Positions 1 to 64,000 of a stretch of 64,000 bases of DNA are shown here, piece by piece. The translations under genes were made by a program, and so were the position numbers. Where the stretch lies: contig NZ_CP033896.1 of the NCBI RefSeq assembly GCF_003813965.1, forward strand, positions 992,001 to 1,056,000, in the 5' to 3' direction. How positions within the stretch are numbered: position 1 is the stretch's first letter; every line of letters starts with the position of its first letter. Source of the stretch: Corynebacterium choanae (GTDB taxonomy: Bacteria > Actinomycetota > Actinomycetes > Mycobacteriales > Mycobacteriaceae). The notes beneath the pieces are model-generated. The model saw only the letters and a list, made by a program, of their open reading frames with translations. It searched no databases and had not been told where the DNA came from.

Positions 1-2
1 TG

Positions 3-65
3 CGGGGCACGCTTGCTGGGGTGCAGACAAAGAAACCATGGTTCGGGTGGAAGGAAAACCAGTGA
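3..65 (+). CDS. C-terminal tail of an upstream gene, probably the ECF transporter ATPase (partial)
   Basis: An open frame enters from outside the window and ends with TGA at 63-65, overlapping the GTG start of the EcfT gene as GTGA. Only about 20 residues are visible (ending PWFGWKENQ), too few to identify by sequence. The 4-nt overlap shows translational coupling with ecfT. In ECF transporters the gene next to ecfT is usually the ATPase, so an ATP-binding subunit is inferred from context only. Confidence 0.5.
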   Translation, partial: RGTLAGVQTKKPWFGWKENQ

Positions 66-955
66 GTGACAATCACGATGAGCACAGCTTTGCTGCGGCA
101 ATACCGCCGTTTGCGTTACCGGCCAAGCAGCGCATGCTGCTGCTTGATCGCGATGTGGCGGGGCTTGATCGGGCGCAACTAGGGGCACCGAATCCGCCCG
201 GATCATGGCTCAATGTGGTGCAGCCAGTCAGCCGTATTGCGGCGTTAGCCGTGGTGACGACCCCATTGTTTCTCTCAGTGGATGTGGTTTCGGCGGCTGT
301 TGGGGTGCTCAATGTGGTGCTATTGGCACTGGTGTGCCGGTATTCATTGCGGCGACTTCTGCAACAGTCTTGGCCGGTGTTGGTTGCGATCCCGTTTTCG
401 GCGATCTCTATGGCACTGTATGGCAAACCGGAAGGGCACGCCTATTTCACCTGGGGGTGGATTCATATCACCGACAATTCGCTGCAGCTTGCATTAGCGA
501 TTAGTTTGCGTATTTTGGCGGTGGCGCTGCCAGCAGTGTTGCTTATTCGGGATATTAACCCCACCGAGCTGGGGGACGGGTTAGCGCAATGCTGGAAACT
601 TCCTGCCCGGTTTGTTCTAGGGGCGGTTGCCGGGTTCCGGTTGGCCAGCCTTTTTGCTAAAGATTGGCAGGGGTTAGCACGCTCCCGGCGGGCACGCGGC
701 CTCGGGGAGAATAACAAGATTGCCAAATTTTTCACCATGCTGTTTGCACTGTTGGTGATTGCGTTGCGTCGCGGTGGGAAACTTGCAACAGCGATGGAAG
801 CTCGTGGCTTTGGGGCGTATCCGCAGCGCACCTGGGGTCGGCAAGCCACCCTGACTTGGCGGGATTGGCGGCTAATCGGGTTGTGTGCGGCCATGTCCAC
901 CGGTGCGATCCTGGTTGCTGTTTTCACCGGCTCCTTCCGGTTCCTTGGCGCATAG
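62..955 (+). CDS. Energy-coupling factor transporter transmembrane protein EcfT
   Basis: Membrane coupling subunit of an ECF-type vitamin or cofactor importer. It links the ATPase pair to a substrate-binding S component. The 297-residue protein has an N-terminal hydrophilic stretch and several hydrophobic segments. Two Ala-Arg-Gly coupling motifs, SRRARGLGE and AMEARGFGA, lie in the C-terminal half and are the hallmark of EcfT (they contact the ATPases). I chose the GTG at 62 because GGAAGG lies 7 nt upstream and it overlaps the previous stop; an ATG at 38 would lack this. The S component is not in the window, so the substrate (thiamine/HMP, biotin or another) cannot be named. Confidence 0.88.
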   Translation: MSDNHDEHSFAAAIPPFALPAKQRMLLLDRDVAGLDRAQLGAPNPPGSWLNVVQPVSRIAALAVVTTPLFLSVDVVSAAVGVLNVVLLALVCRYSLRRLLQQSWPVLVAIPFSAISMALYGKPEGHAYFTWGWIHITDNSLQLALAISLRILAVALPAVLLIRDINPTELGDGLAQCWKLPARFVLGAVAGFRLASLFAKDWQGLARSRRARGLGENNKIAKFFTMLFALLVIALRRGGKLATAMEARGFGAYPQRTWGRQATLTWRDWRLIGLCAAMSTGAILVAVFTGSFRFLGA

Positions 956-956
956 C

Positions 957-1360
957 GAGCGGAACGTATTCTTCGTTCCTGTAGCTCAAACTCGGCAGCC
1001 GGTGGATGAGGTCATCACGACGGTGATGGTTTCACGCCTGCCAGCCGGTTCGCCAACCCAGCCCTCGGCAGCAAAGGGTATGCCGATCCATGGAACCAAC
1101 GTTTGGCGCCGTAGAGCCTGCCGAGGACACCGGGGTGTATCCGCCCGATGGTGTAGTTGTCGCTTGCCGTGTCATCGCAGTGGCAGGAAGACACCCGCTG
1201 CGGAGGTATTGCCTGCAGTGATTATTACGTTGACTTGTCGGTGATACCTGGTTGGGCAGTGGCACTGGTGTTGCTGCAGTGGCACTGGTGTGTGCAGTAG
1301 CGCTGATGCCACAGCTTAGCTGTTTCAAGCGGTCTGCCTGAGTGTTTGCAGTGCTGGCTG
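957..1360. other. Intergenic stretch between convergent ecfT and MFS gene
   Basis: No convincing gene is seen here. The small open frames have no ribosome site and no recognisable motif. The right half is rich in TGCAGT/CACTG words and contains a short direct repeat, annotated separately. No clear T-tailed hairpin was found, although both flanking genes end here. Confidence 0.5.
1256..1291. repeat. Two 16-bp direct repeats, 20-bp period
   Basis: The 16-mer GCAGTGGCACTGGTGT occurs at 1256-1271 and again at 1276-1291, separated by 4 nt. It lies in the non-coding gap downstream of ecfT. Similar TGCAGT-containing words recur in other intergenic regions of this window. Confidence 0.6.
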
Positions 1361-2668
1361 TTAGGCGATGGTTTTTCCGCGCTGTTCAGGAAGCAGTAGC
1401 GCAGCCACACTGGCAATCACAAAGGCGGCGGCGAACACGACAAACAGCCCACCGCGGGGGATGAGCGGCACTGCCAGTGGTGCAATAATTGAGGCGATGC
1501 GCCCCACAGCAGCGGCTTGACCGGTTCCGGTGGATCGTAAATGGGTGGGATACAACTCTGGCCCAATCGCGTAGAGTGCACCCCAGGCGCCAAGATTACA
1601 CAGTGACAGCAGCGAACCCGCGGCGATAATCTGCCAGTCGGCGCTGGATAGGGCGAACAGTCCGGCGGCGATCGCCGATCCGATAAGCATTGCGGCAAGG
1701 GTTGGCCGCCGCCCCCACCGTTCAATCGCAAACGCCGCAAGAGCGTAGCCAGGAAGCTGCGCGAAGGTCATAATCAGGGTGAAGCTAAACGACTTCACTA
1801 AGGTAAACCCGTCCGCGTGCAGCAGCGCTGGCAGCCACAAAAAGGCACCATAGTAGGCAAAGTTGAGACAAAGCCACACGGTCCACAGCGCTATGGTGCG
1901 GCGGCGTAAAGCCGGGGCAAAAATGGAAGCCGCACCGGCCACAGTGCTGTCGGTGTCCACCGCAATAGTGGTTTTCGGCTGACTGCTGATGCGCGACAAG
2001 GGTGGGGATTTCTCCAGTTGGCGAACAACTCCCTCCGCGGCCGCATGGTTGCCGGTGGTTTCTAAGAAACGAACCGACTCCGGGAGGGTGCGGCGCACCA
2101 CTACGGCATATACTGCCGGGATACAGCCGATGACAAAAGCCCACCGCCAGCCGGAGTCGAAGGTGCCCACCACAAAGCGTCCAATGAGTGCGGCCGCAAT
2201 CCAGCCGAGAGCCCAAAACGCTTCGAGCAGAACTACCATGCGGCCGCGGAAGCGTAGCGGGGCAAATTCGGACACATAGGTAGACGCCACCGGCAACTCA
2301 GCGCCAAGCCCAAGACCCACAATAAAACGCAGCACAATAAGGACTGCAAGACCACCGGCGGCAGCCGATGCGCCAGTGGCGATCCCGTAAACCAGCAGGG
2401 TGGCCGCGAAAATAGTGCGCCGACCGTATTTGTCGGCAAGTAACCCACCAAGAGAAGCCCCAATGGCCATCCCCACAAAACCGATAGCAGCCAGCCACGA
2501 AGTTTCAGTAGGGCTTAATCCCCAATGGGCGATCAGGGCGGCCATGATAAAACTCATCAGGCCAATGTCCATGGCGTCCATTGCCCAGCCCAGCCCGGAG
2601 GTCACCACAATTTTTGCATGTGCTTTAGTAACTGGCAGTTCGTCGAGTCGTGCAGTTCTCGTCGACAC
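1361..2668 (-). CDS. MFS metabolite transporter (NiaP/sugar-porter-like)
   Basis: Twelve-helix major facilitator permease of 435 residues. The N-terminal helix carries the GWAMDAMDIG motif with paired aspartates. It is followed by the loop 2-3 signature LADKYGRRT and the helix-5 region with GLGAELPVASTYVSEF and RFRG. These features are typical of the aromatic-acid/nicotinate group (AAHS, NiaP, MucK) and of sugar-porter relatives. The second half repeats the loop motif as ERWGRRP. The GTG at 2668 was chosen because AAGGGG lies 8 nt upstream; the longer frame adds a non-membrane, implausible N-terminus. The substrate is unknown; nicotinate or an aromatic acid is possible. It stands alone, convergent with ecfT. 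Confidence 0.85.
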   Translation of the reverse strand: MSTRTARLDELPVTKAHAKIVVTSGLGWAMDAMDIGLMSFIMAALIAHWGLSPTETSWLAAIGFVGMAIGASLGGLLADKYGRRTIFAATLLVYGIATGASAAAGGLAVLIVLRFIVGLGLGAELPVASTYVSEFAPLRFRGRMVVLLEAFWALGWIAAALIGRFVVGTFDSGWRWAFVIGCIPAVYAVVVRRTLPESVRFLETTGNHAAAEGVVRQLEKSPPLSRISSQPKTTIAVDTDSTVAGAASIFAPALRRRTIALWTVWLCLNFAYYGAFLWLPALLHADGFTLVKSFSFTLIMTFAQLPGYALAAFAIERWGRRPTLAAMLIGSAIAAGLFALSSADWQIIAAGSLLSLCNLGAWGALYAIGPELYPTHLRSTGTGQAAAVGRIASIIAPLAVPLIPRGGLFVVFAAAFVIASVAALLLPEQRGKTIA

Positions 2669-3043
2669 GGTAGTTTCCCCTTCGTTGCCGCTGGTAGCCA
2701 AGCTCACCAAACCTGTTGCGGCCAAAGTAATATACGTTTCACCAACGACGCGGCCACCACAGCACCACTCACAAGTGGCAGTGGCGATCACGCGGTGACA
2801 GTGCACCATAGTGTAGGGGGTCACTGAAATCGCCGGGCGAGTTTTCCAGCAATGCCATGTGCACCGTGGAAGCTACCACGGGTCACCCCACCCTAGTTGA
2901 GGGGTAGTACACATGATTGGGTGCATAGCAAGCAGCACCCCGGCCTGGTGTCACACAATGACAGCGATCAGGCGCAAGGGTGCTGTGTTGGCGGTTGCAC
3001 ACTAGGTTCGCCGCCTCACGTTGTAATCCGGCAGGTGTACGAA

Positions 3044-3907
3044 TTAGCTCGACAACCCTGGGATTGGGAAATATGGCAATTGCGGGAAGAAGCCGCGCAC
3101 CATATCCCCGAGCGTTGGAGCCGGTGGCGGTGGGGCATAGGTGGGGGAGACATTATTGTCGATCAACGGCGATGGGGCGCCTTGTTCCGCCCACACCACT
3201 GCATCCGAGTTCCGGCGAATCCAGTCAAGATGCTCCGCGACAGGGGTGTACCAGCCGATGGTGCCTTCCACCGAGTTACCCGCACCGGCATTCGACATCG
3301 ACAACACACCGGCAAGACCGCCGCCGACAAACAGCGGACCGCCCGAGTCACCGCGCTGAATCCGGCCCCGATCCATAAACGTTTCAATCAGGATGAGATC
3401 GGGTTCCGGGGAAGGAACATGGAACACGCGACGCTGCACCGACACGGTGGATGCTTGGACGGGCAGCAGCGGATTATTACCACTGACACCCCAGCCCACA
3501 ATGTCGCCGCGCATACCGGAGCCAAGATGCAGCCCGGAAACCGGCACCGGGGGACGGCTGGAGGGCTCGTTGAGTCGCACTAGGGCAAGATCAGCCGACG
3601 GATGCAGAATCACATCACGGGCATAGCGCAATTCCCCATCATGCTCACGCCCAATCGAGATACGGGAATATCGCCCATGGCCGATGCAATGTTTCGCAGT
3701 AAGCAGCGTGGTCGGGGAGATCAAAGTGGCGGTACATGCCATGTCCCCGATCTGTGTGCGCGCCGAAGATGCGGAAGTGGCGGTAAACGGTGCATCATAG
3801 GCGTTGATTAACGCGTCTGCAGTTGGCGTGGACATTGCCAACGTCCCCGCTGTGAGCAGTGCTGCAGCGGATCGGACTATGCGGGAAGAGGAAAGCTTCA
3901 AGGTCAC
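3044..3907 (-). CDS. Secreted trypsin-like serine protease (S1 family)
   Basis: A 287-residue exported protein. An N-terminal signal peptide (hydrophobic residues about 11-31, ending near TADA) is followed by a chymotrypsin fold. The catalytic triad is visible: His73 in TAKHC, Asp106 in SADLALVRL and Ser188 in GDSGGP. A Cys58/Cys74 pair brackets the active-site His, as in many family members. The C-terminus after about residue 240 is proline-rich. The start is GTG at 3907 with AAGAAAG a few bases upstream. It stands alone, so the target protein is unknown. Secreted S1 proteases of this size are common in corynebacteria. Confidence 0.88.
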   Translation of the reverse strand: MTLKLSSSRIVRSAAALLTAGTLAMSTPTADALINAYDAPFTATSASSARTQIGDMACTATLISPTTLLTAKHCIGHGRYSRISIGREHDGELRYARDVILHPSADLALVRLNEPSSRPPVPVSGLHLGSGMRGDIVGWGVSGNNPLLPVQASTVSVQRRVFHVPSPEPDLILIETFMDRGRIQRGDSGGPLFVGGGLAGVLSMSNAGAGNSVEGTIGWYTPVAEHLDWIRRNSDAVVWAEQGAPSPLIDNNVSPTYAPPPPAPTLGDMVRGFFPQLPYFPIPGLSS

Positions 3908-4447
3908 GGGGCTTTCTTGAACACAATAAGGGGAAGGGACAAAAGCTCACCCCACGGCTGCTGGGATGTCACCGTGAAAGAATCAAGGTAGGGCTGCACC
4001 CTACCGTTGCACATATTGCTCATCGGTGGAAATGATGACCATCAGCGGGGTGATGAACTGTTGTCCAATCTACCTCACCAGTCACAGCAATTGCGAACAC
4101 CCAGGGACTTTCCAGTATTTGTTCAGCAAGTAAATCCAAAGTATCGACACTGTGCCTGTAGTCCGCAGCCGCCCGATGCTTGCCGTCTTTCCCGGCACCC
4201 CTGGTAGGACACATCGCCAGCCGGTGTTAGCGGTGTGCATCGCGAAGGGTGTTGAACATTTGATCTCATGTTTGCGCGGTGGGGCAGCAGTCACCAACCG
4301 CCAGGAGACCGATGCGGCCAACAAGGACACCTGCAGTGGTGTTGGAAAGTCGCTGTCCTGGTCAGCGCCCCGACTTATCGGTGATGATCTTCAGCCGCTG
4401 GTTTCGGCACTGCTTGTGGTGTGGTGGGGGTAGAAGATGCGGCCTTG
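3908..4447. other. Non-coding stretch upstream of the protease gene
   Basis: A 540-bp interval between the FNT gene end and the protease start. The open frames here (up to 93 codons) show no ribosome site, no signal and no family resemblance. The protease promoter presumably lies near 3920-4000, but no strong hexamer pair is evident. Confidence 0.45.
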
Positions 4448-5296
4448 TTACAACTGATCGGCGGTTTCAGATTCCACCTTCGCGCCATCCGCGGAGTCGC
4501 GATGGCGAATCGACTGGGAGCGCTGGAGCGATTTAAAACGGATAAACCGGAAGGAACTGACCAGCAGCAGCCCGCCGACCAGGTTCGCTAACGCCACCCA
4601 CCACACAAATGCTGCCCAGGCGCCGAGGGTGATCCCTGGTGCATCCACCATCAAGCCGCCGAAGATAAACAGGGTATCCAAAATGGAGTGGATAATACCG
4701 GTGGCTGACAGCAAGAAGCCGCCGACTGCACTGGCAAGCACCTTTGGCATGGTTTCTTCGGAATGTTGATGCATCCGGGTGACCAAGGTGAGGATCATTC
4801 CGCCGAGTGCTGCCCGCACAAAATGCTCACCGTCGAGTGGCATCTCTGCATAGTGGAGCGCTTTCTCCATGAGATAGTTGTGCATATTTGGATAGCCGAT
4901 CGCCAGCAGCCACATAATGATCGCGGCGCCAATAATGTTGCCGATAAACGTCATCGACCAGAACTTCAGCAGAGACCAAATCGACTTCTTACCGGCAACC
5001 ACCGCAGAAACAGGAACGAGGAAGCCTTCGGTAAACAGCTCAGAGTGGGCAAGAAAAATAATGATCAAACCGATGGCGAAGGCGAGCGAGCCAAGCATTT
5101 TGCTGCCGGTGGCTTCATAGACGGAAAACTCCGCGAGCAAACCAATACCGATCTCGAGGGAACCCATAATGCCCGTGATTGCAAGCACGAGTGGTGACCG
5201 GGAGAGGCGGGTAATTCCTTCATTGATTTGATTAGCTGTCGCTTCTGAGATCTCATCGTCGATCACTGGGCTGTGATCAAGCTGGGATGAAGACAC
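4448..5296 (-). CDS. Formate/nitrite transporter (FNT) family channel
   Basis: Predicted pentameric inner-membrane channel for small monovalent anions. The 282-residue protein has about six membrane segments. Its key feature is the LAHSELFTEG stretch (the family consensus is A-G-x-x-L-F-T-E), followed by conserved small-residue helices; the later ILTLVTRMHQHSEE helix and loop fit the YfdC-like branch rather than FocA/NirC. I moved the start to GTG 5296 because GAGGAG lies 8 nt upstream; the longest frame begins with TTG without a site. The N-terminus is acidic and the C-terminus charged, both cytoplasmic. No formate or nitrite metabolism genes are adjacent, so the substrate is open. Confidence 0.87.
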   Translation of the reverse strand: MSSSQLDHSPVIDDEISEATANQINEGITRLSRSPLVLAITGIMGSLEIGIGLLAEFSVYEATGSKMLGSLAFAIGLIIIFLAHSELFTEGFLVPVSAVVAGKKSIWSLLKFWSMTFIGNIIGAAIIMWLLAIGYPNMHNYLMEKALHYAEMPLDGEHFVRAALGGMILTLVTRMHQHSEETMPKVLASAVGGFLLSATGIIHSILDTLFIFGGLMVDAPGITLGAWAAFVWWVALANLVGGLLLVSSFRFIRFKSLQRSQSIRHRDSADGAKVESETADQL

Positions 5297-5905
5297 TGGT
5301 TGGGCTCCTCGTACTAGCAAATGGTGTGATGATTGAGGGGGAAAGTAACCTGTGAGCGTACTGGAGAAAGCCCAAACGAGCCACTTGGTCAGTGCGCTGT
5401 AGCAATTCCCCTCGGCGTGTCCTGCAGCACCAAGGTGAATACAGCACCTTGCCTACGGCGATGACAGCAACCATTTCTGGTATCGACAAAATGCTTGCCT
5501 TGTTATCGACAGATATTTGTCTGCGGTGGTTCTTTCACCGCCTGTATCGGTGTGGTGAGGGCGTAGCTCCAGTGGGACGATCCCACGTCGGCGGTGTTTA
5601 CCACCGGCATTATGTGTGCCTCGACAGCTATAATCAGCTGCGCCAATTATCTGCAATGCCTGGTACAGGGGTAGTTGACCAGTGTGCACACACAAAGCTG
5701 CCGCCGCAGGGGTGCAGCTGCCGGTGAACAGTCTTGCGCAAGGGTGGATGGGGAGACGACACGTTGTAGGCAGCAGCGTTGGCTGCCTGCTTCCTGGTGG
5801 TGATTGATCGGCCGAACCAGGAGTTATTGCTTGGTCGCAGGATTGATACACCATTTCCCGCTGGGGAATGTGAGACCCGGGGTGGGCAGAGAAATAAAGG
5901 GCGGG
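5297..5905. other. Non-coding stretch between FNT and DUF402 genes
   Basis: About 600 bp with no supported gene. The 133-codon minus-strand frame has no ribosome site and looks like random coding of a CAG/CTG-rich sequence (many GCAGC and GCTGC words around 5690-5790). The FNT promoter should lie at its left edge. Confidence 0.45.
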
Positions 5906-6448
5906 TTAGACGCCGACTTCGGCAAAGTCGAGTGAATCGGGATCAGCCCATTCGAGGGCAACTCCGCGGGTCGCTAACCATTTCATTGCATCGTCCCCGT
6001 GGCGGGTGATGCCTTCGACAGCTGCCAGGGTGGTTTCGATCGCATGTTCTGCATCTTCAGCGCTGATATACCCGGCAGAGGTGGCGGCGGAAAGCTCATC
6101 GATGTCGAGTACTTCAATGGGCTGCCCGGTGGTAGAGACCAGATCAACGTAGAGGTCGCGGGTTTTCCACACCCCGTCTTCGTTGGTGATGTCTACCACA
6201 TCAAAGTAGAAGTCTTGGGATACCTCGACACCGTCGCGGAAGTGGAAAATATTGGCGCGAATCCCGAGTGCAGGAAGGAGCCAGGATTCGAGGTAACCAA
6301 ACTTTGGGTGGGTTGCTTTGCGCGCCATATAAAGCCCAAAGTCGGTGGTTTTGAATACATCGACGAGACGCCGGTAACCCTTGGGATCGACATTGGTGCC
6401 GTCGATAGGGTGAAAGGTTTCTTCTTTGACTGGATGCAGATCAGTCAT
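5906..6448 (-). CDS. DUF402 domain protein (FomD-like)
   Basis: A 180-residue cytosolic protein of the DUF402 family, whose best-known member is FomD, a nucleotidyl hydrolase from fosfomycin synthesis; many actinobacterial members are uncharacterised. Recognisable parts are the aromatic strand region WLLPALGIRANIFHF, the FYFDVVDITNEDG strand pair and the acidic YVDLVSTTG and VLDIDEL segments, which carry the metal-binding Asp residues in this fold. The start at ATG 6448 was chosen for AGAAAGAAG just upstream; the longer frame has no site. Its cellular role here is unknown. The secreted-protein gene upstream is transcribed in the same direction, but over 200 bp separate them. Confidence 0.75.
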   Translation of the reverse strand: MTDLHPVKEETFHPIDGTNVDPKGYRRLVDVFKTTDFGLYMARKATHPKFGYLESWLLPALGIRANIFHFRDGVEVSQDFYFDVVDITNEDGVWKTRDLYVDLVSTTGQPIEVLDIDELSAATSAGYISAEDAEHAIETTLAAVEGITRHGDDAMKWLATRGVALEWADPDSLDFAEVGV

Positions 6449-6666
6449 CGGGACTTCTTTCTCTGGAGGGTTTCGTCGGGCGGTGATCTCACGAGAGAGT
6501 GGCAACGAGTTGCCAGCATTGTTTGCGTTAGCAACGCCGTACAGGAGGTGCACAGTTTTGGTTGCCTGCGAGATACACCTTTCGTATCGGGATGGTTACG
6601 AATTTGTTACACAAGGTTGCTAGGTGCAGCGCTGTGGGTTTTGCTATCTGGACGGTTGGGATGAAG

Positions 6667-7401
6667 TTATGGAACGGTCACCATGCCTATGCTGGGGAAG
6701 TAGTGGCAGCGGGTGGTTTGCTGGCCGTCTTGGGTGATCACCGGTCCATCAACGATTGCAATGACCCGGCCTGATCCGGTGGCGGCATCGGCCACAACAG
6801 TGGCCGGACCTTGCGGATTCACGCCGGTGTTGCGCAGCGGTGTTGAGCCGATCTTGCCGGTGTTGAGATTGATCCAATGCACCCGCATGCCACCGGTTTG
6901 ATCGGTGGCTGCGGCGGCGGTTCCCAAGGCGGTAAACACAAATGCGGTATGCCCCGGTGCTACTCCGGGAAGGGGAAGTGAGGCAGGTCCTGGAACCGCA
7001 ATAGCGGTACCAATGCTGGTTAATTCCCCACCGATGCACCGATCAGCTGCAGTGGGCCAGCCAAATTGGGTGAATTGTGGAGCGTTTTCTGGCAGTGGTG
7101 GACCGCCTTCACCGGTTCCGGCAAAGAAGTCAGCAGCTGCCAGGAGTTTGGTACGAGTGGACTGTGGCACTCCTGGTAGTGCGGCGGCGGCACGGATTTG
7201 TGCCAATACTTCCGGCGTGGGGCGACCAAGTGGATCTAGCAGTGGTTGACCAGCTAATGGGGCAACCACTGAGGATAGGGCCGGAAATAGTTCGCTGGAG
7301 GTGGCAGCAGCCGGCTGTGGGGCGGCTGCTACCGGGCCGAACGAAGCGGTGAATGCCGCTGTTGCCGCCAGGATTGCGGTGATCACTCGTCGTCGTTGCA
7401 C
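6667..7401 (-). CDS. Conserved secreted protein of unknown function
   Basis: A 244-residue exported protein. It starts with a twin of basic residues and a hydrophobic signal segment (VITAILAATAAFTASFG) with a likely cleavage after PVAAA. The mature part is rich in Ala, Pro and Gly and has a central region with Cys residues (DRCIG and a C-terminal TRCHYFPS), which could form a disulfide. GTG at 7401 is preferred because AAAGGA lies 6 nt upstream; the longest frame begins six codons earlier with TTG. The general build matches a conserved secreted protein seen in Corynebacterium and Mycobacterium, but no function can be assigned. Confidence 0.7.
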   Translation of the reverse strand: MQRRRVITAILAATAAFTASFGPVAAAPQPAAATSSELFPALSSVVAPLAGQPLLDPLGRPTPEVLAQIRAAAALPGVPQSTRTKLLAAADFFAGTGEGGPPLPENAPQFTQFGWPTAADRCIGGELTSIGTAIAVPGPASLPLPGVAPGHTAFVFTALGTAAAATDQTGGMRVHWINLNTGKIGSTPLRNTGVNPQGPATVVADAATGSGRVIAIVDGPVITQDGQQTTRCHYFPSIGMVTVP

Positions 7402-8993
7402 GTTGTTCCTTTGCGCCAAATTGACTGCACACGCTGTAGTGCGGCTGTGCTGTTGATAGCTGTCAGCAGCATCCCATCATCATGAACATCTGCGCCTGCC
7501 GGATGGTGTGGCGAAGTGTTGATCCTGGCTAATTGCCGGTGCTTTGCGATATCTGCAACAGCGGTCAATGTGCGCGGAACAACACTGGGTGTGTCATGGG
7601 TGGAATGCCTGCGGGTATATCTGCAGCACTGCCTGGTGTGTTACCCAGCAGCTGTTGCCGGTGGAGCTACTACAACTCGTCAAGAACAACAGTCAGTACT
7701 CGTCGCATCGCTACCGTTGAGCACCGTGCCGGGCTGGGAGACCGTGGCAGAAACTGCCACATCTGACACAATAGTGCGTCTGAACCTCAGAAGAAAACAA
7801 ATTTCTCTAATAACACTTACGTAACTTTCGTAACTTTGGAGTGTGCTGCACTAGTGGGGGGGACTGGTGCTAGGTCCAAGATTGGGAAAGGGCATCCGCA
7901 TCTTCATAGGCGAACAATCGCATAGTGACCGCAGCGTGCCTCGGAGCAGCGAGCTTGGGTGCCCCGGCTGAGCAGCCACTTCCCTCCGGTCAGCTAGGCG
8001 GGCGATATTCGCGGTAGAGGCCTTCCTCGGCGGGGGATCGGTAATCTGGTAAAAATGGTTCGTTTTCCCGGCACGAGCTGTGGATTTGGGGGTGTTCCGT
8101 CAAAGGGTTGCCCGCGCAGGACAACAAGAGGGCACAACATGCTGTGCGGCGAGTACTGAATAGGCCTCGCTGCAACCACGGCGGACAAACTCGGTAGGGA
8201 ACGCACAGACGATATGGGTGATATGGAGGCATGTCTCAACCCGCCCGCGGGATGGGTGCGATGCTGCTGCGGGTGTGGTTTACGTTGGCTGAAGTAGGTG
8301 CCGCGGGCATGGGGAAAAACCGTGCCCAAGATGGCAAAAATACCGGTGCCGCGCCACAAAATTCGCTTAGCCGTTCACACTGATCGGTACACCGCCGAGA
8401 TGCGGCGGAGGAGCTGTATCGAGTTGAGGTGACCCCCAGGGGATAGTGCTTGTCATCAGGGCTGCGCATCTGGTGTCGAGAGGTGCGTTCGTTGCGCACT
8501 TGTGGACTCATGCGGCAGGTTGCACTGGTACAGCTAGCTGCGGATATTGGGGGTGAAATCGTCGTCAGCGGCACGATAGGGGTACGCTTAGCCGGTGGAT
8601 CCACCCACCCTGCACCCTGTTGCAGGGCAATTCCGTTGCCTAAAATACCGCCACCTGGCAAAACAAAGACCGGATTACTTTGGCTGCGTCTTGCCACCAC
8701 GGTATGGCTTCGCACCTGTTTCACCCTTGTTGGCAGACTGTTGATCGTTGCATCGGGTTTCCAAGGCGCAAGCTGATCATCTCACGCGAACCCGGGTATC
8801 CCGCCGCTTTGACGAGTTGGCGGGCATTGAACTGGAAGTTCGCTGTAAACACCATCAGGTGTCAGCGTGCGTCGTTATATATCCGGAAGTTTGCTAAAAG
8901 GTCAGTTGCCTGCAAGACCAGGCGAAGCTGGCGGTGGGCCTACGGTTTTCGTTCGTATTTCTTTATCTTTTCACCAGGAGTTGTGAAAGCACT
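7402..8993. other. 1.6-kb gene desert upstream of typA
   Basis: The longest gene-free interval in the first half of the window. Open frames on both strands (up to 162 codons, for example minus strand 8236-8724) lack ribosome sites and protein-like composition, and none resembles a known family. The stretch just before typA (8930-8990) is T-rich and probably holds its promoter and leader. The interval could be decayed coding sequence, but I could not reconstruct any gene from it. Confidence 0.5.
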
Positions 8994-10910
8994 GTGACTC
9001 ATCCTGAATTTCGTAACGTCGCGATTGTCGCCCACGTTGACCATGGCAAAACCACCCTTGTTGACGCTATGCTGCGCCAGTCAGGGGCGTTTGATGACCA
9101 TGCGGAACTGGTCGACCGCGTCATGGACTCTGGTGATTTGGAAAAGGAAAAAGGCATCACCATCCTGGCGAAGAACACCGCCATTCACCGCAAAGGTGCC
9201 GGCAAAGATGGCCGCGATTTGGTGATCAACGTCATCGACACCCCGGGTCACGCTGACTTCGGTGGTGAGGTGGAACGTGCCTTGTCGATGGTTGACGGGG
9301 TCGTGCTGCTCGTTGATGCTTCCGAAGGTCCCCTTCCGCAGACCCGTTTCGTGCTGGGCAAGGCACTGGCTGCGAAAATGCCGGTGATCATTGTGGTCAA
9401 CAAGACTGACCGTCCCGATGCCCGCATTGAGGAAGTGGTTGATGAATCCCATGATCTGCTGCTCGAGCTAGCCTCCACGCTGGAGGATGAAGAAGCAGCC
9501 GCTGCTGCTGAAAACCTCCTTGATCTGCCGGTGCTATACGCCTCCGGCCGGGAAGGGAAAGCGTCGACGGAAAATCCCGGCAATGGCAATGTGCCGGCGG
9601 CGGAAGATCTGCAGGCACTCTTTGATGTGCTCTACGATGTGCTGCCGGAGCCTTCCGTGGAACTCGACGCGCCGCTGCAGGCACATGTCACCAACTTGGA
9701 CTCGTCGTCCTTCCTGGGACGTATCGGCCTGGTGCGGGTCCATGCTGGCACCTTGAAAAAGGGTCAGCAGGTTGCTTGGATTCACTACGACGAAGATGGC
9801 AATCAGCATATAAAAAATGTCAAGATTGCGGAATTGCTGCGCACGGTCGGGGTTGATCGGCAACCAGCACAGGAAGTCATCGCCGGCGATATTGCGGCTA
9901 TCAGCGGTATTGACGAAGTGATGATTGGCGACACGTTGGCAGATGTCAACGATCCTCGGCCACTGCCGCGAATCACCGTCGACGAGCCGGCGATCGCCAT
10001 GACCATTGGGGTGAATACTTCCCCGATGGCCGGTCGCGGTGGTGGCAAGAAACTTACTGCCCGCCTGGTCAAGGCACGTCTGGATCAGGAACTGATCGGT
10101 AACGTCTCGATTAAGGTGTTGCCCACCGAACGCCCTGATGCGTGGGAGGTGCAAGGCCGCGGCGAGATGGCGCTGTCGGTGTTGGTGGAAACCATGCGTC
10201 GGGAAGGTTTCGAGCTCACTGTGGGTAAGCCACAGGTGGTGACGAAAACTATCGACGGGAAAGTGCATGAGCCTTTCGAGCACATGGTGATCGACATCCC
10301 AGCGGAGCATCAGGGTGCTGTCACCCAGCTGATGGCTGCCCGGCAGGGACGGATGCTGAGCATGGACAACACCGGCACCGACTGGGTGCGAATGGAATAC
10401 CGGGTTCCTGCCCGCGGGTTGATCGGTTTCCGGACCACCTTTATGACGGAGACCCGCGGCACTGGTATCGCCAACCATTATTCCGATGGCTACGACCTGT
10501 GGGCCGGGGAGATCAAGGATCGGGCGACCGGCTCGTTGGTTGCTGACCGTACCGGCCAAATCACTGCCTACGCCTTGCAGCAGCTTGCTGATCGTGGTTC
10601 CTTCTTCGTGGAACCTGGTTTCCAGGCCTATGAAGGCATGGTGGTTGGTGCGAACAACCGCGATGAAGACATGGACATCAACATCACCCGGGAAAAGAAA
10701 CTCACCAACATGCGCTCGGCAACGGCCGATGCCACGGTGACCTTGGCGAAGGCAAAGGTGCTTTCGTTGGAAGAAGCCATGGAGTTCTGTGGCGCTGACG
10801 AGTGTGTGGAAGTCACCCCAGATGTGATCCGGGTACGCAAAGTGATCTTGTCTGCCACTGAACGTGGACGTGCCCGTTCCCGTGAAAAGCAGCGCAACAA
10901 GAACGCGTAA
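8994..10910 (+). CDS. typA: Translational GTPase TypA/BipA
   Basis: Ribosome-associated GTPase of the EF-G/LepA class that helps 50S assembly and stress adaptation. The 638-residue length is typical. Visible motifs are the P loop AHVDHGKT at residues 13-20, the switch segment [28 protein letters not shown] and the guanine-specificity motif [11 protein letters not shown]. The C-terminal region has the TypA-specific GRGELAL-like segment (here [10 protein letters not shown]) and [15 protein letters not shown]. The start is GTG at 8994, giving the conserved opening [17 protein letters not shown]; only a weak GAAAG site lies just upstream, with AGGAG farther away. It is followed by two hairpins. 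Next to lpqW and mshB, as in mycobacteria. Confidence 0.97.
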
Positions 10911-10937
10911 GCAACGTTTCCATCTGCTTGGAGGCAT

Positions 10938-10969
10938 GCTCGCCGGGATCAGGCACTGATCCGGCGGGC
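10938..10969. other. Strong hairpin just after typA
   Basis: GC-CGCCGG-ATCAG at 10938-10952 pairs with CTGAT-CCGGCG-GC at 10956-10969 around a 3-nt loop, interrupted only by single-base bulges. An outer pair GCAACG (10911-10916) and CGTTGC (10973-10978) could extend it. It begins 27 nt after the typA stop but has no T tract, so it may protect the mRNA end or act in a factor-dependent terminator. Confidence 0.6.
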
Positions 10970-11044
10970 AACCGTTGCGCCTGCCAGCACGGTAGGAGAG
11001 CAAGCGGGATGATCTCCTCTGCAGCCTGCTAACCGCCAATACAG

Positions 11045-11106
11045 AAGCCTTCCACCGGCAACGTCGATGTTTTTCCATCGTGCCTGCCGCCAGTGGAAGG
11101 CTTTTG
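11045..11106 (+). terminator. Long hairpin with T tail, likely typA terminator
   Basis: Three nested arms are perfectly complementary: AAGCCTTCCAC (11045-11055) with GTGGAAGGCTT (11093-11103), CGGCA (11056-11060) with TGCCG (11085-11089), and CGATG (11065-11069) with CATCG (11076-11080). A short T run (CTTTTG) follows on the plus strand. The hairpin lies between typA and the convergent OPT gene, so it may serve plus-strand transcripts. Confidence 0.65.
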
Positions 11107-11199
11107 TGTTGCAATGCTGGGAATCCCTCAACCCCATTATCTGAAGTGCTCGTTGTCGACGCAGAGGCAGCTGCTGGCGCGCAAACCCCTGAGAAACCA

Positions 11200-11248
11200 C
11201 ACCCCCTGATACACCACTGTGGGCTACACAGTGCTGCACCAGGGGGTG
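11200..11248 (-). terminator. Hairpin downstream of the OPT gene
   Basis: CACCCCCTG (11200-11208) pairs with CAGGGGGTG (11240-11248), and an inner arm CACTGTG (11215-11221) pairs with CACAGTG (11227-11233). It lies about 215 bp beyond the end of the minus-strand OPT gene. Read on that strand it is followed by GTGGTTTCTC, which is only modestly T-rich, so the terminator role is tentative. Confidence 0.4.
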
Positions 11249-11463
11249 AAGTCATTCCCGGCCAACTTCTCACCAGCCGCGGCAGTGTTCTACGCGCCGA
11301 GTTGGTGCGTACTGGCTACCGTCGATGATTCCGGTTATTGTCGGGGAGTTGACCTGGTGTCCCCGCCGCGTATGGTGTGCAAGCAACACTGCCTTGCAGC
11401 GGGGGATCACAACCGGGTGTTGGTGGGGTGAGTCACTACCAGTTGGTGGTGACTGTTGATGGT

Positions 11464-13500
11464 TTACAGGCCGGCGGCTTGTTCCCGTTGTGCCGGGGGT
11501 GGAGTGGCAGCTGCTGTGCGCACTGCCAAGTTTTTCACCCACAGGTAGCAGCCGATGATCAGCCCGGCAAACAGGATAAAGCCTGCCCAGTTGGCGATGG
11601 TGGCCGGATAGGAGTCGCCGACGACGGCCAGTGGATCACCATTACCGGTGGCGGCAATGATCCCGGCGTAGAGCACACCAAAAAGCGATTCACCAACGAT
11701 CAAACCAGTGGCCATGAGCACGCCGAGGCGTTTCATCAGCTCCGGATGGGTGCCTTTCGCTGCCCACTTGTCATAGAACACACCGATCGTCGCACCAATC
11801 GGCACAATCAGCGTCAACGACACCGGCAGATACATCCCCATGCCGACGGCAAGAGGTGGCAGCTGCTTCGACTTGGTGGTTTTCCGCAACACTTCATCGA
11901 TCACAATGATGACAGCACCGATTGCTGCCCCCATGCCGATCAGTGACCAGTCCAGTGAATCAGAGAAAATACCTTGTGCCACAGACGACAGCAGTGCCGC
12001 CTGTGGGGCGGCGAGGGCGTCCGCACCGGCACCTTCCATACCCACGAAACCGAACCCGGTGTACATCAGCTGCAGGACAGGGGGAATAATCGCCGCCCCA
12101 AAGAGCACACCGAGCATCAACGCAACCTGCTGTTTCCACGGGGTAGCCCCGACCAGTTGACCAGTTTTCAAGTCTTGCAAGTTGTCGTTCGAGATCGTGG
12201 CAATACCGAATACCACCGCCGAGGTAAACAGTGTGTAGGCGATCAGGCCGTCAGCATTGTCGGCATTTCCGCCGCCGGTGACGACTTTGATCAACAGGGC
12301 GGCGGAAATCACGACAATAATGCCCACCCCAGAGATGGGGGAGTTCGACGCCCCGATAAGACCGGCCATGTAGCCGCAAATTGCAGCCACCAGCAGTCCG
12401 ACAAGAAGTACATACACAATCGACAGGGCAATCAGCGCACCGGTGTGGTGTACCAGCGGGGTGTCTTTGACAAATAGCCACAGCAGCAGGCCGATTGGCA
12501 GCATGGAGGCGATAGTTACCCCCACAACGACTGTGAACGGCAGGTCGCGTTCTTGCAAAGGCACCGTCGAACCAGCTTGCCGTGACCGGGAGGATGCTAA
12601 GGATTCCCGCATTCCGGAGACGATAGGGCCGATAATTTTCACCAAGGTCCACACGGCAGCAATAGCCATTGTGCCGGCACCAATAAACCGCACATCCGAG
12701 GAGAAGGTGGATCCGACAATATCGGAAACATCTGCACCGGCGGACAGGCTGGAGACTTCATCGGCGGTAAAGATCGGCAGCAGCACCCCGTAGGAGATGA
12801 GCAAACCAACAATCATCGCCGCACCAACGCCTAAGCCCACCAGGTGACCGACACCGATGAGTGCCAGCGACAGGGAGGAGCCGATCATAGTGGCACCACC
12901 GCCGAAGCGGAATGCATTCGAAAGCGAACCGGCAGCGAGTTTCATCGCGGCGATAAGCCCCATTCCGGCGGAGGCTAAAGCGCCCACGATAATGGTGTGC
13001 AGTCCTGCTTTGTTCTCTGCGACGGAACCTTGCGCGTCACCAACTTTGAGTACTTCTGCTGCCGCAACACCTTCCGGATAGGGCAGGTCAGAGCCGGTGA
13101 CCAGCGCCCGGCGCAAAGGAATGGAATAGGTGACGCCGAGAATGCCGCCGATCGCGCAGACAAACGCGGTTTCCCAATAGGAGAAACCTGTCCACCAGCC
13201 GATCATCACCAAACCGGGCAGCACGAAAATAATTGCCGAAAGGGTACCTGCCGCCGAAGCGATGGTCTGCACAATGTTGTTCTCCATAATGGAGTGGTTT
13301 TTAAACCGGCGCAGCACCGCCATGGAAATCACAGCAGCAGGAATAGAGGTGGCAAACGTTAAGCCCACTTTCAGGCCAAGATAAATATTTGCGGCGGTAA
13401 ACACCAGGGTGATCAGTCCGCCGAGCAGCACACCGCGGAGGGTGAGCTCTTTAAGAGCGGAATTCGCCTGCTGGGGTGCCGCAGGAGTCGTAGTAGTCAT
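11464..13500 (-). CDS. OPT-family oligopeptide/metal-chelate transporter
   Basis: Large polytopic permease (678 residues, about 14-16 hydrophobic segments) of the OPT family. The prokaryotic members import peptides or iron-chelate-like ligands using the proton gradient. The N-terminal LTLRGVLLGGLITLVFTAANIYLG region and the central GLIGASNSPISGVGI stretch (the NPISG-type motif) identify the family. TPWKQQVALMLGVLFGA and the late TGLIVGESLFGVLYAGI helix also fit. ATG at 13500 gives the standard short cytosolic N-terminus. Only AAAGGACGGG about 14 nt upstream resembles a ribosome site, so the start is less certain. It stands alone; the substrate is unknown. Confidence 0.9.
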   Translation of the reverse strand: MTTTTPAAPQQANSALKELTLRGVLLGGLITLVFTAANIYLGLKVGLTFATSIPAAVISMAVLRRFKNHSIMENNIVQTIASAAGTLSAIIFVLPGLVMIGWWTGFSYWETAFVCAIGGILGVTYSIPLRRALVTGSDLPYPEGVAAAEVLKVGDAQGSVAENKAGLHTIIVGALASAGMGLIAAMKLAAGSLSNAFRFGGGATMIGSSLSLALIGVGHLVGLGVGAAMIVGLLISYGVLLPIFTADEVSSLSAGADVSDIVGSTFSSDVRFIGAGTMAIAAVWTLVKIIGPIVSGMRESLASSRSRQAGSTVPLQERDLPFTVVVGVTIASMLPIGLLLWLFVKDTPLVHHTGALIALSIVYVLLVGLLVAAICGYMAGLIGASNSPISGVGIIVVISAALLIKVVTGGGNADNADGLIAYTLFTSAVVFGIATISNDNLQDLKTGQLVGATPWKQQVALMLGVLFGAAIIPPVLQLMYTGFGFVGMEGAGADALAAPQAALLSSVAQGIFSDSLDWSLIGMGAAIGAVIIVIDEVLRKTTKSKQLPPLAVGMGMYLPVSLTLIVPIGATIGVFYDKWAAKGTHPELMKRLGVLMATGLIVGESLFGVLYAGIIAATGNGDPLAVVGDSYPATIANWAGFILFAGLIIGCYLWVKNLAVRTAAATPPPAQREQAAGL

Positions 13501-14059
13501 GAGGGGAGTAGAGCCCGTCCTTTTCGGTTGTACATCCATGCCATGGCGCATGCGAATGCGTCCACTGACTGTGTGCACCAAACTGGGGAAGCGTAAGCCC
13601 TGCGTATTGCGGTGCGGTGTCGAACAACCATCGCAGTACCTAGACCTGGATGTCGCTGCCACAATTTGGCCATGCCGGGCTGTCGTGTCCAAGCATCGCT
13701 GCAGCAGAGTGGAATGGTGATCCCAGGTTGCGCTCTACGTTTCTTTTGCCGGTGCACAAGATAACTGCAACATTGTTCCCCGGTGTTGCAGGACAAATCA
13801 AATAGTAGGCACAGGAAATTGCAGGTAGTCGTTGCAATGTGGCCGGTACTCTCACCGTAGATGAAGCAATAGTTATCCCGGATAAGCTGCGCAAAAGCAG
13901 GTGGGAAAGTATTGCGATTCGCCCCTCCCATTGCCCATTATGATCGCCGTCACACCCATGGGTTGGTCTTCTGAACCCGCTGCAGGACATAGCTGTCACA
14001 GCTTTGTTTACTCTGTATCTGAAAGCCACTCCCGGTGAAGAATGCCGGTGTCTCCCGCC

Positions 14060-14097
14060 GGAGCGGGGGTTCGTCGCCGGAACGAGGGTTCGCCGCC
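14060..14097. repeat. Imperfect 19-bp tandem repeat
   Basis: Two adjacent 19-mers, GGAGCGGGGGTTCGTCGCC (14060-14078) and GGAACGAGGGTTCGCCGCC (14079-14097), differ at three positions. It is non-coding and lies upstream of lpqW. Confidence 0.55.
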
Positions 14098-14207
14098 GCG
14101 TGCAGGGCACGGCTGCATCTGGTTACACCTTGTTGCGGCGAGACCAGCTACTGCGCTGTTTGGATATTCCGTATTTCATGGAAGATAGGCTGTGTGTAGT
14201 CGGTGCC

Positions 14208-14237
14208 CGGTGCAGTGATTGCACGGTGCAGTGATTG
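14208..14237. repeat. 14-bp direct repeat, 16-bp period, upstream of lpqW
   Basis: CGGTGCAGTGATTG occurs twice, at 14208-14221 and 14224-14237. The second copy overlaps the first codons of the longest possible lpqW frame, one reason to prefer a later start for that gene. Confidence 0.55.
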
Positions 14238-14324
14238 TCCTTGGTGCAACGTCGGTTCCATCAAAGCAGCCCGTGGTCGGCTGTGGGCATGGTGCCGGGT
14301 TGTGTGCTTACAGGTGGATCGGCA

Positions 14325-16754
14325 GTGAGCAACGATTGGGGGATTACCAACCCCCCGCACTGGCGTGCCGAAGCAGTGGCTGTGCCGGTACGCTTTGTGA
14401 TCGTGGGTACAACCAAGCAAGTGTTTACTATCGACTCCCATCGACGAGAGCAACAGCAGCACTGGTTTGCACGCCGCCGCTGGTGGCAGCGGGCGCTGAC
14501 CGTGCTCAGCGTCAGTGTGCTGGTTGCAAGCTGTGCTATGCCGGAGCCGGAACTTGTCGACGAAGCCGAACCAACAACCCCAACATCCACAGTCTCTACG
14601 GTGCCAGTGGTGCCGCGCGGCACACTGGTTGTTGGTATTGATCCGATCACTAGCGGGCTCAATCCCCACCTGGCTAGTGATCGCAATGATTTTGTTGTTA
14701 CTTTGAGCGATCTGGTGCTGCCCAGCGCCTTTGTGCATGGCAAGCTCAATGAAGATTTCATTGTCGCGTTTTCTGCTGACACGTACCCCACAGCAGCGGC
14801 ACCTGGTACAACACAAGCCACTGCCGCGCCGAATGACGCTGCACAATCCGATAGTCAAACCTTGCCAGCAGACCCGCCCGGTGGCGGACAAACCACAGCA
14901 GAAAACCAAGCTGCTCCTGACCCGGCACACAATGATGCATCCTCCACCGAGGCGGCGGCAGATACCGCTGCGGAAGCCGTGCAGGTAGCGCAGCGTCTGC
15001 ACTATGAGATTGATCCGCGGGCGCAATGGTCTGATGGCACCCCGATTACTGGTAATGATTTCGTCTACTTGTGGCAGTCGATCATCAACACCCCTGACGC
15101 GCTTGATTATGCCGCCTATTCGCGGATTGCTGATATTGCGGTCAGTGACGGCGGCACTTCGGTGGATGTGACGCTGCGTGCCCCACTTGCTGACCCTTCC
15201 GTTTTATTTACCCATTTGCTGCCGTCGCATCTGCTCACCCCACGAGAGGTGAGTTTTCATGATGCGCTCCAAAACGAGATTCCCGCTTCGGCGGGGAAAT
15301 TCCTCGTTTCCCATATTGACCAGTTCCGTGGTGCAGTCGAGTTGCATCGCAATGACCGGTATTGGGGTCCACATCCTTCCCCGTTGGATCGACTCGATTT
15401 CGTCGAGGTTGATCATCCCACCCAGGTGGGTTCCATGCTGCGGTCGAAGCAACTTGCCGCAATTGATCTCACCGCGGCGCCGACGATGATTGAGCAGCTT
15501 GCTTTACTCCCTGATGTGACAGTGACCCCAGCGTTTGGGGTAGTCGCTGATCTGCAGCTTTCGCTTTCGGTTTCTTCGCCGATTTTGTACACCAGTGAGA
15601 TTCGCGGGGAGCTTGCTGGCCTTTTAGATTATGACCAAATCGGCAGGATTGTGTCCCGGGGGATTGCGGGATCTTTGCGGGAACGACCGTCACTGGTGGC
15701 ACCGTTGATTGACCAGTTAGCTGACGTCTCGTTACCGGAAGAATTTGTGAGCGCCAACTTCTATGATCAACAAGGTCGTGCCCTTGCCGAGGTGCCGTTT
15801 AGGAACACTCAGACTGCGGCAACTACGACCACCCACGGTGGAACACAGTCCTCAGCAGCTGATCCTGAGTCTGCCAGTGATACACAGTCAACACCGCCGA
15901 AAAAAGCGTTGGCTACTGCGGTACGTCAAGCAGGGCGGGCGGTGGTTATCGGCGCTGACGCCGATGATGAGCAAGCGGTCACTGCCGCTGAGGTGATCGC
16001 TGACCAATTAAGCCGGGTGGGGATTCCGGCAAAAACGTATCGTGCCACGGTCGCTGAAGCGACCGGGGTGTTACTTCCGGCCGGCACCATTGATGCGTTT
16101 GTCGCCTGGCAGCAGCCAACCACGAATCCGGTGCTGCTCGCTGACCGGTATAGTTGTCCGGCTGTAGCGCACAGTGCGATGGTCGACGATGCGTTATTGC
16201 CACCATCGATAAGCGACGAAGAAGCTGCTGCAGGATCACGCCTACAGCAGGAGGCCACCACCACCTCGCCTTCGCCTCGAAGCGCTTCAGATGGTGAACC
16301 AGTGGGGCAAGATCAGGCGGATAACGCTGTCCCTGATGGATCGATGGATAACGCCCTGGCGGGGGATGCTGCTGCACACGATAACGAGGCTGCTGCACAC
16401 GATAACTCCGTTACGGCAACAACCGACGACAGTGGTGCACGTGCTGAGGGAACCCTGCCGCCGGAAGGCTCAGCGGCAGGAAGCGTGTTGATTGCCCGGC
16501 ATAGCAATTTCAGTGGTTTGTGTGACCCGGGTCTTGACGGTGATATTCATCGCCTGCTGGCTGGGGAAGTTGCGTTTGATGAGGTCGCCCAAGCAGCTGC
16601 TGATGTCGCCAACCGGGAACATGCGATCATTCCGCTGCTGCGGCGTCCACGGGTGTGGGTGACTGGCAGTGCGCTTGATCTTATTAATCCGATTCCGACT
16701 GCGTTTCGTCCACTTATCGACGATCGCACAGTGCTGCGGCCTACGAATCGATAA
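14325..16754 (+). CDS. lpqW: LpqW-like lipoprotein (family 5 substrate-binding fold)
   Basis: Cell-envelope lipoprotein with the fold of extracytoplasmic peptide-binding proteins. In mycobacteria and corynebacteria LpqW, encoded next to typA, does not feed an importer but steers mannosylation of PIM/LM/LAM glycolipids. Here an Arg/Trp-rich segment precedes a signal helix ending in LVASC (lipobox). The binding-protein core shows RGTLVVGIDPITSGLNPHLA and a QWSDGTPITGNDFVYLW stretch. At about 809 residues it is longer than the roughly 600-650 I would expect. The excess is mostly three low-complexity Ala/Thr/Gln/Asp/Ser-rich segments near nt 14790-14990, 15810-15910 and 16230-16480. GTG 14325 has AGGTGGA 6 nt upstream; GTG 14421 would give a more usual signal peptide. 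Confidence 0.8.
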   Translation: MSNDWGITNPPHWRAEAVAVPVRFVIVGTTKQVFTIDSHRREQQQHWFARRRWWQRALTVLSVSVLVASCAMPEPELVDEAEPTTPTSTVSTVPVVPRGTLVVGIDPITSGLNPHLASDRNDFVVTLSDLVLPSAFVHGKLNEDFIVAFSADTYPTAAAPGTTQATAAPNDAAQSDSQTLPADPPGGGQTTAENQAAPDPAHNDASSTEAAADTAAEAVQVAQRLHYEIDPRAQWSDGTPITGNDFVYLWQSIINTPDALDYAAYSRIADIAVSDGGTSVDVTLRAPLADPSVLFTHLLPSHLLTPREVSFHDALQNEIPASAGKFLVSHIDQFRGAVELHRNDRYWGPHPSPLDRLDFVEVDHPTQVGSMLRSKQLAAIDLTAAPTMIEQLALLPDVTVTPAFGVVADLQLSLSVSSPILYTSEIRGELAGLLDYDQIGRIVSRGIAGSLRERPSLVAPLIDQLADVSLPEEFVSANFYDQQGRALAEVPFRNTQTAATTTTHGGTQSSAADPESASDTQSTPPKKALATAVRQAGRAVVIGADADDEQAVTAAEVIADQLSRVGIPAKTYRATVAEATGVLLPAGTIDAFVAWQQPTTNPVLLADRYSCPAVAHSAMVDDALLPPSISDEEAAAGSRLQQEATTTSPSPRSASDGEPVGQDQADNAVPDGSMDNALAGDAAAHDNEAAAHDNSVTATTDDSGARAEGTLPPEGSAAGSVLIARHSNFSGLCDPGLDGDIHRLLAGEVAFDEVAQAAADVANREHAIIPLLRRPRVWVTGSALDLINPIPTAFRPLIDDRTVLRPTNR
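16368..16406 (+). repeat. 21-bp coding tandem duplication inside lpqW
   Basis: GCTGCTGCACACGATAAC at 16368-16385 recurs at 16389-16406 with a 3-nt spacer, encoding two AAHDN units. It sits in the third low-complexity segment and looks like a recent slippage event. Confidence 0.75.
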
Positions 16755-17236
16755 GTGTTCTACGCCTGCAGCAAGCTGGCAGGTGGTTCCGATCGAAGCA
16801 GTAACAATGAGGGCGCCAGCATTGACGCAACATTGTCAGCACTGGCATACCCAAGCCTGCTCCGACAGCATGGAGGCGACAGCGAATCAACTCGTTGTAG
16901 CGCTGCCAGCGCGGTAGCTACCACCCACAGGACACTCACGATGGGGTTGGGTCGCGTTACTAGTGGTGCATCCCTGAAGCGGTGGCCAAGGTGCTGTTGT
17001 CCGATGTGTTTCAAGTTCCGCAATACTGCACGTCGCAGAGCTATACAGCATGTTGCACAGCTGCGGAGGGGGTTGCCTTGTGCCACCAATTGTTTGCCGT
17101 GCGGCTGGCAGTGCACGATCACTGTAGTGTTCCATATTGGCCAGTTGCGAGCGGTCGCCACATGCCAAGGGCGCGAGTTCGCGAGATTCATCAGTGTGGT
17201 AGAACAGGGTTTGTGCAACAACAATCCGCTGACCAT
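16755..17236. other. Non-coding stretch between lpqW and mshB
   Basis: About 480 bp. The mshB frame stays open upstream to 16982, but the translated segment is Cys/His-rich and unlike any deacetylase. No other candidate gene was seen. The mshB promoter is expected here. Confidence 0.45.
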
Positions 17237-18283
17237 ATGCCAACCACTTCACAATCATCTGCGATCTTGCAACCAGATTCACATCCAGTCGATGCCTGTA
17301 GCGTGCGTGATCTCACGGGGCAATCGATCATTGCTGTGCATGCACATCCGGATGACGAGGCGATTTGGACAGGTGGCTTGCTGGCGCAACTTGCCCGCCG
17401 CGGAGCCGATGTCACGGTGGTGACCTGTACGCTCGGGGAGCAGGGGGAAGTGATCAGCGACCCGTTGCAAGGCTTGGTCGCCGATCATGCGGATCAACTC
17501 GGCGGATATCGGCACACTGAACTGCAGCAGTCGCTGGCCGCATTGCAGGTTCGTGGCTGCTATCTCGGAGGGATTGGCACCTATCGGGACTCGGGAATGG
17601 TAGGGGATGCGGCCAATAGCCATCCGCGGGCGTTTATTCACAGTGGTGAGCAGGCAGTCGAGGATCTTGTCGCGATTATCGACCGGTTACGACCGTCACT
17701 GTTGGTGACCTACGGTCCCGATGGTGGCTATGGTCATCCGGATCATATTCGTGCCCATGAAATCACTCACGCCGCGGTTGCTCAACTTCTTGCATCGTCG
17801 GCACATACCGGCGACGACTCGCTGCACACGTATGCGCAATCGATTCGGATTTTGTGGGCGGTGACTTGGCAGCCAGCATTGGAAACAGGAAGTCGTGCTA
17901 TTGCTGCAGCCCCTGATGGGTGGCGCATCCCACAACCAGAGGAGATCGCCTGCGTTGCGGATGCTGATATCGCTATCGCGTTGGATGAGGCGGATTGTGC
18001 GGCAAAAATCGCGGCGATGAAAGCCCATGCCACACAGTTGTGGATTGCTGACGGTACCACTGCAGTCACCCGCCCGGCGCCGGCATATGCGACAGTGACA
18101 GATTTCTCCACCGTGTGTGGCGTGTTTGCATTATCAAACTTGATCACCCAGCCACTATTGCGGCGGGAATATTATCAACTCGGGGCAGGTCCTGCCCTGT
18201 CACACAGTGGCTCAACACCGCTTAGCCCTGCGTCAGGACAACCTCCACACCTGGTAGATTCAGCGGATCTTTTCTTGCGCTAG
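17237..18283 (+). CDS. mshB: MshB-type N-acetylglucosaminyl-inositol deacetylase (mycothiol pathway)
   Basis: Zinc hydrolase of the LmbE/PIG-L fold. It removes the acetyl group from GlcNAc-inositol, the second step of mycothiol synthesis in the cytosol. The metal motif AHPDDE is at residues 36-41 (zinc ligands His37 and Asp40 by family analogy), and the later GGYGHPDH supplies the third ligand, His170. The TLGEQGEV and YLGGIGTYRDSGM segments are typical of MshB rather than the related conjugate amidase Mca, and the location after typA-lpqW matches mycobacterial mshB. ATG 17237 gives 348 residues, somewhat longer than usual at the N-terminus, and has no clear ribosome site, so the true start may be internal or leaderless. 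Confidence 0.88.
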   Translation: MPTTSQSSAILQPDSHPVDACSVRDLTGQSIIAVHAHPDDEAIWTGGLLAQLARRGADVTVVTCTLGEQGEVISDPLQGLVADHADQLGGYRHTELQQSLAALQVRGCYLGGIGTYRDSGMVGDAANSHPRAFIHSGEQAVEDLVAIIDRLRPSLLVTYGPDGGYGHPDHIRAHEITHAAVAQLLASSAHTGDDSLHTYAQSIRILWAVTWQPALETGSRAIAAAPDGWRIPQPEEIACVADADIAIALDEADCAAKIAAMKAHATQLWIADGTTAVTRPAPAYATVTDFSTVCGVFALSNLITQPLLRREYYQLGAGPALSHSGSTPLSPASGQPPHLVDSADLFLR

Positions 18284-18813
18284 CGGGTATGCTGCAAAAA
18301 CGGGGTCAAGGTTCGCGACCTCTTGTATTCTTGCAGCGGAAGACGCAGAGCTTTCAAGACTTGCTGCACCAAGTTTTGCTGCACCTTGCAAGACGCTATG
18401 ACCTAGAGGTTGTCTATGGTGTTTCCCTGCAGCATCGGCTGCTGGGTGCCATGACCTGCAGTATCTCCTTCGGCGGGTTGAATTCCGCAGCGAACGCAGT
18501 GCCTGATGCCGATTGCGTTTACTGCAGCTGCCCGGCGGATTGTCCCTGGGTGTCGCCGGTGCCTGGTTTCATTGCCGGATTGGGGATACCGCGGAAAATT
18601 TATCATTCGGATGCCCGTCGTAGGTGCCTTACAGTGATAGAAGTTCCTTGCGTGTTGTTCCTTGCTCTGTGCTGTCCCTGGTTCGTTGCAGGAGTAGATT
18701 GCTTGTTTGCACAGCAAATGTGCTCGGTGGAAGGTGGATGCACACAAGGTGCAAGGATCAACTCCTTGTTGCCGTGGCGCAAAATGGAAGCACAACCCGT
18801 TGGAAGGTAAACC
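18284..18813. other. Non-coding stretch after mshB
   Basis: About 530 bp. A 173-codon plus-strand frame (18289-18810) runs through it. Its product is Cys-rich with no family resemblance, no ribosome site and no signal, so I do not call it a gene. The DNA is rich in CTGCAG, GCTGC and TGCAG words. Confidence 0.45.
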
Positions 18814-19254
18814 ATGACAGATCGTGCTGAGCAATCATCCGATAATCGGTTGCATCGGCTAGTTCGTAAACCTGCTTCCCGTGGGGAGATTGTGCTGGCT
18901 TTGCTGTGGCTTTGTGCCGCAGCGGCGATCAGCGGACTCATGGAGATCGTGTATCTCACCTGGCGGCTTCCGCTTCCCGGTGGTCATTCAATCGCGTTTC
19001 CGCTATCGATCGTGTTTGCCGCAATATTGAACTATGTGTTGTGCAGTACTGCGCGGTTGTGGTCACGCTCTTTCCTGGTGACGGCCGCACCGCTGGTGGT
19101 GTGGCTGCTAGTCGTGGTGTCCTTAGTGATCAATCCGGCTTTCGGTGGACGCTTTATTGTGGCACCAGATCTTCGATCAGTATTGCTGGTTATGGCAGGC
19201 ATTGTTGGTGGGATGCTGGTGGTGCGAAATCCGGCGCCGCGCTACGGCGTGTAA
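18814..19254 (+). CDS. Small conserved membrane protein next to mshB (Rv1171-like)
   Basis: A 146-residue inner-membrane protein with four predicted hydrophobic segments (roughly residues 28-50, 61-80, 88-107 and 123-140) and a hydrophilic N-terminus. The start ATG 18814 has GGAAGG 8 nt upstream. In mycobacteria a membrane protein of similar size follows mshB (Rv1171 after Rv1170). The shared position is the main reason for equating them; sequence similarity could not be tested. Function unknown. Confidence 0.75.
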   Translation: MTDRAEQSSDNRLHRLVRKPASRGEIVLALLWLCAAAAISGLMEIVYLTWRLPLPGGHSIAFPLSIVFAAILNYVLCSTARLWSRSFLVTAAPLVVWLLVVVSLVINPAFGGRFIVAPDLRSVLLVMAGIVGGMLVVRNPAPRYGV

Positions 19255-19616
19255 AGGTTTTACCAACGCGCGCCGTCCCAACAGCCAGCATGGTTCGCAG
19301 GCAACAAGGCCTGTGCAGCACACGGTGGCGTGGGGTGTGTGAATCTGTCTGCGGTGAGCACTGCTGGGGAGTGTTGCAGTGGAACGAATGCGGCTGCAAA
19401 TCTGACAAGTAAGCCGAACCTATCTTTCGTATCTGCGGCCTGGCCGAGTACGCTGTGGTGGCAGATATCACCATCGGCTCGGGATACCGCACTTGTTGGA
19501 GGACTTCACACAGTGAATCGTCGACCAACCTGGTGCGGATCACTAGCTACCACCCCAAGGCGGTAGCCAGCCGTGGACCGACCGGATGAACCGAAACCTC
19601 AAGAGAAGTAGCAATA
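19255..19616. other. Intergenic leader region of fdxC
   Basis: About 360 bp with no supported gene. The fdxC promoter is expected in the right part. Confidence 0.45.
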
Positions 19617-19940
19617 ATGACTTACGTGATTGCGCAGCCTTGCGTCGACGTCATGGACAAGGCGTGCGTGGAAGAATGCCCCGTCGACTGCATTTACGAG
19701 GGGAAGCGGACCCTTTATATCCATCCGGACGAATGTGTGGACTGTGGCGCCTGTGAACCGGTTTGCCCGGTTGAAGCTATCTTCTACGAAGATGATGTCC
19801 CTGATGAATGGATTGATTATATCGACGCTAACGTGGCGTTTTTCGATGATCTTGGTTCCCCCGGTGGGGCTGAAGCAATCGGTCCGCAAGACTTCGATGT
19901 CCCGTGGATTAGCGAACTGCCGCCACAAAACCAGGAATAG
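19617..19940 (+). CDS. fdxC: 7Fe ferredoxin FdxC
   Basis: Small acidic electron carrier of 107 residues with one 3Fe-4S and one 4Fe-4S cluster. Cys9, Cys17, Cys21, Cys25, Cys40, Cys43, Cys46 and Cys50 are visible. The arrangement C-x7-C-x3-C-x3-C and C-x2-C-x2-C-x3-C-P is typical of actinobacterial FdxC, and the acidic C-terminal tail is as in the family. The start ATG has AGAGAAG 8 nt upstream. It is monocistronic, closed by a strong terminator, and sits before dapC as in related genomes, although the two need not be functionally linked. Likely partners are oxidoreductases or P450s encoded elsewhere. Confidence 0.96.
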
Positions 19941-19996
19941 ATGCCTTGGCTTGCTCACTGGTTAAAGCAACGTTCTAGCTGGTTCGAGCAACGCTT

Positions 19997-20039
19997 ACCA
20001 CCGCTGTGCCCCGTGTATTTTGGGGCATGCGGTGGTTTT
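19997..20039 (+). terminator. Rho-independent terminator of fdxC
   Basis: ACCACCGC (19997-20004) pairs with GCGGTGGT (20029-20036), and TGCCCC (20007-20012) pairs with GGGGCA (20022-20027). The loop is 9 nt and TTTTC overlaps and follows the stem. It is the clearest intrinsic terminator in the window. Confidence 0.9.
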
Positions 20040-20525
20040 CTTCGTATCCCATCCGGGCGGCCGGTTTCATGCACGCCAGTGACACCAGCACCTGGCGCTG
20101 GGCACGGATGTGCTGCCGGTATAGGGAGGAAAGTGTAAACCACATGTTGCGACGTCGCGGCCTTTCCACCTAACGGTTCCTCTGCCCGGACAAAGCCGAA
20201 CAATGCCTGGTTTCCTGATCAACGCCAGCTGTCACTGTGATGAGGAAGTCTGCGTAGCTGTGCTGTTGCGTCGCCGGGTTGCAGTAGGTCGCAGGAGCTG
20301 AAGGATAACCAACCCCGTACGCAACATCAGCCTCGTGCGCATCATCGGCCTGATGGGGTATTGCCAATCTCCTGCCTTGTTGGGGGCATCGCGTTCCGGG
20401 TGGACACAATCTATTCCTTCACTACCAGTGCGGCAAATATCGACCTGGATAGCTTGGGATTATTAATATTTCGCTGCTCATCGCCGTTGATGTTGCATGG
20501 CTGTCACTGGGCTGCAATGGACGGC
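20040..20525. other. Non-coding stretch between fdxC terminator and dapC
   Basis: About 490 bp without a supported gene. An AT-rich patch lies around 20455-20475. The dapC promoter element is listed separately. Confidence 0.45.
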
Positions 20526-20534
20526 TGCTAGATT
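20526..20534 (+). promoter_or_regulatory. Extended -10 element for a leaderless dapC transcript
   Basis: TGCTAGATT fits the corynebacterial extended -10 pattern TGnTAnnnT. A start 7-9 nt downstream would fall at or next to the ATG at 20543, and no ribosome site precedes dapC, so a leaderless mRNA is plausible. No good -35 hexamer is seen. Confidence 0.4.
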
Positions 20535-20542
20535 AGATGACT

Positions 20543-21670
20543 ATGAGTCATCCGCCACGCCAGCCACGGGGAGCAGTACTTCCCGATTTCCCTTGGGACA
20601 CTATTGCTGCTGAGAAAACACGGGCCGCAAACCATCCAGCAGGCCTGATTAATCTTTCTGTCGGCGCCCCAGTTGATCCGGTTGCCCCTTCGATTCAACT
20701 TGCGCTCGCCGAGAACGGCCACGATGGCGGATATCCCACTACACACGGCACACCGGCGCTGCGGGAAGCGCTCGCCAAGCACATGGCGACCCGGTACAAC
20801 ATGACCGGGATTGCCCCGGATAATATTCTGCCCTGCATCGGCACAAAGGAACTGATTGCCGGGCTTCCCACACTTCTTGGTGTTGGGGAAGGGCATACTG
20901 TTGTCATCCCAGAGATCGCCTACCCCACCTATGAGGTGGCGGCACTGTTATCAGGTGCTCGGATCGCCCGGGCTGATTCGTTGCTGAAACTCGGACCGTC
21001 CTCGCCGACGCTGATGTTTATCAACACTCCCGGTAATCCCACCGGCAAAGTGCTGGGACAGGCCCATTTGCAAAAAGTTGTGGAATTTTCCCGTAGCCGC
21101 GACTGTATTGTGGCATCGGATGAATGCTATCTGGGATTAGGCTACGACCCTGACAATCCGCCGGTATCTATTTTGGATGAGCGCGTCAGTGGGGGTGATC
21201 ACCGTAACCTGTTGGCGATCCATTCGCTGTCGAAGACGTCGAATATGGCCGGCTACCGGGCAGGCTGGATTACCGGCGACCCTGCGCTGATCGCGGAGCT
21301 GTTAGCGATTAGGAAACACACCGGGTTTATGGTGCCAACCCCTATTCAGGCAGCGATGATTGCAGCAGTTGAAGATGCTGATCAAGAATGGTTGCAACAC
21401 CAGCGCTACGCGCAGCGTCGCGAAGTGCTTATCCCGGCGCTTACCCAAGCCGGGTTTACCATCGACAATTCGGAAGCTGGTCTGTATCTGTGGATCACCC
21501 GTGGGGAATCCTCCCGGGACACACTTGCTTGGTTTGCGGAGCGCGGCATTCTGGTAGCCCCAGGGGACTTCTACGGTCCACGCGGCAAAGACCACGTCCG
21601 TGTCGCACTCACCGGCACCTTGGAGCAAATGCACGCGGCTGCCGATCGTATTGTCGCAACCGACAGGTAA
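20543..21670 (+). CDS. dapC: Succinyldiaminopimelate aminotransferase DapC
   Basis: PLP-dependent class I aminotransferase. It converts N-succinyl-2-amino-6-ketopimelate to N-succinyl-LL-diaminopimelate in the succinylase branch of lysine and peptidoglycan-DAP synthesis. The product has 375 residues. The cofactor lysine is about residue 231 in SLSKTSNMAGYRAGW, with NTPGNPTG, SDECYLGLGY and the C-terminal VRVALTG arginine region also present. The opening PDFPWDTIAAEKTRA and the neighbour fdxC are characteristic of actinobacterial DapC. An in-frame ATG at 20537 is the alternative start; 20543 fits the leaderless promoter. dapD lies 14 kb downstream, an unusually large separation. Confidence 0.93.
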   Translation: MSHPPRQPRGAVLPDFPWDTIAAEKTRAANHPAGLINLSVGAPVDPVAPSIQLALAENGHDGGYPTTHGTPALREALAKHMATRYNMTGIAPDNILPCIGTKELIAGLPTLLGVGEGHTVVIPEIAYPTYEVAALLSGARIARADSLLKLGPSSPTLMFINTPGNPTGKVLGQAHLQKVVEFSRSRDCIVASDECYLGLGYDPDNPPVSILDERVSGGDHRNLLAIHSLSKTSNMAGYRAGWITGDPALIAELLAIRKHTGFMVPTPIQAAMIAAVEDADQEWLQHQRYAQRREVLIPALTQAGFTIDNSEAGLYLWITRGESSRDTLAWFAERGILVAPGDFYGPRGKDHVRVALTGTLEQMHAAADRIVATDR

Positions 21671-22619
21671 CTGTGCACTGCCGCCACCAGCGGGCAAGGG
21701 GCATTCACCCGGATTGGTGAGTTGTCCCGCCCCCGCTTCACTGCCCTGCAGCAGTTCTCTTCCCGAACTAGTAGCTGTGCACAGCTGTTGCTGTTGTCAC
21801 CTTTTTCGTGTGTTTTTCAGCACTGGTGATCGGTGCGGCATTGCGCAACTGATCTGTGTGGCATTGTGCAACTGATTAGGGTGGCTTTTCCTCGTCGTGC
21901 AGCTTTCACCCCAAGGGGCTGGCGACCATAGTTGCGTATCCGATGTGTGCATCCCTTGCCGCGGCGAGTGTGACCATGCGCATGCCGCGCAGCAAGCACC
22001 ATACATGGGAAGGTCACCGTGAGGAATGGACGGTACACAGACTTCTGCACCGCATCCTGTTGCGCCGAAGATTTGTTTTCGCAGATGAAATACTGCAGCC
22101 CGGTCGGCCAAAATGACCACACTGACTACGTCCAGGGTTGGACGTGTGCCCAATCCGGTGGGAAGCCGCGACACCTTTATGCGGGACGAACCCCCGCAGC
22201 TGGCATGCAACACCCGCGCCGCCGGCAAATACGGATCCACGGTGAGCGTAAAACCATCACCAGCACCACACACAGCACCCACCACTGAACACAGCACTGT
22301 AAAGCAGCAAGTATCAGCATCCGGCGCACCGCCAAATTGCCCACTTGCCAGCACCGAGTGGCGATCACAGACCAACGCAAAGCACCGATCACCGACAACA
22401 AATCAGCACCGAACACAGACACTCGACCAGCTGCACTGCACTTACACCGGCTCGCGGACTCCACCCACCCCGGATAGCAGCCACGATGCACGGAACACCT
22501 TCGCGCAGAATCAGCTGAGGCATTGTTCCGTGCAACAGCAGCCACAACGATCCACAACAGGGGAGAATGCGGCATAAGCGAAACAGCAGACCCAACGAGC
22601 AAACAAGACGAGCAGCAAC
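21671..22619. other. 0.95-kb non-coding stretch between dapC and the pseudouridine synthase
   Basis: Several frames are open here on both strands, but they lack ribosome sites and encode Cys/Thr/Ser-rich, non-protein-like sequence. A short direct repeat of GTGTGGCATTG/GGTGCGGCATTG type and ACAGCACC words occur near 21830-21860 and 22260-22290. No family or terminator was recognised. Confidence 0.45.
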
Positions 22620-23540
22620 ATGAACCACAGTCACAGCACACCACCTGCGACAAACCCGGTAGCGGGTGATCCGGTAACCGGCCGACCAGCGCCCCGGGCG
22701 GGAATTTCGGCCCGTCGGGTAGTACTTCGAGGAAGCGTTCCAATCGATGGGATTGACTATGTTGCAGCTGCAGCAGGTGACAGTCCCTATGCGCCGGGCA
22801 CCGTATTGACCCCTGGAACACTGCTTGCCAAACCGCAGCCAGCGTGGATGTTTCCGCCGCTGTCCCCAGAGCCGGATATTCCCCTGAACTATACGGTCAT
22901 TGCTCGCCATCGCCGGTTTATGGTGGTCGACAAACCTCATTTCCTGCCGACGAGTTCCAACGGGCGCCTGGTGCGCAACACCGTGCAAACTCGGCTTCGC
23001 GTCGCTGAAGACAATCCCAATATTGTGCCGCTGCATCGGCTCGATCGGCTCACCGCCGGTCTGGTGATGTGTAGTACTGATCCCGCCACGAGGCGGGACT
23101 ATCATGAACTCTTCGCGCGCCGGGCAGTCACCAAAACTTATCAGGCGCGCCTAGTGCGTCCACTACCCCAACTGGATACCACGTTTACTGAACTTGTACT
23201 TCCCATGGTGAAACAGCCCGGTTCACGACAAGTCACTGTGCAAGACACAGCGCAGGCAACCTTGACCACAACCAGGCTGCGGCTGATAAGCAGGGACGAT
23301 CCAACGTTGGTGGAGATGCAGCCAGTGACCGGTTTCACCCATCAGCTGCGGGTGGTCTGCCATCATCTCGGAGCCCCGATCATCGGTGACGACACCTATC
23401 CCATTGACAAGGGCCTCAATCTTGCTGACTTCACCCATCCGTTACAGCTGCTTGCTGCCACGATGGCTTTTACCGACCCTCTGGATGGCCACAAGTATTG
23501 CTTTGCAACGCTGCAGTCCTTGCAGTCGGCCGCCAGCTAG
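22620..23540 (+). CDS. RluA-family 23S/tRNA pseudouridine synthase
   Basis: Cytosolic enzyme isomerising specific uridines in RNA to pseudouridine. The 306-residue protein has the catalytic motif HRLDRLTAGL with the nucleophile Asp142, preceded by the VVDKPHFLPT strand and followed by the KTYQA region and the VTGFTHQLRVVCHHLGAPIIGD motif, all diagnostic of the RluA/RluC/RluD family. An N-terminal proline-rich extension replaces an S4 domain. ATG 22620 has only a weak purine stretch upstream. It is probably a single-gene unit; the target uridine cannot be deduced. Confidence 0.9.
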   Translation: MNHSHSTPPATNPVAGDPVTGRPAPRAGISARRVVLRGSVPIDGIDYVAAAAGDSPYAPGTVLTPGTLLAKPQPAWMFPPLSPEPDIPLNYTVIARHRRFMVVDKPHFLPTSSNGRLVRNTVQTRLRVAEDNPNIVPLHRLDRLTAGLVMCSTDPATRRDYHELFARRAVTKTYQARLVRPLPQLDTTFTELVLPMVKQPGSRQVTVQDTAQATLTTTRLRLISRDDPTLVEMQPVTGFTHQLRVVCHHLGAPIIGDDTYPIDKGLNLADFTHPLQLLAATMAFTDPLDGHKYCFATLQSLQSAAS

Positions 23541-23729
23541 CCATGGTGCTTAGTGACCCAAGTGCCGCGGCAGCAGGCGTTATCACTTCCAGGGCTTGCC
23601 TCGGTAGCATATGTCGAAGGCCAACTGTGCATCGTTTTCAACACGCGAGCTAACAACTAGTCCCTGTGCTTGTTTGTGGTGCAGGGTCGGTGGCAATGGA
23701 TTCAAAAAAGCAACTTAGTTGAGGCAACA

Positions 23730-24245
23730 ATGGCAGTTTCGCGAACAGATCTCGCCCAATTCTTGCGTTTTGGGATAGTCGGCGGATCAGGCACTGTGGT
23801 CAATGCTGCCGTTGTGGTGCTGCTCAACAAACTCACCTATGCCGTGTTGCATGTCACCGAGCATGACACGTTTGTTAACCTGCTCGGCACCCGGTTCAAC
23901 ATTCGCTGGTATCACGTCTTCTTTACCATCGCGTTTCTTGTGGCTAACACTTGGAATTACCAGCTTAACCGCATGTGGACATTCCGCAGCGGCCAACGGC
24001 GTGGCTGGTGGCGGGAGTTTTTCCCTTTTCTTACCACCGGCATTGGGGCGCTGATTGTCAGCCTTATCGTGATGACGCTACTGATGAATCCGCACAGCCC
24101 ATTGTCCCTTCCCTCAGATGTGTTCGATGACTCCACTGGTTTGCGCACCAAGCTGTATTGGGCGACGTTGATCTCTATTGTTGTGTCGATGCCGATCAAC
24201 TTTGTCGTCAACAAACTATGGACGTTTAGAGGAATCAAATCTTAA
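23730..24245 (+). CDS. GtrA-family membrane protein
   Basis: A 171-residue protein with four membrane helices of the GtrA/DPMS-like family, which is thought to move or position lipid-linked sugars for cell-wall glycosylation. The LRFGIVGGSGTVVNAAV N-terminal helix and both N-K/R-x-W-T-F-R motifs (NRMWTFRS after helix 2 and NKLWTFRG at the C-terminus) are typical. The start ATG 23730 has TTGAGG 6 nt upstream. It stands alone, so the sugar is unknown; arabinogalactan or a related corynebacterial glycan is the usual setting. Confidence 0.87.
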   Translation: MAVSRTDLAQFLRFGIVGGSGTVVNAAVVVLLNKLTYAVLHVTEHDTFVNLLGTRFNIRWYHVFFTIAFLVANTWNYQLNRMWTFRSGQRRGWWREFFPFLTTGIGALIVSLIVMTLLMNPHSPLSLPSDVFDDSTGLRTKLYWATLISIVVSMPINFVVNKLWTFRGIKS

Positions 24246-25215
24246 AGGCCAAAACGCTTGGGGAAGCCCCCAGGTGGCGCATTATCAAACAGGTTATGTA
24301 CGGGCATCCGAAGGTTTTCCTTACGCGACGACTAATTGTTCTGCAACCTGATCAGAATGGTTTTCTCAAGGCGGTGCGCTGACACTCATTAATAGACCTT
24401 GCGATTTACCTCAAATGGCTGTGAAAGCAACACTATCTTGGATTGCTGTGGGTAGCGAAGTTTTTCGGAGATTTGTAGTTCTCCGGCTACTGCTATCGAT
24501 TAGTTAAAGCGCAGAACACATGTAAGTTGGTGATACTGTGCCGCCGGTTCATGACATGATGCACTTCGTGTATCAGTCAGAAAAGCATCTACTGCACTGC
24601 GGATCCGGCACCTTCCAGAGCTGGCTGTTTGCGTCGTCACTCAGAGCCTGAGACTTTTAAATGATTTCCAATCTTATTCCAAGCGCTATGCGAACAGTTT
24701 ACCCCGCGCTTTATTTTGGACATTGTCATCAGGCAGCGTTGCTGATCTAGTTATTTATCGATCAGAGTCAATTGTATTAAAATTGAGATCACTATTGAAC
24801 GGACTGCCTTAGTTGGGGTTTGGAATTACAATAATTCACCGTACGAGCGTGGTTGTCGACAGTGTATTTATGCGGCGATCGGCTCAACGTTCGTAGGGAG
24901 GGTTGTTCTAATCGGTTCAACCTTATCCGGGGTGCGAACCTTCTTGGAATTTCGCCTTTGATCCCTCGCGTAGCGCTCATTTGTGAAGGCGAAACCGCTA
25001 TGCCTGGTGGGGTTTGGTTGCGTTACTGGTCGTTCTTGGCGATGGTGAGCGGGCAAGAGGGGGGATCTGGGGTGGAATCCCACCCCCGGATCGGGGAATT
25101 TTCAAACTACTTTTTCTGCGATTCTTGCCGGGGTGGGTGAGGCTGCAATCTATCGGATCTTCCCTGATCAACGGCTAGGTATCACAGCTGCGCTCAGGCT
25201 GTGAGTCGGATTACA
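24246..25215. other. Long leader/intergenic region before the sugar transport operon
   Basis: About 1 kb without a supported gene and more AT-rich than its surroundings between about 24640 and 24850, where TCAATT...AATTGA forms an inverted repeat (24768-24786). Overlapping 95- and 71-codon frames on opposite strands near 24860-25140 show no family resemblance. A strong hairpin is listed separately. A small RNA is possible but not shown. Confidence 0.45.
25064..25092. other. Strong GC hairpin in the long intergenic region
   Basis: GATC-t-GGGGTGG (25064-25075) pairs with CCACCCC-cg-GATC (25080-25092) around a 4-nt loop. On the plus strand it is followed by AATTTTC and, farther on, CTTTTTC, so it could end a transcript arriving from the left, or be part of a structured RNA. 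Confidence 0.5.
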
Positions 25216-25252
25216 GGGGTCGTTTGGTGTGATCTAAACCCCTTGTTTCTTT
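25216..25252 (+). terminator. Terminator-like hairpin upstream of the sugar-binding gene
   Basis: GGGGT (25216-25220) and TT (23-24) pair with AA-A-CCCC (25236-25242), with a 2-nt bulge and an 11-nt loop. The tract TTGTTTCTTT follows directly. It would stop plus-strand transcription just before the operon promoter. It could also act as an attenuator if transcription starts farther upstream. Confidence 0.4.
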
Positions 25253-25284
25253 CCCCGTGGATTGGTTACGTTGAAACCTGTCAA

Positions 25285-25298
25285 TTGAACCGTTTCAA
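25285..25298. promoter_or_regulatory. LacI-family operator upstream of the sugar operon
   Basis: TTGAACCGTTTCAA is a 14-bp palindrome with a central CG and one mismatched pair, the classical shape of a LacI/GalR-family operator. It lies 37 bp upstream of the binding-protein start. A weak promoter (TTGTTT at 25243 and TACGTT at 25267, 18 bp apart) would place it just after the transcription start, suited to repression by the LacI-type protein encoded at 30234. Confidence 0.6.
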
Positions 25299-25334
25299 AA
25301 CGCTGTGAACAGCGAAGGGATAGGTGAGTGCACC

Positions 25335-26363
25335 ATGGGTATGTTGCGCAAAACTGCAGCCGCTTTGGCCTGCGTCGGGTTGCTGACAGGCATGACTGCC
25401 TGTGCTGGCGGCAACGGTGGAAACACCGCTGCCGATGGCGACACCACGGCCACCGGCGACATGAAAGTAGCGTTCGTGCCAAAGATCCAAGGGATCCCGT
25501 TCTTCGAAGCGATGAACACTGGTGGTCAACAGGCCGCAAAAGACTTCGGTTTCACCTGGATCTACAGTGGCCCGACCACTGCTGACCCGGCCGCCCAAAG
25601 TGATGTGGTTCGTTCACTGATGCAGCAGCGGGTCAATGCACTGATGGTCGCCCCTAACGACCCGGACTCGATCGCGCCGCTGATGAAAGAAGCTGCGGAC
25701 AAAGGAATTCGAGTTGGTACAACGGACACCGACGCAACAAGTAGCGTGCGTGAAGTGTTCGTGAACCAAGCCACCGCCGAAGGGATTGGTGGGGCACTGC
25801 TCGACGAGGTTGCGAAACCGATTGACGGGAAAGGCAAAATTGCCATCGTTTCCTGCGGTCAGACTGCCGCGAATCTGAATTCCTGGATTGATGTCATCAA
25901 AAAGAAGCAGAAGAGCGACTATCCCGATATTGACATTGTCGATGTGGTTTATGCCGATGAAGATCAGCCCAAAGCTGTGACGATGGCAAAGAATTTGATG
26001 AATGCTAATCCTGATCTCAAAGGGCTAATCGGGCCGTGCACTACCGCTGCCCCGGGGATCGCCCAAGCCGTACAAGAAACCGGAAACATCGGGAAAGTAT
26101 TCACTGTCGGCGTTGGTACCCCACAGGCAATGCTGCCATATCTCAAAGACGGGTCATCGACAGCTTCCGTGCTGTGGGATGTCAACAACCAGGGCTATCT
26201 CACTGCTTGGGCAGGATGGATGCTGGCCAAGGGTGAGCAATTCCAGCCGACCCAGGACGTAGGGCCAATCAAGGGAGTCACCTACAACGATGCAGATAAA
26301 ACCCTGCTCATGGGTGATCCACTTATCCTCACCGCTGATAACGCCGGTAACTATAACTACTAA
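25335..26363 (+). CDS. Sugar ABC transporter substrate-binding lipoprotein
   Basis: Extracytoplasmic receptor of a sugar importer, 342 residues, of the RbsB/LsrB class (periplasmic-binding type 1 fold). A short signal peptide ends in the lipobox MTAC, followed by a Gly/Asn/Thr linker. The mature part begins with MKVAFVPKIQGIPFFEAMN, a usual opening of this fold. It continues with DPDSIAPLMKEAADKGI and AQAVQETGNIGKVFTVGVG, the sugar-cleft hinge region. ATG 25335 has AGGTGAG 6 nt upstream. It is first in the operon, behind the LacI operator; the ATPase follows after 227 bp. The order and neighbouring enzymes point to a pentose or similar ligand. Confidence 0.88.
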   Translation: MGMLRKTAAALACVGLLTGMTACAGGNGGNTAADGDTTATGDMKVAFVPKIQGIPFFEAMNTGGQQAAKDFGFTWIYSGPTTADPAAQSDVVRSLMQQRVNALMVAPNDPDSIAPLMKEAADKGIRVGTTDTDATSSVREVFVNQATAEGIGGALLDEVAKPIDGKGKIAIVSCGQTAANLNSWIDVIKKKQKSDYPDIDIVDVVYADEDQPKAVTMAKNLMNANPDLKGLIGPCTTAAPGIAQAVQETGNIGKVFTVGVGTPQAMLPYLKDGSSTASVLWDVNNQGYLTAWAGWMLAKGEQFQPTQDVGPIKGVTYNDADKTLLMGDPLILTADNAGNYNY

Positions 26364-26590
26364 AAACCGGCTGTCAGCAACGACGTCAACGGCTCCCACA
26401 TCTAGGGATTGCCCAGGTGTCTCACCGTTTCCCGGATCGAAAGATCGCACCTGCAATGAGCTGCCATCAAGGACAAAGGTGAGCGACATCGAAAGGCAAC
26501 CAGAATGCTCCTACCAGCGCCGGTTTTCTTCACCCCTGCGCTGGTGGGTTGGGGAAGTTGGCGCAGTGAGCAAGGAAGGGAGGATTAGCG

Positions 26591-28114
26591 ATGAATCAAC
26601 AGCAGCCCTTGCTGAAAGTTGCAGGTGTCGATAAACGCTATGGCGGTGTCCACGCACTGCGCGATGTGCACTGGTCAGTACTTCCCGGCGAAGTACATGC
26701 ACTAGTTGGCGAAAACGGCGCCGGAAAATCGACACTAATCAAAATGATCAGTGGCGCGGAGAAACCCGATAGTGGCACGATCACAATCGATGGTGAAACG
26801 CTGCCGCTGGGAAATACACAAGCCGCGATGAGTTGTGGAATCTCTGCAGTTTATCAAGAGCCACAGCTATTTGCGGATCTCACCGTAGCTGAGAACATTT
26901 TCCTGGGACGGGAAATCGCAAAAGCTGGCAAAGTACAGTGGAACACCCAACTTGAGGACGTCGGCGACCTACTTGGGCAGTTAGAGCTCGACCCGGAATT
27001 AGCGAATACGCGGGTTGGTGATCTACCGGTCGGCGAACAGCAACTGGTTTCAATAGCGAAAGCCTTCGCAACACCTGTAAAGCTGCTGATTCTTGATGAG
27101 CCAAGCGCAATTTTGGCAGATAAAGACATCGATACCCTCTTCCGCTTGATCCGCTCGCTGACTTCTCGGGGTATTAGCGTGATTTATATCTCACACCGGT
27201 TGGATGAGATTGGAAAAATTACCGATCGAGTGACGGTGATGCGTGATGGTGCAGTGGTGGAAACTCGCGAAACTCAAGGCTTTTCCTCCCGAGCTATAGC
27301 AGAGTCAATGGTGGGGGAGAAGTTTCAAGTACTTGATAAGCAGCAAAAAAACTTCGCTGCTGACACCCCGGTGCTTCTCGATGTCCAGCATCTTGCTACA
27401 GGATCCAAACTGCATGATGCGTCACTGAGTATTCGACAAGGAGAAATCGTCGGCTTATATGGGCTTATCGGATCGGGTACTGCCGAATTTGTTCGACTGC
27501 TCTACGGGATTGGCTCTCCACAGGCGGGCACGATCACAGTGGACGGCAAGAAAGTCACCTTCCGATCACCGAAGGACGCACTTGCTCACCGGGTGACCAT
27601 GTTGCCAGGCAACCGCAAACTTCAAGGCGTGTTTTTGCCGAAGAGCCTTGCATTTAACATCTCTTGTTCTCACCTGGGCTATTTCTCTTCCAAAGGTTGG
27701 TTCCAATATGCCAAGGAACGAAAAGCCACTGCAGATGCTATTGCTGCACTGCGGGTGAAAGCCCCTGGACCAGATACGTTGATTTCGAATCTATCCGGTG
27801 GCAATCAGCAAAAGATCGTGATGGCTCGTCAGCTTGTTGAGAATCCCTTGGTGTTGCTTGCAGAAGAACCCACCCAGGGTGTTGACGTTGGTGCGAAGGC
27901 TGATATTCACTCCCTCATCGTCGACCATGTTGATCAAGGCAACGCTGCGTTAATCGTGTCAACTGATTTGGAGGAGATTCGACTTTTAAGTGATCGCATC
28001 ATTGTGATGCGAAAAGGTCGAACCGTGTGCGAACTCCCAGGTGATGTTTCGGCAGCGGAGCTGCTCGACGCAGCCTCCGGCAATGATGGTGAAACTCTGG
28101 AAGGAGGAAAGTGA
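26591..28114 (+). CDS. Sugar ABC transporter ATP-binding protein (double NBD, RbsA/LsrA-like)
   Basis: Cytosolic ATPase subunit of the sugar importer; 507 residues containing two nucleotide-binding domains. The first has Walker A GENGAGKST (residues 40-48), signature LPVGEQQL and Walker B LLILDEPSA. The second has a degenerate Walker A (GLIGSGTAE), the signature LSGGNQQK and LLAEEPTQGVDVGAK, the asymmetric pattern normal for the RbsA/MglA/XylG family. ATG 26591 follows GGGAGG by 8 nt. Its TGA overlaps the ATG of the next permease by one base, showing a tightly coupled operon. Confidence 0.93.
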   Translation: MNQQQPLLKVAGVDKRYGGVHALRDVHWSVLPGEVHALVGENGAGKSTLIKMISGAEKPDSGTITIDGETLPLGNTQAAMSCGISAVYQEPQLFADLTVAENIFLGREIAKAGKVQWNTQLEDVGDLLGQLELDPELANTRVGDLPVGEQQLVSIAKAFATPVKLLILDEPSAILADKDIDTLFRLIRSLTSRGISVIYISHRLDEIGKITDRVTVMRDGAVVETRETQGFSSRAIAESMVGEKFQVLDKQQKNFAADTPVLLDVQHLATGSKLHDASLSIRQGEIVGLYGLIGSGTAEFVRLLYGIGSPQAGTITVDGKKVTFRSPKDALAHRVTMLPGNRKLQGVFLPKSLAFNISCSHLGYFSSKGWFQYAKERKATADAIAALRVKAPGPDTLISNLSGGNQQKIVMARQLVENPLVLLAEEPTQGVDVGAKADIHSLIVDHVDQGNAALIVSTDLEEIRLLSDRIIVMRKGRTVCELPGDVSAAELLDAASGNDGETLEGGK

Positions 28115-29106
28115 TGCGAGACTCACAGATTCGCTCGCCGCGTCTACGCCGTTTCCGTGGCCATATTGAAGGTCAGGAACTTGTACTGATTGGCGTCATC
28201 ATCGTGCTTTGGCTGTTGATGTCAGTGGTAACAGATACGTTTTTCACGACTGGAAGCTTGTTTGCGATCCTGTATGGTGTAGCGCCGATTGCCATCATGG
28301 CAATCGCTATGACTGCGGTAATGGTCACGGGTGGCATTGATGTCAGTGTCGGCTCCACCATGGCAGTGGTGATGGTGGTTGTCGGCAAACTCCTTCGTGA
28401 TTTTGCAGTTCCGGCAGTCGTCGCGGTACTGATAGCTGTTGTTGTGGGTGCGGTGTTGGGGGCGATTAATGGTTTGCTGATCTCGGTGGGCAAGATCCCT
28501 GCAATGGTATGCACCTTCGGCACGTTAAACGTGTTTCGTTACGTTGCACTACAGATATTTGGTGACAATCAGGTTGCTGGTGTCCCCGGCACCCTGTCGG
28601 GGATCGGCGGTGACGTGTCAGCGTCACTCTTCGGAATCCCAAACGCCTTTTGGCTCACCATCGGATTAGGGATCGTTGCTTGGGTGTATATGCGTCACTG
28701 GGCAACTGGACGGCACCTGTATGCGATCGGCAACGATCCGCAGGCCGCCCGATTGGCCGGTGTGCGGGTCAATTGGCGAATATTTCTTGTTTATGTAGCC
28801 TCCGGGATTGCTGTTGGCATCGCTGCCTGTGTGTCAATTGGTGCAGGTGGACTGATCCAGCAAAACGCGGGTTTTGGCGTTGAGATGTCGGTGATTGCCG
28901 CCTGTGTGATCGGCGGAACATCAGTGATGGGTGGCCGTGGCACTGTGCTGGGCAGCATTTTGGGCGCAATGTTGGTCGGCAGTGTGCAAGCCGCCGTCAT
29001 TCACCTCCACCTGCCCAACACGCTCACGTTGCTGTTTGTTGGCGTCATCATCATTATCGCAGTCGGTGTCGATCTATTCCGCCAATCAAGGAGGGAAGTG
29101 CGATGA
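28114..29106 (+). CDS. Sugar ABC transporter permease 1
   Basis: Inner-membrane channel subunit of the RbsC/LsrC family, 330 residues with 8-10 hydrophobic segments. It carries the motif TGGIDVSVGSTMA near the first third and the ATPase-contact region GNDPQAARLAGVRVNW. GGAGG lies 8 nt before ATG 28114; a GTG three bases earlier is equally possible. It overlaps the ATPase stop by 1 nt and the next permease start by 4 nt (ATGA). Two different permeases suggest a heterodimeric channel, as in LsrC-LsrD. Confidence 0.9.
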   Translation: MRDSQIRSPRLRRFRGHIEGQELVLIGVIIVLWLLMSVVTDTFFTTGSLFAILYGVAPIAIMAIAMTAVMVTGGIDVSVGSTMAVVMVVVGKLLRDFAVPAVVAVLIAVVVGAVLGAINGLLISVGKIPAMVCTFGTLNVFRYVALQIFGDNQVAGVPGTLSGIGGDVSASLFGIPNAFWLTIGLGIVAWVYMRHWATGRHLYAIGNDPQAARLAGVRVNWRIFLVYVASGIAVGIAACVSIGAGGLIQQNAGFGVEMSVIAACVIGGTSVMGGRGTVLGSILGAMLVGSVQAAVIHLHLPNTLTLLFVGVIIIIAVGVDLFRQSRREVR

Positions 29107-30224
29107 GGACACGAAACCAATCCCACGCTGCAAACACGGTGTCGTCATCACCTGGGACGATGCAGCAAAATACTAGACCTGGACGTCCGGCGATGCCGGT
29201 ATCGCGCAAGATTCAGCAATTGTTACTTCAGGAACGCGCAGCAAGCTTGAGTGTGCTTACACTGCTTCTGGTCGTCTTGTTTTGGCTCCTTGGTCGTGGT
29301 GGATATCTCTTCGCCCCGTTTGATTTGCCGTACATGGCATCGTCGTTGCAGGCGTTTGTGCCGCTGGTGATTCTGGGGCTCGCGGAAATGTTTGTCATTA
29401 CATCGGGTCGTGGCGGTATTGACTTATCGGTCGGTGCAATGGTTTCCCTGGCAGGTGTGGTCTTTGGTCACTGTGTACAAACCTGGGAATTACCGCTTGC
29501 GCTATCTGCGTTGATTGCGATCATCGCTGGTGCATTGTTCGGCGGATGTAACGGGCTGCTCATTGGGTATTTTCGTTTCCCGGCGCTCATTGCGACACTT
29601 GCTACCTCCTACATTTATGCATCGTTGGCGATGGTGGCTAGCCATCAGGCGCCAATCTCCGGGGCGAAGGTCGCCGCAACGAACGCACTGACTGCAAATA
29701 TCCCACTTGGCGGAGGGATTCTCCTGCCGCTGCAAGCCTTGACCTTCTTCATTCCAACCATGGTGGTTTGCTGGCTTCTGCTGGAAAAAACAAGTTGGGG
29801 ACGATCATTGCTGGCAGTGGGCACCAATGATGTTGCTGCAACTTATGCAGCACACAATGTCAATGGGGTTCGGGCAAGTGCATATCTTCTGTCGGGAACG
29901 TTATGTGGTTTAGCAGCGGTCGTAAACGTTGCCCAATTCGCTAGTGCCCGCCCCGATGCGGGAACTGCCGGAAACGGCATGGTGCTGCCGGCGATCACTA
30001 TCGCGGTGTTAGGTGGAGTGCTAATCCAAGGCGGATTCGGTCGGGTGAGTGGTGTTGTCGTCGGTGCACTACTGATCACATGGTTAAACGCCGGCCTGCT
30101 TATTGGCCTGCAAGGATCTGCTGGACCTCGCACACAACTCCTGGCACTCGGCGCGGTGTTATTGGCTTCGATTATCGTAAACAATATCGCCATTGCAAAA
30201 GCTCGGCGAATACCCGACAAGTAG
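29103..30224 (+). CDS. Sugar ABC transporter permease 2
   Basis: Second membrane subunit (373 residues) of the same importer. It has a hydrophilic N-terminal extension of about 40 residues and the RbsC-family motif TSGRGGIDLSVGAMVSLAG. The cytoplasmic loop GTNDVAATYAAHNVNGVRASAY contacts the ATPase. GGAGGG precedes the ATG. It overlaps permease 1 by 4 nt, and the regulator gene follows 9 nt after its stop, so all five genes to here are likely one transcript. Confidence 0.9.
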   Translation: MRTRNQSHAANTVSSSPGTMQQNTRPGRPAMPVSRKIQQLLLQERAASLSVLTLLLVVLFWLLGRGGYLFAPFDLPYMASSLQAFVPLVILGLAEMFVITSGRGGIDLSVGAMVSLAGVVFGHCVQTWELPLALSALIAIIAGALFGGCNGLLIGYFRFPALIATLATSYIYASLAMVASHQAPISGAKVAATNALTANIPLGGGILLPLQALTFFIPTMVVCWLLLEKTSWGRSLLAVGTNDVAATYAAHNVNGVRASAYLLSGTLCGLAAVVNVAQFASARPDAGTAGNGMVLPAITIAVLGGVLIQGGFGRVSGVVVGALLITWLNAGLLIGLQGSAGPRTQLLALGAVLLASIIVNNIAIAKARRIPDK

Positions 30225-30233
30225 AGGTAAGAC

Positions 30234-31283
30234 GTGACTCCCGCCGCCACTCCATCCAGCAAACGTCCCGGCATCGCGCAAGTAGCAAAACTTGCTGGCG
30301 TGGCGGTAGGAACCGTGTCCAATGTGCTCAATCATCCAGATCGGGTGTCACCCCGTACACGAACAAAAGTAGAACAGATCATCAAAGAGCTTGGCTATGT
30401 GCCCAATGCGAGTGCGCGAGCGTTAAACAAAGGCCGTTCGACCCTCATTGGCGCGATCTTCTTTGACATCTCGAATCCGTTCTTCGCTGATTCTTCGCAC
30501 GCGATCGACCAAGTCGCACGGAGTCGAGGTGCAACGATGATCTACACCGGCACCGAACAACTCCCCGAGGTGGAACGTGCCGCCCTCAAACGTTTCGTTG
30601 ATCTTGGCGTCGACGCCATCGTGGTGTGTTCCACCGGCGGTAATGACGACGCCTTGGAGCAACTCGTTGATCTAGGTATTCCGGTATTGGCTTTTGCGCA
30701 GCGCAGCGAATCGGCGAAAATCCCAGCCGTTTGTATTGACGATCAGCGGGGAATGGAACTTATCGCAGCACATTTGTTGGGGCTGGGACATGAGAGCTTC
30801 TGCTTTATCAGTGAACATCGGCAAGCCATCCAACACCGAGACCGACTTGCTGGTTTTCACCGGGCACTGGCCGCCCAAGGGAGCGCGGACGGTTGCCTTC
30901 AACTGAATATCGCATCAGGGCCGACCTGGATGGAAGGCTACCGCGAGGTGCAGCAGTTCATCGCCACCAATCAACAGTTACCGGATTGTTTTGTGTGTTT
31001 GAACGATTACACCGCCTTCGGTGCAAGTAAAGCGCTGACTGAAGCAGGGTTAGTTCCCGGGATCGATGTTGCCGTCACTGGATATGACGATCTTACTTTC
31101 ACCGAACTGCTTGCCACCCCGCTGACCACTATCCATCAGCCGATCACGGCTATGGCCGACTATGCCGCAAACGCCTTACTCGACGTTGTCGAGGGGCGGG
31201 CAACCGATCTGGTCGGCAAGGTTTTCGCTCCTGAACTCATCGTGCGGCAATCGACCGTACCGATATTGCACGACAACGAATAG
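30234..31283 (+). CDS. LacI-family transcriptional regulator
   Basis: Sugar-responsive repressor of 349 residues. The N-terminal helix-turn-helix reads IAQVAKLAGVAVGTVSNVLNHP, followed by the hinge helix NASARALNKGRSTLIG, then a periplasmic-binding-like effector domain (FFDISNPFFADSSHAID and CFVCLNDYTAFGASKAL). The GTG start has AGAGGTAAG just upstream. Placed between the permeases and the epimerase gene, it likely represses its own operon through the palindrome at 25285-25298 and is released by the imported sugar or its phosphate. Confidence 0.93.
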   Translation: MTPAATPSSKRPGIAQVAKLAGVAVGTVSNVLNHPDRVSPRTRTKVEQIIKELGYVPNASARALNKGRSTLIGAIFFDISNPFFADSSHAIDQVARSRGATMIYTGTEQLPEVERAALKRFVDLGVDAIVVCSTGGNDDALEQLVDLGIPVLAFAQRSESAKIPAVCIDDQRGMELIAAHLLGLGHESFCFISEHRQAIQHRDRLAGFHRALAAQGSADGCLQLNIASGPTWMEGYREVQQFIATNQQLPDCFVCLNDYTAFGASKALTEAGLVPGIDVAVTGYDDLTFTELLATPLTTIHQPITAMADYAANALLDVVEGRATDLVGKVFAPELIVRQSTVPILHDNE

Positions 31284-31291
31284 GAACTGTC

Positions 31292-32254
31292 ATGACCAGG
31301 GAACATCATCAACTGCAACCATTTGAACAACAGCGTGTAACGATTCGTGAAAACTTTCAGCGGTTTAAAGAGCAACATCCTGAAGCGCTTTGTGCTCCGT
31401 TAAATCTTTCCTGGTCGAATTGGGGATTTGGGTTGGAATCCCTGGCACAATCCGCCAAGCGCTTGGCCGACGCTGGATTGCAGTTCATTGAGCTGCACGG
31501 AAACCATTACGGCGATCGTATCGGCTACCAGCCACAGGAAACCCTAAGGATTCTTGCTGATCATGGGCTTACAGTGTCGGGTGTGTGCGGCATGTTCTCC
31601 GCCGATAATGATTTGTCCTCGAACAATCCTTTCGCCCGGCAGCAGGCTCTCGACTATATAGCGCGTGAATTAGATTTCCTTGGTGAAGTCGGCGGCGACT
31701 ATCTTCTTGTCGTGCCGGCTGCAGTTGGTCGCCCGCAACCATACGATCAATATGAACAACAGCGAAGCACACAAACTTTGGCGCTGGCGCTTGAGTGGTT
31801 TGACCGTCAACACGTTGTTGCTGCGATCGAACCGATTCGCTCCGCCGAAGTGTCCATCGTGCACACCGTCGATGAGGCACTTGCCTATATCGGGGAGTTA
31901 GGCAACCATGAGATGCTTGGGATTAACGGCGACCTCTACCATATGCTCACCGAGGAAGATTCCATCCCGGATGCACTGTTGCGGGCCGGTGATCGGCTTA
32001 CAAATCTCCATTTAGCCGACACTAATAGGCGGGCGCTTGGCACTGGATTCCTCGACATCGACAGCATCATTATGACGCTGTACATGATGGGATATAACCG
32101 GCCAGGTAAATATGTCACACCGGAACCGCTAGGCCCCGCAGCTGATCCTTATGTCGCCCGCAATGGAGTGACTGATTGCAAACAGCTCGATGAGCTGGTG
32201 CAGCAAACTGTGAGCTACTTCCGACAGCGGGAAGCGATTGTGCGGGAAGGCTAG
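31292..32254 (+). CDS. Sugar (phosphate) isomerase/epimerase, TIM barrel (AP endonuclease 2 family)
   Basis: A 320-residue TIM-barrel protein of the xylose-isomerase-like superfamily, which includes D-tagatose/D-psicose 3-epimerases and L-ribulose-5-phosphate 3-epimerase UlaE. Acidic and His residues placed for metal binding are seen in FIELHGNHYG, AAIEPIRSAEVSIVHT (the glutamate of the metal site), GINGDLYHML and NLHLADTNRRALG. AGGAA precedes ATG 31292 by 6 nt, and it follows lacI after 8 bp. Likely role: epimerise the imported ketose (or its phosphate) at C3 before the kinase and aldolase act. The exact substrate cannot be read from sequence. Confidence 0.82.
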   Translation: MTREHHQLQPFEQQRVTIRENFQRFKEQHPEALCAPLNLSWSNWGFGLESLAQSAKRLADAGLQFIELHGNHYGDRIGYQPQETLRILADHGLTVSGVCGMFSADNDLSSNNPFARQQALDYIARELDFLGEVGGDYLLVVPAAVGRPQPYDQYEQQRSTQTLALALEWFDRQHVVAAIEPIRSAEVSIVHTVDEALAYIGELGNHEMLGINGDLYHMLTEEDSIPDALLRAGDRLTNLHLADTNRRALGTGFLDIDSIIMTLYMMGYNRPGKYVTPEPLGPAADPYVARNGVTDCKQLDELVQQTVSYFRQREAIVREG

Positions 32255-32972
32255 ATCGACAGCAGGGCACTTGTGAATAGCTGTGCAGCAACGCTAGCGC
32301 AAAGGGGAGTCAGTGGACACGAAGGCAACGACATTGTTTCCACCCTTTTCATGCGGTACGGCTCGTAGGGCATATTGTCGCGGGAACCAGTGCATGTGTC
32401 AGGGATAGGTAGGTCGTTCGAAACCGTGAACTAGCTCACAATGTTTCAACCGCTAGGACGCTCGATCAGTGAAAAAATACCGCGGAACTTCCGGGGTATG
32501 GCTCGATTGGCGTTCGGCCACAGCCGAGCCTGTGAAGATCGTTGTCGCTGGTAGTACTTGAAAACCGCTCTTGTTGTCCTGTGGTTCACAGTTTTCTATC
32601 TGTACTGCATTAAATATAACTATTCAGTTGTTGGCACCTCATAGAGGTGTCCCCGGCTGGTGCAAATCGGCCGAGCCGAGTAGCTGGAGTTGTTCGATGA
32701 CCATCGGCAGTCCGCCTGCTTCTTTGTGGCAGCCAGCCAACCCTGTTCACGAAATCATGACAGGGAAATTTGCGGGTGAGGCGAGCTTACGCTGGTCACA
32801 TTGCGCGACTTGCTTACTGGTGACAAGCGCCACTGCCGAAGTATTCCGCTACACGATCCAGTACTAACCGACACAGAAAAAACGCTGTGCGCTCACAATG
32901 CGCAGTAGACCCCGGCTGTGCACTACCAGTGAGTGCAGCGCAACAGAACTCAACCCAACAAAAGGAAAGATC
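32255..32972. other. Intergenic region splitting the sugar locus in two
   Basis: About 720 bp with no convincing gene (a 98-codon frame at 32571 has no family match). Operator-like half sites occur: TTCGAAACC near 32415, TGTTTCAACC near 32440 and CTTGAAAACCG near 32558. The aldolase-kinase pair may therefore have its own promoter under the same LacI-type repressor. Confidence 0.45.
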
Positions 32973-33662
32973 ATGACCTCGACACCGAAGGATCTACTCG
33001 AAGCGATCGTTGAGATCCGGAAACAGCTTTGTGTGCTTCATCAACAGCTTGTAACCAATTCGCTGGTGGTGTGGACAGCTGGAAATGTTTCACAGCGCGT
33101 CCCCGATGCCGAATTGTTTGTCATCAAAGCCTCAGGCGTGCGCTACGAAACGATGACCGATGATGACATGGTTGTCTGTGATTTAGACGGCAACCCTGTT
33201 GACCAATTCAATACGGTAGATCGAAAGCCATCGTCTGACACTGCAGCACATGCTTATGTGTATCGACACATGGCTGATGTTGGCGGAGTAGTGCACACGC
33301 ATTCGCCTTATGCCACCGCGTTTGCGGCCGCCCGCAAACCTATTCCTTGCGTCTTAACGATGACCGGCGACGAATTTGGCGGGGAAATCCCTATCGGCCC
33401 CTTGGCGCTAATCGGTGATGATGCAATCGGTCGCGGCATCGTGGACACGTTGAGCAACAGCAAATCTCCTGCAGTGCTGATGGCTAATCACGGCCCGTTT
33501 ACCATCGGTGAAGACGCGACTGCTGCTGTCAAAGCTGCAGTGATGGTAGAAGAAGTTGCCAAAACTACGTTGTTTGCGGATGTTTTAGGGCCGCTGCAGC
33601 CGTTGGAACCTGCTGTTATCGATCGCCTCCACGACCGCTATCAGCACGTATATGGACAGTAG
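32973..33662 (+). CDS. Class II aldolase / L-ribulose-5-phosphate 4-epimerase family (AraD-like)
   Basis: Zinc enzyme of 229 residues that acts on phosphorylated pentuloses or related sugars, either as 4-epimerase or aldolase. Zinc ligands are visible as His108 and His110 in VVHTHSPYA and His173 in MANHGPF. The substrate loop KPSSDTAAH has Asp89 where many AraD proteins have Glu. WTAGNVSQRV and IKASGVRYETM form the phosphate-binding N-terminal part. AAAGGAAAG stands just before the ATG 32973. The kinase gene follows after 37 bp, suggesting that this enzyme takes the kinase product toward xylulose 5-phosphate or splits it. Confidence 0.87.
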   Translation: MTSTPKDLLEAIVEIRKQLCVLHQQLVTNSLVVWTAGNVSQRVPDAELFVIKASGVRYETMTDDDMVVCDLDGNPVDQFNTVDRKPSSDTAAHAYVYRHMADVGGVVHTHSPYATAFAAARKPIPCVLTMTGDEFGGEIPIGPLALIGDDAIGRGIVDTLSNSKSPAVLMANHGPFTIGEDATAAVKAAVMVEEVAKTTLFADVLGPLQPLEPAVIDRLHDRYQHVYGQ

Positions 33663-33699
33663 TGAATTCATATCTTCACACAGTTAGGAGTGACTGATC

Positions 33700-35430
33700 A
33701 TGGTTTCCTCAACAGCAGTTACCGCGCAAAGCCCCGATTTGCAACGATGCCATCTGGGTGTGGAATTTGGCTCCACCCGCATCAAAGCGATACTGATTGA
33801 CGAGCGCGGCGGCGTATTGGCACACGGATCCTACCGGTGGCAACCGCACCAAGAGCAAGGCTTATTCAGCTATCACTATGATGAGGCTTTTACCGGCCTT
33901 CGCCAGGCATATAGTGCAGTCAAGCAGCACATCGTTGCCGAATATGGGGTGACGATTCGCACCTTGGGCAGTATCACTATTTCCGGGATGATGCACGGCT
34001 ACATCCCACTTGGCGAGGATTTCACTCCAGTAGCAGCATTTCGCACGTGGCAAAATACCAATACTGGGGACGCAGCGGCACAGCTTTCAGCCGCACTGGA
34101 AAAACACATTCCACTGCGGTGGAGCTGTGCCCACTATTTTCAAGCGCTGCTCGACAGTGAACCGCACATATCTCAAACTCGCTATCTTACGACGCTTGCC
34201 GGGTATATCCATGTTCACCTTTGCGGGGAATTTGTTCTTGGACTTGGCGATGCGGCAGGAATGTTTCCTTTGGCAGCAGACGGCCACCGGTATGATCCGG
34301 CAGCAATCAAACGTTTTGATGATTTGACTGAGCCGCTCGGAGCTACTGGGAGTATGAGCGACCTATTGCCCCGACCACTTCCGGCAGGAGCTTTTGCTGG
34401 ACGGTTGACGGAAAAGGGTGCACAGCTGCTTGACCCCGCAGGGGATCTCCAGGCGGGCATTGTTCTTGCCCCACCAGAAGCCGATGCCGCTACAAGCCTG
34501 GTTACTACGAATGTCGTCACGCCTGGATTGGGCGGAATATCCGCGGGAACCAGCATTTTCGCCATGGTGGTATTGGACAAGCCGCTTGCAGCACCGCTTG
34601 AGGAAGTTGATATTGTTGCTACCCCGGATGGACATCACGTTGCGATGGTCCACTGTAATAACTGTGCGCAAGAAATTGATGCGTGGGCAGATTTTGTTCG
34701 CTCAGTAATAACCTTAACTGGGCAAAAATGCGACGATGCGACGCTCTACCGCCTGCTTTTTACCGCTGCTGGACTTTCGGTCGGTGACAGTAATAGCTAT
34801 GCAGCGATCAATTATCACGTGGGTGAACATTCCACCCAAGTGACGCACGGGATTCCCATTATGGCGCGGCACCCAGATGCGGTCTTTGCGTTGGGGCCGG
34901 TGATGCGCAGCGTTATCATGTCGTCTTTTGTTACCCTCCGATTCGGTTTGGAGCGGCTGAGCAATAAGGCATCAATGACGATCTCTCACCTTGTTGCACA
35001 GGGCGGAGTATTTACAGTCCCTGAAGTTGCACAGCGAATTCTTTCGGGAATGCTCGGGGTGCCCATCGGGGTTCCTAACGAGTCCGCACAAGGAGGTGCG
35101 TATGGTGCAGCGCTGCTTGGTTTATATCTAGCAACCATCACCGAGCGCCATGAACAAGCGGGCACTCCAGGAGATTCCTTGGACTCGGTTGCGTCAGATA
35201 CTGCAGGCGGTGAAATCGCGTCATCTGTTCAAGCTGCTGCACCTGCAGCACAGCAATATTCCACGGCATCACCGCAGTCTTTGAGTAGTTTTCTGCAGCA
35301 AATTCTGGAGAACTCGCTGACTGTATCGACTGTGGAGCCAGACCCGGCCACGCAGGAAGAATGCGATCGTTTCGCTGCACGATATGAGCTGTTGCTTCCG
35401 ATCGAACGCAAACTCGGGGAGATCTTCTGA
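33700..35430 (+). CDS. FGGY-family carbohydrate kinase
   Basis: Cytosolic sugar kinase of 576 residues of the ribulokinase/xylulokinase superfamily. The N-terminal phosphate loop reads GVEFGSTRIKAILID (residues 20-34), and the hinge SITISGMMHGYIPLG and the glycine-rich second-domain motifs (GLGGISAGTS and SAQGGAYGAALLG) are intact. The C-terminus between about 490 and 545 is a low-complexity Ala/Ser/Gln stretch. AGGAG lies 10 nt before ATG 33700. Paired with the AraD-like gene, it probably phosphorylates the imported ketopentose or its epimer. Confidence 0.88.
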   Translation: MVSSTAVTAQSPDLQRCHLGVEFGSTRIKAILIDERGGVLAHGSYRWQPHQEQGLFSYHYDEAFTGLRQAYSAVKQHIVAEYGVTIRTLGSITISGMMHGYIPLGEDFTPVAAFRTWQNTNTGDAAAQLSAALEKHIPLRWSCAHYFQALLDSEPHISQTRYLTTLAGYIHVHLCGEFVLGLGDAAGMFPLAADGHRYDPAAIKRFDDLTEPLGATGSMSDLLPRPLPAGAFAGRLTEKGAQLLDPAGDLQAGIVLAPPEADAATSLVTTNVVTPGLGGISAGTSIFAMVVLDKPLAAPLEEVDIVATPDGHHVAMVHCNNCAQEIDAWADFVRSVITLTGQKCDDATLYRLLFTAAGLSVGDSNSYAAINYHVGEHSTQVTHGIPIMARHPDAVFALGPVMRSVIMSSFVTLRFGLERLSNKASMTISHLVAQGGVFTVPEVAQRILSGMLGVPIGVPNESAQGGAYGAALLGLYLATITERHEQAGTPGDSLDSVASDTAGGEIASSVQAAAPAAQQYSTASPQSLSSFLQQILENSLTVSTVEPDPATQEECDRFAARYELLLPIERKLGEIF

Positions 35431-35444
35431 GCAGGACTCGCACA

Positions 35445-35466
35445 GCAAGTGAGAGCTTGCACTTGC
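35445..35466 (+). terminator. Possible terminator after the kinase gene
   Basis: GCAAGTG (35445-35451) pairs with CACTTGC (35460-35466) around an 8-nt loop, 15 nt after the kinase stop. A T-rich stretch (GTTTTCC) appears only 13 nt later, and an alternative pairing with the downstream AGCTTGCT exists, so the call is weak. Confidence 0.35.
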
Positions 35467-35547
35467 GTTAAGCTTGCTAGTTTTCCTAGTATTTGCAGAA
35501 CCGGCTGCTGCCGCAGGGCATTGTGAGCATCGCAACAGGTGAGAGTT

Positions 35548-35556
35548 TGGTACTCT
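35548..35556 (+). promoter_or_regulatory. Extended -10 element for dapD
   Basis: TGGTACTCT matches TGnTAnnnT and ends 10 bp before the dapD ATG. Transcription would then start within a few bases of the ATG, which fits the lack of a ribosome site there and suggests a nearly leaderless mRNA, as for dapC. Confidence 0.38.
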
Positions 35557-35565
35557 TTTACAACT

Positions 35566-36546
35566 ATGACTGCTGCACACGCTTTAGGCCTGGCCACTAT
35601 CCACAACGACGGCACTTTGCTTGATTGCTGGTTCCCGGAACCGATGTTGAGTGATTCCGGCGTAGAAGAAAATCAAGCTGATTACCGGATTGATACCGCT
35701 GAGCTTCCAGAATATTTGCAAGCACTGGCTATCGCTGACGATGCACGCGACGTCAATCGGGTTGCCGTGTCGGTGAGTATCGCTGATCTCAGTGCTGCTC
35801 CTGCTGATGCCTACGATGCGTGGCTTCGTCTTCACCTGTTATCCCATCGTCTCGTGAAGCCTCATAGTGTGAATTTGGATGGCGTGTTTGGTCTGCTCAC
35901 CAATGTGGTGTGGACAAATTTTGGGCCGTGTGCCGTAAAAGACTTCGCGATCACGAAGGCGAAGCTTTCCCAGCGTGGTCCGGTGACCGTACATTTGATT
36001 GATAAATTCCCGCGCATGGTCGACTATGTCGTGCCGACCGGGGTGCGCATTGGTGACGCGGATCGGGTGCGGCTTGGTGCTCACCTGGCTGAGGGCACCA
36101 CTGTGATGCATGAAGGGTTCGTCAATTTCAACGCCGGCACCTTAGGCAACTCCATGGTGGAAGGTCGAATCAGTGCTGGTGTTGTTGTCGATGATGGCAC
36201 CGATATTGGTGGTGGCGCCTCGATTATGGGAACGCTTTCCGGCGGCGGCAAGCAAGTCATCTCCTTAGGCAAGCGGTGCCTGCTCGGGGCGAATGCCGGC
36301 TGCGGTATCTCCCTGGGTGATGACTGTGTTATTGAAGCCGGCCTCTATGTGACTGCTGGTTCAAAGGTGAAGGTTTTCGGTACTGTTGCAGAGCAGCTCA
36401 GCAAACAAGACGGCGCCGAGGCTAAGGCCTTGGAACTGTCGGGGAAGAACAACATTTTGTTCCGCCGCAATTCTCTTACCGGTGCGATCGAAGCCGTGCC
36501 GTGGAAGAGCGCTGTCGAGCTCAACGAGGCACTGCACAGCAACTAG
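35566..36546 (+). CDS. dapD: Tetrahydrodipicolinate N-succinyltransferase DapD
   Basis: Trimeric left-handed beta-helix enzyme that succinylates tetrahydrodipicolinate, the committing step of the succinylase route to meso-DAP and lysine. The 326-residue actinobacterial form is clear. It has [52 protein letters not shown] and the hexapeptide-repeat core ([46 protein letters not shown]), ending in ALHSN as in C. glutamicum. ATG 35566 matches the family start; the upstream extension to 35539 is not conserved in type. It lies about 14 kb from dapC because the sugar locus and other genes lie in between. Confidence 0.95.
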
Positions 36547-36573
36547 CTCACGGTACGGGTTGGTGCTTTGCTA

Positions 36574-36600
36574 CCCGAGATGACAAATGAATCTCTCGGG
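36574..36600. other. Hairpin 1 downstream of dapD
   Basis: CCCGAGA (36574-36580) pairs with TCTCGGG (36594-36600) around a 13-nt loop, 27 nt past the dapD stop. No T tract follows; it is directly next to a longer hairpin. Confidence 0.5.
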
Positions 36601-36607
36601 AAACGAG

Positions 36608-36652
36608 GACAGTACACCGCTCCAATTCGATGAGAACTGGAGCGGTGTTGTC
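36608..36652. terminator. Hairpin 2 downstream of dapD, likely end of transcript
   Basis: An 11-bp perfect stem, ACACCGCTCCA (36614-36624) with TGGAGCGGTGT (36638-36648), is extended by GACA (36608-36611) and TGTC (36649-36652). The T tail is poor, but the position between convergent dapD and the minus-strand remnant suggests termination or mRNA 3' protection. Confidence 0.5.
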
Positions 36653-36793
36653 AATCTCAAGCTTCCGATTGTGCAACTGCCTTGGTCACTTCGTGTTGAA
36701 ACGGAGCATGCTTCTCACCGGTGTTCTCTACAGACCTGGGAAGTTGAGATAGCACGTCCTAGGAAAACGCACGAAGAACGATAAATGATTGAG

Positions 36794-37379
36794 CTACCAG
36801 GTTAACTCCCCGTCGTCGTTTTCTGCGAAATGTGCCAGGTCTGATTGAGTATATCCCTGGAGGAGGGTATCCGACATTGTGGTATCTTGGTTGCCGAGCA
36901 TGCACGGATTCGCATGAATTTGCCACGTGAGTTCCAAATTGTCTTCTGGCGCAAAGCGATACCATCCGGGTATCTGATAAGTGGATGTAAATTCAACTGT
37001 GATACTGGAAGGTTCAAACCGCAGTTTTTCGAGTTTCGGCAAACACAAATCGATTTGCAGTTCTGTTTCTTCCCACCGTAGATAGCATCACTTTTTCACG
37101 AACTTTTCCGATCACTTGCTGACGAGGCTTTCCAATGAGATTGGACTGTTCTTGGGGGAAGTGCTGAGCCGCGGAAAGTCCGGTAGTCGAGAAAATCAAC
37201 GGCATCACCGATGACAATCCTCCGTAACCGGCGAGTCGAAGATGCCGACCCCCGCCTGTGGGCGCCGGTTTGCGGGTGAAATGCCACACACTGATACCGG
37301 CAATCGTTGCCGAATGCTAACCAGCGGCAGTTGAATGTTCGGCGCAACAGGATTGCACCGTAACCAATATGTCTTCATG
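36794..37379 (-). pseudogene. Decayed protein-coding gene of unknown family
   Basis: Three overlapping minus-strand frames carry protein-like sequence in series. The first opens with ATG at 37379 (MKTYWLRCNPVAPNIQ...) and stops near 37206. A second frame then reads GDAVDFLDYRTFRG or, in the alternative frame, PLIFSTTGLSAAQHF. The last, with a stop just upstream, reads YLRWEETELQIDLCLPKLEK and continues through VEFTSTYQIPGWYRFAPEDN to the end ELTW at 36794. This pattern suggests one gene of about 190 codons broken by two or more frameshifts. No family was recognised. The final 84-codon piece could alternatively be a small intact gene. Confidence 0.4.
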
Positions 37380-37881
37380 GGGACACCAGCCGCCGATTGT
37401 CGATCGCAACTTCAAGCGTCAGGAATCGGTTATAAGACATTCGCTCCCGAGAGAAAAATCCCACCAAATTCAGTGGATATGAGTTTTGTGTGATCGCCTC
37501 GCCGCACCCAAGTAGGCGAGTGAATCGATGCCACCGGAAAAGGATAACGCTACCGGTGAGGAATCTTCGGCAACGAAATCCTCATCCTGTTCATACCAGA
37601 GGGGTATGCCTGGTTATGTTGGTGTCCTGTACAATTGCGGATCGTGTCGCGTTATGTAGTGGTCCATGCCAAAAGTTTTTCTCATAGGCCGAAACAGTGA
37701 GTGTTACGGCCACTAATGCCAGTTCGGTAAATGTAACAGGTTATGCAGTTTCCAGGAACTGGATGTGTACCGGTGTTGCTGGTTCAGTGTTTTTCTGCAA
37801 AACGGAATGAGATCACCCAGGATCGATCGTGGTATCACTGAACTGGACGACGTTTGGCACAGACTATCCTTCCAAATACGG
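37380..37881. other. Intergenic stretch before the glycan locus
   Basis: About 500 bp with no supported gene. It lies downstream of the minus-strand glycosyltransferase run. AT-rich and low in coding character; no clear T-tailed hairpin was found. Confidence 0.45.
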
Positions 37882-39885
37882 CTAGCAGTCGGCTATCTGC
37901 GAATCGAAGTGCAAAAGTTGCACAATACCAGTGGTTAAAAATTCGTCCTCGGTCGCTGCCCATGTGTGATGAATACCATTCGGATCTGCTACGGGTGAGC
38001 GACGCATTTGAATGAAGTTAAATCGGTCAGCAGCATAGATGCGTTTCCCGGCGGAAAGCAGTGCTGCAAGTAGCGCGCTGTCTTCCCCACAGTTCACTTC
38101 GGCAAATGGGAATTGCCGAAACAAGCTAGTGCGAGCAAGGAAGGTCGGGCCTGCGACAAAATTGCTAAACGTATGTTCCCGATCCGGGAACCTTGTCAGC
38201 ATGATGTTGCTGCCACCGAGATACATATAGACCGCTCGTTTACCGACGAGATCAGCAGCGGAGTAGCGCAGCGCATTGACTTGGTCACCAAGGTAGTGGT
38301 CGCCGTAGATGTCGTCGTCGTCGAATTTGGCACACAACTGTTCAGTGTTTCGGGCTACAAGATAGTTGAGGTTTTGGCCAAGCGTCCAGCTGGCATCAGT
38401 GGTAAAACAGCTGATTTCTTCACGCGGCAGTCCCGCGTCCGCGCACGCCGTATCTAGTTCGGCTTCGGAGAGCGTAAAACCATGTGTCGCGAGATAGAGA
38501 TGTTTGTGGGGGTACTGTTGGCGAGCTACCTGCGTGAGCAGATGATGTATCTGCCCGGGACGGTTAGTCGAGCTAATAATCCCCACTGTTGGTTTCAAGC
38601 ACATTTGTGCCTGTGCTCGTGCGGTGTACAGCCGTGAATTAGCGTTGTCGCCGGCGGCTTGAATTAGCGTGTCCAAGATGGTGGTGAGACGATGGGTGTA
38701 AGTGTGGTGTGACCAGATACGTCGCTGCGCTTTGTGTACCATCCTCTCCCGCAATTCCGGTGATCGTACGAGTCCGCGTATTGCCAGGGCTGTTGTTTCG
38801 GAGGTATCGGTGAGCACCACCTCCTCAGGGGGGAAAAATTCCCGCACCGCGGCTGATGGGCTGGATACCACAGCTGCTCCGGAGGCCAGCAGCTCAAATA
38901 TTCTTCGCGAACACATCGACGGGGAACTGGTTACAGTGTTGACGTTCAAGAACACTTTGAATGCTCGATAGGCGGTGAGCATTTGCTCATAAGGCAGTGA
39001 GCCGACCACGAAACGGGCGAACGGTTGCGGAAATTGGTAGCGGGGATCTTTACCGTGGAAACGAGAATAGATTGTCAATCCTTGGGGGAGCGAAGGTGCC
39101 GCTTCGACAGCGCCCCCGAGAATATAATCGAGTTGCTTTCTCCGTTCCGGATATTTGTGGGTGAAGTACATACCAGCAAAGGCAACATCACCTGTGCGTT
39201 CAACGCCGATCATTCGAACCGGGTTATGGACGCTGGGTTGTGCCGCAAACGGCAGACAATACACACGATTGTGGCTGAGCGCTTGCAAATATTTATTAAT
39301 AACTGTTTCGTCAGTGGTGAATACGACATCGACGAGTTGTGCAAGTGGCAAAAAATCCTGAAAATGCGGAGGATCTTCCTTATTCCACAGCAAGGTAGGA
39401 ATACCGGCTTTCTTTGCAGCTGCAATAAGAGCAGAAAGCTCATTGCTTGGCCCGCTTTCACTGGCGCAGTGGCCGCGCCATGCACCGTGATTGCCATTCC
39501 ATGACGACTCGATGAAAACCAGATCAAGCTGCGGAGAATCAGTCGTAATGAGTTTGCGCCAGTTCGCCGGCAATAATTCGATGAGTTGAAATTCGGTAGC
39601 CCAAGCCGACAGCGAAAAGTCGTCCATAATCACACCGACCCGCAGCTCAGGGCAGGTGAGGGGATGTGGCAGTGGTCGATATTTTCGCATACGCAGTGGA
39701 TCGAATCCACTGCTGCGTCCTGGAAGCCACGATAATCGTGGTGCAGGGAGGCGCAGTGTAGCGTTGAGTTTAGCTGCTAAAAGGGGAACCGACCATGTGA
39801 GGAGTTCTTCGATACCTCCTTGGTGGAAATGCATGCGGATATTTGCCGCAATTCGAGCAAGGTTGCGGGTTCGTTTCGTGCGCAC
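37882..39885 (-). CDS. Two-domain glycosyltransferase (CgeB-like plus GT2-like)
   Basis: A 667-residue cytosolic protein at the 3' end of the glycan run. The N-terminal part (residues about 60-410) resembles CgeB/GT1-like transferases: LDLVFIESSWNGN, TLLWNKEDPPHFQDFLP, VVFTTDE and the C-terminal donor region SRRIFELLASGAAVVSSPS. The C-terminal part (about 425-667) has a GT2-like nucleotide-sugar fold with TVGIISSTNRP, an aspartate-rich DxD equivalent KFDDDDIYGDHYL and a late CGEDSALLAALLSAGKRIY acceptor-type motif. GTG 39885 has AGAGGAG 5 nt upstream; the longest frame adds 46 unrelated residues. The sugars used are unknown. Confidence 0.85.
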   Translation of the reverse strand: MRTKRTRNLARIAANIRMHFHQGGIEELLTWSVPLLAAKLNATLRLPAPRLSWLPGRSSGFDPLRMRKYRPLPHPLTCPELRVGVIMDDFSLSAWATEFQLIELLPANWRKLITTDSPQLDLVFIESSWNGNHGAWRGHCASESGPSNELSALIAAAKKAGIPTLLWNKEDPPHFQDFLPLAQLVDVVFTTDETVINKYLQALSHNRVYCLPFAAQPSVHNPVRMIGVERTGDVAFAGMYFTHKYPERRKQLDYILGGAVEAAPSLPQGLTIYSRFHGKDPRYQFPQPFARFVVGSLPYEQMLTAYRAFKVFLNVNTVTSSPSMCSRRIFELLASGAAVVSSPSAAVREFFPPEEVVLTDTSETTALAIRGLVRSPELRERMVHKAQRRIWSHHTYTHRLTTILDTLIQAAGDNANSRLYTARAQAQMCLKPTVGIISSTNRPGQIHHLLTQVARQQYPHKHLYLATHGFTLSEAELDTACADAGLPREEISCFTTDASWTLGQNLNYLVARNTEQLCAKFDDDDIYGDHYLGDQVNALRYSAADLVGKRAVYMYLGGSNIMLTRFPDREHTFSNFVAGPTFLARTSLFRQFPFAEVNCGEDSALLAALLSAGKRIYAADRFNFIQMRRSPVADPNGIHHTWAATEDEFLTTGIVQLLHFDSQIADC

Positions 39886-40058
39886 AGCTGCTCCTCTTGT
39901 AGGGAAGTTGTTACACCAGCTAAGGTCGGAATGCTGCCAAATCAGCAAGCACGTGAACCGCGCAGTGACCCACAGTTGTGGGATACCTCGTTGTCTGGTG
40001 ACTGACGATGGCGACCTGCCCATTTTACTATGGCAACGGCAGGTAAACTCTTGCCGCT

Positions 40059-41213
40059 TTAAGCGGATGCGTTGAAGTCTGGGAGGCGACTTCCCACATT
40101 AAAGTAGTCTGCAATCGCGGCCAAGCAACGTTGCGCGGCATGACCATCCCCATAGGGATTCATTGCATTCGCCATCGCTTTATAGGCAACCGCATCAGTG
40201 AGAAGTTCGTTGACGCCGGTCACGATATGATCTGTGGCCGTGCCCACCAGCCGGACGGTTCCGGCTTGAATCGCCTCCGGGCGTTCAGTGTTTTCTCGCA
40301 TTACCAATACTGGCTTCCCAAGCGATGGTGCTTCCTCCTGCACACCACCGGAATCAGTAAGCACAATTTCGCTGCGATCCATCAGCTGGACGAACTCCAG
40401 ATACGGCAATGGCTCCGTAACGAGGACATTGTCACTTCCTGCGATTTCCGGCAGCATCGCTGCCCGTACAGCAGGATTCAGGTGAGCTGGTAACACAAAC
40501 GACACCGCCGGATGCTGTTGTGCTAGCTTACGAATTGCGCGACCGATATTTGCCATCGGGGCCAGGTTTTCCCGTCGATGGGTGGTCACCAACACAATGC
40601 GACGATCACTATCGTAAAGCTGCTGCAGAGCAGAATCTGTAAACTGCGTCGAAATTTGGCGCACGGTAAACAGTGCATCGATAACTGTATTGCCTGTCAC
40701 CGCAATCGAGGCGGGATCGAATTTTTCTACTAGCAAATTTGTTCGCGATTGCGGTGTTGGTGACAAGTGCAGTGACGTCACTTGCGCAATCAGTTTTCGG
40801 TTAGCTTCTTCCGGGAACGGCGAACGAATGTTGCCGGTGCGCAGCCCAGCTTCCAAATGGGCCACGGGAATCTCGCGGTGAAACGCCCCAAGCGCCGCGG
40901 CAAGGGCAGTGGAAGTATCTCCTTGCGAGATCACCATAGCCGGGGCTTCCTGATCCAGGATCGGATCGAGGGACTGCAGCACTTTCCCAAGCAGCATATT
41001 GAGCGGCTGTCGGTGTGTCATTACGGACAATTCATAGTTTGGGGATATCCCAAACATGCTATTGACCTGATCTACCATTTCTTTGTGTTGTCCTGTTGAT
41101 ACAGTGACAATTTCGAACCGTTCATCTGTGGCTGCAAGCGCTACCAAGGGAGCGATTTTGATGGCTTCTGGGCGGGTGCCGTAAACAACTAGCAGCTTGC
41201 AAGGCGTAGTCAC
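40059..41213 (-). CDS. wecB: UDP-N-acetylglucosamine 2-epimerase (non-hydrolysing)
   Basis: Converts UDP-GlcNAc to UDP-ManNAc in the cytosol, the precursor of ManNAc and, with WecC, of ManNAcA. 384 residues, normal length. Family motifs are VVYGTRPEAIK at the N-terminus, SQGDTSTALAAALGAF, AHLEAGLRTGNIRSPFPEEANRK and LTDSGGVQEEAPSLGKPVLVMRENTERPEA. The GTG at 41213 overlaps the TGA of the upstream dehydrogenase by 4 nt, so the two are translated together. A partner dehydrogenase (wecC) is at the other end of the locus. Confidence 0.95.
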   Translation of the reverse strand: MTTPCKLLVVYGTRPEAIKIAPLVALAATDERFEIVTVSTGQHKEMVDQVNSMFGISPNYELSVMTHRQPLNMLLGKVLQSLDPILDQEAPAMVISQGDTSTALAAALGAFHREIPVAHLEAGLRTGNIRSPFPEEANRKLIAQVTSLHLSPTPQSRTNLLVEKFDPASIAVTGNTVIDALFTVRQISTQFTDSALQQLYDSDRRIVLVTTHRRENLAPMANIGRAIRKLAQQHPAVSFVLPAHLNPAVRAAMLPEIAGSDNVLVTEPLPYLEFVQLMDRSEIVLTDSGGVQEEAPSLGKPVLVMRENTERPEAIQAGTVRLVGTATDHIVTGVNELLTDAVAYKAMANAMNPYGDGHAAQRCLAAIADYFNVGSRLPDFNASA

Positions 41214-42568
41214 TGCTGTCTCTCTTCTACCGATCGCCCTAGCGAAACAATCCGCCAACCTGCATCTATCCATTGTTGCCGAGGAAGACAATTTCGGGCG
41301 TCGATGATAGTAGGAGAAGCGGTGCGCACCTTCGCTTTTGCCCACACGGGGTCCATTTGGCGGAATTCTTCCCATTCGGTGCCGATGATGACCAGATCAC
41401 ATCCGTCGAGCGCATCACTCAAGTTCAGCTTGTACGACAGACGGGGATAGACTTTTGCGGCATTTTCTACAGCGACTGGATCATAGACGTTGGTAGTAAA
41501 GCCGCGGGTGTGCAACATTGCGGCGACATCCAATGCTGGGGAGTCCCGCACATCGTCGCTGTTGGGTTTAAACGCCGCCCCGAGCACCGTTACCGTGGTG
41601 TGTTCCGGCTTATCGTCAGCGAGCTGCAACGCCAGCTGAATCACTTTTTCGCGACGGCGCGTATTGATGCGATCAATTTCTTCCAGGAATCGGAGGGACT
41701 TACCGACACCGAGTTCGTTGGCTCGGGCAACAAAAGCACGAATATCTTTCGGTAGACAGCCGCCACCAAAACCAAGGCCGGCACCGAGGAATTTTGGGCC
41801 AATCCAGTCATCTAATCCGATCGCGTGAGCAATTTGGGTGACATCCGCATCTGCTGCTTCGCAGACTTCACTCACCGCATTGATAAAACTAATTTTGGTG
41901 GCAAGAAATGCGTTGGCACTAATTTTGACCAGTTCTGCGGTTTGTCGATCCATTACTAAGAATGGACAGCCTGCGGCGAGCGGCTTGGCATAGACCTTTT
42001 CCGCAAGGGAAGTTGCCAGTTCGGCATGGCTATCTTCGACACCAAGAACAATGCGATCTGGGCGAAGGGTGTCATCGACTGCGTGACCTTCGCGCAGAAA
42101 CTCCGGATTCCAAGCCACAATCACTTCAGCGGATTGATCTGGATGCGCTTCAATGAGGCGCTTTGCCCGCTGTGCTAGCCGGCGGGCTGTACCGACCGGA
42201 ACGGTAGATTTACCGAAAAAAACATGTTGGCCGTGAAGATGCGGCACTAGTGAATCGATCACTGCATCGACATATTGAGTATCAGCCGCACCAGATCCAG
42301 CTTTTTGAGGGGTACCCACTCCGATAAAGTGAACCTGTGCAAAGTCGGCTGCTACCTTATAGTCGGTCGTAAACGAAAGGTTCCCCGCCGCGAGGTTTCG
42401 CTGCAGCAGTTCATCGAGTTCAGGCTCGAAAAACGGCGTTTCACCGCTGGAGAGCTGGTCGATTTTCACTGGATCAACATCGACTCCGAGCACCTCGTGG
42501 CCGAGCTCGGCCATACAAGCTGCATGGGTTGCGCCGAGATATCCGGTTCCAATCACTGTAAGTTTCAT
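41210..42568 (-). CDS. ugd: UDP-glucose 6-dehydrogenase
   Basis: NAD-dependent four-electron oxidation of UDP-glucose to UDP-glucuronate. 452 residues. The Rossmann motif is GTGYLGATHAACMAELGH at residues 7-24. The catalytic cysteine is Cys271 in GFGGGCLPKDIRAF, with Lys224 and the STVPVGTARR and WNPEFLREG segments as in the Ugd/TuaD family. ATG 42568 has a GAAAG site upstream. It is coupled to wecB by a 4-nt overlap. UDP-GlcA could be a direct building block of the polymer or be further modified. Confidence 0.93.
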   Translation of the reverse strand: MKLTVIGTGYLGATHAACMAELGHEVLGVDVDPVKIDQLSSGETPFFEPELDELLQRNLAAGNLSFTTDYKVAADFAQVHFIGVGTPQKAGSGAADTQYVDAVIDSLVPHLHGQHVFFGKSTVPVGTARRLAQRAKRLIEAHPDQSAEVIVAWNPEFLREGHAVDDTLRPDRIVLGVEDSHAELATSLAEKVYAKPLAAGCPFLVMDRQTAELVKISANAFLATKISFINAVSEVCEAADADVTQIAHAIGLDDWIGPKFLGAGLGFGGGCLPKDIRAFVARANELGVGKSLRFLEEIDRINTRRREKVIQLALQLADDKPEHTTVTVLGAAFKPNSDDVRDSPALDVAAMLHTRGFTTNVYDPVAVENAAKVYPRLSYKLNLSDALDGCDLVIIGTEWEEFRQMDPVWAKAKVRTASPTIIDARNCLPRQQWIDAGWRIVSLGRSVEERQQ

Positions 42569-42617
42569 CGCATCACTTTCGTTGTGGCCAACAACATTAC
42601 GTTATCGCTTTCGAGCA

Positions 42618-43271
42618 TTAATTGTTGGAAAATTCCAGGCAGAGACTAGCCGCTTCGAGAAGGTCGAGTAGATCAGTGGTGACAGGAAGCTCTTGTTTTG
42701 CAGATGCCGGAAGCACCAACACGTTGCATTCCATTTGTTCAGCAGCTAAGGCCGCGATCGCCAGATAGGGGTACCAAGGACTGATAGCGTGGGTGCCTGC
42801 AAAGATATTTGCGTTTGCTGCGATAACCAATGTCGACAAGGTGCGCAGTGAACCATTGGTCTGATCGACAGGCACGATCACCAAACGCCGTTCGTTTGTC
42901 GCAGGGCTTGATGCATCCCACAGTTGGCCGGCATCTGCGAGATCTTCGATAGGCTGTACGATCAGCCGGCCGACACCTTCTGGCAATGCCTTGGCGTAAT
43001 ACTCTATAGGGGTGGGCTCCACATCAAGCGGTGCTGCTGCACGGGCAATCGCGTGCGCCATTGCTGGAGTCATCGGTTGAGGACTTTGCAGTCGACCGCC
43101 GATATAGTCACCAAACGCGAGATAGCACGCCAAAGCGAATCGATCTCGATGGACGTTTTTATGGCTCAAGGTGCTATAAAACTCATCGATTAGTGGGATT
43201 CCATCGTAATCTTCGGCAACCGCAGTAATTCCGGAGAGGCCAGTGAGTCCTTTACGGTGGTGAAAAATCAT
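42618..43271 (-). CDS. Unknown protein of the glycan locus
   Basis: A 217-residue soluble protein that I do not recognise. The second half alternates hydrophobic strands and helices (RRLVIVPVDQTNGSLRTLST, ALAAEQMECNVLVLPASAK), like a Rossmann-type or nucleotide-binding half-domain. No signal or membrane segment is seen. Its ATG overlaps the stop of the upstream tandem GT2 gene by one base (TAATG), so it is made together with that enzyme and may bind or regulate it. Function unknown. Confidence 0.75.
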   Translation of the reverse strand: MIFHHRKGLTGLSGITAVAEDYDGIPLIDEFYSTLSHKNVHRDRFALACYLAFGDYIGGRLQSPQPMTPAMAHAIARAAAPLDVEPTPIEYYAKALPEGVGRLIVQPIEDLADAGQLWDASSPATNERRLVIVPVDQTNGSLRTLSTLVIAANANIFAGTHAISPWYPYLAIAALAAEQMECNVLVLPASAKQELPVTTDLLDLLEAASLCLEFSNN

Positions 43272-45550
43272 TACACTGCCTCCGTGAATTCTTGTACCTT
43301 CATTGTGGTGTCAAACATAGCCTTTGGCGTATCGGACGTCATCAACAAAATCGCAGTTGCTGGAAGATTCACTGCAGCGAGAATATCACCCAAACGCGTT
43401 CCGCTTGCAGTGACAAGTTTGACGCCTAATTCGCGGTGTTTTGCCTGATAGCCAATGACTTCATCAACGATAACTGGGGCTCCTGGTTTGCCGAGTTCTT
43501 CATTTTTCAATGCGACTTCCCACTGCGGATCAGCGGCAAACGTAACAAGGAGCCCATGCGTGGTATTACGGTGAACGGTCTGCTCCACGTGGTGTAGCAG
43601 CGTTGTGCGAACATAGTTTGCAACTTCGTCCGTAGAGACGTTCCCATGGGATTGTTCTGACTGATCGAGTAAGCGATAGGAATCCACACGGGTACATTCG
43701 AGTTCGTCACCGTTTGCTTGCATGGCATGATCGAGTAGCGTGGTTTCCTCTGCAGCGGTAACCGCACTGGTTGCTTCGAAAGCCCGAGGTTCCAGCACAG
43801 CAGACAGGGAATCGAAGAGTCCCGCCTGTGTGTACGGAGCGAGTTCGGCAAATCTTAATTCGGATTGCTCGTGGAGCACAAAGGTGTCTTTACCGCGTTC
43901 GATGATCAACACATCATCGGGGAAATTGTTCACATTTTCACGCGATATCTGCAGGAGCGCGTTATTGACTCGGCGGCGGACCAAATGGTCGGGAAGATAG
44001 GGAAGGAGTTTGTTCGGCTCATCTGCTAGCCGAACCGGGGTCCAATCACTTCCACCAACTTGACCGGCAAGTTTTTCCCGATCGGCGTTTTCAATGGCGA
44101 ATTCATACATAGCTCGCGTTTGCCGTGCGGCAGTTTTTTGATGCTGCTCGTTTGTGACAGTAATTTGCCCACCATGCATCCGCCGGAGCATGACAATTTC
44201 TCCACAATGTTTCAACTTGAAACCAGCTCTAGTAAGCCGCAGCGCAACGTTATTATCAATACCGCTATCAAGTAGCTCGTCGTATTGCACGATTTCCAGG
44301 GCGCGACGATCAACAAGCCAAGTACCGTGACCTGGGGCACCCCCATTGTCCGCGATCGTGTGCGGTGCTAAGGCGCGCGATCGAATAATGTGCAGATCGC
44401 CAGTTTCGTTATCAAAGTTGGCGAACGCGCCGAAGCTACCGTGATAACCTTGCTCGATCACTGCGAGCTGCGACTCGAGTCGCCACGGTGTCATGAGATC
44501 GTCATCGTCTTGAACAGCGATATAGGAACCGGTGCAATATCGAGTGGCAGTATTGCGGGCAACAGCCACTCCTTGTGCCTCTTGATATATGTAATGAATG
44601 CGTTCATCGTTAAACGAAGACACCACCGCCTGGGTGTGGTCGGTCGAACCGTCATCGACGACAATTATTTCGAAGTCCTGTACCGACTGGGCGAGCACCG
44701 ACTGGATACATTCACGCAGCAGTTCCGCACGGTCTTGAGTAGCGATTGCGACAGAAACCAGCGGCGGTGCGGTCGGTGACGGATGACGCCAAATGCGCAA
44801 ATTTCTTACAAAAGTTTTGTCGTTACGCATAATCGATTTATTGTTTTCAACCGCCAACCGGCTGGCTTCAGACTGATCCATAACTGCTGCGGTTGACGGA
44901 TGCCACATATGGTACATCCGTACCGTGGGATCTTCGATCCACAGCAGTGCACAACCTGCGCGCCGCGCACGGGTAACGAAGTCAATATCTTCGCCACCGT
45001 AGGTATGCATCCGTTCATCGAGGCCGCGAATCCGGTTATACACGTCACGATGGACTGCCATCATGCCCCCCATGCCCCAGCGCGGGCGCAACCTGGATTC
45101 TTTCGCGAACGCCTCCCACTGGAAACCCTGTTCGGCCACAGCAGAATCGTCCCAATGCTGAGGCAAATCACGGCACTGGACAAGTAGGCAACTATTTGGT
45201 CGTTGCTTCAGTGTGTTGCCAATAAAAGAAAACGATCCCGGGGAGAAAATCATATCGGCGTCGGTAGAGCACAACACTTCACCTCGAGCTACCGCAAACC
45301 CAGCGTTTAGTGCACGCGACCTCGACCATGTACCGTCTGTTTCGGTGTAAATGTAGGTAGCGCCAGCAGCCTCCAATACTTCCTTGCGAACACTACCGGA
45401 AGTGGAGCCGTAGTCCGAGACAATTACTTCGCCGTTAAGTTCACCGAAGGAAGCCAGAATTGATTCGACAGCAAGACGCAGTCGCTGCTCGCCCCAATCT
45501 TTGAATCCGATAACAACAGATATGTCGACTGGTTGTGATTGTTTAGGCAT
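43271..45550 (-). CDS. Tandem-domain family 2 glycosyltransferase (possible polymerase)
   Basis: A 759-residue protein with two GT2 (GT-A fold) domains in series. Domain 1 (about residues 8-240) opens with ISVVIGFKDWGEQRLRLAVES and has the DxD region CSTDADMIF and the acceptor motif YGGEDIDFVTRARRAG. Domain 2 (about 265-480) has VSVAIATQDRAELLRECIQS, VVDDGSTDHT and the DxD region QDDDDLMTPWRLE. The remaining 280 residues are of unknown type. Paired GT2 domains are known in enzymes that build alternating polymers, such as chondroitin and hyaluronan synthases of Pasteurella. ATG 45550 has GAGGAG about 10 nt upstream. Confidence 0.88.
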   Translation of the reverse strand: MPKQSQPVDISVVIGFKDWGEQRLRLAVESILASFGELNGEVIVSDYGSTSGSVRKEVLEAAGATYIYTETDGTWSRSRALNAGFAVARGEVLCSTDADMIFSPGSFSFIGNTLKQRPNSCLLVQCRDLPQHWDDSAVAEQGFQWEAFAKESRLRPRWGMGGMMAVHRDVYNRIRGLDERMHTYGGEDIDFVTRARRAGCALLWIEDPTVRMYHMWHPSTAAVMDQSEASRLAVENNKSIMRNDKTFVRNLRIWRHPSPTAPPLVSVAIATQDRAELLRECIQSVLAQSVQDFEIIVVDDGSTDHTQAVVSSFNDERIHYIYQEAQGVAVARNTATRYCTGSYIAVQDDDDLMTPWRLESQLAVIEQGYHGSFGAFANFDNETGDLHIIRSRALAPHTIADNGGAPGHGTWLVDRRALEIVQYDELLDSGIDNNVALRLTRAGFKLKHCGEIVMLRRMHGGQITVTNEQHQKTAARQTRAMYEFAIENADREKLAGQVGGSDWTPVRLADEPNKLLPYLPDHLVRRRVNNALLQISRENVNNFPDDVLIIERGKDTFVLHEQSELRFAELAPYTQAGLFDSLSAVLEPRAFEATSAVTAAEETTLLDHAMQANGDELECTRVDSYRLLDQSEQSHGNVSTDEVANYVRTTLLHHVEQTVHRNTTHGLLVTFAADPQWEVALKNEELGKPGAPVIVDEVIGYQAKHRELGVKLVTASGTRLGDILAAVNLPATAILLMTSDTPKAMFDTTMKVQEFTEAV

Positions 45551-45953
45551 GTCGACCGCACTCCTCAACTTTCGTCAATCGGGCTCGCTGCGTACCAGGA
45601 GCTGCGGGAGAAAAATTCATTAGTCCCTGCACATGTTCCGCCTCGGTGAACGCTCCGCCTGGCCACGAACGAAGCTCAAAAACCATGGTGCATGGCTGAT
45701 CTACAATGAAAGATTTACCGGCCTTCAGCTGAATTCCCTCCACGTCATCCGACTCGGGAAGATAACAAAAATACGAATTCATAGCCTCCGACCAGGGCAA
45801 ACTGCAAGTAAGTTCATCTTCCCGTGGGGCGTCGGTAATAAACGAAGCCAAGGCAATGGTGGAATGTATTGATGTACCCGAGCGATGCTCGAGCAGCCAA
45901 GTTGGGCTTATAGAAAAGCCTCCACTGGGAATGTTAATTTCGAATCTCCGCAT
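45543..45953 (-). CDS. Small unknown protein of the glycan locus
   Basis: A 136-residue protein with no family I recognise. It is rich in beta-prone segments (FEINIPSGGFSISPTWLLE, FIVDQPCTMVFELRSWPGG), has no signal peptide or membrane helix, and could be a beta-sandwich or cupin-like accessory domain. It overlaps the tandem GT2 start by 8 nt, so the two are probably co-translated. The ribosome site is weak. Function unknown. Confidence 0.65.
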   Translation of the reverse strand: MRRFEINIPSGGFSISPTWLLEHRSGTSIHSTIALASFITDAPREDELTCSLPWSEAMNSYFCYLPESDDVEGIQLKAGKSFIVDQPCTMVFELRSWPGGAFTEAEHVQGLMNFSPAAPGTQRARLTKVEECGRHA

Positions 45954-46002
45954 AATTGCTAAAAACTTTCTTTATAAAATTCAATCTATGGACAATTGGG
46001 AA

Positions 46003-48198
46003 CTAGACACCGAACAGCTCAAACCAAGTGCTGGTGGTGTTCTCAATAGACCAGCGGGAGGCGGTAGTTTTGCATTCTTGTGCCACTCGTTCACGGGAGT
46101 CGTGCGAAGCCTGCGCCAAACTATTGATGCGGCTGGCAGCTTCTTCTGTGCTATCAACAATATATTGCTCCCCGAAGATATCGCTACTGCCGAGTCGGCG
46201 CCAGACAATCGGAAGTGCCCCGGAAGCTGCGCCTTCAGCTGGTGCAAGATGAAATGATTCAGTATCCGACGGGGACAGCACATATCCTACTCCCCGCAGC
46301 CAGTTAGCGATATCAGGGGAGAATTGATCGAAACTAATGCGGTTGCGTAGATCAGTATCCTTTCGAATTCTGTCGAAGAATTCGAGGTAGCGAATCCGCT
46401 GCAATGGATCTGTCCAGATATATTCATATTCCCAAGGCATCCGCGATTTAATCCGTAGCCTGAATCGATCATCCAATGATCGCAGAGCTCTTAAGGTTTC
46501 GACCGCTAAATCTGGACGCTTTAAGTATGGAACGATCCCAACAATCCCAACGGTGAATCTCGCCTGCGGAGTTTTTGGTCGATCCATATCCGCTGCGTCG
46601 ATCATGTTGGCAATGACATGAGTCTGTTCGGGGCGAATTGGGTAGCGATTCAGGAACAGCTGCCGATAGTGTTCGGAGACTACTACGACACCATCAATTT
46701 TTTCCCAGTCAAGCTCTTCGAGCCAATTTGCACCAAATTCAAAACCGTGCATGCGGACGAAAAGCTTCGCGCCGTTTCGCTTCTTCTTTGCGTGCCACAC
46801 CACTGCAGGGCCGCCGAATTCACAAAGGATAATGTCAGCTTCTTTGGCTGCTTTGCTCGATAACTCGGGAGTATTGACGTGTAAGGATTTCCAAGGATCG
46901 TGCGACAACTTTACATTTGGGTGCGCACTCAACGCAGCTGAAAGCTCCCCCATGAACTTAAAATCGTGCGACGCAATACAGATGCGAGTTGTCGCAGTGG
47001 TCTTCGACTTAGTTGCAGGGCTTGCGTTGAAGGGGGAGCCTGGTCGATGCTTGGCCTGTTGGCCGGCACGAAGAAGGGCTGTCGCCTGTTTGAGTCGTTC
47101 TTCGGCGGCAGTCATTGAAAACTGTTGCGCCACCGCTAATGCCCGGTGCGTGGCTTTGTTTAGCTGAGGTAACAGGTCAGCAATCGTTGCCGCCATGTCG
47201 CCTGTGGAAGCGGTACTAGTTACAAATCCCGGATAGTCAGAACCGTAAAGATCAATGTGATCAGCCGTAACGTTGATAACCGGGGCAGTGCCGGCTGCCC
47301 CATACTCCAGTGCTTTCGTTGAAATCTCCAAACTCGAGTCGAGTTCTTCGGTACGCCACCCAAGACCAATATCAGCCTGTTGAATGACAGCAATAGATTC
47401 TTCGCGCGACAGGGCGCCAAGCCATGTTACGCCAGAATCAGGATCGGCAGCTGCTTCTCGCAATGCCTGCTGCATGCGAGGTACCCAACTCGGATCACTG
47501 GCGCAGCGGTTGAACTTTTCACCGACTACGGTGAGCGTTGCAGAAATGCCGTGAGCCGATAATTCTTTCGGCAATGTGAGCATCTCGAGGGTCTTCCAAT
47601 CTCTGGCGAGTTTCCCGGAATACACGATTGATAACGGTTGCCCAATTTGACGCTGTTTATTTTGTTCTACGAACGCCATCTCTGGGATCATCGGCGGCAT
47701 GAGAACCGTTTTGCCAGCAGCAAAGGGTGCAATAGCTTCGAGATAGCTTCGCGAGCTCTGTGTCTGTGAAAACATGCGAGCTGCATTCTGTGCGATGGTA
47801 TTAAGGCGAATGCGGTTTCTGTCAGATAATTTCTCCGGTGGGAAAGGGAGATCGGTGACATAAGCCCACAGTGTGGGGGATACCGTATCATTCAAGCTCA
47901 TCTCGTAGCATACGTCGAACCCCCGAACTACAGTGCACTGAATATCATGGTTTTCGATCAACCTCGCCGCGGCATCTGCAGCGGCTTTAGCTTTCAGTTC
48001 CGACTTCGGTGCATGAATCACAACGTTGGAAATTTTTCTCAACGGACCGAGCAATAGATCTGATGTCGCTGGCATCTTGAGCTGTAGATGCACTTCGTCG
48101 GCGATCCGGCTGAGTACCTCAGTAATGGAAATGAGCCAGATCGAAGATCCGTCGATAACATTCGGGCTCACATCGCCATAGATTGCGGCTTTAAACAT
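46003..48198 (-). CDS. Tandem-domain GT4-like glycosyltransferase
   Basis: A 731-residue cytosolic protein with two GT-B type units. Unit 1 (about residues 1-400) has the C-terminal donor signature SLSIVYSGKLARDWKTLE and the segment QADIGLGWRTEELDSSLEISTKALEYGAAG, a GT4-type E-x7-E region. Unit 2 (about 420-731) has FVRMHGFEFGANWLEEL, VGIVGIVPYLKRPDLAVETL and a terminal SPSDTESFHLAPAEGAASGALPIVW motif. ATG 48198 follows AAGGGG by 5 nt. Two GT-B units in one chain suggest addition of two sugars or a repeating linkage. Sugar specificity unknown. Confidence 0.85.
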   Translation of the reverse strand: MFKAAIYGDVSPNVIDGSSIWLISITEVLSRIADEVHLQLKMPATSDLLLGPLRKISNVVIHAPKSELKAKAAADAAARLIENHDIQCTVVRGFDVCYEMSLNDTVSPTLWAYVTDLPFPPEKLSDRNRIRLNTIAQNAARMFSQTQSSRSYLEAIAPFAAGKTVLMPPMIPEMAFVEQNKQRQIGQPLSIVYSGKLARDWKTLEMLTLPKELSAHGISATLTVVGEKFNRCASDPSWVPRMQQALREAAADPDSGVTWLGALSREESIAVIQQADIGLGWRTEELDSSLEISTKALEYGAAGTAPVINVTADHIDLYGSDYPGFVTSTASTGDMAATIADLLPQLNKATHRALAVAQQFSMTAAEERLKQATALLRAGQQAKHRPGSPFNASPATKSKTTATTRICIASHDFKFMGELSAALSAHPNVKLSHDPWKSLHVNTPELSSKAAKEADIILCEFGGPAVVWHAKKKRNGAKLFVRMHGFEFGANWLEELDWEKIDGVVVVSEHYRQLFLNRYPIRPEQTHVIANMIDAADMDRPKTPQARFTVGIVGIVPYLKRPDLAVETLRALRSLDDRFRLRIKSRMPWEYEYIWTDPLQRIRYLEFFDRIRKDTDLRNRISFDQFSPDIANWLRGVGYVLSPSDTESFHLAPAEGAASGALPIVWRRLGSSDIFGEQYIVDSTEEAASRINSLAQASHDSRERVAQECKTTASRWSIENTTSTWFELFGV

Positions 48199-48200
48199 CG

Positions 48201-49127
48201 TTACCCCTTCACTTGATCGGACGTAGCAGTTGGATCGGGTAGTGAAGCGATGATAGAGGAAACTGTGGTAAATCCTGTTCCCGAATCTCGGAGCTTTTCG
48301 CATGGTAGGAGCTGGGAATTAACCACTTTGAGGTGGCAAAGATTTCGCATAGTTGCGGTGAAATGGTCGTTGTGAACGGGTTCGATGAAAACAAGTAAGC
48401 AGCCACCTTGCTTCAAACGAACGATAAGTTCCATGAGAGCAACGAACTCTAGGGTTCGTTGTGAATTGAGGAGATTCTGCCAGAGTCCGGTGAGTGCTAG
48501 TCCGTCGACAATGCAAATTTCCGGTTCGGCATCTTGCCCGTTAGCGATTTCTAGACCGGGAGCTAGGCTTTCTACGGTGACAGGCAAATCATGGTTTCTG
48601 GCGACCTCGAGCAGGGCACTAAATCGCGGAGCTGTCTGATCGCCAACGTAAAGTATGTGAATATCCCAAGGATCACAGCTTTCCTGAGTTGCCACGTTGC
48701 TGTCATCGCCTAGCATTGCTGCAAGGTATCGCCCAGAAAGCTGGGAACTGCTGTTGAGTGCGGCTGCGTATCGACCGGCGCTATGCGGATTGGTGCTTTG
48801 GCTTGGCAGGGGTGGAAAGTCGACAAGACTATGAAGGCGCTGTGATCGCTGCCGCGGATTGGGTGGAATGCTTTCAATCGTATCCACTGGGGAAGCAGGT
48901 GTGGGGAGCGTGAGTTTTTCCGCCCTTGTCAGCCGTTGGCGAATTCGTGAACTTTCCTGCCTGCTCCAAATAATTTGCAAGGCCACAGCGGCGGAAAACA
49001 GCAATACACCGATGCCGACGAAGGCGCCGAGGTGAAACAGTGCACCTATGGCGACGAGCACAGCTCCGCTTCCCACGAGTCCAATAAGCGAGCGCAGCTG
49101 GGTAAGTTTCGAAAGCAGTGCCTTCAT
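48201..49127 (-). CDS. Membrane-anchored unknown protein of the glycan locus
   Basis: A 308-residue protein with two adjacent N-terminal hydrophobic helices (about residues 14-33 and 36-53). A basic coiled stretch, a Pro/Ser-rich linker and a soluble domain (about 150-308) with alternating strands follow (IHILYVGDQTAPRFSALLEVA, GGCLLVFIEPVHNDHF). The soluble part resembles a Rossmann or methyltransferase-like fold but has no clear cofactor motif. The ATG overlaps the wecC stop by one base and the tandem GT4 gene follows after 2 bp. It could tether glycosyltransferases to the membrane. Function unknown. Confidence 0.78.
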   Translation of the reverse strand: MKALLSKLTQLRSLIGLVGSGAVLVAIGALFHLGAFVGIGVLLFSAAVALQIIWSRQESSRIRQRLTRAEKLTLPTPASPVDTIESIPPNPRQRSQRLHSLVDFPPLPSQSTNPHSAGRYAAALNSSSQLSGRYLAAMLGDDSNVATQESCDPWDIHILYVGDQTAPRFSALLEVARNHDLPVTVESLAPGLEIANGQDAEPEICIVDGLALTGLWQNLLNSQRTLEFVALMELIVRLKQGGCLLVFIEPVHNDHFTATMRNLCHLKVVNSQLLPCEKLRDSGTGFTTVSSIIASLPDPTATSDQVKG

Positions 49128-50389
49128 TATCGCCAAACTCCACGGGTGTCGATGACAACAGCATTCGGGGCAAGTTGCTTCGCAGTAGTCGCCCGGAATT
49201 GCTCGTGGTCAACAAGCAATACCAGCACATCAGTGTGAGCAGGAATTGCAGACAACTCGACCAACGCAACATGGTCGAAAGATGCCAACTGGGGCGGCAG
49301 TTTATTGATATTTGGTTCAACAACTGCAATGGATCCATGAGAGACTGCGGTAGCTACCGCTTTGCTAATTTCCACTGCAGGAGATTCGCGCAGATCGTCA
49401 ATATCGGCCTTAAAAGCCAGACCGAGTAGTGCGATGGTTGGATTGTCAATGTGTTCTATAGCGTCCAAGATTTTGCCGAGTACCCACTGTGGTTTCGCAT
49501 TATTGACTTCCCGTGCCGTCCGGATTAGCTGTGCTTCTGTTGGTGCTGAGGCAACGATAAACCAAGGATCCACCGCGATGCAGTGCCCTCCAACACCCGG
49601 GCCTGGTTGCAGAATATTGACCCGGGGATGGTGATTCGCCAGATCAATGAGTTCCCAAACGTCGATATCGAGGGACGCAGCGATACGTGAGAGTTCGTTT
49701 GCAAAGGCGATGTTAACATCGCGGAATGAATTCTCAGTGAGCTTGGCCATCTCTGCGGTTCGGTCGTCGGTTGCAAGCAGTTCGCCGTGGCAGAAGCTTG
49801 CATAAATTTCCGATGCACGTCGAGTGGCCTCTGGGCTTGCACCACCGATGATTCGATCGTTGGAGCGTAATTCCTCCATTGCTTTCCCGGGCAGAATTCG
49901 CTCTGGGCAGTGCGCAAAATATAGAGTTTTGCCTGGATTTTCGTTTGCTCCTGGTGACCCATCACGGAACAAGTCTGGTCGCAGCTCAAGCAGATAATCC
50001 GCCATTCGACGGGTGGTAAGCGGTGGGGAAGTAGATTCCAGAACCACTAACTGATCGCCGTCCAAGACCGGAGCAATCGCTTCGGCTGCCGACAAAATGA
50101 ACTTCATGTCTACGCTGTGGTCATCGTTGAAAGGGGTAGGAACTGCAATAATGTAAGCGTCCGCTGATACGGGGGTTGTCGTGGCCCTGAACCGACCCGA
50201 ATCGAGGGCTTTGCGGAGCTCAGTTTCTAGGCCAGGTTCCAGTATGGTGACTTCGCCTCGATTGATCTTTTCGACGTTGTCGGCGTTGATGTCGAAGCCG
50301 ATGACTTGCATCCCGTGGTTGGCCATTACTACTGCGGTCGGTAAACCGATATATCCGAGTCCGACAAAACACACAGACGGTGCACTCAT
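49127..50389 (-). CDS. wecC: UDP-N-acetyl-D-mannosamine dehydrogenase
   Basis: NAD-dependent oxidation of UDP-ManNAc (made by WecB) to UDP-ManNAcA. 420 residues with the Rossmann motif FVGLGYIGLPTAVVMANHG, the substrate segment AHCPERILPGKAMEEL, the TENSFRDVNIAFANEL helix and the catalytic Cys270 in GPGVGGHCIAVDPWF. This last motif separates the WecC/CapL group from Ugd. ATG 50389 has AGGAAG 7 nt upstream and is the first gene of the minus-strand run. Together with wecB and ugd it indicates a polymer containing one or two uronic acids. Confidence 0.93.
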   Translation of the reverse strand: MSAPSVCFVGLGYIGLPTAVVMANHGMQVIGFDINADNVEKINRGEVTILEPGLETELRKALDSGRFRATTTPVSADAYIIAVPTPFNDDHSVDMKFILSAAEAIAPVLDGDQLVVLESTSPPLTTRRMADYLLELRPDLFRDGSPGANENPGKTLYFAHCPERILPGKAMEELRSNDRIIGGASPEATRRASEIYASFCHGELLATDDRTAEMAKLTENSFRDVNIAFANELSRIAASLDIDVWELIDLANHHPRVNILQPGPGVGGHCIAVDPWFIVASAPTEAQLIRTAREVNNAKPQWVLGKILDAIEHIDNPTIALLGLAFKADIDDLRESPAVEISKAVATAVSHGSIAVVEPNINKLPPQLASFDHVALVELSAIPAHTDVLVLLVDHEQFRATTAKQLAPNAVVIDTRGVWR

Positions 50390-50965
50390 GAAGTAGCTTC
50401 CTATTGGCAATTGTTAATGATAAGAACGATGGCCTCGTTGACCACTGCCGACGTGTTGACAGTGGATCACTGCCGACGGGTAGGAACTGGAGAAATGCTA
50501 AAAACACACTTGCTCCCGGGAAAGAGGCACAGCGCTTTCAGCTTAGCAGCAAAATGCTTTCATATCCCCCAAAGGGGCGAGGTGTACCCGAGTGGTTTCT
50601 GTCGTGAAAAGTCGACCTGCGCTGTTCCGGATGAGTTTTAACTCCCCTGAAAGCACCTGGAAATTAAAACCTGCCTGCAATCGTAAGTAGAACACATACG
50701 CTGGTAGCGCAGTCCCTTCGCAACAATGCAGTGGGCAGCCCTGTCGTAACAATGCAGTGGACAGTCTACAACCTGAGGTCAGCGCTTGGCATGGTTGGTA
50801 TTTGTTCGGGCGAAGTTGAGGGTGGTGGCTCCAGGTACTCGCCTAGCGACAACGGTAGTTAGATGTGGTGTTATTCTTGACCCGACAGTGTGTAAAACCT
50901 CCAAGGCTCTTTCAACGCGCCGCTGGAACTGAGCACATCTTCGGAAGAAAGCCAACGATAGATTG
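50390..50965. other. Divergent promoter region of the glycan locus
   Basis: About 575 bp between the minus-strand biosynthesis run and the plus-strand exporter genes. No supported gene. It should hold both promoters and contains a direct repeat listed separately and two CACTGCCGACG copies near 50444 and 50469. Confidence 0.5.
50722..50764. repeat. 17-bp direct repeat, 26-bp period
   Basis: AACAATGCAGTGGGCAG (50722-50738) and AACAATGCAGTGGACAG (50748-50764) differ at one base. They lie in the divergent regulatory region, so they could be paired binding sites or just another TGCAGTG-type intergenic repeat. Confidence 0.6.
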
Positions 50966-51841
50966 ATGAAAACCTCAGGTGTTCAGAGCTTAGATGCCAG
51001 TCACGCCTATTCTGCGCTAAAGCCGGTGACGGGCAGGCCTCCGCTAGGTTTATACCTTCAACGTTTGTTTCAGAGACGCTATTTTATCCGTGCTGAAGCT
51101 CGTGCCAAGGTGGCAACGAGTAACCAAAATTTGTTGCTAGGACGAGCCTGGCTCATTCTTGGTCCGTTGCTGGATGCCGGGGTTTATGGCTTGATCTTTG
51201 GAGTGTTGTTGAAAACCTCCCGTGGTATTGAGCACTTCATTCCTTTTCTTCTCATTGGGGTTACGTTCTTTGGGTTTTCTAGTAAAGCACTCAATGCTGG
51301 CTCTGGGCTGATTTCTGCGAGGAAAAACTTCATCAAAGCGTTTGCCTTCCCGCGAGCAGCACTAGTTCTATCGCAGTCACTCAAACTGATCTACGACTCC
51401 ATCCCTATGGTACTGGTGGCCTTAGCTGTGACATTATGGTTTCCGCAAGGCATTGGATGGCCATTCTGGACATGGTTGTTGCTGCCAGTAGTGTGGGGTC
51501 TGCAAGCGATTTTCAATACTGGATTAATCTTTGTTGGGGCAACGCTCACCGACGCTCTTCCCGACCTAAAAAGGGTCATAAGTTATGCAACACGGATTTG
51601 GTTCTATTCCTCTGGGGTGTTTTTTTCCGTCGACGCCGTCGTCAGCGGTAATCCGATATTGCGGCAACTGGTGAACTTGAATCCCGCATATTGGATTCTC
51701 GATATGGCGAGAGACTTGGTGGTGTATGGAGAAATTCCAACACTAGCTGCTTGGTTGCGTCTCGTAGCCTGGGCGCTCGGAACGTTGCTGTTTGGGTTCT
51801 TACTGTTTTGGGCGCGTGAAGAATCCTATGGGAAAGGTTGA
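50966..51841 (+). CDS. ABC-2 type polysaccharide exporter, membrane subunit (Wzm-like)
   Basis: Inner-membrane permease of 291 residues with six hydrophobic segments. It is of the ABC-2/TagG/Wzm family, which exports lipid-linked polysaccharide or teichoic-acid-like polymers. The opening LQRLFQRRYFIRAEARAKVATSNQNLLLGRAWLILGP has the amphipathic gate helix and the family N-terminal L-G-x-x-W-x-x-L-x-P pattern. ATG 50966 lacks a close ribosome site (GGAAGAAAG is 16 nt away). The ATPase gene starts 14 bp after its stop. It faces the biosynthesis run and is the natural exit route for its product. Confidence 0.9.
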   Translation: MKTSGVQSLDASHAYSALKPVTGRPPLGLYLQRLFQRRYFIRAEARAKVATSNQNLLLGRAWLILGPLLDAGVYGLIFGVLLKTSRGIEHFIPFLLIGVTFFGFSSKALNAGSGLISARKNFIKAFAFPRAALVLSQSLKLIYDSIPMVLVALAVTLWFPQGIGWPFWTWLLLPVVWGLQAIFNTGLIFVGATLTDALPDLKRVISYATRIWFYSSGVFFSVDAVVSGNPILRQLVNLNPAYWILDMARDLVVYGEIPTLAAWLRLVAWALGTLLFGFLLFWAREESYGKG

Positions 51842-51855
51842 GAGGAGTCGAGGTT

Positions 51856-52683
51856 ATGCAAGACGAAGTTACTAGCAAAGACCAGGTAGCGGTGCACGTC
51901 GAACATCTCAGCGTCCATTACAAGGTGGATGTGTTGCCGTCACCGAAACAATCGCGGGAGCAGAAATCTCGTTCATTGTTGGGCTCTTTCCAACGGACAA
52001 GAAAGCGATTAGTAAAAGCCTTAGATGACATCCATCTCACAGTCAATGATGGTGAATCGGTGGCCTTGGTTGGTCTCAATGGATCTGGAAAATCGACCCT
52101 ATTGCGGGCAATCGGTGGTCTTGAAACGCCAACATCCGGATTTGTGTTAGCGAAAGAGCAGCCAATTTTGCTTGGCGTCTCCGCCGCCCTTGAATCAGGC
52201 ATTTCGGGGTACGAGAACATTCGTCTGGGCTGCCTCGCAATGGGGTTGTCGCCAGCAGAGATTGACGAGCAGATCGATGAGATTCGCTCCTTTATCGACA
52301 TCGGCGATGCCATCTTCAACCCGATGAAAACCTACTCTTCCGGGATGCAGGCGCGATTGCGATTCGCAATCACCACAATGGTCGAACCGAAAATTATGAT
52401 GATCGATGAAGCGTTGGCTACCGGAGACTCCTCATTTGTCGAGCGCTCGCGAAAAAAAATGCGGGGCCTTACAGAACGTGCAGGAACTTTGTTTTTGGTC
52501 TCTCACGATCGGAAAACTGTGCGCCAGATGTGTGACCGGGCAATTTGGCTACATCAAGGTCAGCTCATCGCTGATGGCGAAACACGGCCACTGCTGGATC
52601 TATACAACACTTTCATTGGCATGCTAAATGAGGGAAAGCAGCAGGAGGCCGCCGAGTTTGCGGTTTCGGTTCGACAACAATAG
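51856..52683 (+). CDS. ABC-2 type polysaccharide exporter, ATPase subunit (Wzt-like)
   Basis: A 275-residue ATPase of the TagH/Wzt/KpsT group, partner of the permease upstream. Walker A is GLNGSGKST (residues 73-81), the signature is YSSGMQARLRFA, Walker B is IMMIDEALATGD and the H-loop is LVSHDRK. The N-terminus carries the Wzt/TagH-type VHVEHLSVHYKVDV strand pair. There is no extended C-terminal carbohydrate-binding domain, so recognition of a terminal sugar cap is unlikely. ATG 51856 has AGAGGAG 8 nt upstream, overlapping the permease stop. It is convergent with the heparinase-like gene, whose end is 28 bp away. Confidence 0.93.
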   Translation: MQDEVTSKDQVAVHVEHLSVHYKVDVLPSPKQSREQKSRSLLGSFQRTRKRLVKALDDIHLTVNDGESVALVGLNGSGKSTLLRAIGGLETPTSGFVLAKEQPILLGVSAALESGISGYENIRLGCLAMGLSPAEIDEQIDEIRSFIDIGDAIFNPMKTYSSGMQARLRFAITTMVEPKIMMIDEALATGDSSFVERSRKKMRGLTERAGTLFLVSHDRKTVRQMCDRAIWLHQGQLIADGETRPLLDLYNTFIGMLNEGKQQEAAEFAVSVRQQ

Positions 52684-52710
52684 CTCGGCACGCCCGTTAG
52701 ATCTCAGCAG

Positions 52711-54507
52711 CTAGTTGTGGTTGAAGCATTCCGAGCGCAAAGGATCCACCTCGATGATGTGAGCAGGTGCCTTAGGACGGAACGCGATATGCAACAGATC
52801 CTGATTCTCGTGCCGGAGCTGAACGGTGATTGTGTCGCGTGAAGTCGCTGCATTCGCTTGCAAAGCGTTGTCGAGGCTGAATACCGTAACACTGACAGGT
52901 TTTTTGCCGGTCGTGGTTTTCCTAACAGCTAGTGACGGTACGCTTGTACCGTTTGCAGTTGCGATCCACCCCAGCCGCGGCTCGTGCGATCCATAAAATG
53001 CTTCGATCTTACTCGTGGGGGTTACTTGGATCATGCGAAGGACACGATTGTTCACGTTGATACGTACGACGTCTGTGGAACCAGTAAGTGAATCGAGACT
53101 AGTGCCTTGAGTAAATAACCAAGTGGAGGCGAGCGAAACCTCGGCTTTGCTGTCGTCCGGATGAAGCCAATCGGCAATTACCAGTGTTTTCGCCTCTGGA
53201 ACAAACACCACTTGACGTTCCCTTGCGCCGTGCTCGTAAGCGCGATGAGCGATGCCAAAAGAGTACAAGGGGACGGCTGAAGCACCTACAAAGCTCGTTG
53301 AGGCATAGTTTAGTTTAGCTCCGTGTTCCCATTTGAAATGGCCCAATCCTGTAGCAATAGGTCCGTTGTGTCCATGCTCAAGTTGCTCGTAGGATCGAAC
53401 GACTTTGTCGTTATATCCGGAGAATCCTGGATCGCATAACACCTGATCGGTTCCGTCAGTCCAGACAACACTGAGATGATCACGATGACCGTGAATTCTC
53501 CGGAATGTGCCATACCTTGTTGCTAGATGTGAACGATGAGAAGCATCTGTGTGCTCATAGCCGTCGCGGATAAATAACCAACCGTCGCGATACACTTTGA
53601 TTCCCGAGACCAGCGGGCTCGCCGGCACATCAATCGTTGGACGTGCCTCGGGCTTCCATGAGCCAGGCATCGTGTCGCCGAACGCAACAGGAAACCCAAT
53701 AGAATTGGTAGCCCATGCGGTGAAATCGGGGATGAGATGGATCCGATCAAAGTCCTTTGGCACACTACCGGTGAGGGATTGAATCTTGTCCTCTGCGGTT
53801 TTTAGACGTCGATACATGTAACCGGCATAATGGGTGGCCTGTTCGGAGATAACCCCTTGCTCGTCGGCATATTCTTTGATCGCATCACAAATACGTCGAG
53901 AACCTAAAGTAATAGCATCGTCGCTCTGCAACAAATTACCCAAGTCAAGGAGGGCGATAGACTGATCAAGTCCATGATTCCAAGCTCCATCATAATGCTC
54001 GTTTGCACCTAACCACATGAGATGTTGCTGCAACAGTGCAACATGTGGCTCCAGATCCACTAGACCTAAACCAATAGCGTTACAAAGATTTATCGCCCGA
54101 AGCGCAGTCTGATGTGCGCCCCAGGCAGGTTCATCAGCTTCAGTTGCGAACGAAGAACACCATGAGTTAATAACTGAGCTGGCGAGCTCTTTGATTGAGG
54201 GATCGCCCTCTTTGAGGAACTTGCCTTGCAGGGGATTCAAGAAACCGAAAGAGTGGAGACGGAAGAAGTCCGTAGGGTTGGCATTGTTCGGCTGCCAACT
54301 ATCCTCACCCTTCCAAAAGGCAAAGTTGTCCCCTCGAATTCCTATCTTTCCCTTTCTGAGGTCGTCAATGTAAGACTCAGTAAACGCAAAGTGATCCTGC
54401 CAGTAGGACGAAGCTGTCATGGAGGCAACGTTAGCATGTCCGACGGATTTGGTCGTGTAGTGAAAATTTTCGCATCGTTTGCTATCTGAAGTTAAGCTGA
54501 TGGTCAT
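52711..54507 (-). CDS. Heparinase II/III-like protein (polysaccharide lyase fold)
   Basis: A 598-residue protein. Residues about 60-300 look like an alpha/alpha toroid (FFRLHSFGFLNPLQGKF, WCSSFATEADEPAWGAHQTALRAINLC, GANEHYDGAWNHGLDQSIALLDLGNLL, EQATHYAGYMYRRLK). A beta-rich half with HRSHLATRYGTFRRIHGHRDHLSVVW and DPGFSGYNDK follows, matching the heparinase II/III C-terminal domain. His, Tyr and Asn candidates for catalysis are in these motifs. No signal peptide is visible, so it may act inside the cell or be released otherwise. An alternative start is ATG 54420. Its place between the exporter and a glycosyltransferase suggests it trims or degrades the locus polymer, probably one with uronic acids. 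Confidence 0.85.
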   Translation of the reverse strand: MTISLTSDSKRCENFHYTTKSVGHANVASMTASSYWQDHFAFTESYIDDLRKGKIGIRGDNFAFWKGEDSWQPNNANPTDFFRLHSFGFLNPLQGKFLKEGDPSIKELASSVINSWCSSFATEADEPAWGAHQTALRAINLCNAIGLGLVDLEPHVALLQQHLMWLGANEHYDGAWNHGLDQSIALLDLGNLLQSDDAITLGSRRICDAIKEYADEQGVISEQATHYAGYMYRRLKTAEDKIQSLTGSVPKDFDRIHLIPDFTAWATNSIGFPVAFGDTMPGSWKPEARPTIDVPASPLVSGIKVYRDGWLFIRDGYEHTDASHRSHLATRYGTFRRIHGHRDHLSVVWTDGTDQVLCDPGFSGYNDKVVRSYEQLEHGHNGPIATGLGHFKWEHGAKLNYASTSFVGASAVPLYSFGIAHRAYEHGARERQVVFVPEAKTLVIADWLHPDDSKAEVSLASTWLFTQGTSLDSLTGSTDVVRINVNNRVLRMIQVTPTSKIEAFYGSHEPRLGWIATANGTSVPSLAVRKTTTGKKPVSVTVFSLDNALQANAATSRDTITVQLRHENQDLLHIAFRPKAPAHIIEVDPLRSECFNHN

Positions 54508-54885
54508 TAGGGTTTGTGTTGTGCAAACTTAAAGGTGCCATGCGGATATGTAACGCTAAGGACATTCATCGTGCTCGCGATAGGGAAGGCCGATCCGGCA
54601 AGGAATGGCCTGGGTTGGCTGCAGGTTTGAGGCACTGGTTTCAATTGACCGAACAGGAAAACAGGTAGGATCAAGTCAGTGGCGGCTTGCGCGCTCGGTT
54701 AACGGCTGTCTCCAGCGACTCACTCACAGGAAGATCGCCTGCGAAACTAATTGTTTCATCTGAAGGTTTGCCTGCTAGGCGTCGTCAATCATGACATGGA
54801 GTAGCACGCTCCCGCGACCACTGACAAGAAAAATATTAAGTTCTTGTATTTTCAACTGCTGGGCCATCGAATTTGAGGAATAAAA
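54508..54885. other. Divergent intergenic region
   Basis: About 380 bp between the heparinase-like gene and the last glycosyltransferase of the locus. No supported gene. It should contain both promoters. AT-rich near 54820-54880. Confidence 0.45.
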
Positions 54886-56535
54886 ATGAAAGCTGTTGAG
54901 CATGTTATCGTCACCATGAGCAGGGGTGACGAAGGGAGGTTGGAAGACTGGCTTGACTACCATTCGAACCTCGGTTTCGACCGATTCATCATCATTCTGG
55001 ACAATCCAATTGACGATTCTGAGCAAGTGCTACATGAGCTACAACAGCGAGGCCTGAATATTGAAATAATCATCAAAGAGCCCTTTGGTGAATACTTTGA
55101 TAATATCGCCCCCACCCAATTTAATGCGGTTCGTGCGAAGTGGGTGAAGGAAAATCAAGAACTCATTGCTTCTATGGATCGTGAGTATCCAATCGTCGAT
55201 CCTCTATCGTGGCGTCAGTATCTCTACTTTCCGCCGTTGTTGAAGCAGCTTTCTGAAAGCGGGAAGGATGGGTGGGTATCGGTGCTTGATGTTGACGAAT
55301 ATATAGTGTTGCCGCAGGGCACAAAAATCGACCAGCTGACCGATTCCACAAAACTAGATCGGCTCTCGTTTCTCAACTTCAATGTTGATATGAGTGGCTG
55401 GGATGGTGTCGAGTGTGTGCGGCGCTTCGCTAATCGCTGGGCTTTTGAAGATGTAAAGGCATACGGGAAAGGTTGGGATCGACGTGTTAAATCGCTGGTG
55501 CGATTTAGTGCCAGTTACCCCATGGTTTCCGTGCATGGTATTTCGAGGTCTAACGGGGAGGTGTTGGACTGGCAAAATTTCTACCTGATGCACTATAAGT
55601 ATCCCACGATGGACGCTCTGCCTTATAGCGTATTGGATCTCTCTTTGGCCAAAGACTTGTCGAAAGTTTATGTCAAACCAGATTCTTTGGGCGGCAGGAA
55701 AGAGGTATTGAAGAGCCGTGCGAACCAGGCGGTACACCTAGATTTTCGTGACATAGATGCCTACCTTGATCAATGTGAAACCAAGCGTGTTATACATATA
55801 CCAAGATCGGGAAATTATCGATCCGCAGTAGCTAATTGTGGGCTGAACACTTACCTTGAAGGTCGTGGTATTGAGGTAGTGGCTATTTTTCAGAAAAAAT
55901 TAGCGGGTCTCGCTGAACTCCCAGCTGAGTATTTGGGAGAATTGGTAGTGCTGCATGTGGCACGGGTTAATGACGCTGCCCCGCTACTTGATCACTATGG
56001 AAATCTTTTCGCGACTGCCCAGTCAAAGCTCGTGGTCGTTACTGATGAGGAATTGAGTGAAAAATCTGCCGAATCGCTACTTGAATCATTCCCAATAGTC
56101 GACCATATTTTTATTCAACAAGCTGAGCTCGCAAACCATCCTAAAATAAGCTCGATGGCGCCCGCAGCGAGTGCCATTCGAGCCGATATGGAATCGGGTA
56201 CGCGGCTTTGGCGCATCGCAACGTTTGCTAATATGCCGGAGGATATTGTCCAATACCGTAACAACCCTCGTTTGTGGGAGTTGGAACGTCTTGGCGATGG
56301 TACGTACCAATCTGTGGAGCCGCTCCAGAATATCATACGCAGTTTTGACATCGTCTACTGTGATAATTTGGAGATGGTATTTGTTTGTAAATCCGTAGGG
56401 ACAAAGGCTATGTTTGTTTGCCCCCCAGGAAATAGCGGTACCGAGATTTTGAAGCAGCTTCATGGAGCCGATGACTCTTGCAAGATTTTGCTGAGTTATA
56501 ATGAAGCTCTGCGTGATCTTGGTATCATTGAGTAA
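54886..56535 (+). CDS. Glycosyltransferase (GT2/GT92-like) with long C-terminal domain
   Basis: A 549-residue cytosolic protein. The N-terminal half (to about residue 290) is a GT-A fold of the DUF23/GT92-like type: HVIVTMSRGDEGRLEDWLDYH, GFDRFIIILDNPIDDSE, the DxD motif VSVLDVDEYIVLP and FLMHYKYP-like (here FYLMHYKYP) acceptor region. The C-terminal part (about 330-549) contains VAIFQKKLAGLAELP and VVLHVARVND segments and is of unknown type. ATG 54886 follows GAGGAA by 5 nt. It is the rightmost gene of the glycan locus, and the mobile-element remnants begin after it. Confidence 0.82.
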   Translation: MKAVEHVIVTMSRGDEGRLEDWLDYHSNLGFDRFIIILDNPIDDSEQVLHELQQRGLNIEIIIKEPFGEYFDNIAPTQFNAVRAKWVKENQELIASMDREYPIVDPLSWRQYLYFPPLLKQLSESGKDGWVSVLDVDEYIVLPQGTKIDQLTDSTKLDRLSFLNFNVDMSGWDGVECVRRFANRWAFEDVKAYGKGWDRRVKSLVRFSASYPMVSVHGISRSNGEVLDWQNFYLMHYKYPTMDALPYSVLDLSLAKDLSKVYVKPDSLGGRKEVLKSRANQAVHLDFRDIDAYLDQCETKRVIHIPRSGNYRSAVANCGLNTYLEGRGIEVVAIFQKKLAGLAELPAEYLGELVVLHVARVNDAAPLLDHYGNLFATAQSKLVVVTDEELSEKSAESLLESFPIVDHIFIQQAELANHPKISSMAPAASAIRADMESGTRLWRIATFANMPEDIVQYRNNPRLWELERLGDGTYQSVEPLQNIIRSFDIVYCDNLEMVFVCKSVGTKAMFVCPPGNSGTEILKQLHGADDSCKILLSYNEALRDLGIIE

Positions 56536-56794
56536 ATTCCGCTGTATTCCAAGCTTTAATCGTTTTTGCATTTTAGAATGCTCACCCTGTCGCAATGCCT
56601 AGCAGTTGCCCTGATGTCCAACAGGCATCCTGTTTCAGTCACCCCACAGTCATATGTCGCTGTTCAGGGATCGACGGATCAGTGTGACACAAATAAAAAC
56701 GGTCTCCGACTGGGTATTGCGGCCATCGCCAAATAAACCATCTCACCAGAATCGTTGGATCTGGCAATGTAGTGTGACCTGCAGCATCCCCATC
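56536..56794. other. Spacer between glycan locus and ISL3 remnant
   Basis: Gene-free spacer in which a plus-strand frame (from 56654) leads into the transposase remnant. No inverted repeat typical of an insertion-sequence end was recognised. Confidence 0.4.
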
Positions 56795-57335
56795 GGTGTA
56801 GCAGACCTCTTCGAAACCCAGGTCCATCATGTTGTGGGCATGCTGTTTCGATCCGTTGAGCTGGAAGTTCTTGTTGTTCGTGCCGGAGAGATGGGTGATC
56901 ACACAGTAATCTTCGTCGCGGTGACAACGCTGAAACCTGCGTGCCCAGAATGTTGCGAACGAGGGCGTTTACGGGATCATATGACCCGTGGACTTAACTG
57001 ACCTCTCACTCGACGGATTCCTCACGAAATTCGTAGTCAAAGTCCCTCGTTTTGGACACTTTAACCCGGTGTATAGAAACATCATCTATCGACAGCATTA
57101 TGATTGTGTCGCAGCTGATGTCTTCGTCACTTTTAGTGCTGCTATCCGTATGTTCTAACGTATGGTGCTCGATACGAGGAGCGTCTCGGCTGTCGCAGGC
57201 TGATGATTATCTGCTTGCACACCATGAACGGAATCGGTCTTAACCTGTATAAAACGTAGACCATCGACAACCCCGACTTAATGGCAGGGCTAAAGAAAAG
57301 CAGGATCGATGAACATGTGGGGAATCACTTGAGGT
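56795..57335 (+). pseudogene. ISL3-family transposase remnant
   Basis: Plus-strand fragments match, in order, the N-terminal part of ISL3-type transposases (such as corynebacterial IS31831 relatives). Frame 1 reads ADLFETQVHHVVG and then DHTVIFVAVTTLKPACPECC with the CPxC zinc motif, ending at a TGA near 57001. One base back, a second frame continues DLSLDGFLTKFVVKVPRF to a TAA at 57156, then reads through as RMVLDTRSVSAVAG. Farther on LMAGLKKSRIDEHVGNH recalls the catalytic GVDEH(V/K)W region. It has at least one frameshift and several stops, and the C-terminal half is missing. No flanking repeats were found, so it is an old, inactive copy. Confidence 0.7.
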
Positions 57336-57936
57336 GTTCCCGTTTTTAGGTCTACTACGCTGTAGTGGAAAAAGAACAGGTGGCCTAAGTCGCCCTGGTG
57401 GTGGCAATGCTGCGTTCAAACCCTTGCAGCAGAAGATTGATGCAGGCTCGCAGATTCAGCTGAATGGTGTGGGCATGCCAGTGAAACTGCTGGTAGAGCA
57501 TCGTTGAACAGATCTGGTAAGGTCGCGCCACTGAAATTGGTACGCTACTGTCAAACAATAAGCTCGAAAATAGGTTGACCAATTGCAGTGACTGACCTCC
57601 AGTTATTTCTCGATTTCCACCATGTTCTCACCTGCTTGGAGTAGTCCGTTGCGGCACTGGCCATAGAGGCGGCATTGTTAGAACGTCTGTGCGGAGGATG
57701 AGGGCGTGGCTGATTAACAGCGCAGTCCTTGTTGAAAAGTTTTGTGGCGGTCAGGCGTTGGGAGATTCCGTCGTGGCCGCTAATCTAGGGACTTGCTTTC
57801 GTCCTATTGCAAGGTTTGATCATATCTGATGATGACAAGCCGTTGCTCACCCCTAATATGGTTGTAAAACTCCTCGCAAAAGGTAGGGCACAGGTGTCAA
57901 TAGCCAACGAGTACGACGTTACCCGCGCGTGCAGCA
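57336..57936. other. Decayed stretch within the mobile-element zone
   Basis: About 600 bp of broken frames. A minus-strand 65-codon frame (57385-57582) and a short plus-strand piece around 57815-57945 (KPLLTPNMVVKLLAKG, IANEYDVTRA) look protein-like but belong to no family I know. It appears to be gene debris. Confidence 0.4.
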
Positions 57937-58095
57937 GTGAACTTGCATGAAGCGGCAGTCGAAAACCTCGCGCAACGAGACCGGTTGCAGAATATCTTCC
58001 TTGGGACATTGACTGCGGAAAACGCAAAAAATAACGCGATATACCACGCCTTTAGGGCGCATCTGAAAGCCCAACTTGTCGGGTTAATAGCGTGA
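57937..58095 (+). pseudogene. Coding fragment, 52 codons, unknown
   Basis: GTG 57937 to TGA 58095 encodes a helical, protein-like segment (AVENLAQRDRLQNIFLGTLT, then NNAIYHAFRAHLKAQLVG). The preceding protein-like frame (LAKGRAQVSIANEYDVTRA) is offset, so both may derive from one gene broken by a frameshift. Phage or plasmid origin is possible but not shown. Confidence 0.35.
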
Positions 58096-58143
58096 TAAAA
58101 GGTGAGTGTGTGGAGCAGCTAACATGATGTCGAGAACTTGTTC

Positions 58144-58385
58144 GATTCAAACTTGTGGTTGACTTTGATCCGCAGCAGGAACCGCTGCCTGGGCAAACCA
58201 GTGCCGGCGGTATTTGACATATGTCTCGGAAACTGGAAGATGACGGTTGGGTAATGCGCATTAGGCCCGGTGTAAAGATAACGGATCTCGGGAAGAAAAT
58301 GTGGGCTATGTCGGGCAGTCTTTCTGTGTGGAGGGAATCCTTAAATGTGCAGAGTTGGTATCGATGGGGTTGTTCCAGTGCTTAA
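58144..58385 (+). pseudogene. Winged-helix-like coding fragment with an in-frame stop
   Basis: One frame reads FKLVVDFDPQQEPLPGQTSA, then a TGA at about 58215, then MSRKLEDDGWVMRIRPGVKI and TDLGKKM, ending at TAA 58385. The second part resembles the recognition wing of a small winged-helix DNA-binding protein. The interrupting stop and lack of a start mark it as decayed. Confidence 0.35.
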
Positions 58386-58737
58386 GGCGCTTGAGTGACG
58401 AGATGGCCCAAGTATAGAAAACGCCATGACACAACGAAGGTTTGTCTCGCGCAAAATAGGACGTGTCTAGGTGCGCATTGGAACAGTGCAAAAACCTGGC
58501 CTGATGGTGAGAATCCCGCCGGGGTTGAAAGTCTTTAAAGATCACCGGTGCCTCTGTATTGTTGACATCTGCGCTGTGGCGGACGCTGTGTGAGGACGGA
58601 AGTTGCGCTAGTGCCTCATCTTACGGTTCCTATGTGCACGGCGGCGAGCTGCCGAAGCGAGCCTTCTTTCTTCGATTAAAAGTGCTTTTTCGCACAAAAA
58701 GTGCAGATTCGTTGCTAAACATGAAAATTTTCTAGCC
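58386..58737. other. Stretch before the defence-gene pair
   Basis: About 350 bp without a supported gene. The last 60 bp before the ATPase gene are A/T-rich (GAAAATTTTC) and may include its promoter; no ribosome site precedes that gene. Confidence 0.4.
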
Positions 58738-60090
58738 ATGTTGCTCCTTTGGACGATCTCCAACTTTGGCTCCTTCCACGGAGAAGTGACGCTTGATCTG
58801 CGCGCTCCTGGTTTCAGCCGCAATCTGCCGAGGGATGGGGACTGGTACTCCAACACCAACCGGGTGATTGCTCTCTACGGCGCTAACGCATCAGGCAAGT
58901 CCACAGCGCTCTTATCATTAGCCCAAGCAGCACTGGCAATACGTACCTCGATTCGCTGGGGCGGCTATGTGGAAAAACTTCGCAACCCGCACATGCTCAA
59001 CCAGTCCGAACCATCTTCTTTTGAGGCAGAATACGCCTCAGCGGGAATCCGCTACCGTTGGCGCGTCTCGCTCACCGATGCGGGAATCGCTGAGGAATCG
59101 CTTGAAGCTAACGATAAAGGCCGATGGAAACTCATCTTTACCCGCACCGACGATAGGATCGACTTCGGAACTGCCTCGGGGATCGGCCGAGCCGACCGAC
59201 ACATTGTGAGGAATTACCTGCACAATTGGTGTCTTGCGCTGAGCGCATGGGAGACTCTGAAAAATCCTGGCGCATATGCGGAAGCCTCGAGCTGGTGGCT
59301 GACGGTCAGCATGGTAGGAGTTCTGCCTGAAGTACCCGATCATGTGATTTTAGAACGAATATTCTCCCACAAAAATCTTGCCAAACTCGCACCGGCAGCA
59401 ATGCAAGCGGCTGACCTTGGCATTTCGCGGATAGAATTGGCCGAAGAAGAAGCGCCCGCAGAGATTGCTGCAGCGGTTCGAGCTCTGAACAAAGTGTTCC
59501 TCAATCAGATGGAGACATCAGGTGCCGAGGGGGAGGAAACGGACGCGGTCGACATCGATGAGATTGACTCGGACAATCAGGGAGAACGAATTCTACGAAA
59601 GTACCTACGCTTCAATCACGACGTTGCCGGCGGAGATAGCTTCCAGCTTGCGGAAGATCGGGAGTCGGCAGGAACGAGAACATGGTTCCACCTGATACAT
59701 GCTGCGATTTTGCGTCTCCTTCTTGGAGGGGTGTTCATTGTAGACGAGCTGGATTCGAGTTTGCATCCGTACCTCACAGACTATCTCGTTAGCCTGTTTC
59801 AGGATCCGGAGGTAAACAGATCCGGTGCTCAGTTGTTGTTTACGACGCACGATACAACGCTTCTCGCTGGGACTCGTGCAGTCGACTTCCACCCTTCGTC
59901 AGTTTGGTTTGTAGAGAAGCTGAATTCCATCTCTTCTCTCTACTGTCTCGCCGACTTTGAAGTTCGCAAGAATCACAATATCGAGCGCCGTTATCTACAG
60001 GGCCGATTTGGAGCTGTACCCTTCTTGAATTCTGATATTCGTCAAGCTCTTATCGATCTGCCTATTGAAGTAAACGATGAGCGCAGGTGA
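58738..60090 (+). CDS. AAA family ATPase of AbiL/RloA type (anti-phage)
   Basis: A 450-residue ABC/SMC-like ATPase of the AAA_15/AAA_21 group, as found in RloA and the lactococcal AbiLi abortive-infection protein. The N-terminus MLLLWTISNFGSFHGEVTLDL is the usual opening. Walker A GANASGKS is at residues 48-55. The signature-like ESAGTRTWFHL is at about 310-320, Walker B GVFIVDELDSSLHP begins at 331 and the switch His371 lies in LLFTTHDTTLL. ATG 58738 has no clear ribosome site but gives the family N-terminus. The RloB-like gene follows 3 bp after its stop, but that gene is broken, so the system is probably inactive. Confidence 0.85.
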   Translation: MLLLWTISNFGSFHGEVTLDLRAPGFSRNLPRDGDWYSNTNRVIALYGANASGKSTALLSLAQAALAIRTSIRWGGYVEKLRNPHMLNQSEPSSFEAEYASAGIRYRWRVSLTDAGIAEESLEANDKGRWKLIFTRTDDRIDFGTASGIGRADRHIVRNYLHNWCLALSAWETLKNPGAYAEASSWWLTVSMVGVLPEVPDHVILERIFSHKNLAKLAPAAMQAADLGISRIELAEEEAPAEIAAAVRALNKVFLNQMETSGAEGEETDAVDIDEIDSDNQGERILRKYLRFNHDVAGGDSFQLAEDRESAGTRTWFHLIHAAILRLLLGGVFIVDELDSSLHPYLTDYLVSLFQDPEVNRSGAQLLFTTHDTTLLAGTRAVDFHPSSVWFVEKLNSISSLYCLADFEVRKNHNIERRYLQGRFGAVPFLNSDIRQALIDLPIEVNDERR

Positions 60091-60093
60091 AAA

Positions 60094-60701
60094 ATGGTAA
60101 GGAAGAACGGTCGAAATCGGCGTCCGAACCGAAAAGCGCGACAAGCTCGGGTTCGGTGTTGATTTACCGTCAGGGAACCTCTACGGAGCCCGGTTACTTC
60201 AACAAGCTGAAGGCGTTGACACGCGCCTCAGCAATAACCTAAGCCGTGCAAAAAGAAGCGCTATCCCCCGTAAAACTTGTCGAGTGTGCAATAAGTAAGA
60301 ATCGGTGCCAGGGGTTGGGTAATGCGTTTGATGCAGTCTATGCTGTGGTCGACCGTGATCAGACAACAAATGCCGATTTCACGGAAGCTTTTGCCTTGGC
60401 AAAGCGCGCCTCAACGAAGACAACCAAATTCTATGTCGTGGTAACCGACATATGTTTTAAAGCATGGCTTTTGGCTCATTACGGGCCGGTTCCACCTGTA
60501 GATACTCCTTCGGCGTTGGTGGACAAGGCCGTCACTGTAAAAATTCTCTCTGACAAACGAAGCAAGAAGGTTCTCGAAAGCTTCCCCTATTTGGATTTTG
60601 CTACTGCCTTGAACAATATGTCGATTATCCAACCTAATACCCTTGGTAGTCATCCCTCATCCGCCCTGCCTGAACTAATGAAAGAGTTCCAACAAGGGTA
60701 G
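60094..60701 (+). pseudogene. RloB/AbiLii-like gene with frameshift and internal stop
   Basis: The gene opens with ATG 60094 and the basic RloB-type start RKNGRNRRPNRKARQARVR, then hits TGA at 60160. In the -1 frame, reading from about 60156, the expected VLIYRQGTSTEPGYFNKLK follows (the family's E/Q-G-x-x-T-E-P-x-Y-F motif). A TAA at 60240 interrupts this, and the same frame then runs to 60701 with YAVVDRDQTTN (the acidic VxDRD motif) and DICFKAWLLAHY. The last is a variant of the family S-N-P-x-F-E-x-W-L-L-x-H-F motif, with Lys in place of the usual Glu. A single-base change in frame plus a nonsense codon make it a pseudogene unless unusual recoding occurs. Confidence 0.8.
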
Positions 60702-61005
60702 TATGCGGCTCTGCAATATGCACGGTGCGCAAGTCACGTGCAGCAGCTTTGGGGCGATCTGCCGGAAAACCGTGACATCGGCGACGCCTTGTGGTGTGGG
60801 CTGTGGGGAAGGGGTTGAATTGGCGACGGCGGGATGATAGACCTTGGTGTCCCACCTCGGGGTAGCTCGCACTGGTTTCAAAGTTGATTGACGGACGGGT
60901 TTATGGCCAACTCTTGCCACACTCGGGGTCCCTGCGGGTGCACCGCCCGGTGATTTCCTGCACACCCCTTACATGTCAGACAGCAGGGGCGTAGAATTCG
61001 TTTCT
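60702..61005. other. Intergenic stretch before the surface-protein gene
   Basis: About 300 bp with no supported gene. No T-tailed terminator for the defence pair was seen. The surface-protein frame stays open back to an ATG at 60973. Confidence 0.4.
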
Positions 61006-64000
61006 GTGAAACGCTTGCATATTCGGAGACTAATCGCCTTATCTGCTGCTTGTAGCCTCATAATGACGGCCGTAAATGTGTCAATAGGGATTTCAGCTGA
61101 AGGGTCGCCTATCGGATCAGTTGGGGCAACGGTAGGGTTTGCGCCCGCAGTTGCGGCAGCTGATGAACTCAGCGATTCGGTGGAATTGGATGAAGATATT
61201 CCGCTGATGATCACCGACACGGACACTGGTGGCAGGCCATCGCCATCTATTGTGTACCGGTGGGATCGGCGATTCCCCACCCCGGGGAAGGGGACAACCG
61301 GGGCACCGACACCTGCTAAAGAGGTGTATATCTCCGGCAAAGGCAACATCACGCTCGCGTCAGATGCAGAAGATTTTTCGCCGATTGATGCGTCAATCAC
61401 TTTCGCCCCAGATTTCGTCGGCGAAGTGACCCTCAACCATGTGCACCTGCAGCCTTCCAACCCGATGAGTTCCCCGCTGCGGCTGCGCCCGGGTGCCAAC
61501 GTGACGTTGATCCTCAAAGGCCAAAACAAGCTAGAGTCTGCCGGGGACTATCCAGGTATTTGGGTGCAAGGTGTGGACCACTTTGATCGAGCGCACTACA
61601 AAACACACTACGGTACTTTGAAGGTTGTTGCTGCTAAGGATCGCGACCCTTCCTCGCCTGGTGGTATGCCGTGGCCGTTCCAACGCGACGGGCTGGTAGT
61701 GACGTCGAAAGGTGGGGCAGCCATTGGTGGTGCCCGCAGTAATGATCTCGGGAAACAGGCGGGACTTGTTGACGATACCGGTATGGGAATCGGGGATGCA
61801 CATGCCGGACACATCGAACTCAACGGGGGTGTGATTGTTGCCCGGAATGAACAAGCTGGGGCAGCGACGATCGGTTCCGGGATGGGAGGACATGCGGATG
61901 CGATAGCGATGCGTGATGGGGTGGTGACCGTGCGTGGATCAGCACAACCCGGTCAACCCTCCGGCGCTGCGATTGGGGCTGGGGCCTATGGTGAAGTGCG
62001 CACGATTGATATCGGTGAAGTGGAGCTGATGGCTTGCCATCAAGGTGATAGCGCGTCGACGTATATCACCGGATCATGTAGCCCAACAGGCCACTCTGGG
62101 GCGGCGGTTATTGGCGGGGGAACCAATGCAAAAAGTGAAAGTATTTTCCTTGACACTCGCGATAAGCTCGCAACACTATTGGGCGGCGACTATCCGATTC
62201 TCGGCAGCGGCGGGGATATCGATGGCACCTTGCCGGAACCCTTCGGGGAGGTGGTGGGCTATTCCGGTACTTTCACCTTGATTCAACCAAGTGGTACACC
62301 GGGGATTGCGCCGGCAAACAAAGTAGAAAATACAGGCGCTGCAATCTATATCGATGACCCCAGCCAGTTGCTGTCTAGTTCACCTGCGTCAATGGTGGAT
62401 CAGCAGGGGCATCCGCTGGCGCTGTTGAAAGCACCGTTTCCACGACCAGTGCTTACTGTGGCAGTTGATGGGGTATCCCAACATGCCCCGCGGCCGCATG
62501 AGTTGTACCGTTTCGCCCCGGAAAAGCCTGGTCTGATGGGGCTTCGCACAAAAACACTGGTGGAACGCTATTTTTGGGTGCGTGAGCAAGACGCCAATCT
62601 CGATATGCAGGTGGAACCATTAATTCGCAACGTGCACCATTATCGGTGGGATAGTCAGCAGCGCGAATTTATTCTAGACACCGATCTTGCCCATCCGGAG
62701 TTTCTCTCCGGACCTACCTTAGACAGCTGGAACTATGGCGACGCCGAAGCGTCGCCGCAGGTCAGTGTCACCAACGGTAATGTTTCCTTCGAATATCGGT
62801 TACAAGGCACCGAAGAATGGCAGCCATACCGGAAAACCCCTGGCCGAATCCCGCCTGGGGCCTATGAACTTCGCGGAATCATCACCGGGCAAGACATCGA
62901 AGATCCGGTGTACAGCGAACCTGTTGATTTCACGGTTGCCGATGGGGCGCCGCCACCACCGCCGGTGTTCACGCTCACTGAATATGAGTGGAAAGAGTAT
63001 TACACCGACGAGGATCTTCCCCAAGTCCCTGGCGGCCATTTGCAATTCCCGCAGGGACAATCGGAGCCAAGGACCTTTGGTCGGCAACTGTTTTGGGTTG
63101 ACTTCATCTCTGATAAGAATCCCGCCTACAACCACTATCTGCTGGCCATGCCGGTCAACATTGTCCAAATCAAAAACCGCTGGTTGGCGGATCAACCTGC
63201 TGCAATCCCTGATATCGCCGAAGGGGAGCAGCTCGTGGTGAAAGGCAAAGCACTCTACGGGGAGCAGGACGAATATATTCTTCGACTGCGCCACGACACC
63301 GACGGGCAAGGCAATCTCCTGCCGGATGCAACCTTTGAGCGTTACGACTTTCTTGATCCGCAGGCGCCACCACTTGCACCCGGCCAATGGTCAGCACAAC
63401 TGGGTGTTGAAGGCAACTATGTTCGTGCCGATCTGGTCACCGATCTTGTGTTTAGGGTGCAGCCAAAAACTAACACGTGGACAACCCGGCCACAGGTAGC
63501 CGATGTGATCGCAGGCGAACAGCCGGTGGTCACTGCGGCAGCAGACTTTGGTGAAATCGTCACCCGCTACAGCAGCAGCCCGGATGGGCCTTGGCAGGAG
63601 CACTTCGATACGAATGCAACACCTGGGGTGTATTACGCGCAAGTTCAGGCAACGAGCAGCGGTCATGCGCCGCTGACTGAAGTGGTCACCTTCAAAGTCC
63701 TTCCCGTCCCGAAACCTACCCCGGTGCAGAAAGCAAATGCGTGGACTATCGCACCACATATTGACGGCTGGCAATATGGGCAGCCGGCACAGCATCCGAC
63801 AGTTGCTGCGAAGTTCGGGAAAGTAAAACTGGGCTATTCCCGGGACAAGGACGGCACCTTCGGTGATCTTCCAGCTCATCCTGTTGCCGGAACCTGGTAT
63901 CTGCGTGCGGCCGTTGCAGCTACCGACACCTACACCGGGTTAGACCAAGTAATCCCATTTACGATCACCCGTGCACCAGCACAACCGCCACAGGTGCAGC
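61006..64000 (+). CDS. Large secreted surface protein with repeat domains (partial, runs off the window)
   Basis: An uninterrupted frame of 998 codons with no stop before the window ends. It starts with a basic segment and a signal helix (RRLIALSAACSLIMTAVNVS), with likely cleavage after AVAAA. The N-terminal domain (to about residue 420) is a glycine-rich beta-helix-like region with recurring AIGG/AIGAG/VIGGG turns (GGAAIGGARS, TIGSGMGG, AAVIGGGTN). From about residue 823 two tandem modules of roughly 88 residues appear (NTWTTRPQV..., NAWTIAPHIDGWQYGQPAQ...), each ending in a G-x-Y/W-Y-x-x-A strand. Such repeats are common in cell-surface proteins of Firmicutes and Actinobacteria. GTG 61006 gives the best signal peptide; ATG 60973 is an alternative. 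Likely an adhesin; no sorting signal is visible because the 3' end is missing. Confidence 0.88.
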   Translation, partial: MKRLHIRRLIALSAACSLIMTAVNVSIGISAEGSPIGSVGATVGFAPAVAAADELSDSVELDEDIPLMITDTDTGGRPSPSIVYRWDRRFPTPGKGTTGAPTPAKEVYISGKGNITLASDAEDFSPIDASITFAPDFVGEVTLNHVHLQPSNPMSSPLRLRPGANVTLILKGQNKLESAGDYPGIWVQGVDHFDRAHYKTHYGTLKVVAAKDRDPSSPGGMPWPFQRDGLVVTSKGGAAIGGARSNDLGKQAGLVDDTGMGIGDAHAGHIELNGGVIVARNEQAGAATIGSGMGGHADAIAMRDGVVTVRGSAQPGQPSGAAIGAGAYGEVRTIDIGEVELMACHQGDSASTYITGSCSPTGHSGAAVIGGGTNAKSESIFLDTRDKLATLLGGDYPILGSGGDIDGTLPEPFGEVVGYSGTFTLIQPSGTPGIAPANKVENTGAAIYIDDPSQLLSSSPASMVDQQGHPLALLKAPFPRPVLTVAVDGVSQHAPRPHELYRFAPEKPGLMGLRTKTLVERYFWVREQDANLDMQVEPLIRNVHHYRWDSQQREFILDTDLAHPEFLSGPTLDSWNYGDAEASPQVSVTNGNVSFEYRLQGTEEWQPYRKTPGRIPPGAYELRGIITGQDIEDPVYSEPVDFTVADGAPPPPPVFTLTEYEWKEYYTDEDLPQVPGGHLQFPQGQSEPRTFGRQLFWVDFISDKNPAYNHYLLAMPVNIVQIKNRWLADQPAAIPDIAEGEQLVVKGKALYGEQDEYILRLRHDTDGQGNLLPDATFERYDFLDPQAPPLAPGQWSAQLGVEGNYVRADLVTDLVFRVQPKTNTWTTRPQVADVIAGEQPVVTAAADFGEIVTRYSSSPDGPWQEHFDTNATPGVYYAQVQATSSGHAPLTEVVTFKVLPVPKPTPVQKANAWTIAPHIDGWQYGQPAQHPTVAAKFGKVKLGYSRDKDGTFGDLPAHPVAGTWYLRAAVAATDTYTGLDQVIPFTITRAPAQPPQVQ

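What the first reader, a model, noticed from the sequence alone, without database searches (positions are those of the whole stretch)
37882..56535. Candidate undescribed surface-glycan locus with two uronic-acid pathways and an ABC exporter
In 18.7 kb the sequence shows WecB and WecC (UDP-ManNAcA), Ugd (UDP-GlcA), four multidomain glycosyltransferases, three unknown coupled proteins, a Wzm/Wzt-like exporter and a heparinase II/III-like protein. Established roles of these families add up to a uronic-acid-rich polymer exported by an ABC transporter. Such a polymer is not a standard corynebacterial envelope component. That it is a capsule or teichuronic-like polymer is inference.
Basis: partly seen in the sequence, partly recalled or inferred. 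Interest (0 to 1): 0.75.

Follow-up and report, generated by a model that had tools for sequence, protein, structure and literature searches.

The report
ManNAcA surface-polymer locus in Corynebacterium
A 13-gene block in a Corynebacterium chromosome looks able to build an acidic surface sugar polymer inside the cell and export it through its own ABC transporter; related blocks occur in a minority of corynebacterial species, and what the polymer is has yet to be shown by chemistry.

Summary
The block is real and coherent: 13 uninterrupted ORFs encode WecB, WecC, Ugd, four glycosyltransferase proteins, three proteins without family matches, a Wzm/Wzt-type exporter and a heparinase-fold protein without an obvious signal peptide. 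It is not the galactan pathway: the genome has a separate galactan exporter. A ManNAcA link is well supported. Of 242 Corynebacterium genomes, 38 match the double glycosyltransferase GT_C, and all 38 also have WecC, which 78 of 242 have. The membrane-anchored protein U3 lies directly upstream of GT_C in all 16 relatives examined.

"Two uronic-acid pathways" is weaker. A Ugd is found in 216 of 242 genomes, and a known C. glutamicum glycolipid contains GlcA. Here the locus copy is the genome's only Ugd, so GlcA in the polymer is unproven.

The heparinase-like protein models as the heparinase III / dermatan sulfate epimerase fold and keeps candidate catalytic Asn, Tyr and His. Its 15 carriers among 242 genomes all have WecC. 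In one distant actinobacterium its domain is fused to GT_C. I infer a cytosolic enzyme acting on uronate C5 of the nascent polymer, either a lyase or a C5-epimerase.

Best reading: a teichuronic-acid-like, ABC-exported glycopolymer; a new variant of a known kind. No chemistry was available.

The parts
37882..40023 (-). GT_A, two-domain glycosyltransferase (GT-B-type Glyco_trans_1_2 part plus GT2-like part)
   Evidence: Pfam; homologues in 7 of 16 relative loci; its first domain is fused to the C-terminal half of GT_C in 7 loci, L065 and L087-L092
40059..41375 (-). WecB, UDP-GlcNAc 2-epimerase (non-hydrolysing); likely true start near 41213
   Evidence: TIGR00236 426 bits, cut-off 210; only PF02350 match in this genome
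41210..42568 (-). Ugd, UDP-glucose dehydrogenase-like
   Evidence: one of the only two PF03721 genes over cut-off in this genome
42618..43271 (-). U1, 217 aa, unknown
   Evidence: no Pfam/NCBIfam match; homologue beside a GT_B homologue in 4 of 16 relative loci (L053, L054, L056, L061), the first two and L061 alike
43271..45568 (-). GT_B, tandem GT2-type glycosyltransferase
   Evidence: 6 of 16 relative loci
45543..45953 (-). U2, 136 aa, unknown
   Evidence: no Pfam/NCBIfam match; remote profile relatives beside GT_B in L046 and L048 only
46003..48303 (-). GT_C, double GT-B (GT4-like) glycosyltransferase, candidate polymerase; likely true start 48198
   Evidence: model with two GT4-like halves
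48201..49136 (-). U3, 311 aa, N-terminal hydrophobic segment (residues 14-58) plus soluble part; candidate membrane anchor of GT_C
   Evidence: hydropathy; directly upstream of GT_C in 17 copies of 16 relatives
49127..50410 (-). WecC, UDP-ManNAc dehydrogenase
   Evidence: NF008286 549 bits, cut-off 459; Cap5O nearest solved relative
50963..51841 (+). Wzm-like ABC-2 permease
   Evidence: PF01061; galactan-exporter model only 33 bits, cut-off 380
51838..52683 (+). Wzt/TagH-like ATPase, no C-terminal carbohydrate-binding domain seen
   Evidence: TagH is the best solved relative
52711..54507 (-). Hepar, heparinase II/III-like protein, no obvious signal peptide
   Evidence: PF07940; model and fold matches; conserved residues; hydropathy
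54886..56535 (+). GT_D, GT2/GT92-like glycosyltransferase, not found in the relative loci
   Evidence: Pfam; no blastp match in 42 loci examined, two of them duplicates

Best explanation
The locus makes a ManNAcA-containing, teichuronic-acid-like glycopolymer by the ABC-transporter-dependent route. WecB and WecC make UDP-ManNAcA from UDP-GlcNAc (families shown; activity inferred). The chain is probably begun on a polyprenyl-phosphate GlcNAc made by a WecA-type enzyme encoded elsewhere (inferred). GT_A and GT_B build the reducing end, branches or part of the repeat; GT_C, held at the membrane by U3, is the likely polymerase (inferred from its two catalytic-type domains and strict pairing with U3). 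Hepar acts in the cytosol on uronate C5 of the unexported chain, to trim or clear it or to epimerise it (inferred). Wzm/Wzt export the finished polymer (family shown), and an LCP protein encoded elsewhere may attach it to the wall (inferred). Ugd is the genome's only UDP-GlcA source and may also serve the GlcA glycolipid, so GlcA in the polymer is possible but not shown.
Against: No chemistry or expression data. 21 of the 38 GT_C matches are to part of the model only. Three further GT_C-matching ORFs in those 16 loci are not next to U3: two shorter ones (553 and 543 aa) and the downstream half of a split gene. None of the 8 distant actinobacterial loci has U3. WecB lay in the fetched stretch in only 1 of 16 relatives. 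40 of the 78 WecC genomes have no GT_C match, so WecC also serves other loci. The attachment and initiation genes are not in the locus. GT_D and U2 are poorly or not conserved.
Confidence: 0.7

Rival explanations
1. Capsule or loosely held exopolysaccharide: the same synthesis and export, but the polymer is not covalently bound to the wall.
For: ABC export is shared by capsules and wall polymers; no LCP gene lies in the locus. WecC's best solved relative is the S. aureus capsule enzyme Cap5O.
Against: The ATPase is closest to teichoic-acid exporters TagH/TarH. Two LCP genes are present elsewhere, though they may serve arabinogalactan.
Confidence: 0.35
2. GlcA is a main backbone sugar beside ManNAcA, as the first reader proposed (a two-uronate polymer).
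For: Ugd lies inside the operon between U1 and WecB and is the only copy in the genome.
Against: Ugd is near-universal in the genus (216 of 242), was in the fetched stretch in 1 of 16 relatives, and the window's copy is 56-64% identical to all 18 sampled genus copies with no resolved place in the tree. A GlcA glycolipid explains a need for it.
Confidence: 0.35
3. Hepar is a cytosolic polysaccharide lyase that trims or clears unexported polymer.
Against: A lyase fused to a glycosyltransferase (L084) would seem self-defeating unless it sets chain length. No activity data.
Confidence: 0.5
4. The genes decorate proteins or LAM rather than make a separate polymer.
For: Many glycosyltransferases in corynebacteria serve LAM and protein mannosylation (established knowledge).
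Against: A dedicated exporter pair lies in 15 of 16 relative loci together with ManNAcA supply; no oligosaccharyltransferase-type domain was found among the 13 ORFs.
Confidence: 0.05

Closest known systems
Micrococcus luteus teichuronic acid [-4-ManNAcA-Glc-]n and its synthetase TUAS
   Same: ManNAcA polymer; chain made by a membrane-bound complex with two transfer activities (passages of PMC3005890)
   Different: No M. luteus gene could be compared by name here; that paper's model needs no transporter, whereas this locus has one; Hepar, GT_B-U2-U1 and GT_D have no stated counterpart
Streptomyces utr cluster (teichuronic-acid-like polymer on wall teichoic acid)
   Same: Actinobacterial locus with UDP-sugar dehydrogenase and 2-epimerase, variable between species (PMC13274773, section 9)
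   Different: Makes ManNAc3NAcA with aminotransferase, oxidase and acetyltransferase, which are not among the 13 ORFs here; section 9 mentions no exporter or heparinase-like gene
Bacillus subtilis tuaABCDEFGH
   Same: Uronic-acid wall polymer idea; Ugd/TuaD-like enzyme
   Different: Flippase/polymerase (Wzx/Wzy) type as recalled; no such domains among the 13 ORFs; window Ugd is under the TuaD cut-off
TagGH / Wzm-Wzt exporters, including the mycobacterial galactan exporter
   Same: Permease plus ATPase pair; TagH best solved relative of the ATPase
   Different: Not the galactan exporter (33 vs 380 bits; separate copy at 2839441)
PL12 heparinase III and human dermatan sulfate epimerase 1
   Same: Same fold over about 510-530 residues and candidate catalytic residues
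   Different: 13-14% (PL12) and 11% (DS-epi1) identity in the aligned regions; no obvious signal peptide; lies in a biosynthetic locus

Membership tests
Teichuronic-acid-type glycopolymer | Genes to make a uronic-acid nucleotide sugar in the locus | tested here: met
   WecB and WecC over curated cut-offs; Ugd
Teichuronic-acid-type glycopolymer | Uronic acid actually present in the polymer | not testable with these tools
   needs chemistry
Teichuronic-acid-type glycopolymer | Covalent link to peptidoglycan (or to wall teichoic acid, as in Streptomyces) | not testable with these tools
   two LCP genes in the genome make it possible only
B. subtilis tua-type (Wzx/Wzy) pathway | Flippase and polymerase genes in the locus (recalled definition) | tested here: not met
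   no such domain in Pfam scans of the 13 ORFs; rest of genome not scanned for them
M. luteus-type teichuronic acid synthesis | Homology to the M. luteus teichuronic acid genes | not tested
   no named M. luteus sequence was reached; genome paper not held
ABC-transporter-dependent glycan export | Adjacent ABC-2 permease and ATPase with the glycan genes | tested here: met
   15 of 16 relatives
Actinobacterial galactan exporter (Wzm) | NF050109 over its cut-off of 380 bits | tested here: not met
   33 bits in the window; 450 bits at another place in the genome
PL12/PL-type lyase or DS-epi1-like epimerase | Alpha-toroid plus beta-sandwich fold | tested here: met
PL12/PL-type lyase or DS-epi1-like epimerase | Catalytic Asn, Tyr, His (lyase residues from passages of PMC12088678) | tested here: met
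   N177 and Y227/Y230 in 10 of 10 rows that reach them, H339 in 11 of 11. In the profile alignment to 4fnv (E 2.9e-6) N177, Y227 and H339 face Asn, Tyr and His, paired by eye; which tyrosine acts is open
PL12/PL-type lyase or DS-epi1-like epimerase | Lyase versus epimerase activity | not testable with these tools
   the DS-epi1 catalytic residues are also present in heparinase II (passages of PMC8006597), so residues do not decide

The most novel reading that the evidence does not exclude
Hepar is a cytosolic polymer-level uronate C5-epimerase, a bacterial counterpart in mechanism of dermatan sulfate epimerase. It would turn ManNAcA (or GlcA) residues of the nascent chain into L-GulNAcA (or L-IdoA) before export. 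Supporting hints: all 15 Hepar-bearing Corynebacterium genomes have WecC, with Hepar and WecC starts 3.6-22 kb apart on one contig in 14 of 15; one distant homologue is a single 1287-aa GT_C-Hepar fusion with the candidate catalytic motifs kept.
Probability: 0.25. Interest if true: 0.75.

Novelty: new variant of a known kind. Interest (0 to 1): 0.45.

Why it matters
The corynebacterial wall is usually described as peptidoglycan, arabinogalactan, mycolates and LAM-type glycolipids, and C. glutamicum, the usual model, gave no match to the WecC model (control). If about a third of the species (78 of 242) can make UDP-ManNAcA, and a subset has a dedicated exporter locus, an acidic polymer would change how charge, phage binding and host contact are thought of in this genus. 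The heparinase-like protein in a biosynthetic, cytosolic setting offers a testable question: whether bacteria use this fold to tailor their own polymer, as animals use DS-epi1.
Full report
What is there. The window is G000:C1:992001-1056000 of a 2,986,773-base one-contig genome. Searches by kinship treat it as one genus with 242 held genomes, and the two named relative loci are Corynebacterium sp. ACRPO and C. meridianum. The 13 ORFs of 37882-56535 are uninterrupted. Nine run on the minus strand from WecC (50410) down to GT_A (37882); a divergent pair, Wzm and Wzt, starts 552 bases away; Hepar is on the minus strand and GT_D on the plus strand beyond it. dapD lies at 35539-36546 and an AbiL-like pair follows at 58738-60701.

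Precursor supply. WecB and WecC pass curated cut-offs; WecC's best solved relative is Cap5O. The other dehydrogenase is closest to solved UDP-glucose dehydrogenases but does not reach the TuaD cut-off. In the whole genome these are the only two PF03721 genes over cut-off (a third match is under it), and WecB is the only PF02350 gene.

Export. The permease scores 33 bits with the galactan-exporter model (cut-off 380), while another gene at 2839441 scores 450. The ATPase's best solved relatives are TagH and TarH. So this is a second, separate exporter.

Distribution. A profile of 17 GT_C sequences matched 38 of 242 Corynebacterium genomes at E 1e-40. Sixteen carry it at full length (this genome included) and one has it split; the other 21 match part of the model. 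Across the phylum 12 of 396 sampled genomes matched at E 1e-100, this one included. I fetched neighbourhoods for the 16 relatives with full-length or split GT_C (L046-L061) and 20 more stretches. In the 16: GT_C 16, U3 16, Wzm 15, Wzt 15, WecC 14, GT_A 7, GT_B 6, Hepar 5 (two of them only fragments in the stretch), U1 4, WecB 1, Ugd 1, GT_D 0. For the two loci without WecC in the stretch, their genomes have it on another contig (G214) or just beyond the stretch (G127). U3 is immediately upstream of GT_C in 17 copies (L047 has two); three other GT_C-matching ORFs, two shorter ones and the downstream half of the split gene, have no adjacent U3. In 8 distant actinobacterial loci: GT_C 8, GT_A 6, Wzm 6, Wzt 5, WecB 5, Hepar 5, WecC 3, and no U3, U1, GT_B, Ugd or GT_D.

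ManNAcA association. WecC (E 1e-100) is in 78 of 242 genomes, 71 over the curated cut-off, and was not seen in the C. glutamicum control. All 38 GT_C genomes are among the 78 (p about 8e-23); all 15 Hepar genomes are among them too (p about 1.6e-8); these p-values ignore relatedness. Ten of the 15 Hepar genomes also have GT_C and five do not; 63 of the 78 WecC genomes have no Hepar match at that threshold and 40 have no GT_C match. So WecC is used more widely than this locus type. Ugd-type enzymes, by contrast, are in 216 of 242 genomes, so GlcA is not a marker of the locus. C. glutamicum makes a GlcA glycolipid, ManGlcAGroAc2 (passages of PMC3229680).

Glycosyltransferases. GT_C modelled with mean pLDDT 87.1 and pTM 0.64: both halves are GT-B domains of GT4 type. 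Foldseek's first hit is a capsule-synthesis multienzyme of Actinobacillus (8qoy, E 3.5e-15) and its second TarM. Seven loci (L065, L087-L092) carry single proteins of 1300-1522 residues that hold the first domain of GT_A and the C-terminal half of GT_C, which suggests that the separate proteins work together. With U3 as anchor, the picture resembles in outline the M. luteus synthetase, a membrane complex with Glc and ManNAcA transfer (passages of PMC3005890). That GT_C is the polymerase is inference; which sugar each domain adds is unknown.

Literature. In one review of the corynebacterial envelope (PMC3658426, passages only) the terms capsul-, uronic, teichuronic and mannosaminuronic had no occurrence. 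Searches for such a polymer in Corynebacterium listed none by title or abstract; two papers that hold both words use teichuronic for other organisms in the passages seen. The library is open-licence only.

Verdict. A real, coherent, horizontally variable surface-polymer locus, most likely teichuronic-acid-like and ManNAcA-based. It is a new variant of a known kind. The two-uronate claim is not secured; the most interesting part is the cytosolic heparinase-fold enzyme.

Noticed in passing
58738-60701: AbiL-like pair: AAA protein (AbiLi 252 bits) and a short RloB/AbiLii-like protein (26 bits).
   Followed up: partly
25305-35430: Sugar importer and catabolism cluster: rhamnose-type binding protein, ABC ATPase and permeases, LacI regulator, epimerase, AraD-like aldolase-family enzyme, FGGY kinase.
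   Followed up: partly
60973-64000: Long ORF (1009 aa, open at the window end) with a hydrophobic N-terminus and no NCBIfam match.
   Followed up: no
L084:7154-11017: Single ORF fusing a GT_C-like glycosyltransferase to a heparinase-like domain.
   Followed up: yes
L061:10052-10948: Transposase-like ORF splits the GT_C gene of this relative; an identical copy lies at 17108-18004.
   Followed up: no
L047:6062-13305: Two divergent U3-GT_C pairs in one locus, beside fragments of a Hepar-like gene.
   Followed up: no
L001:12211-14058: A family of about 615 aa proteins without Pfam match sits beside GT_C in several relatives (L052-L056, L058, L061), where this window has U2.
   Followed up: no
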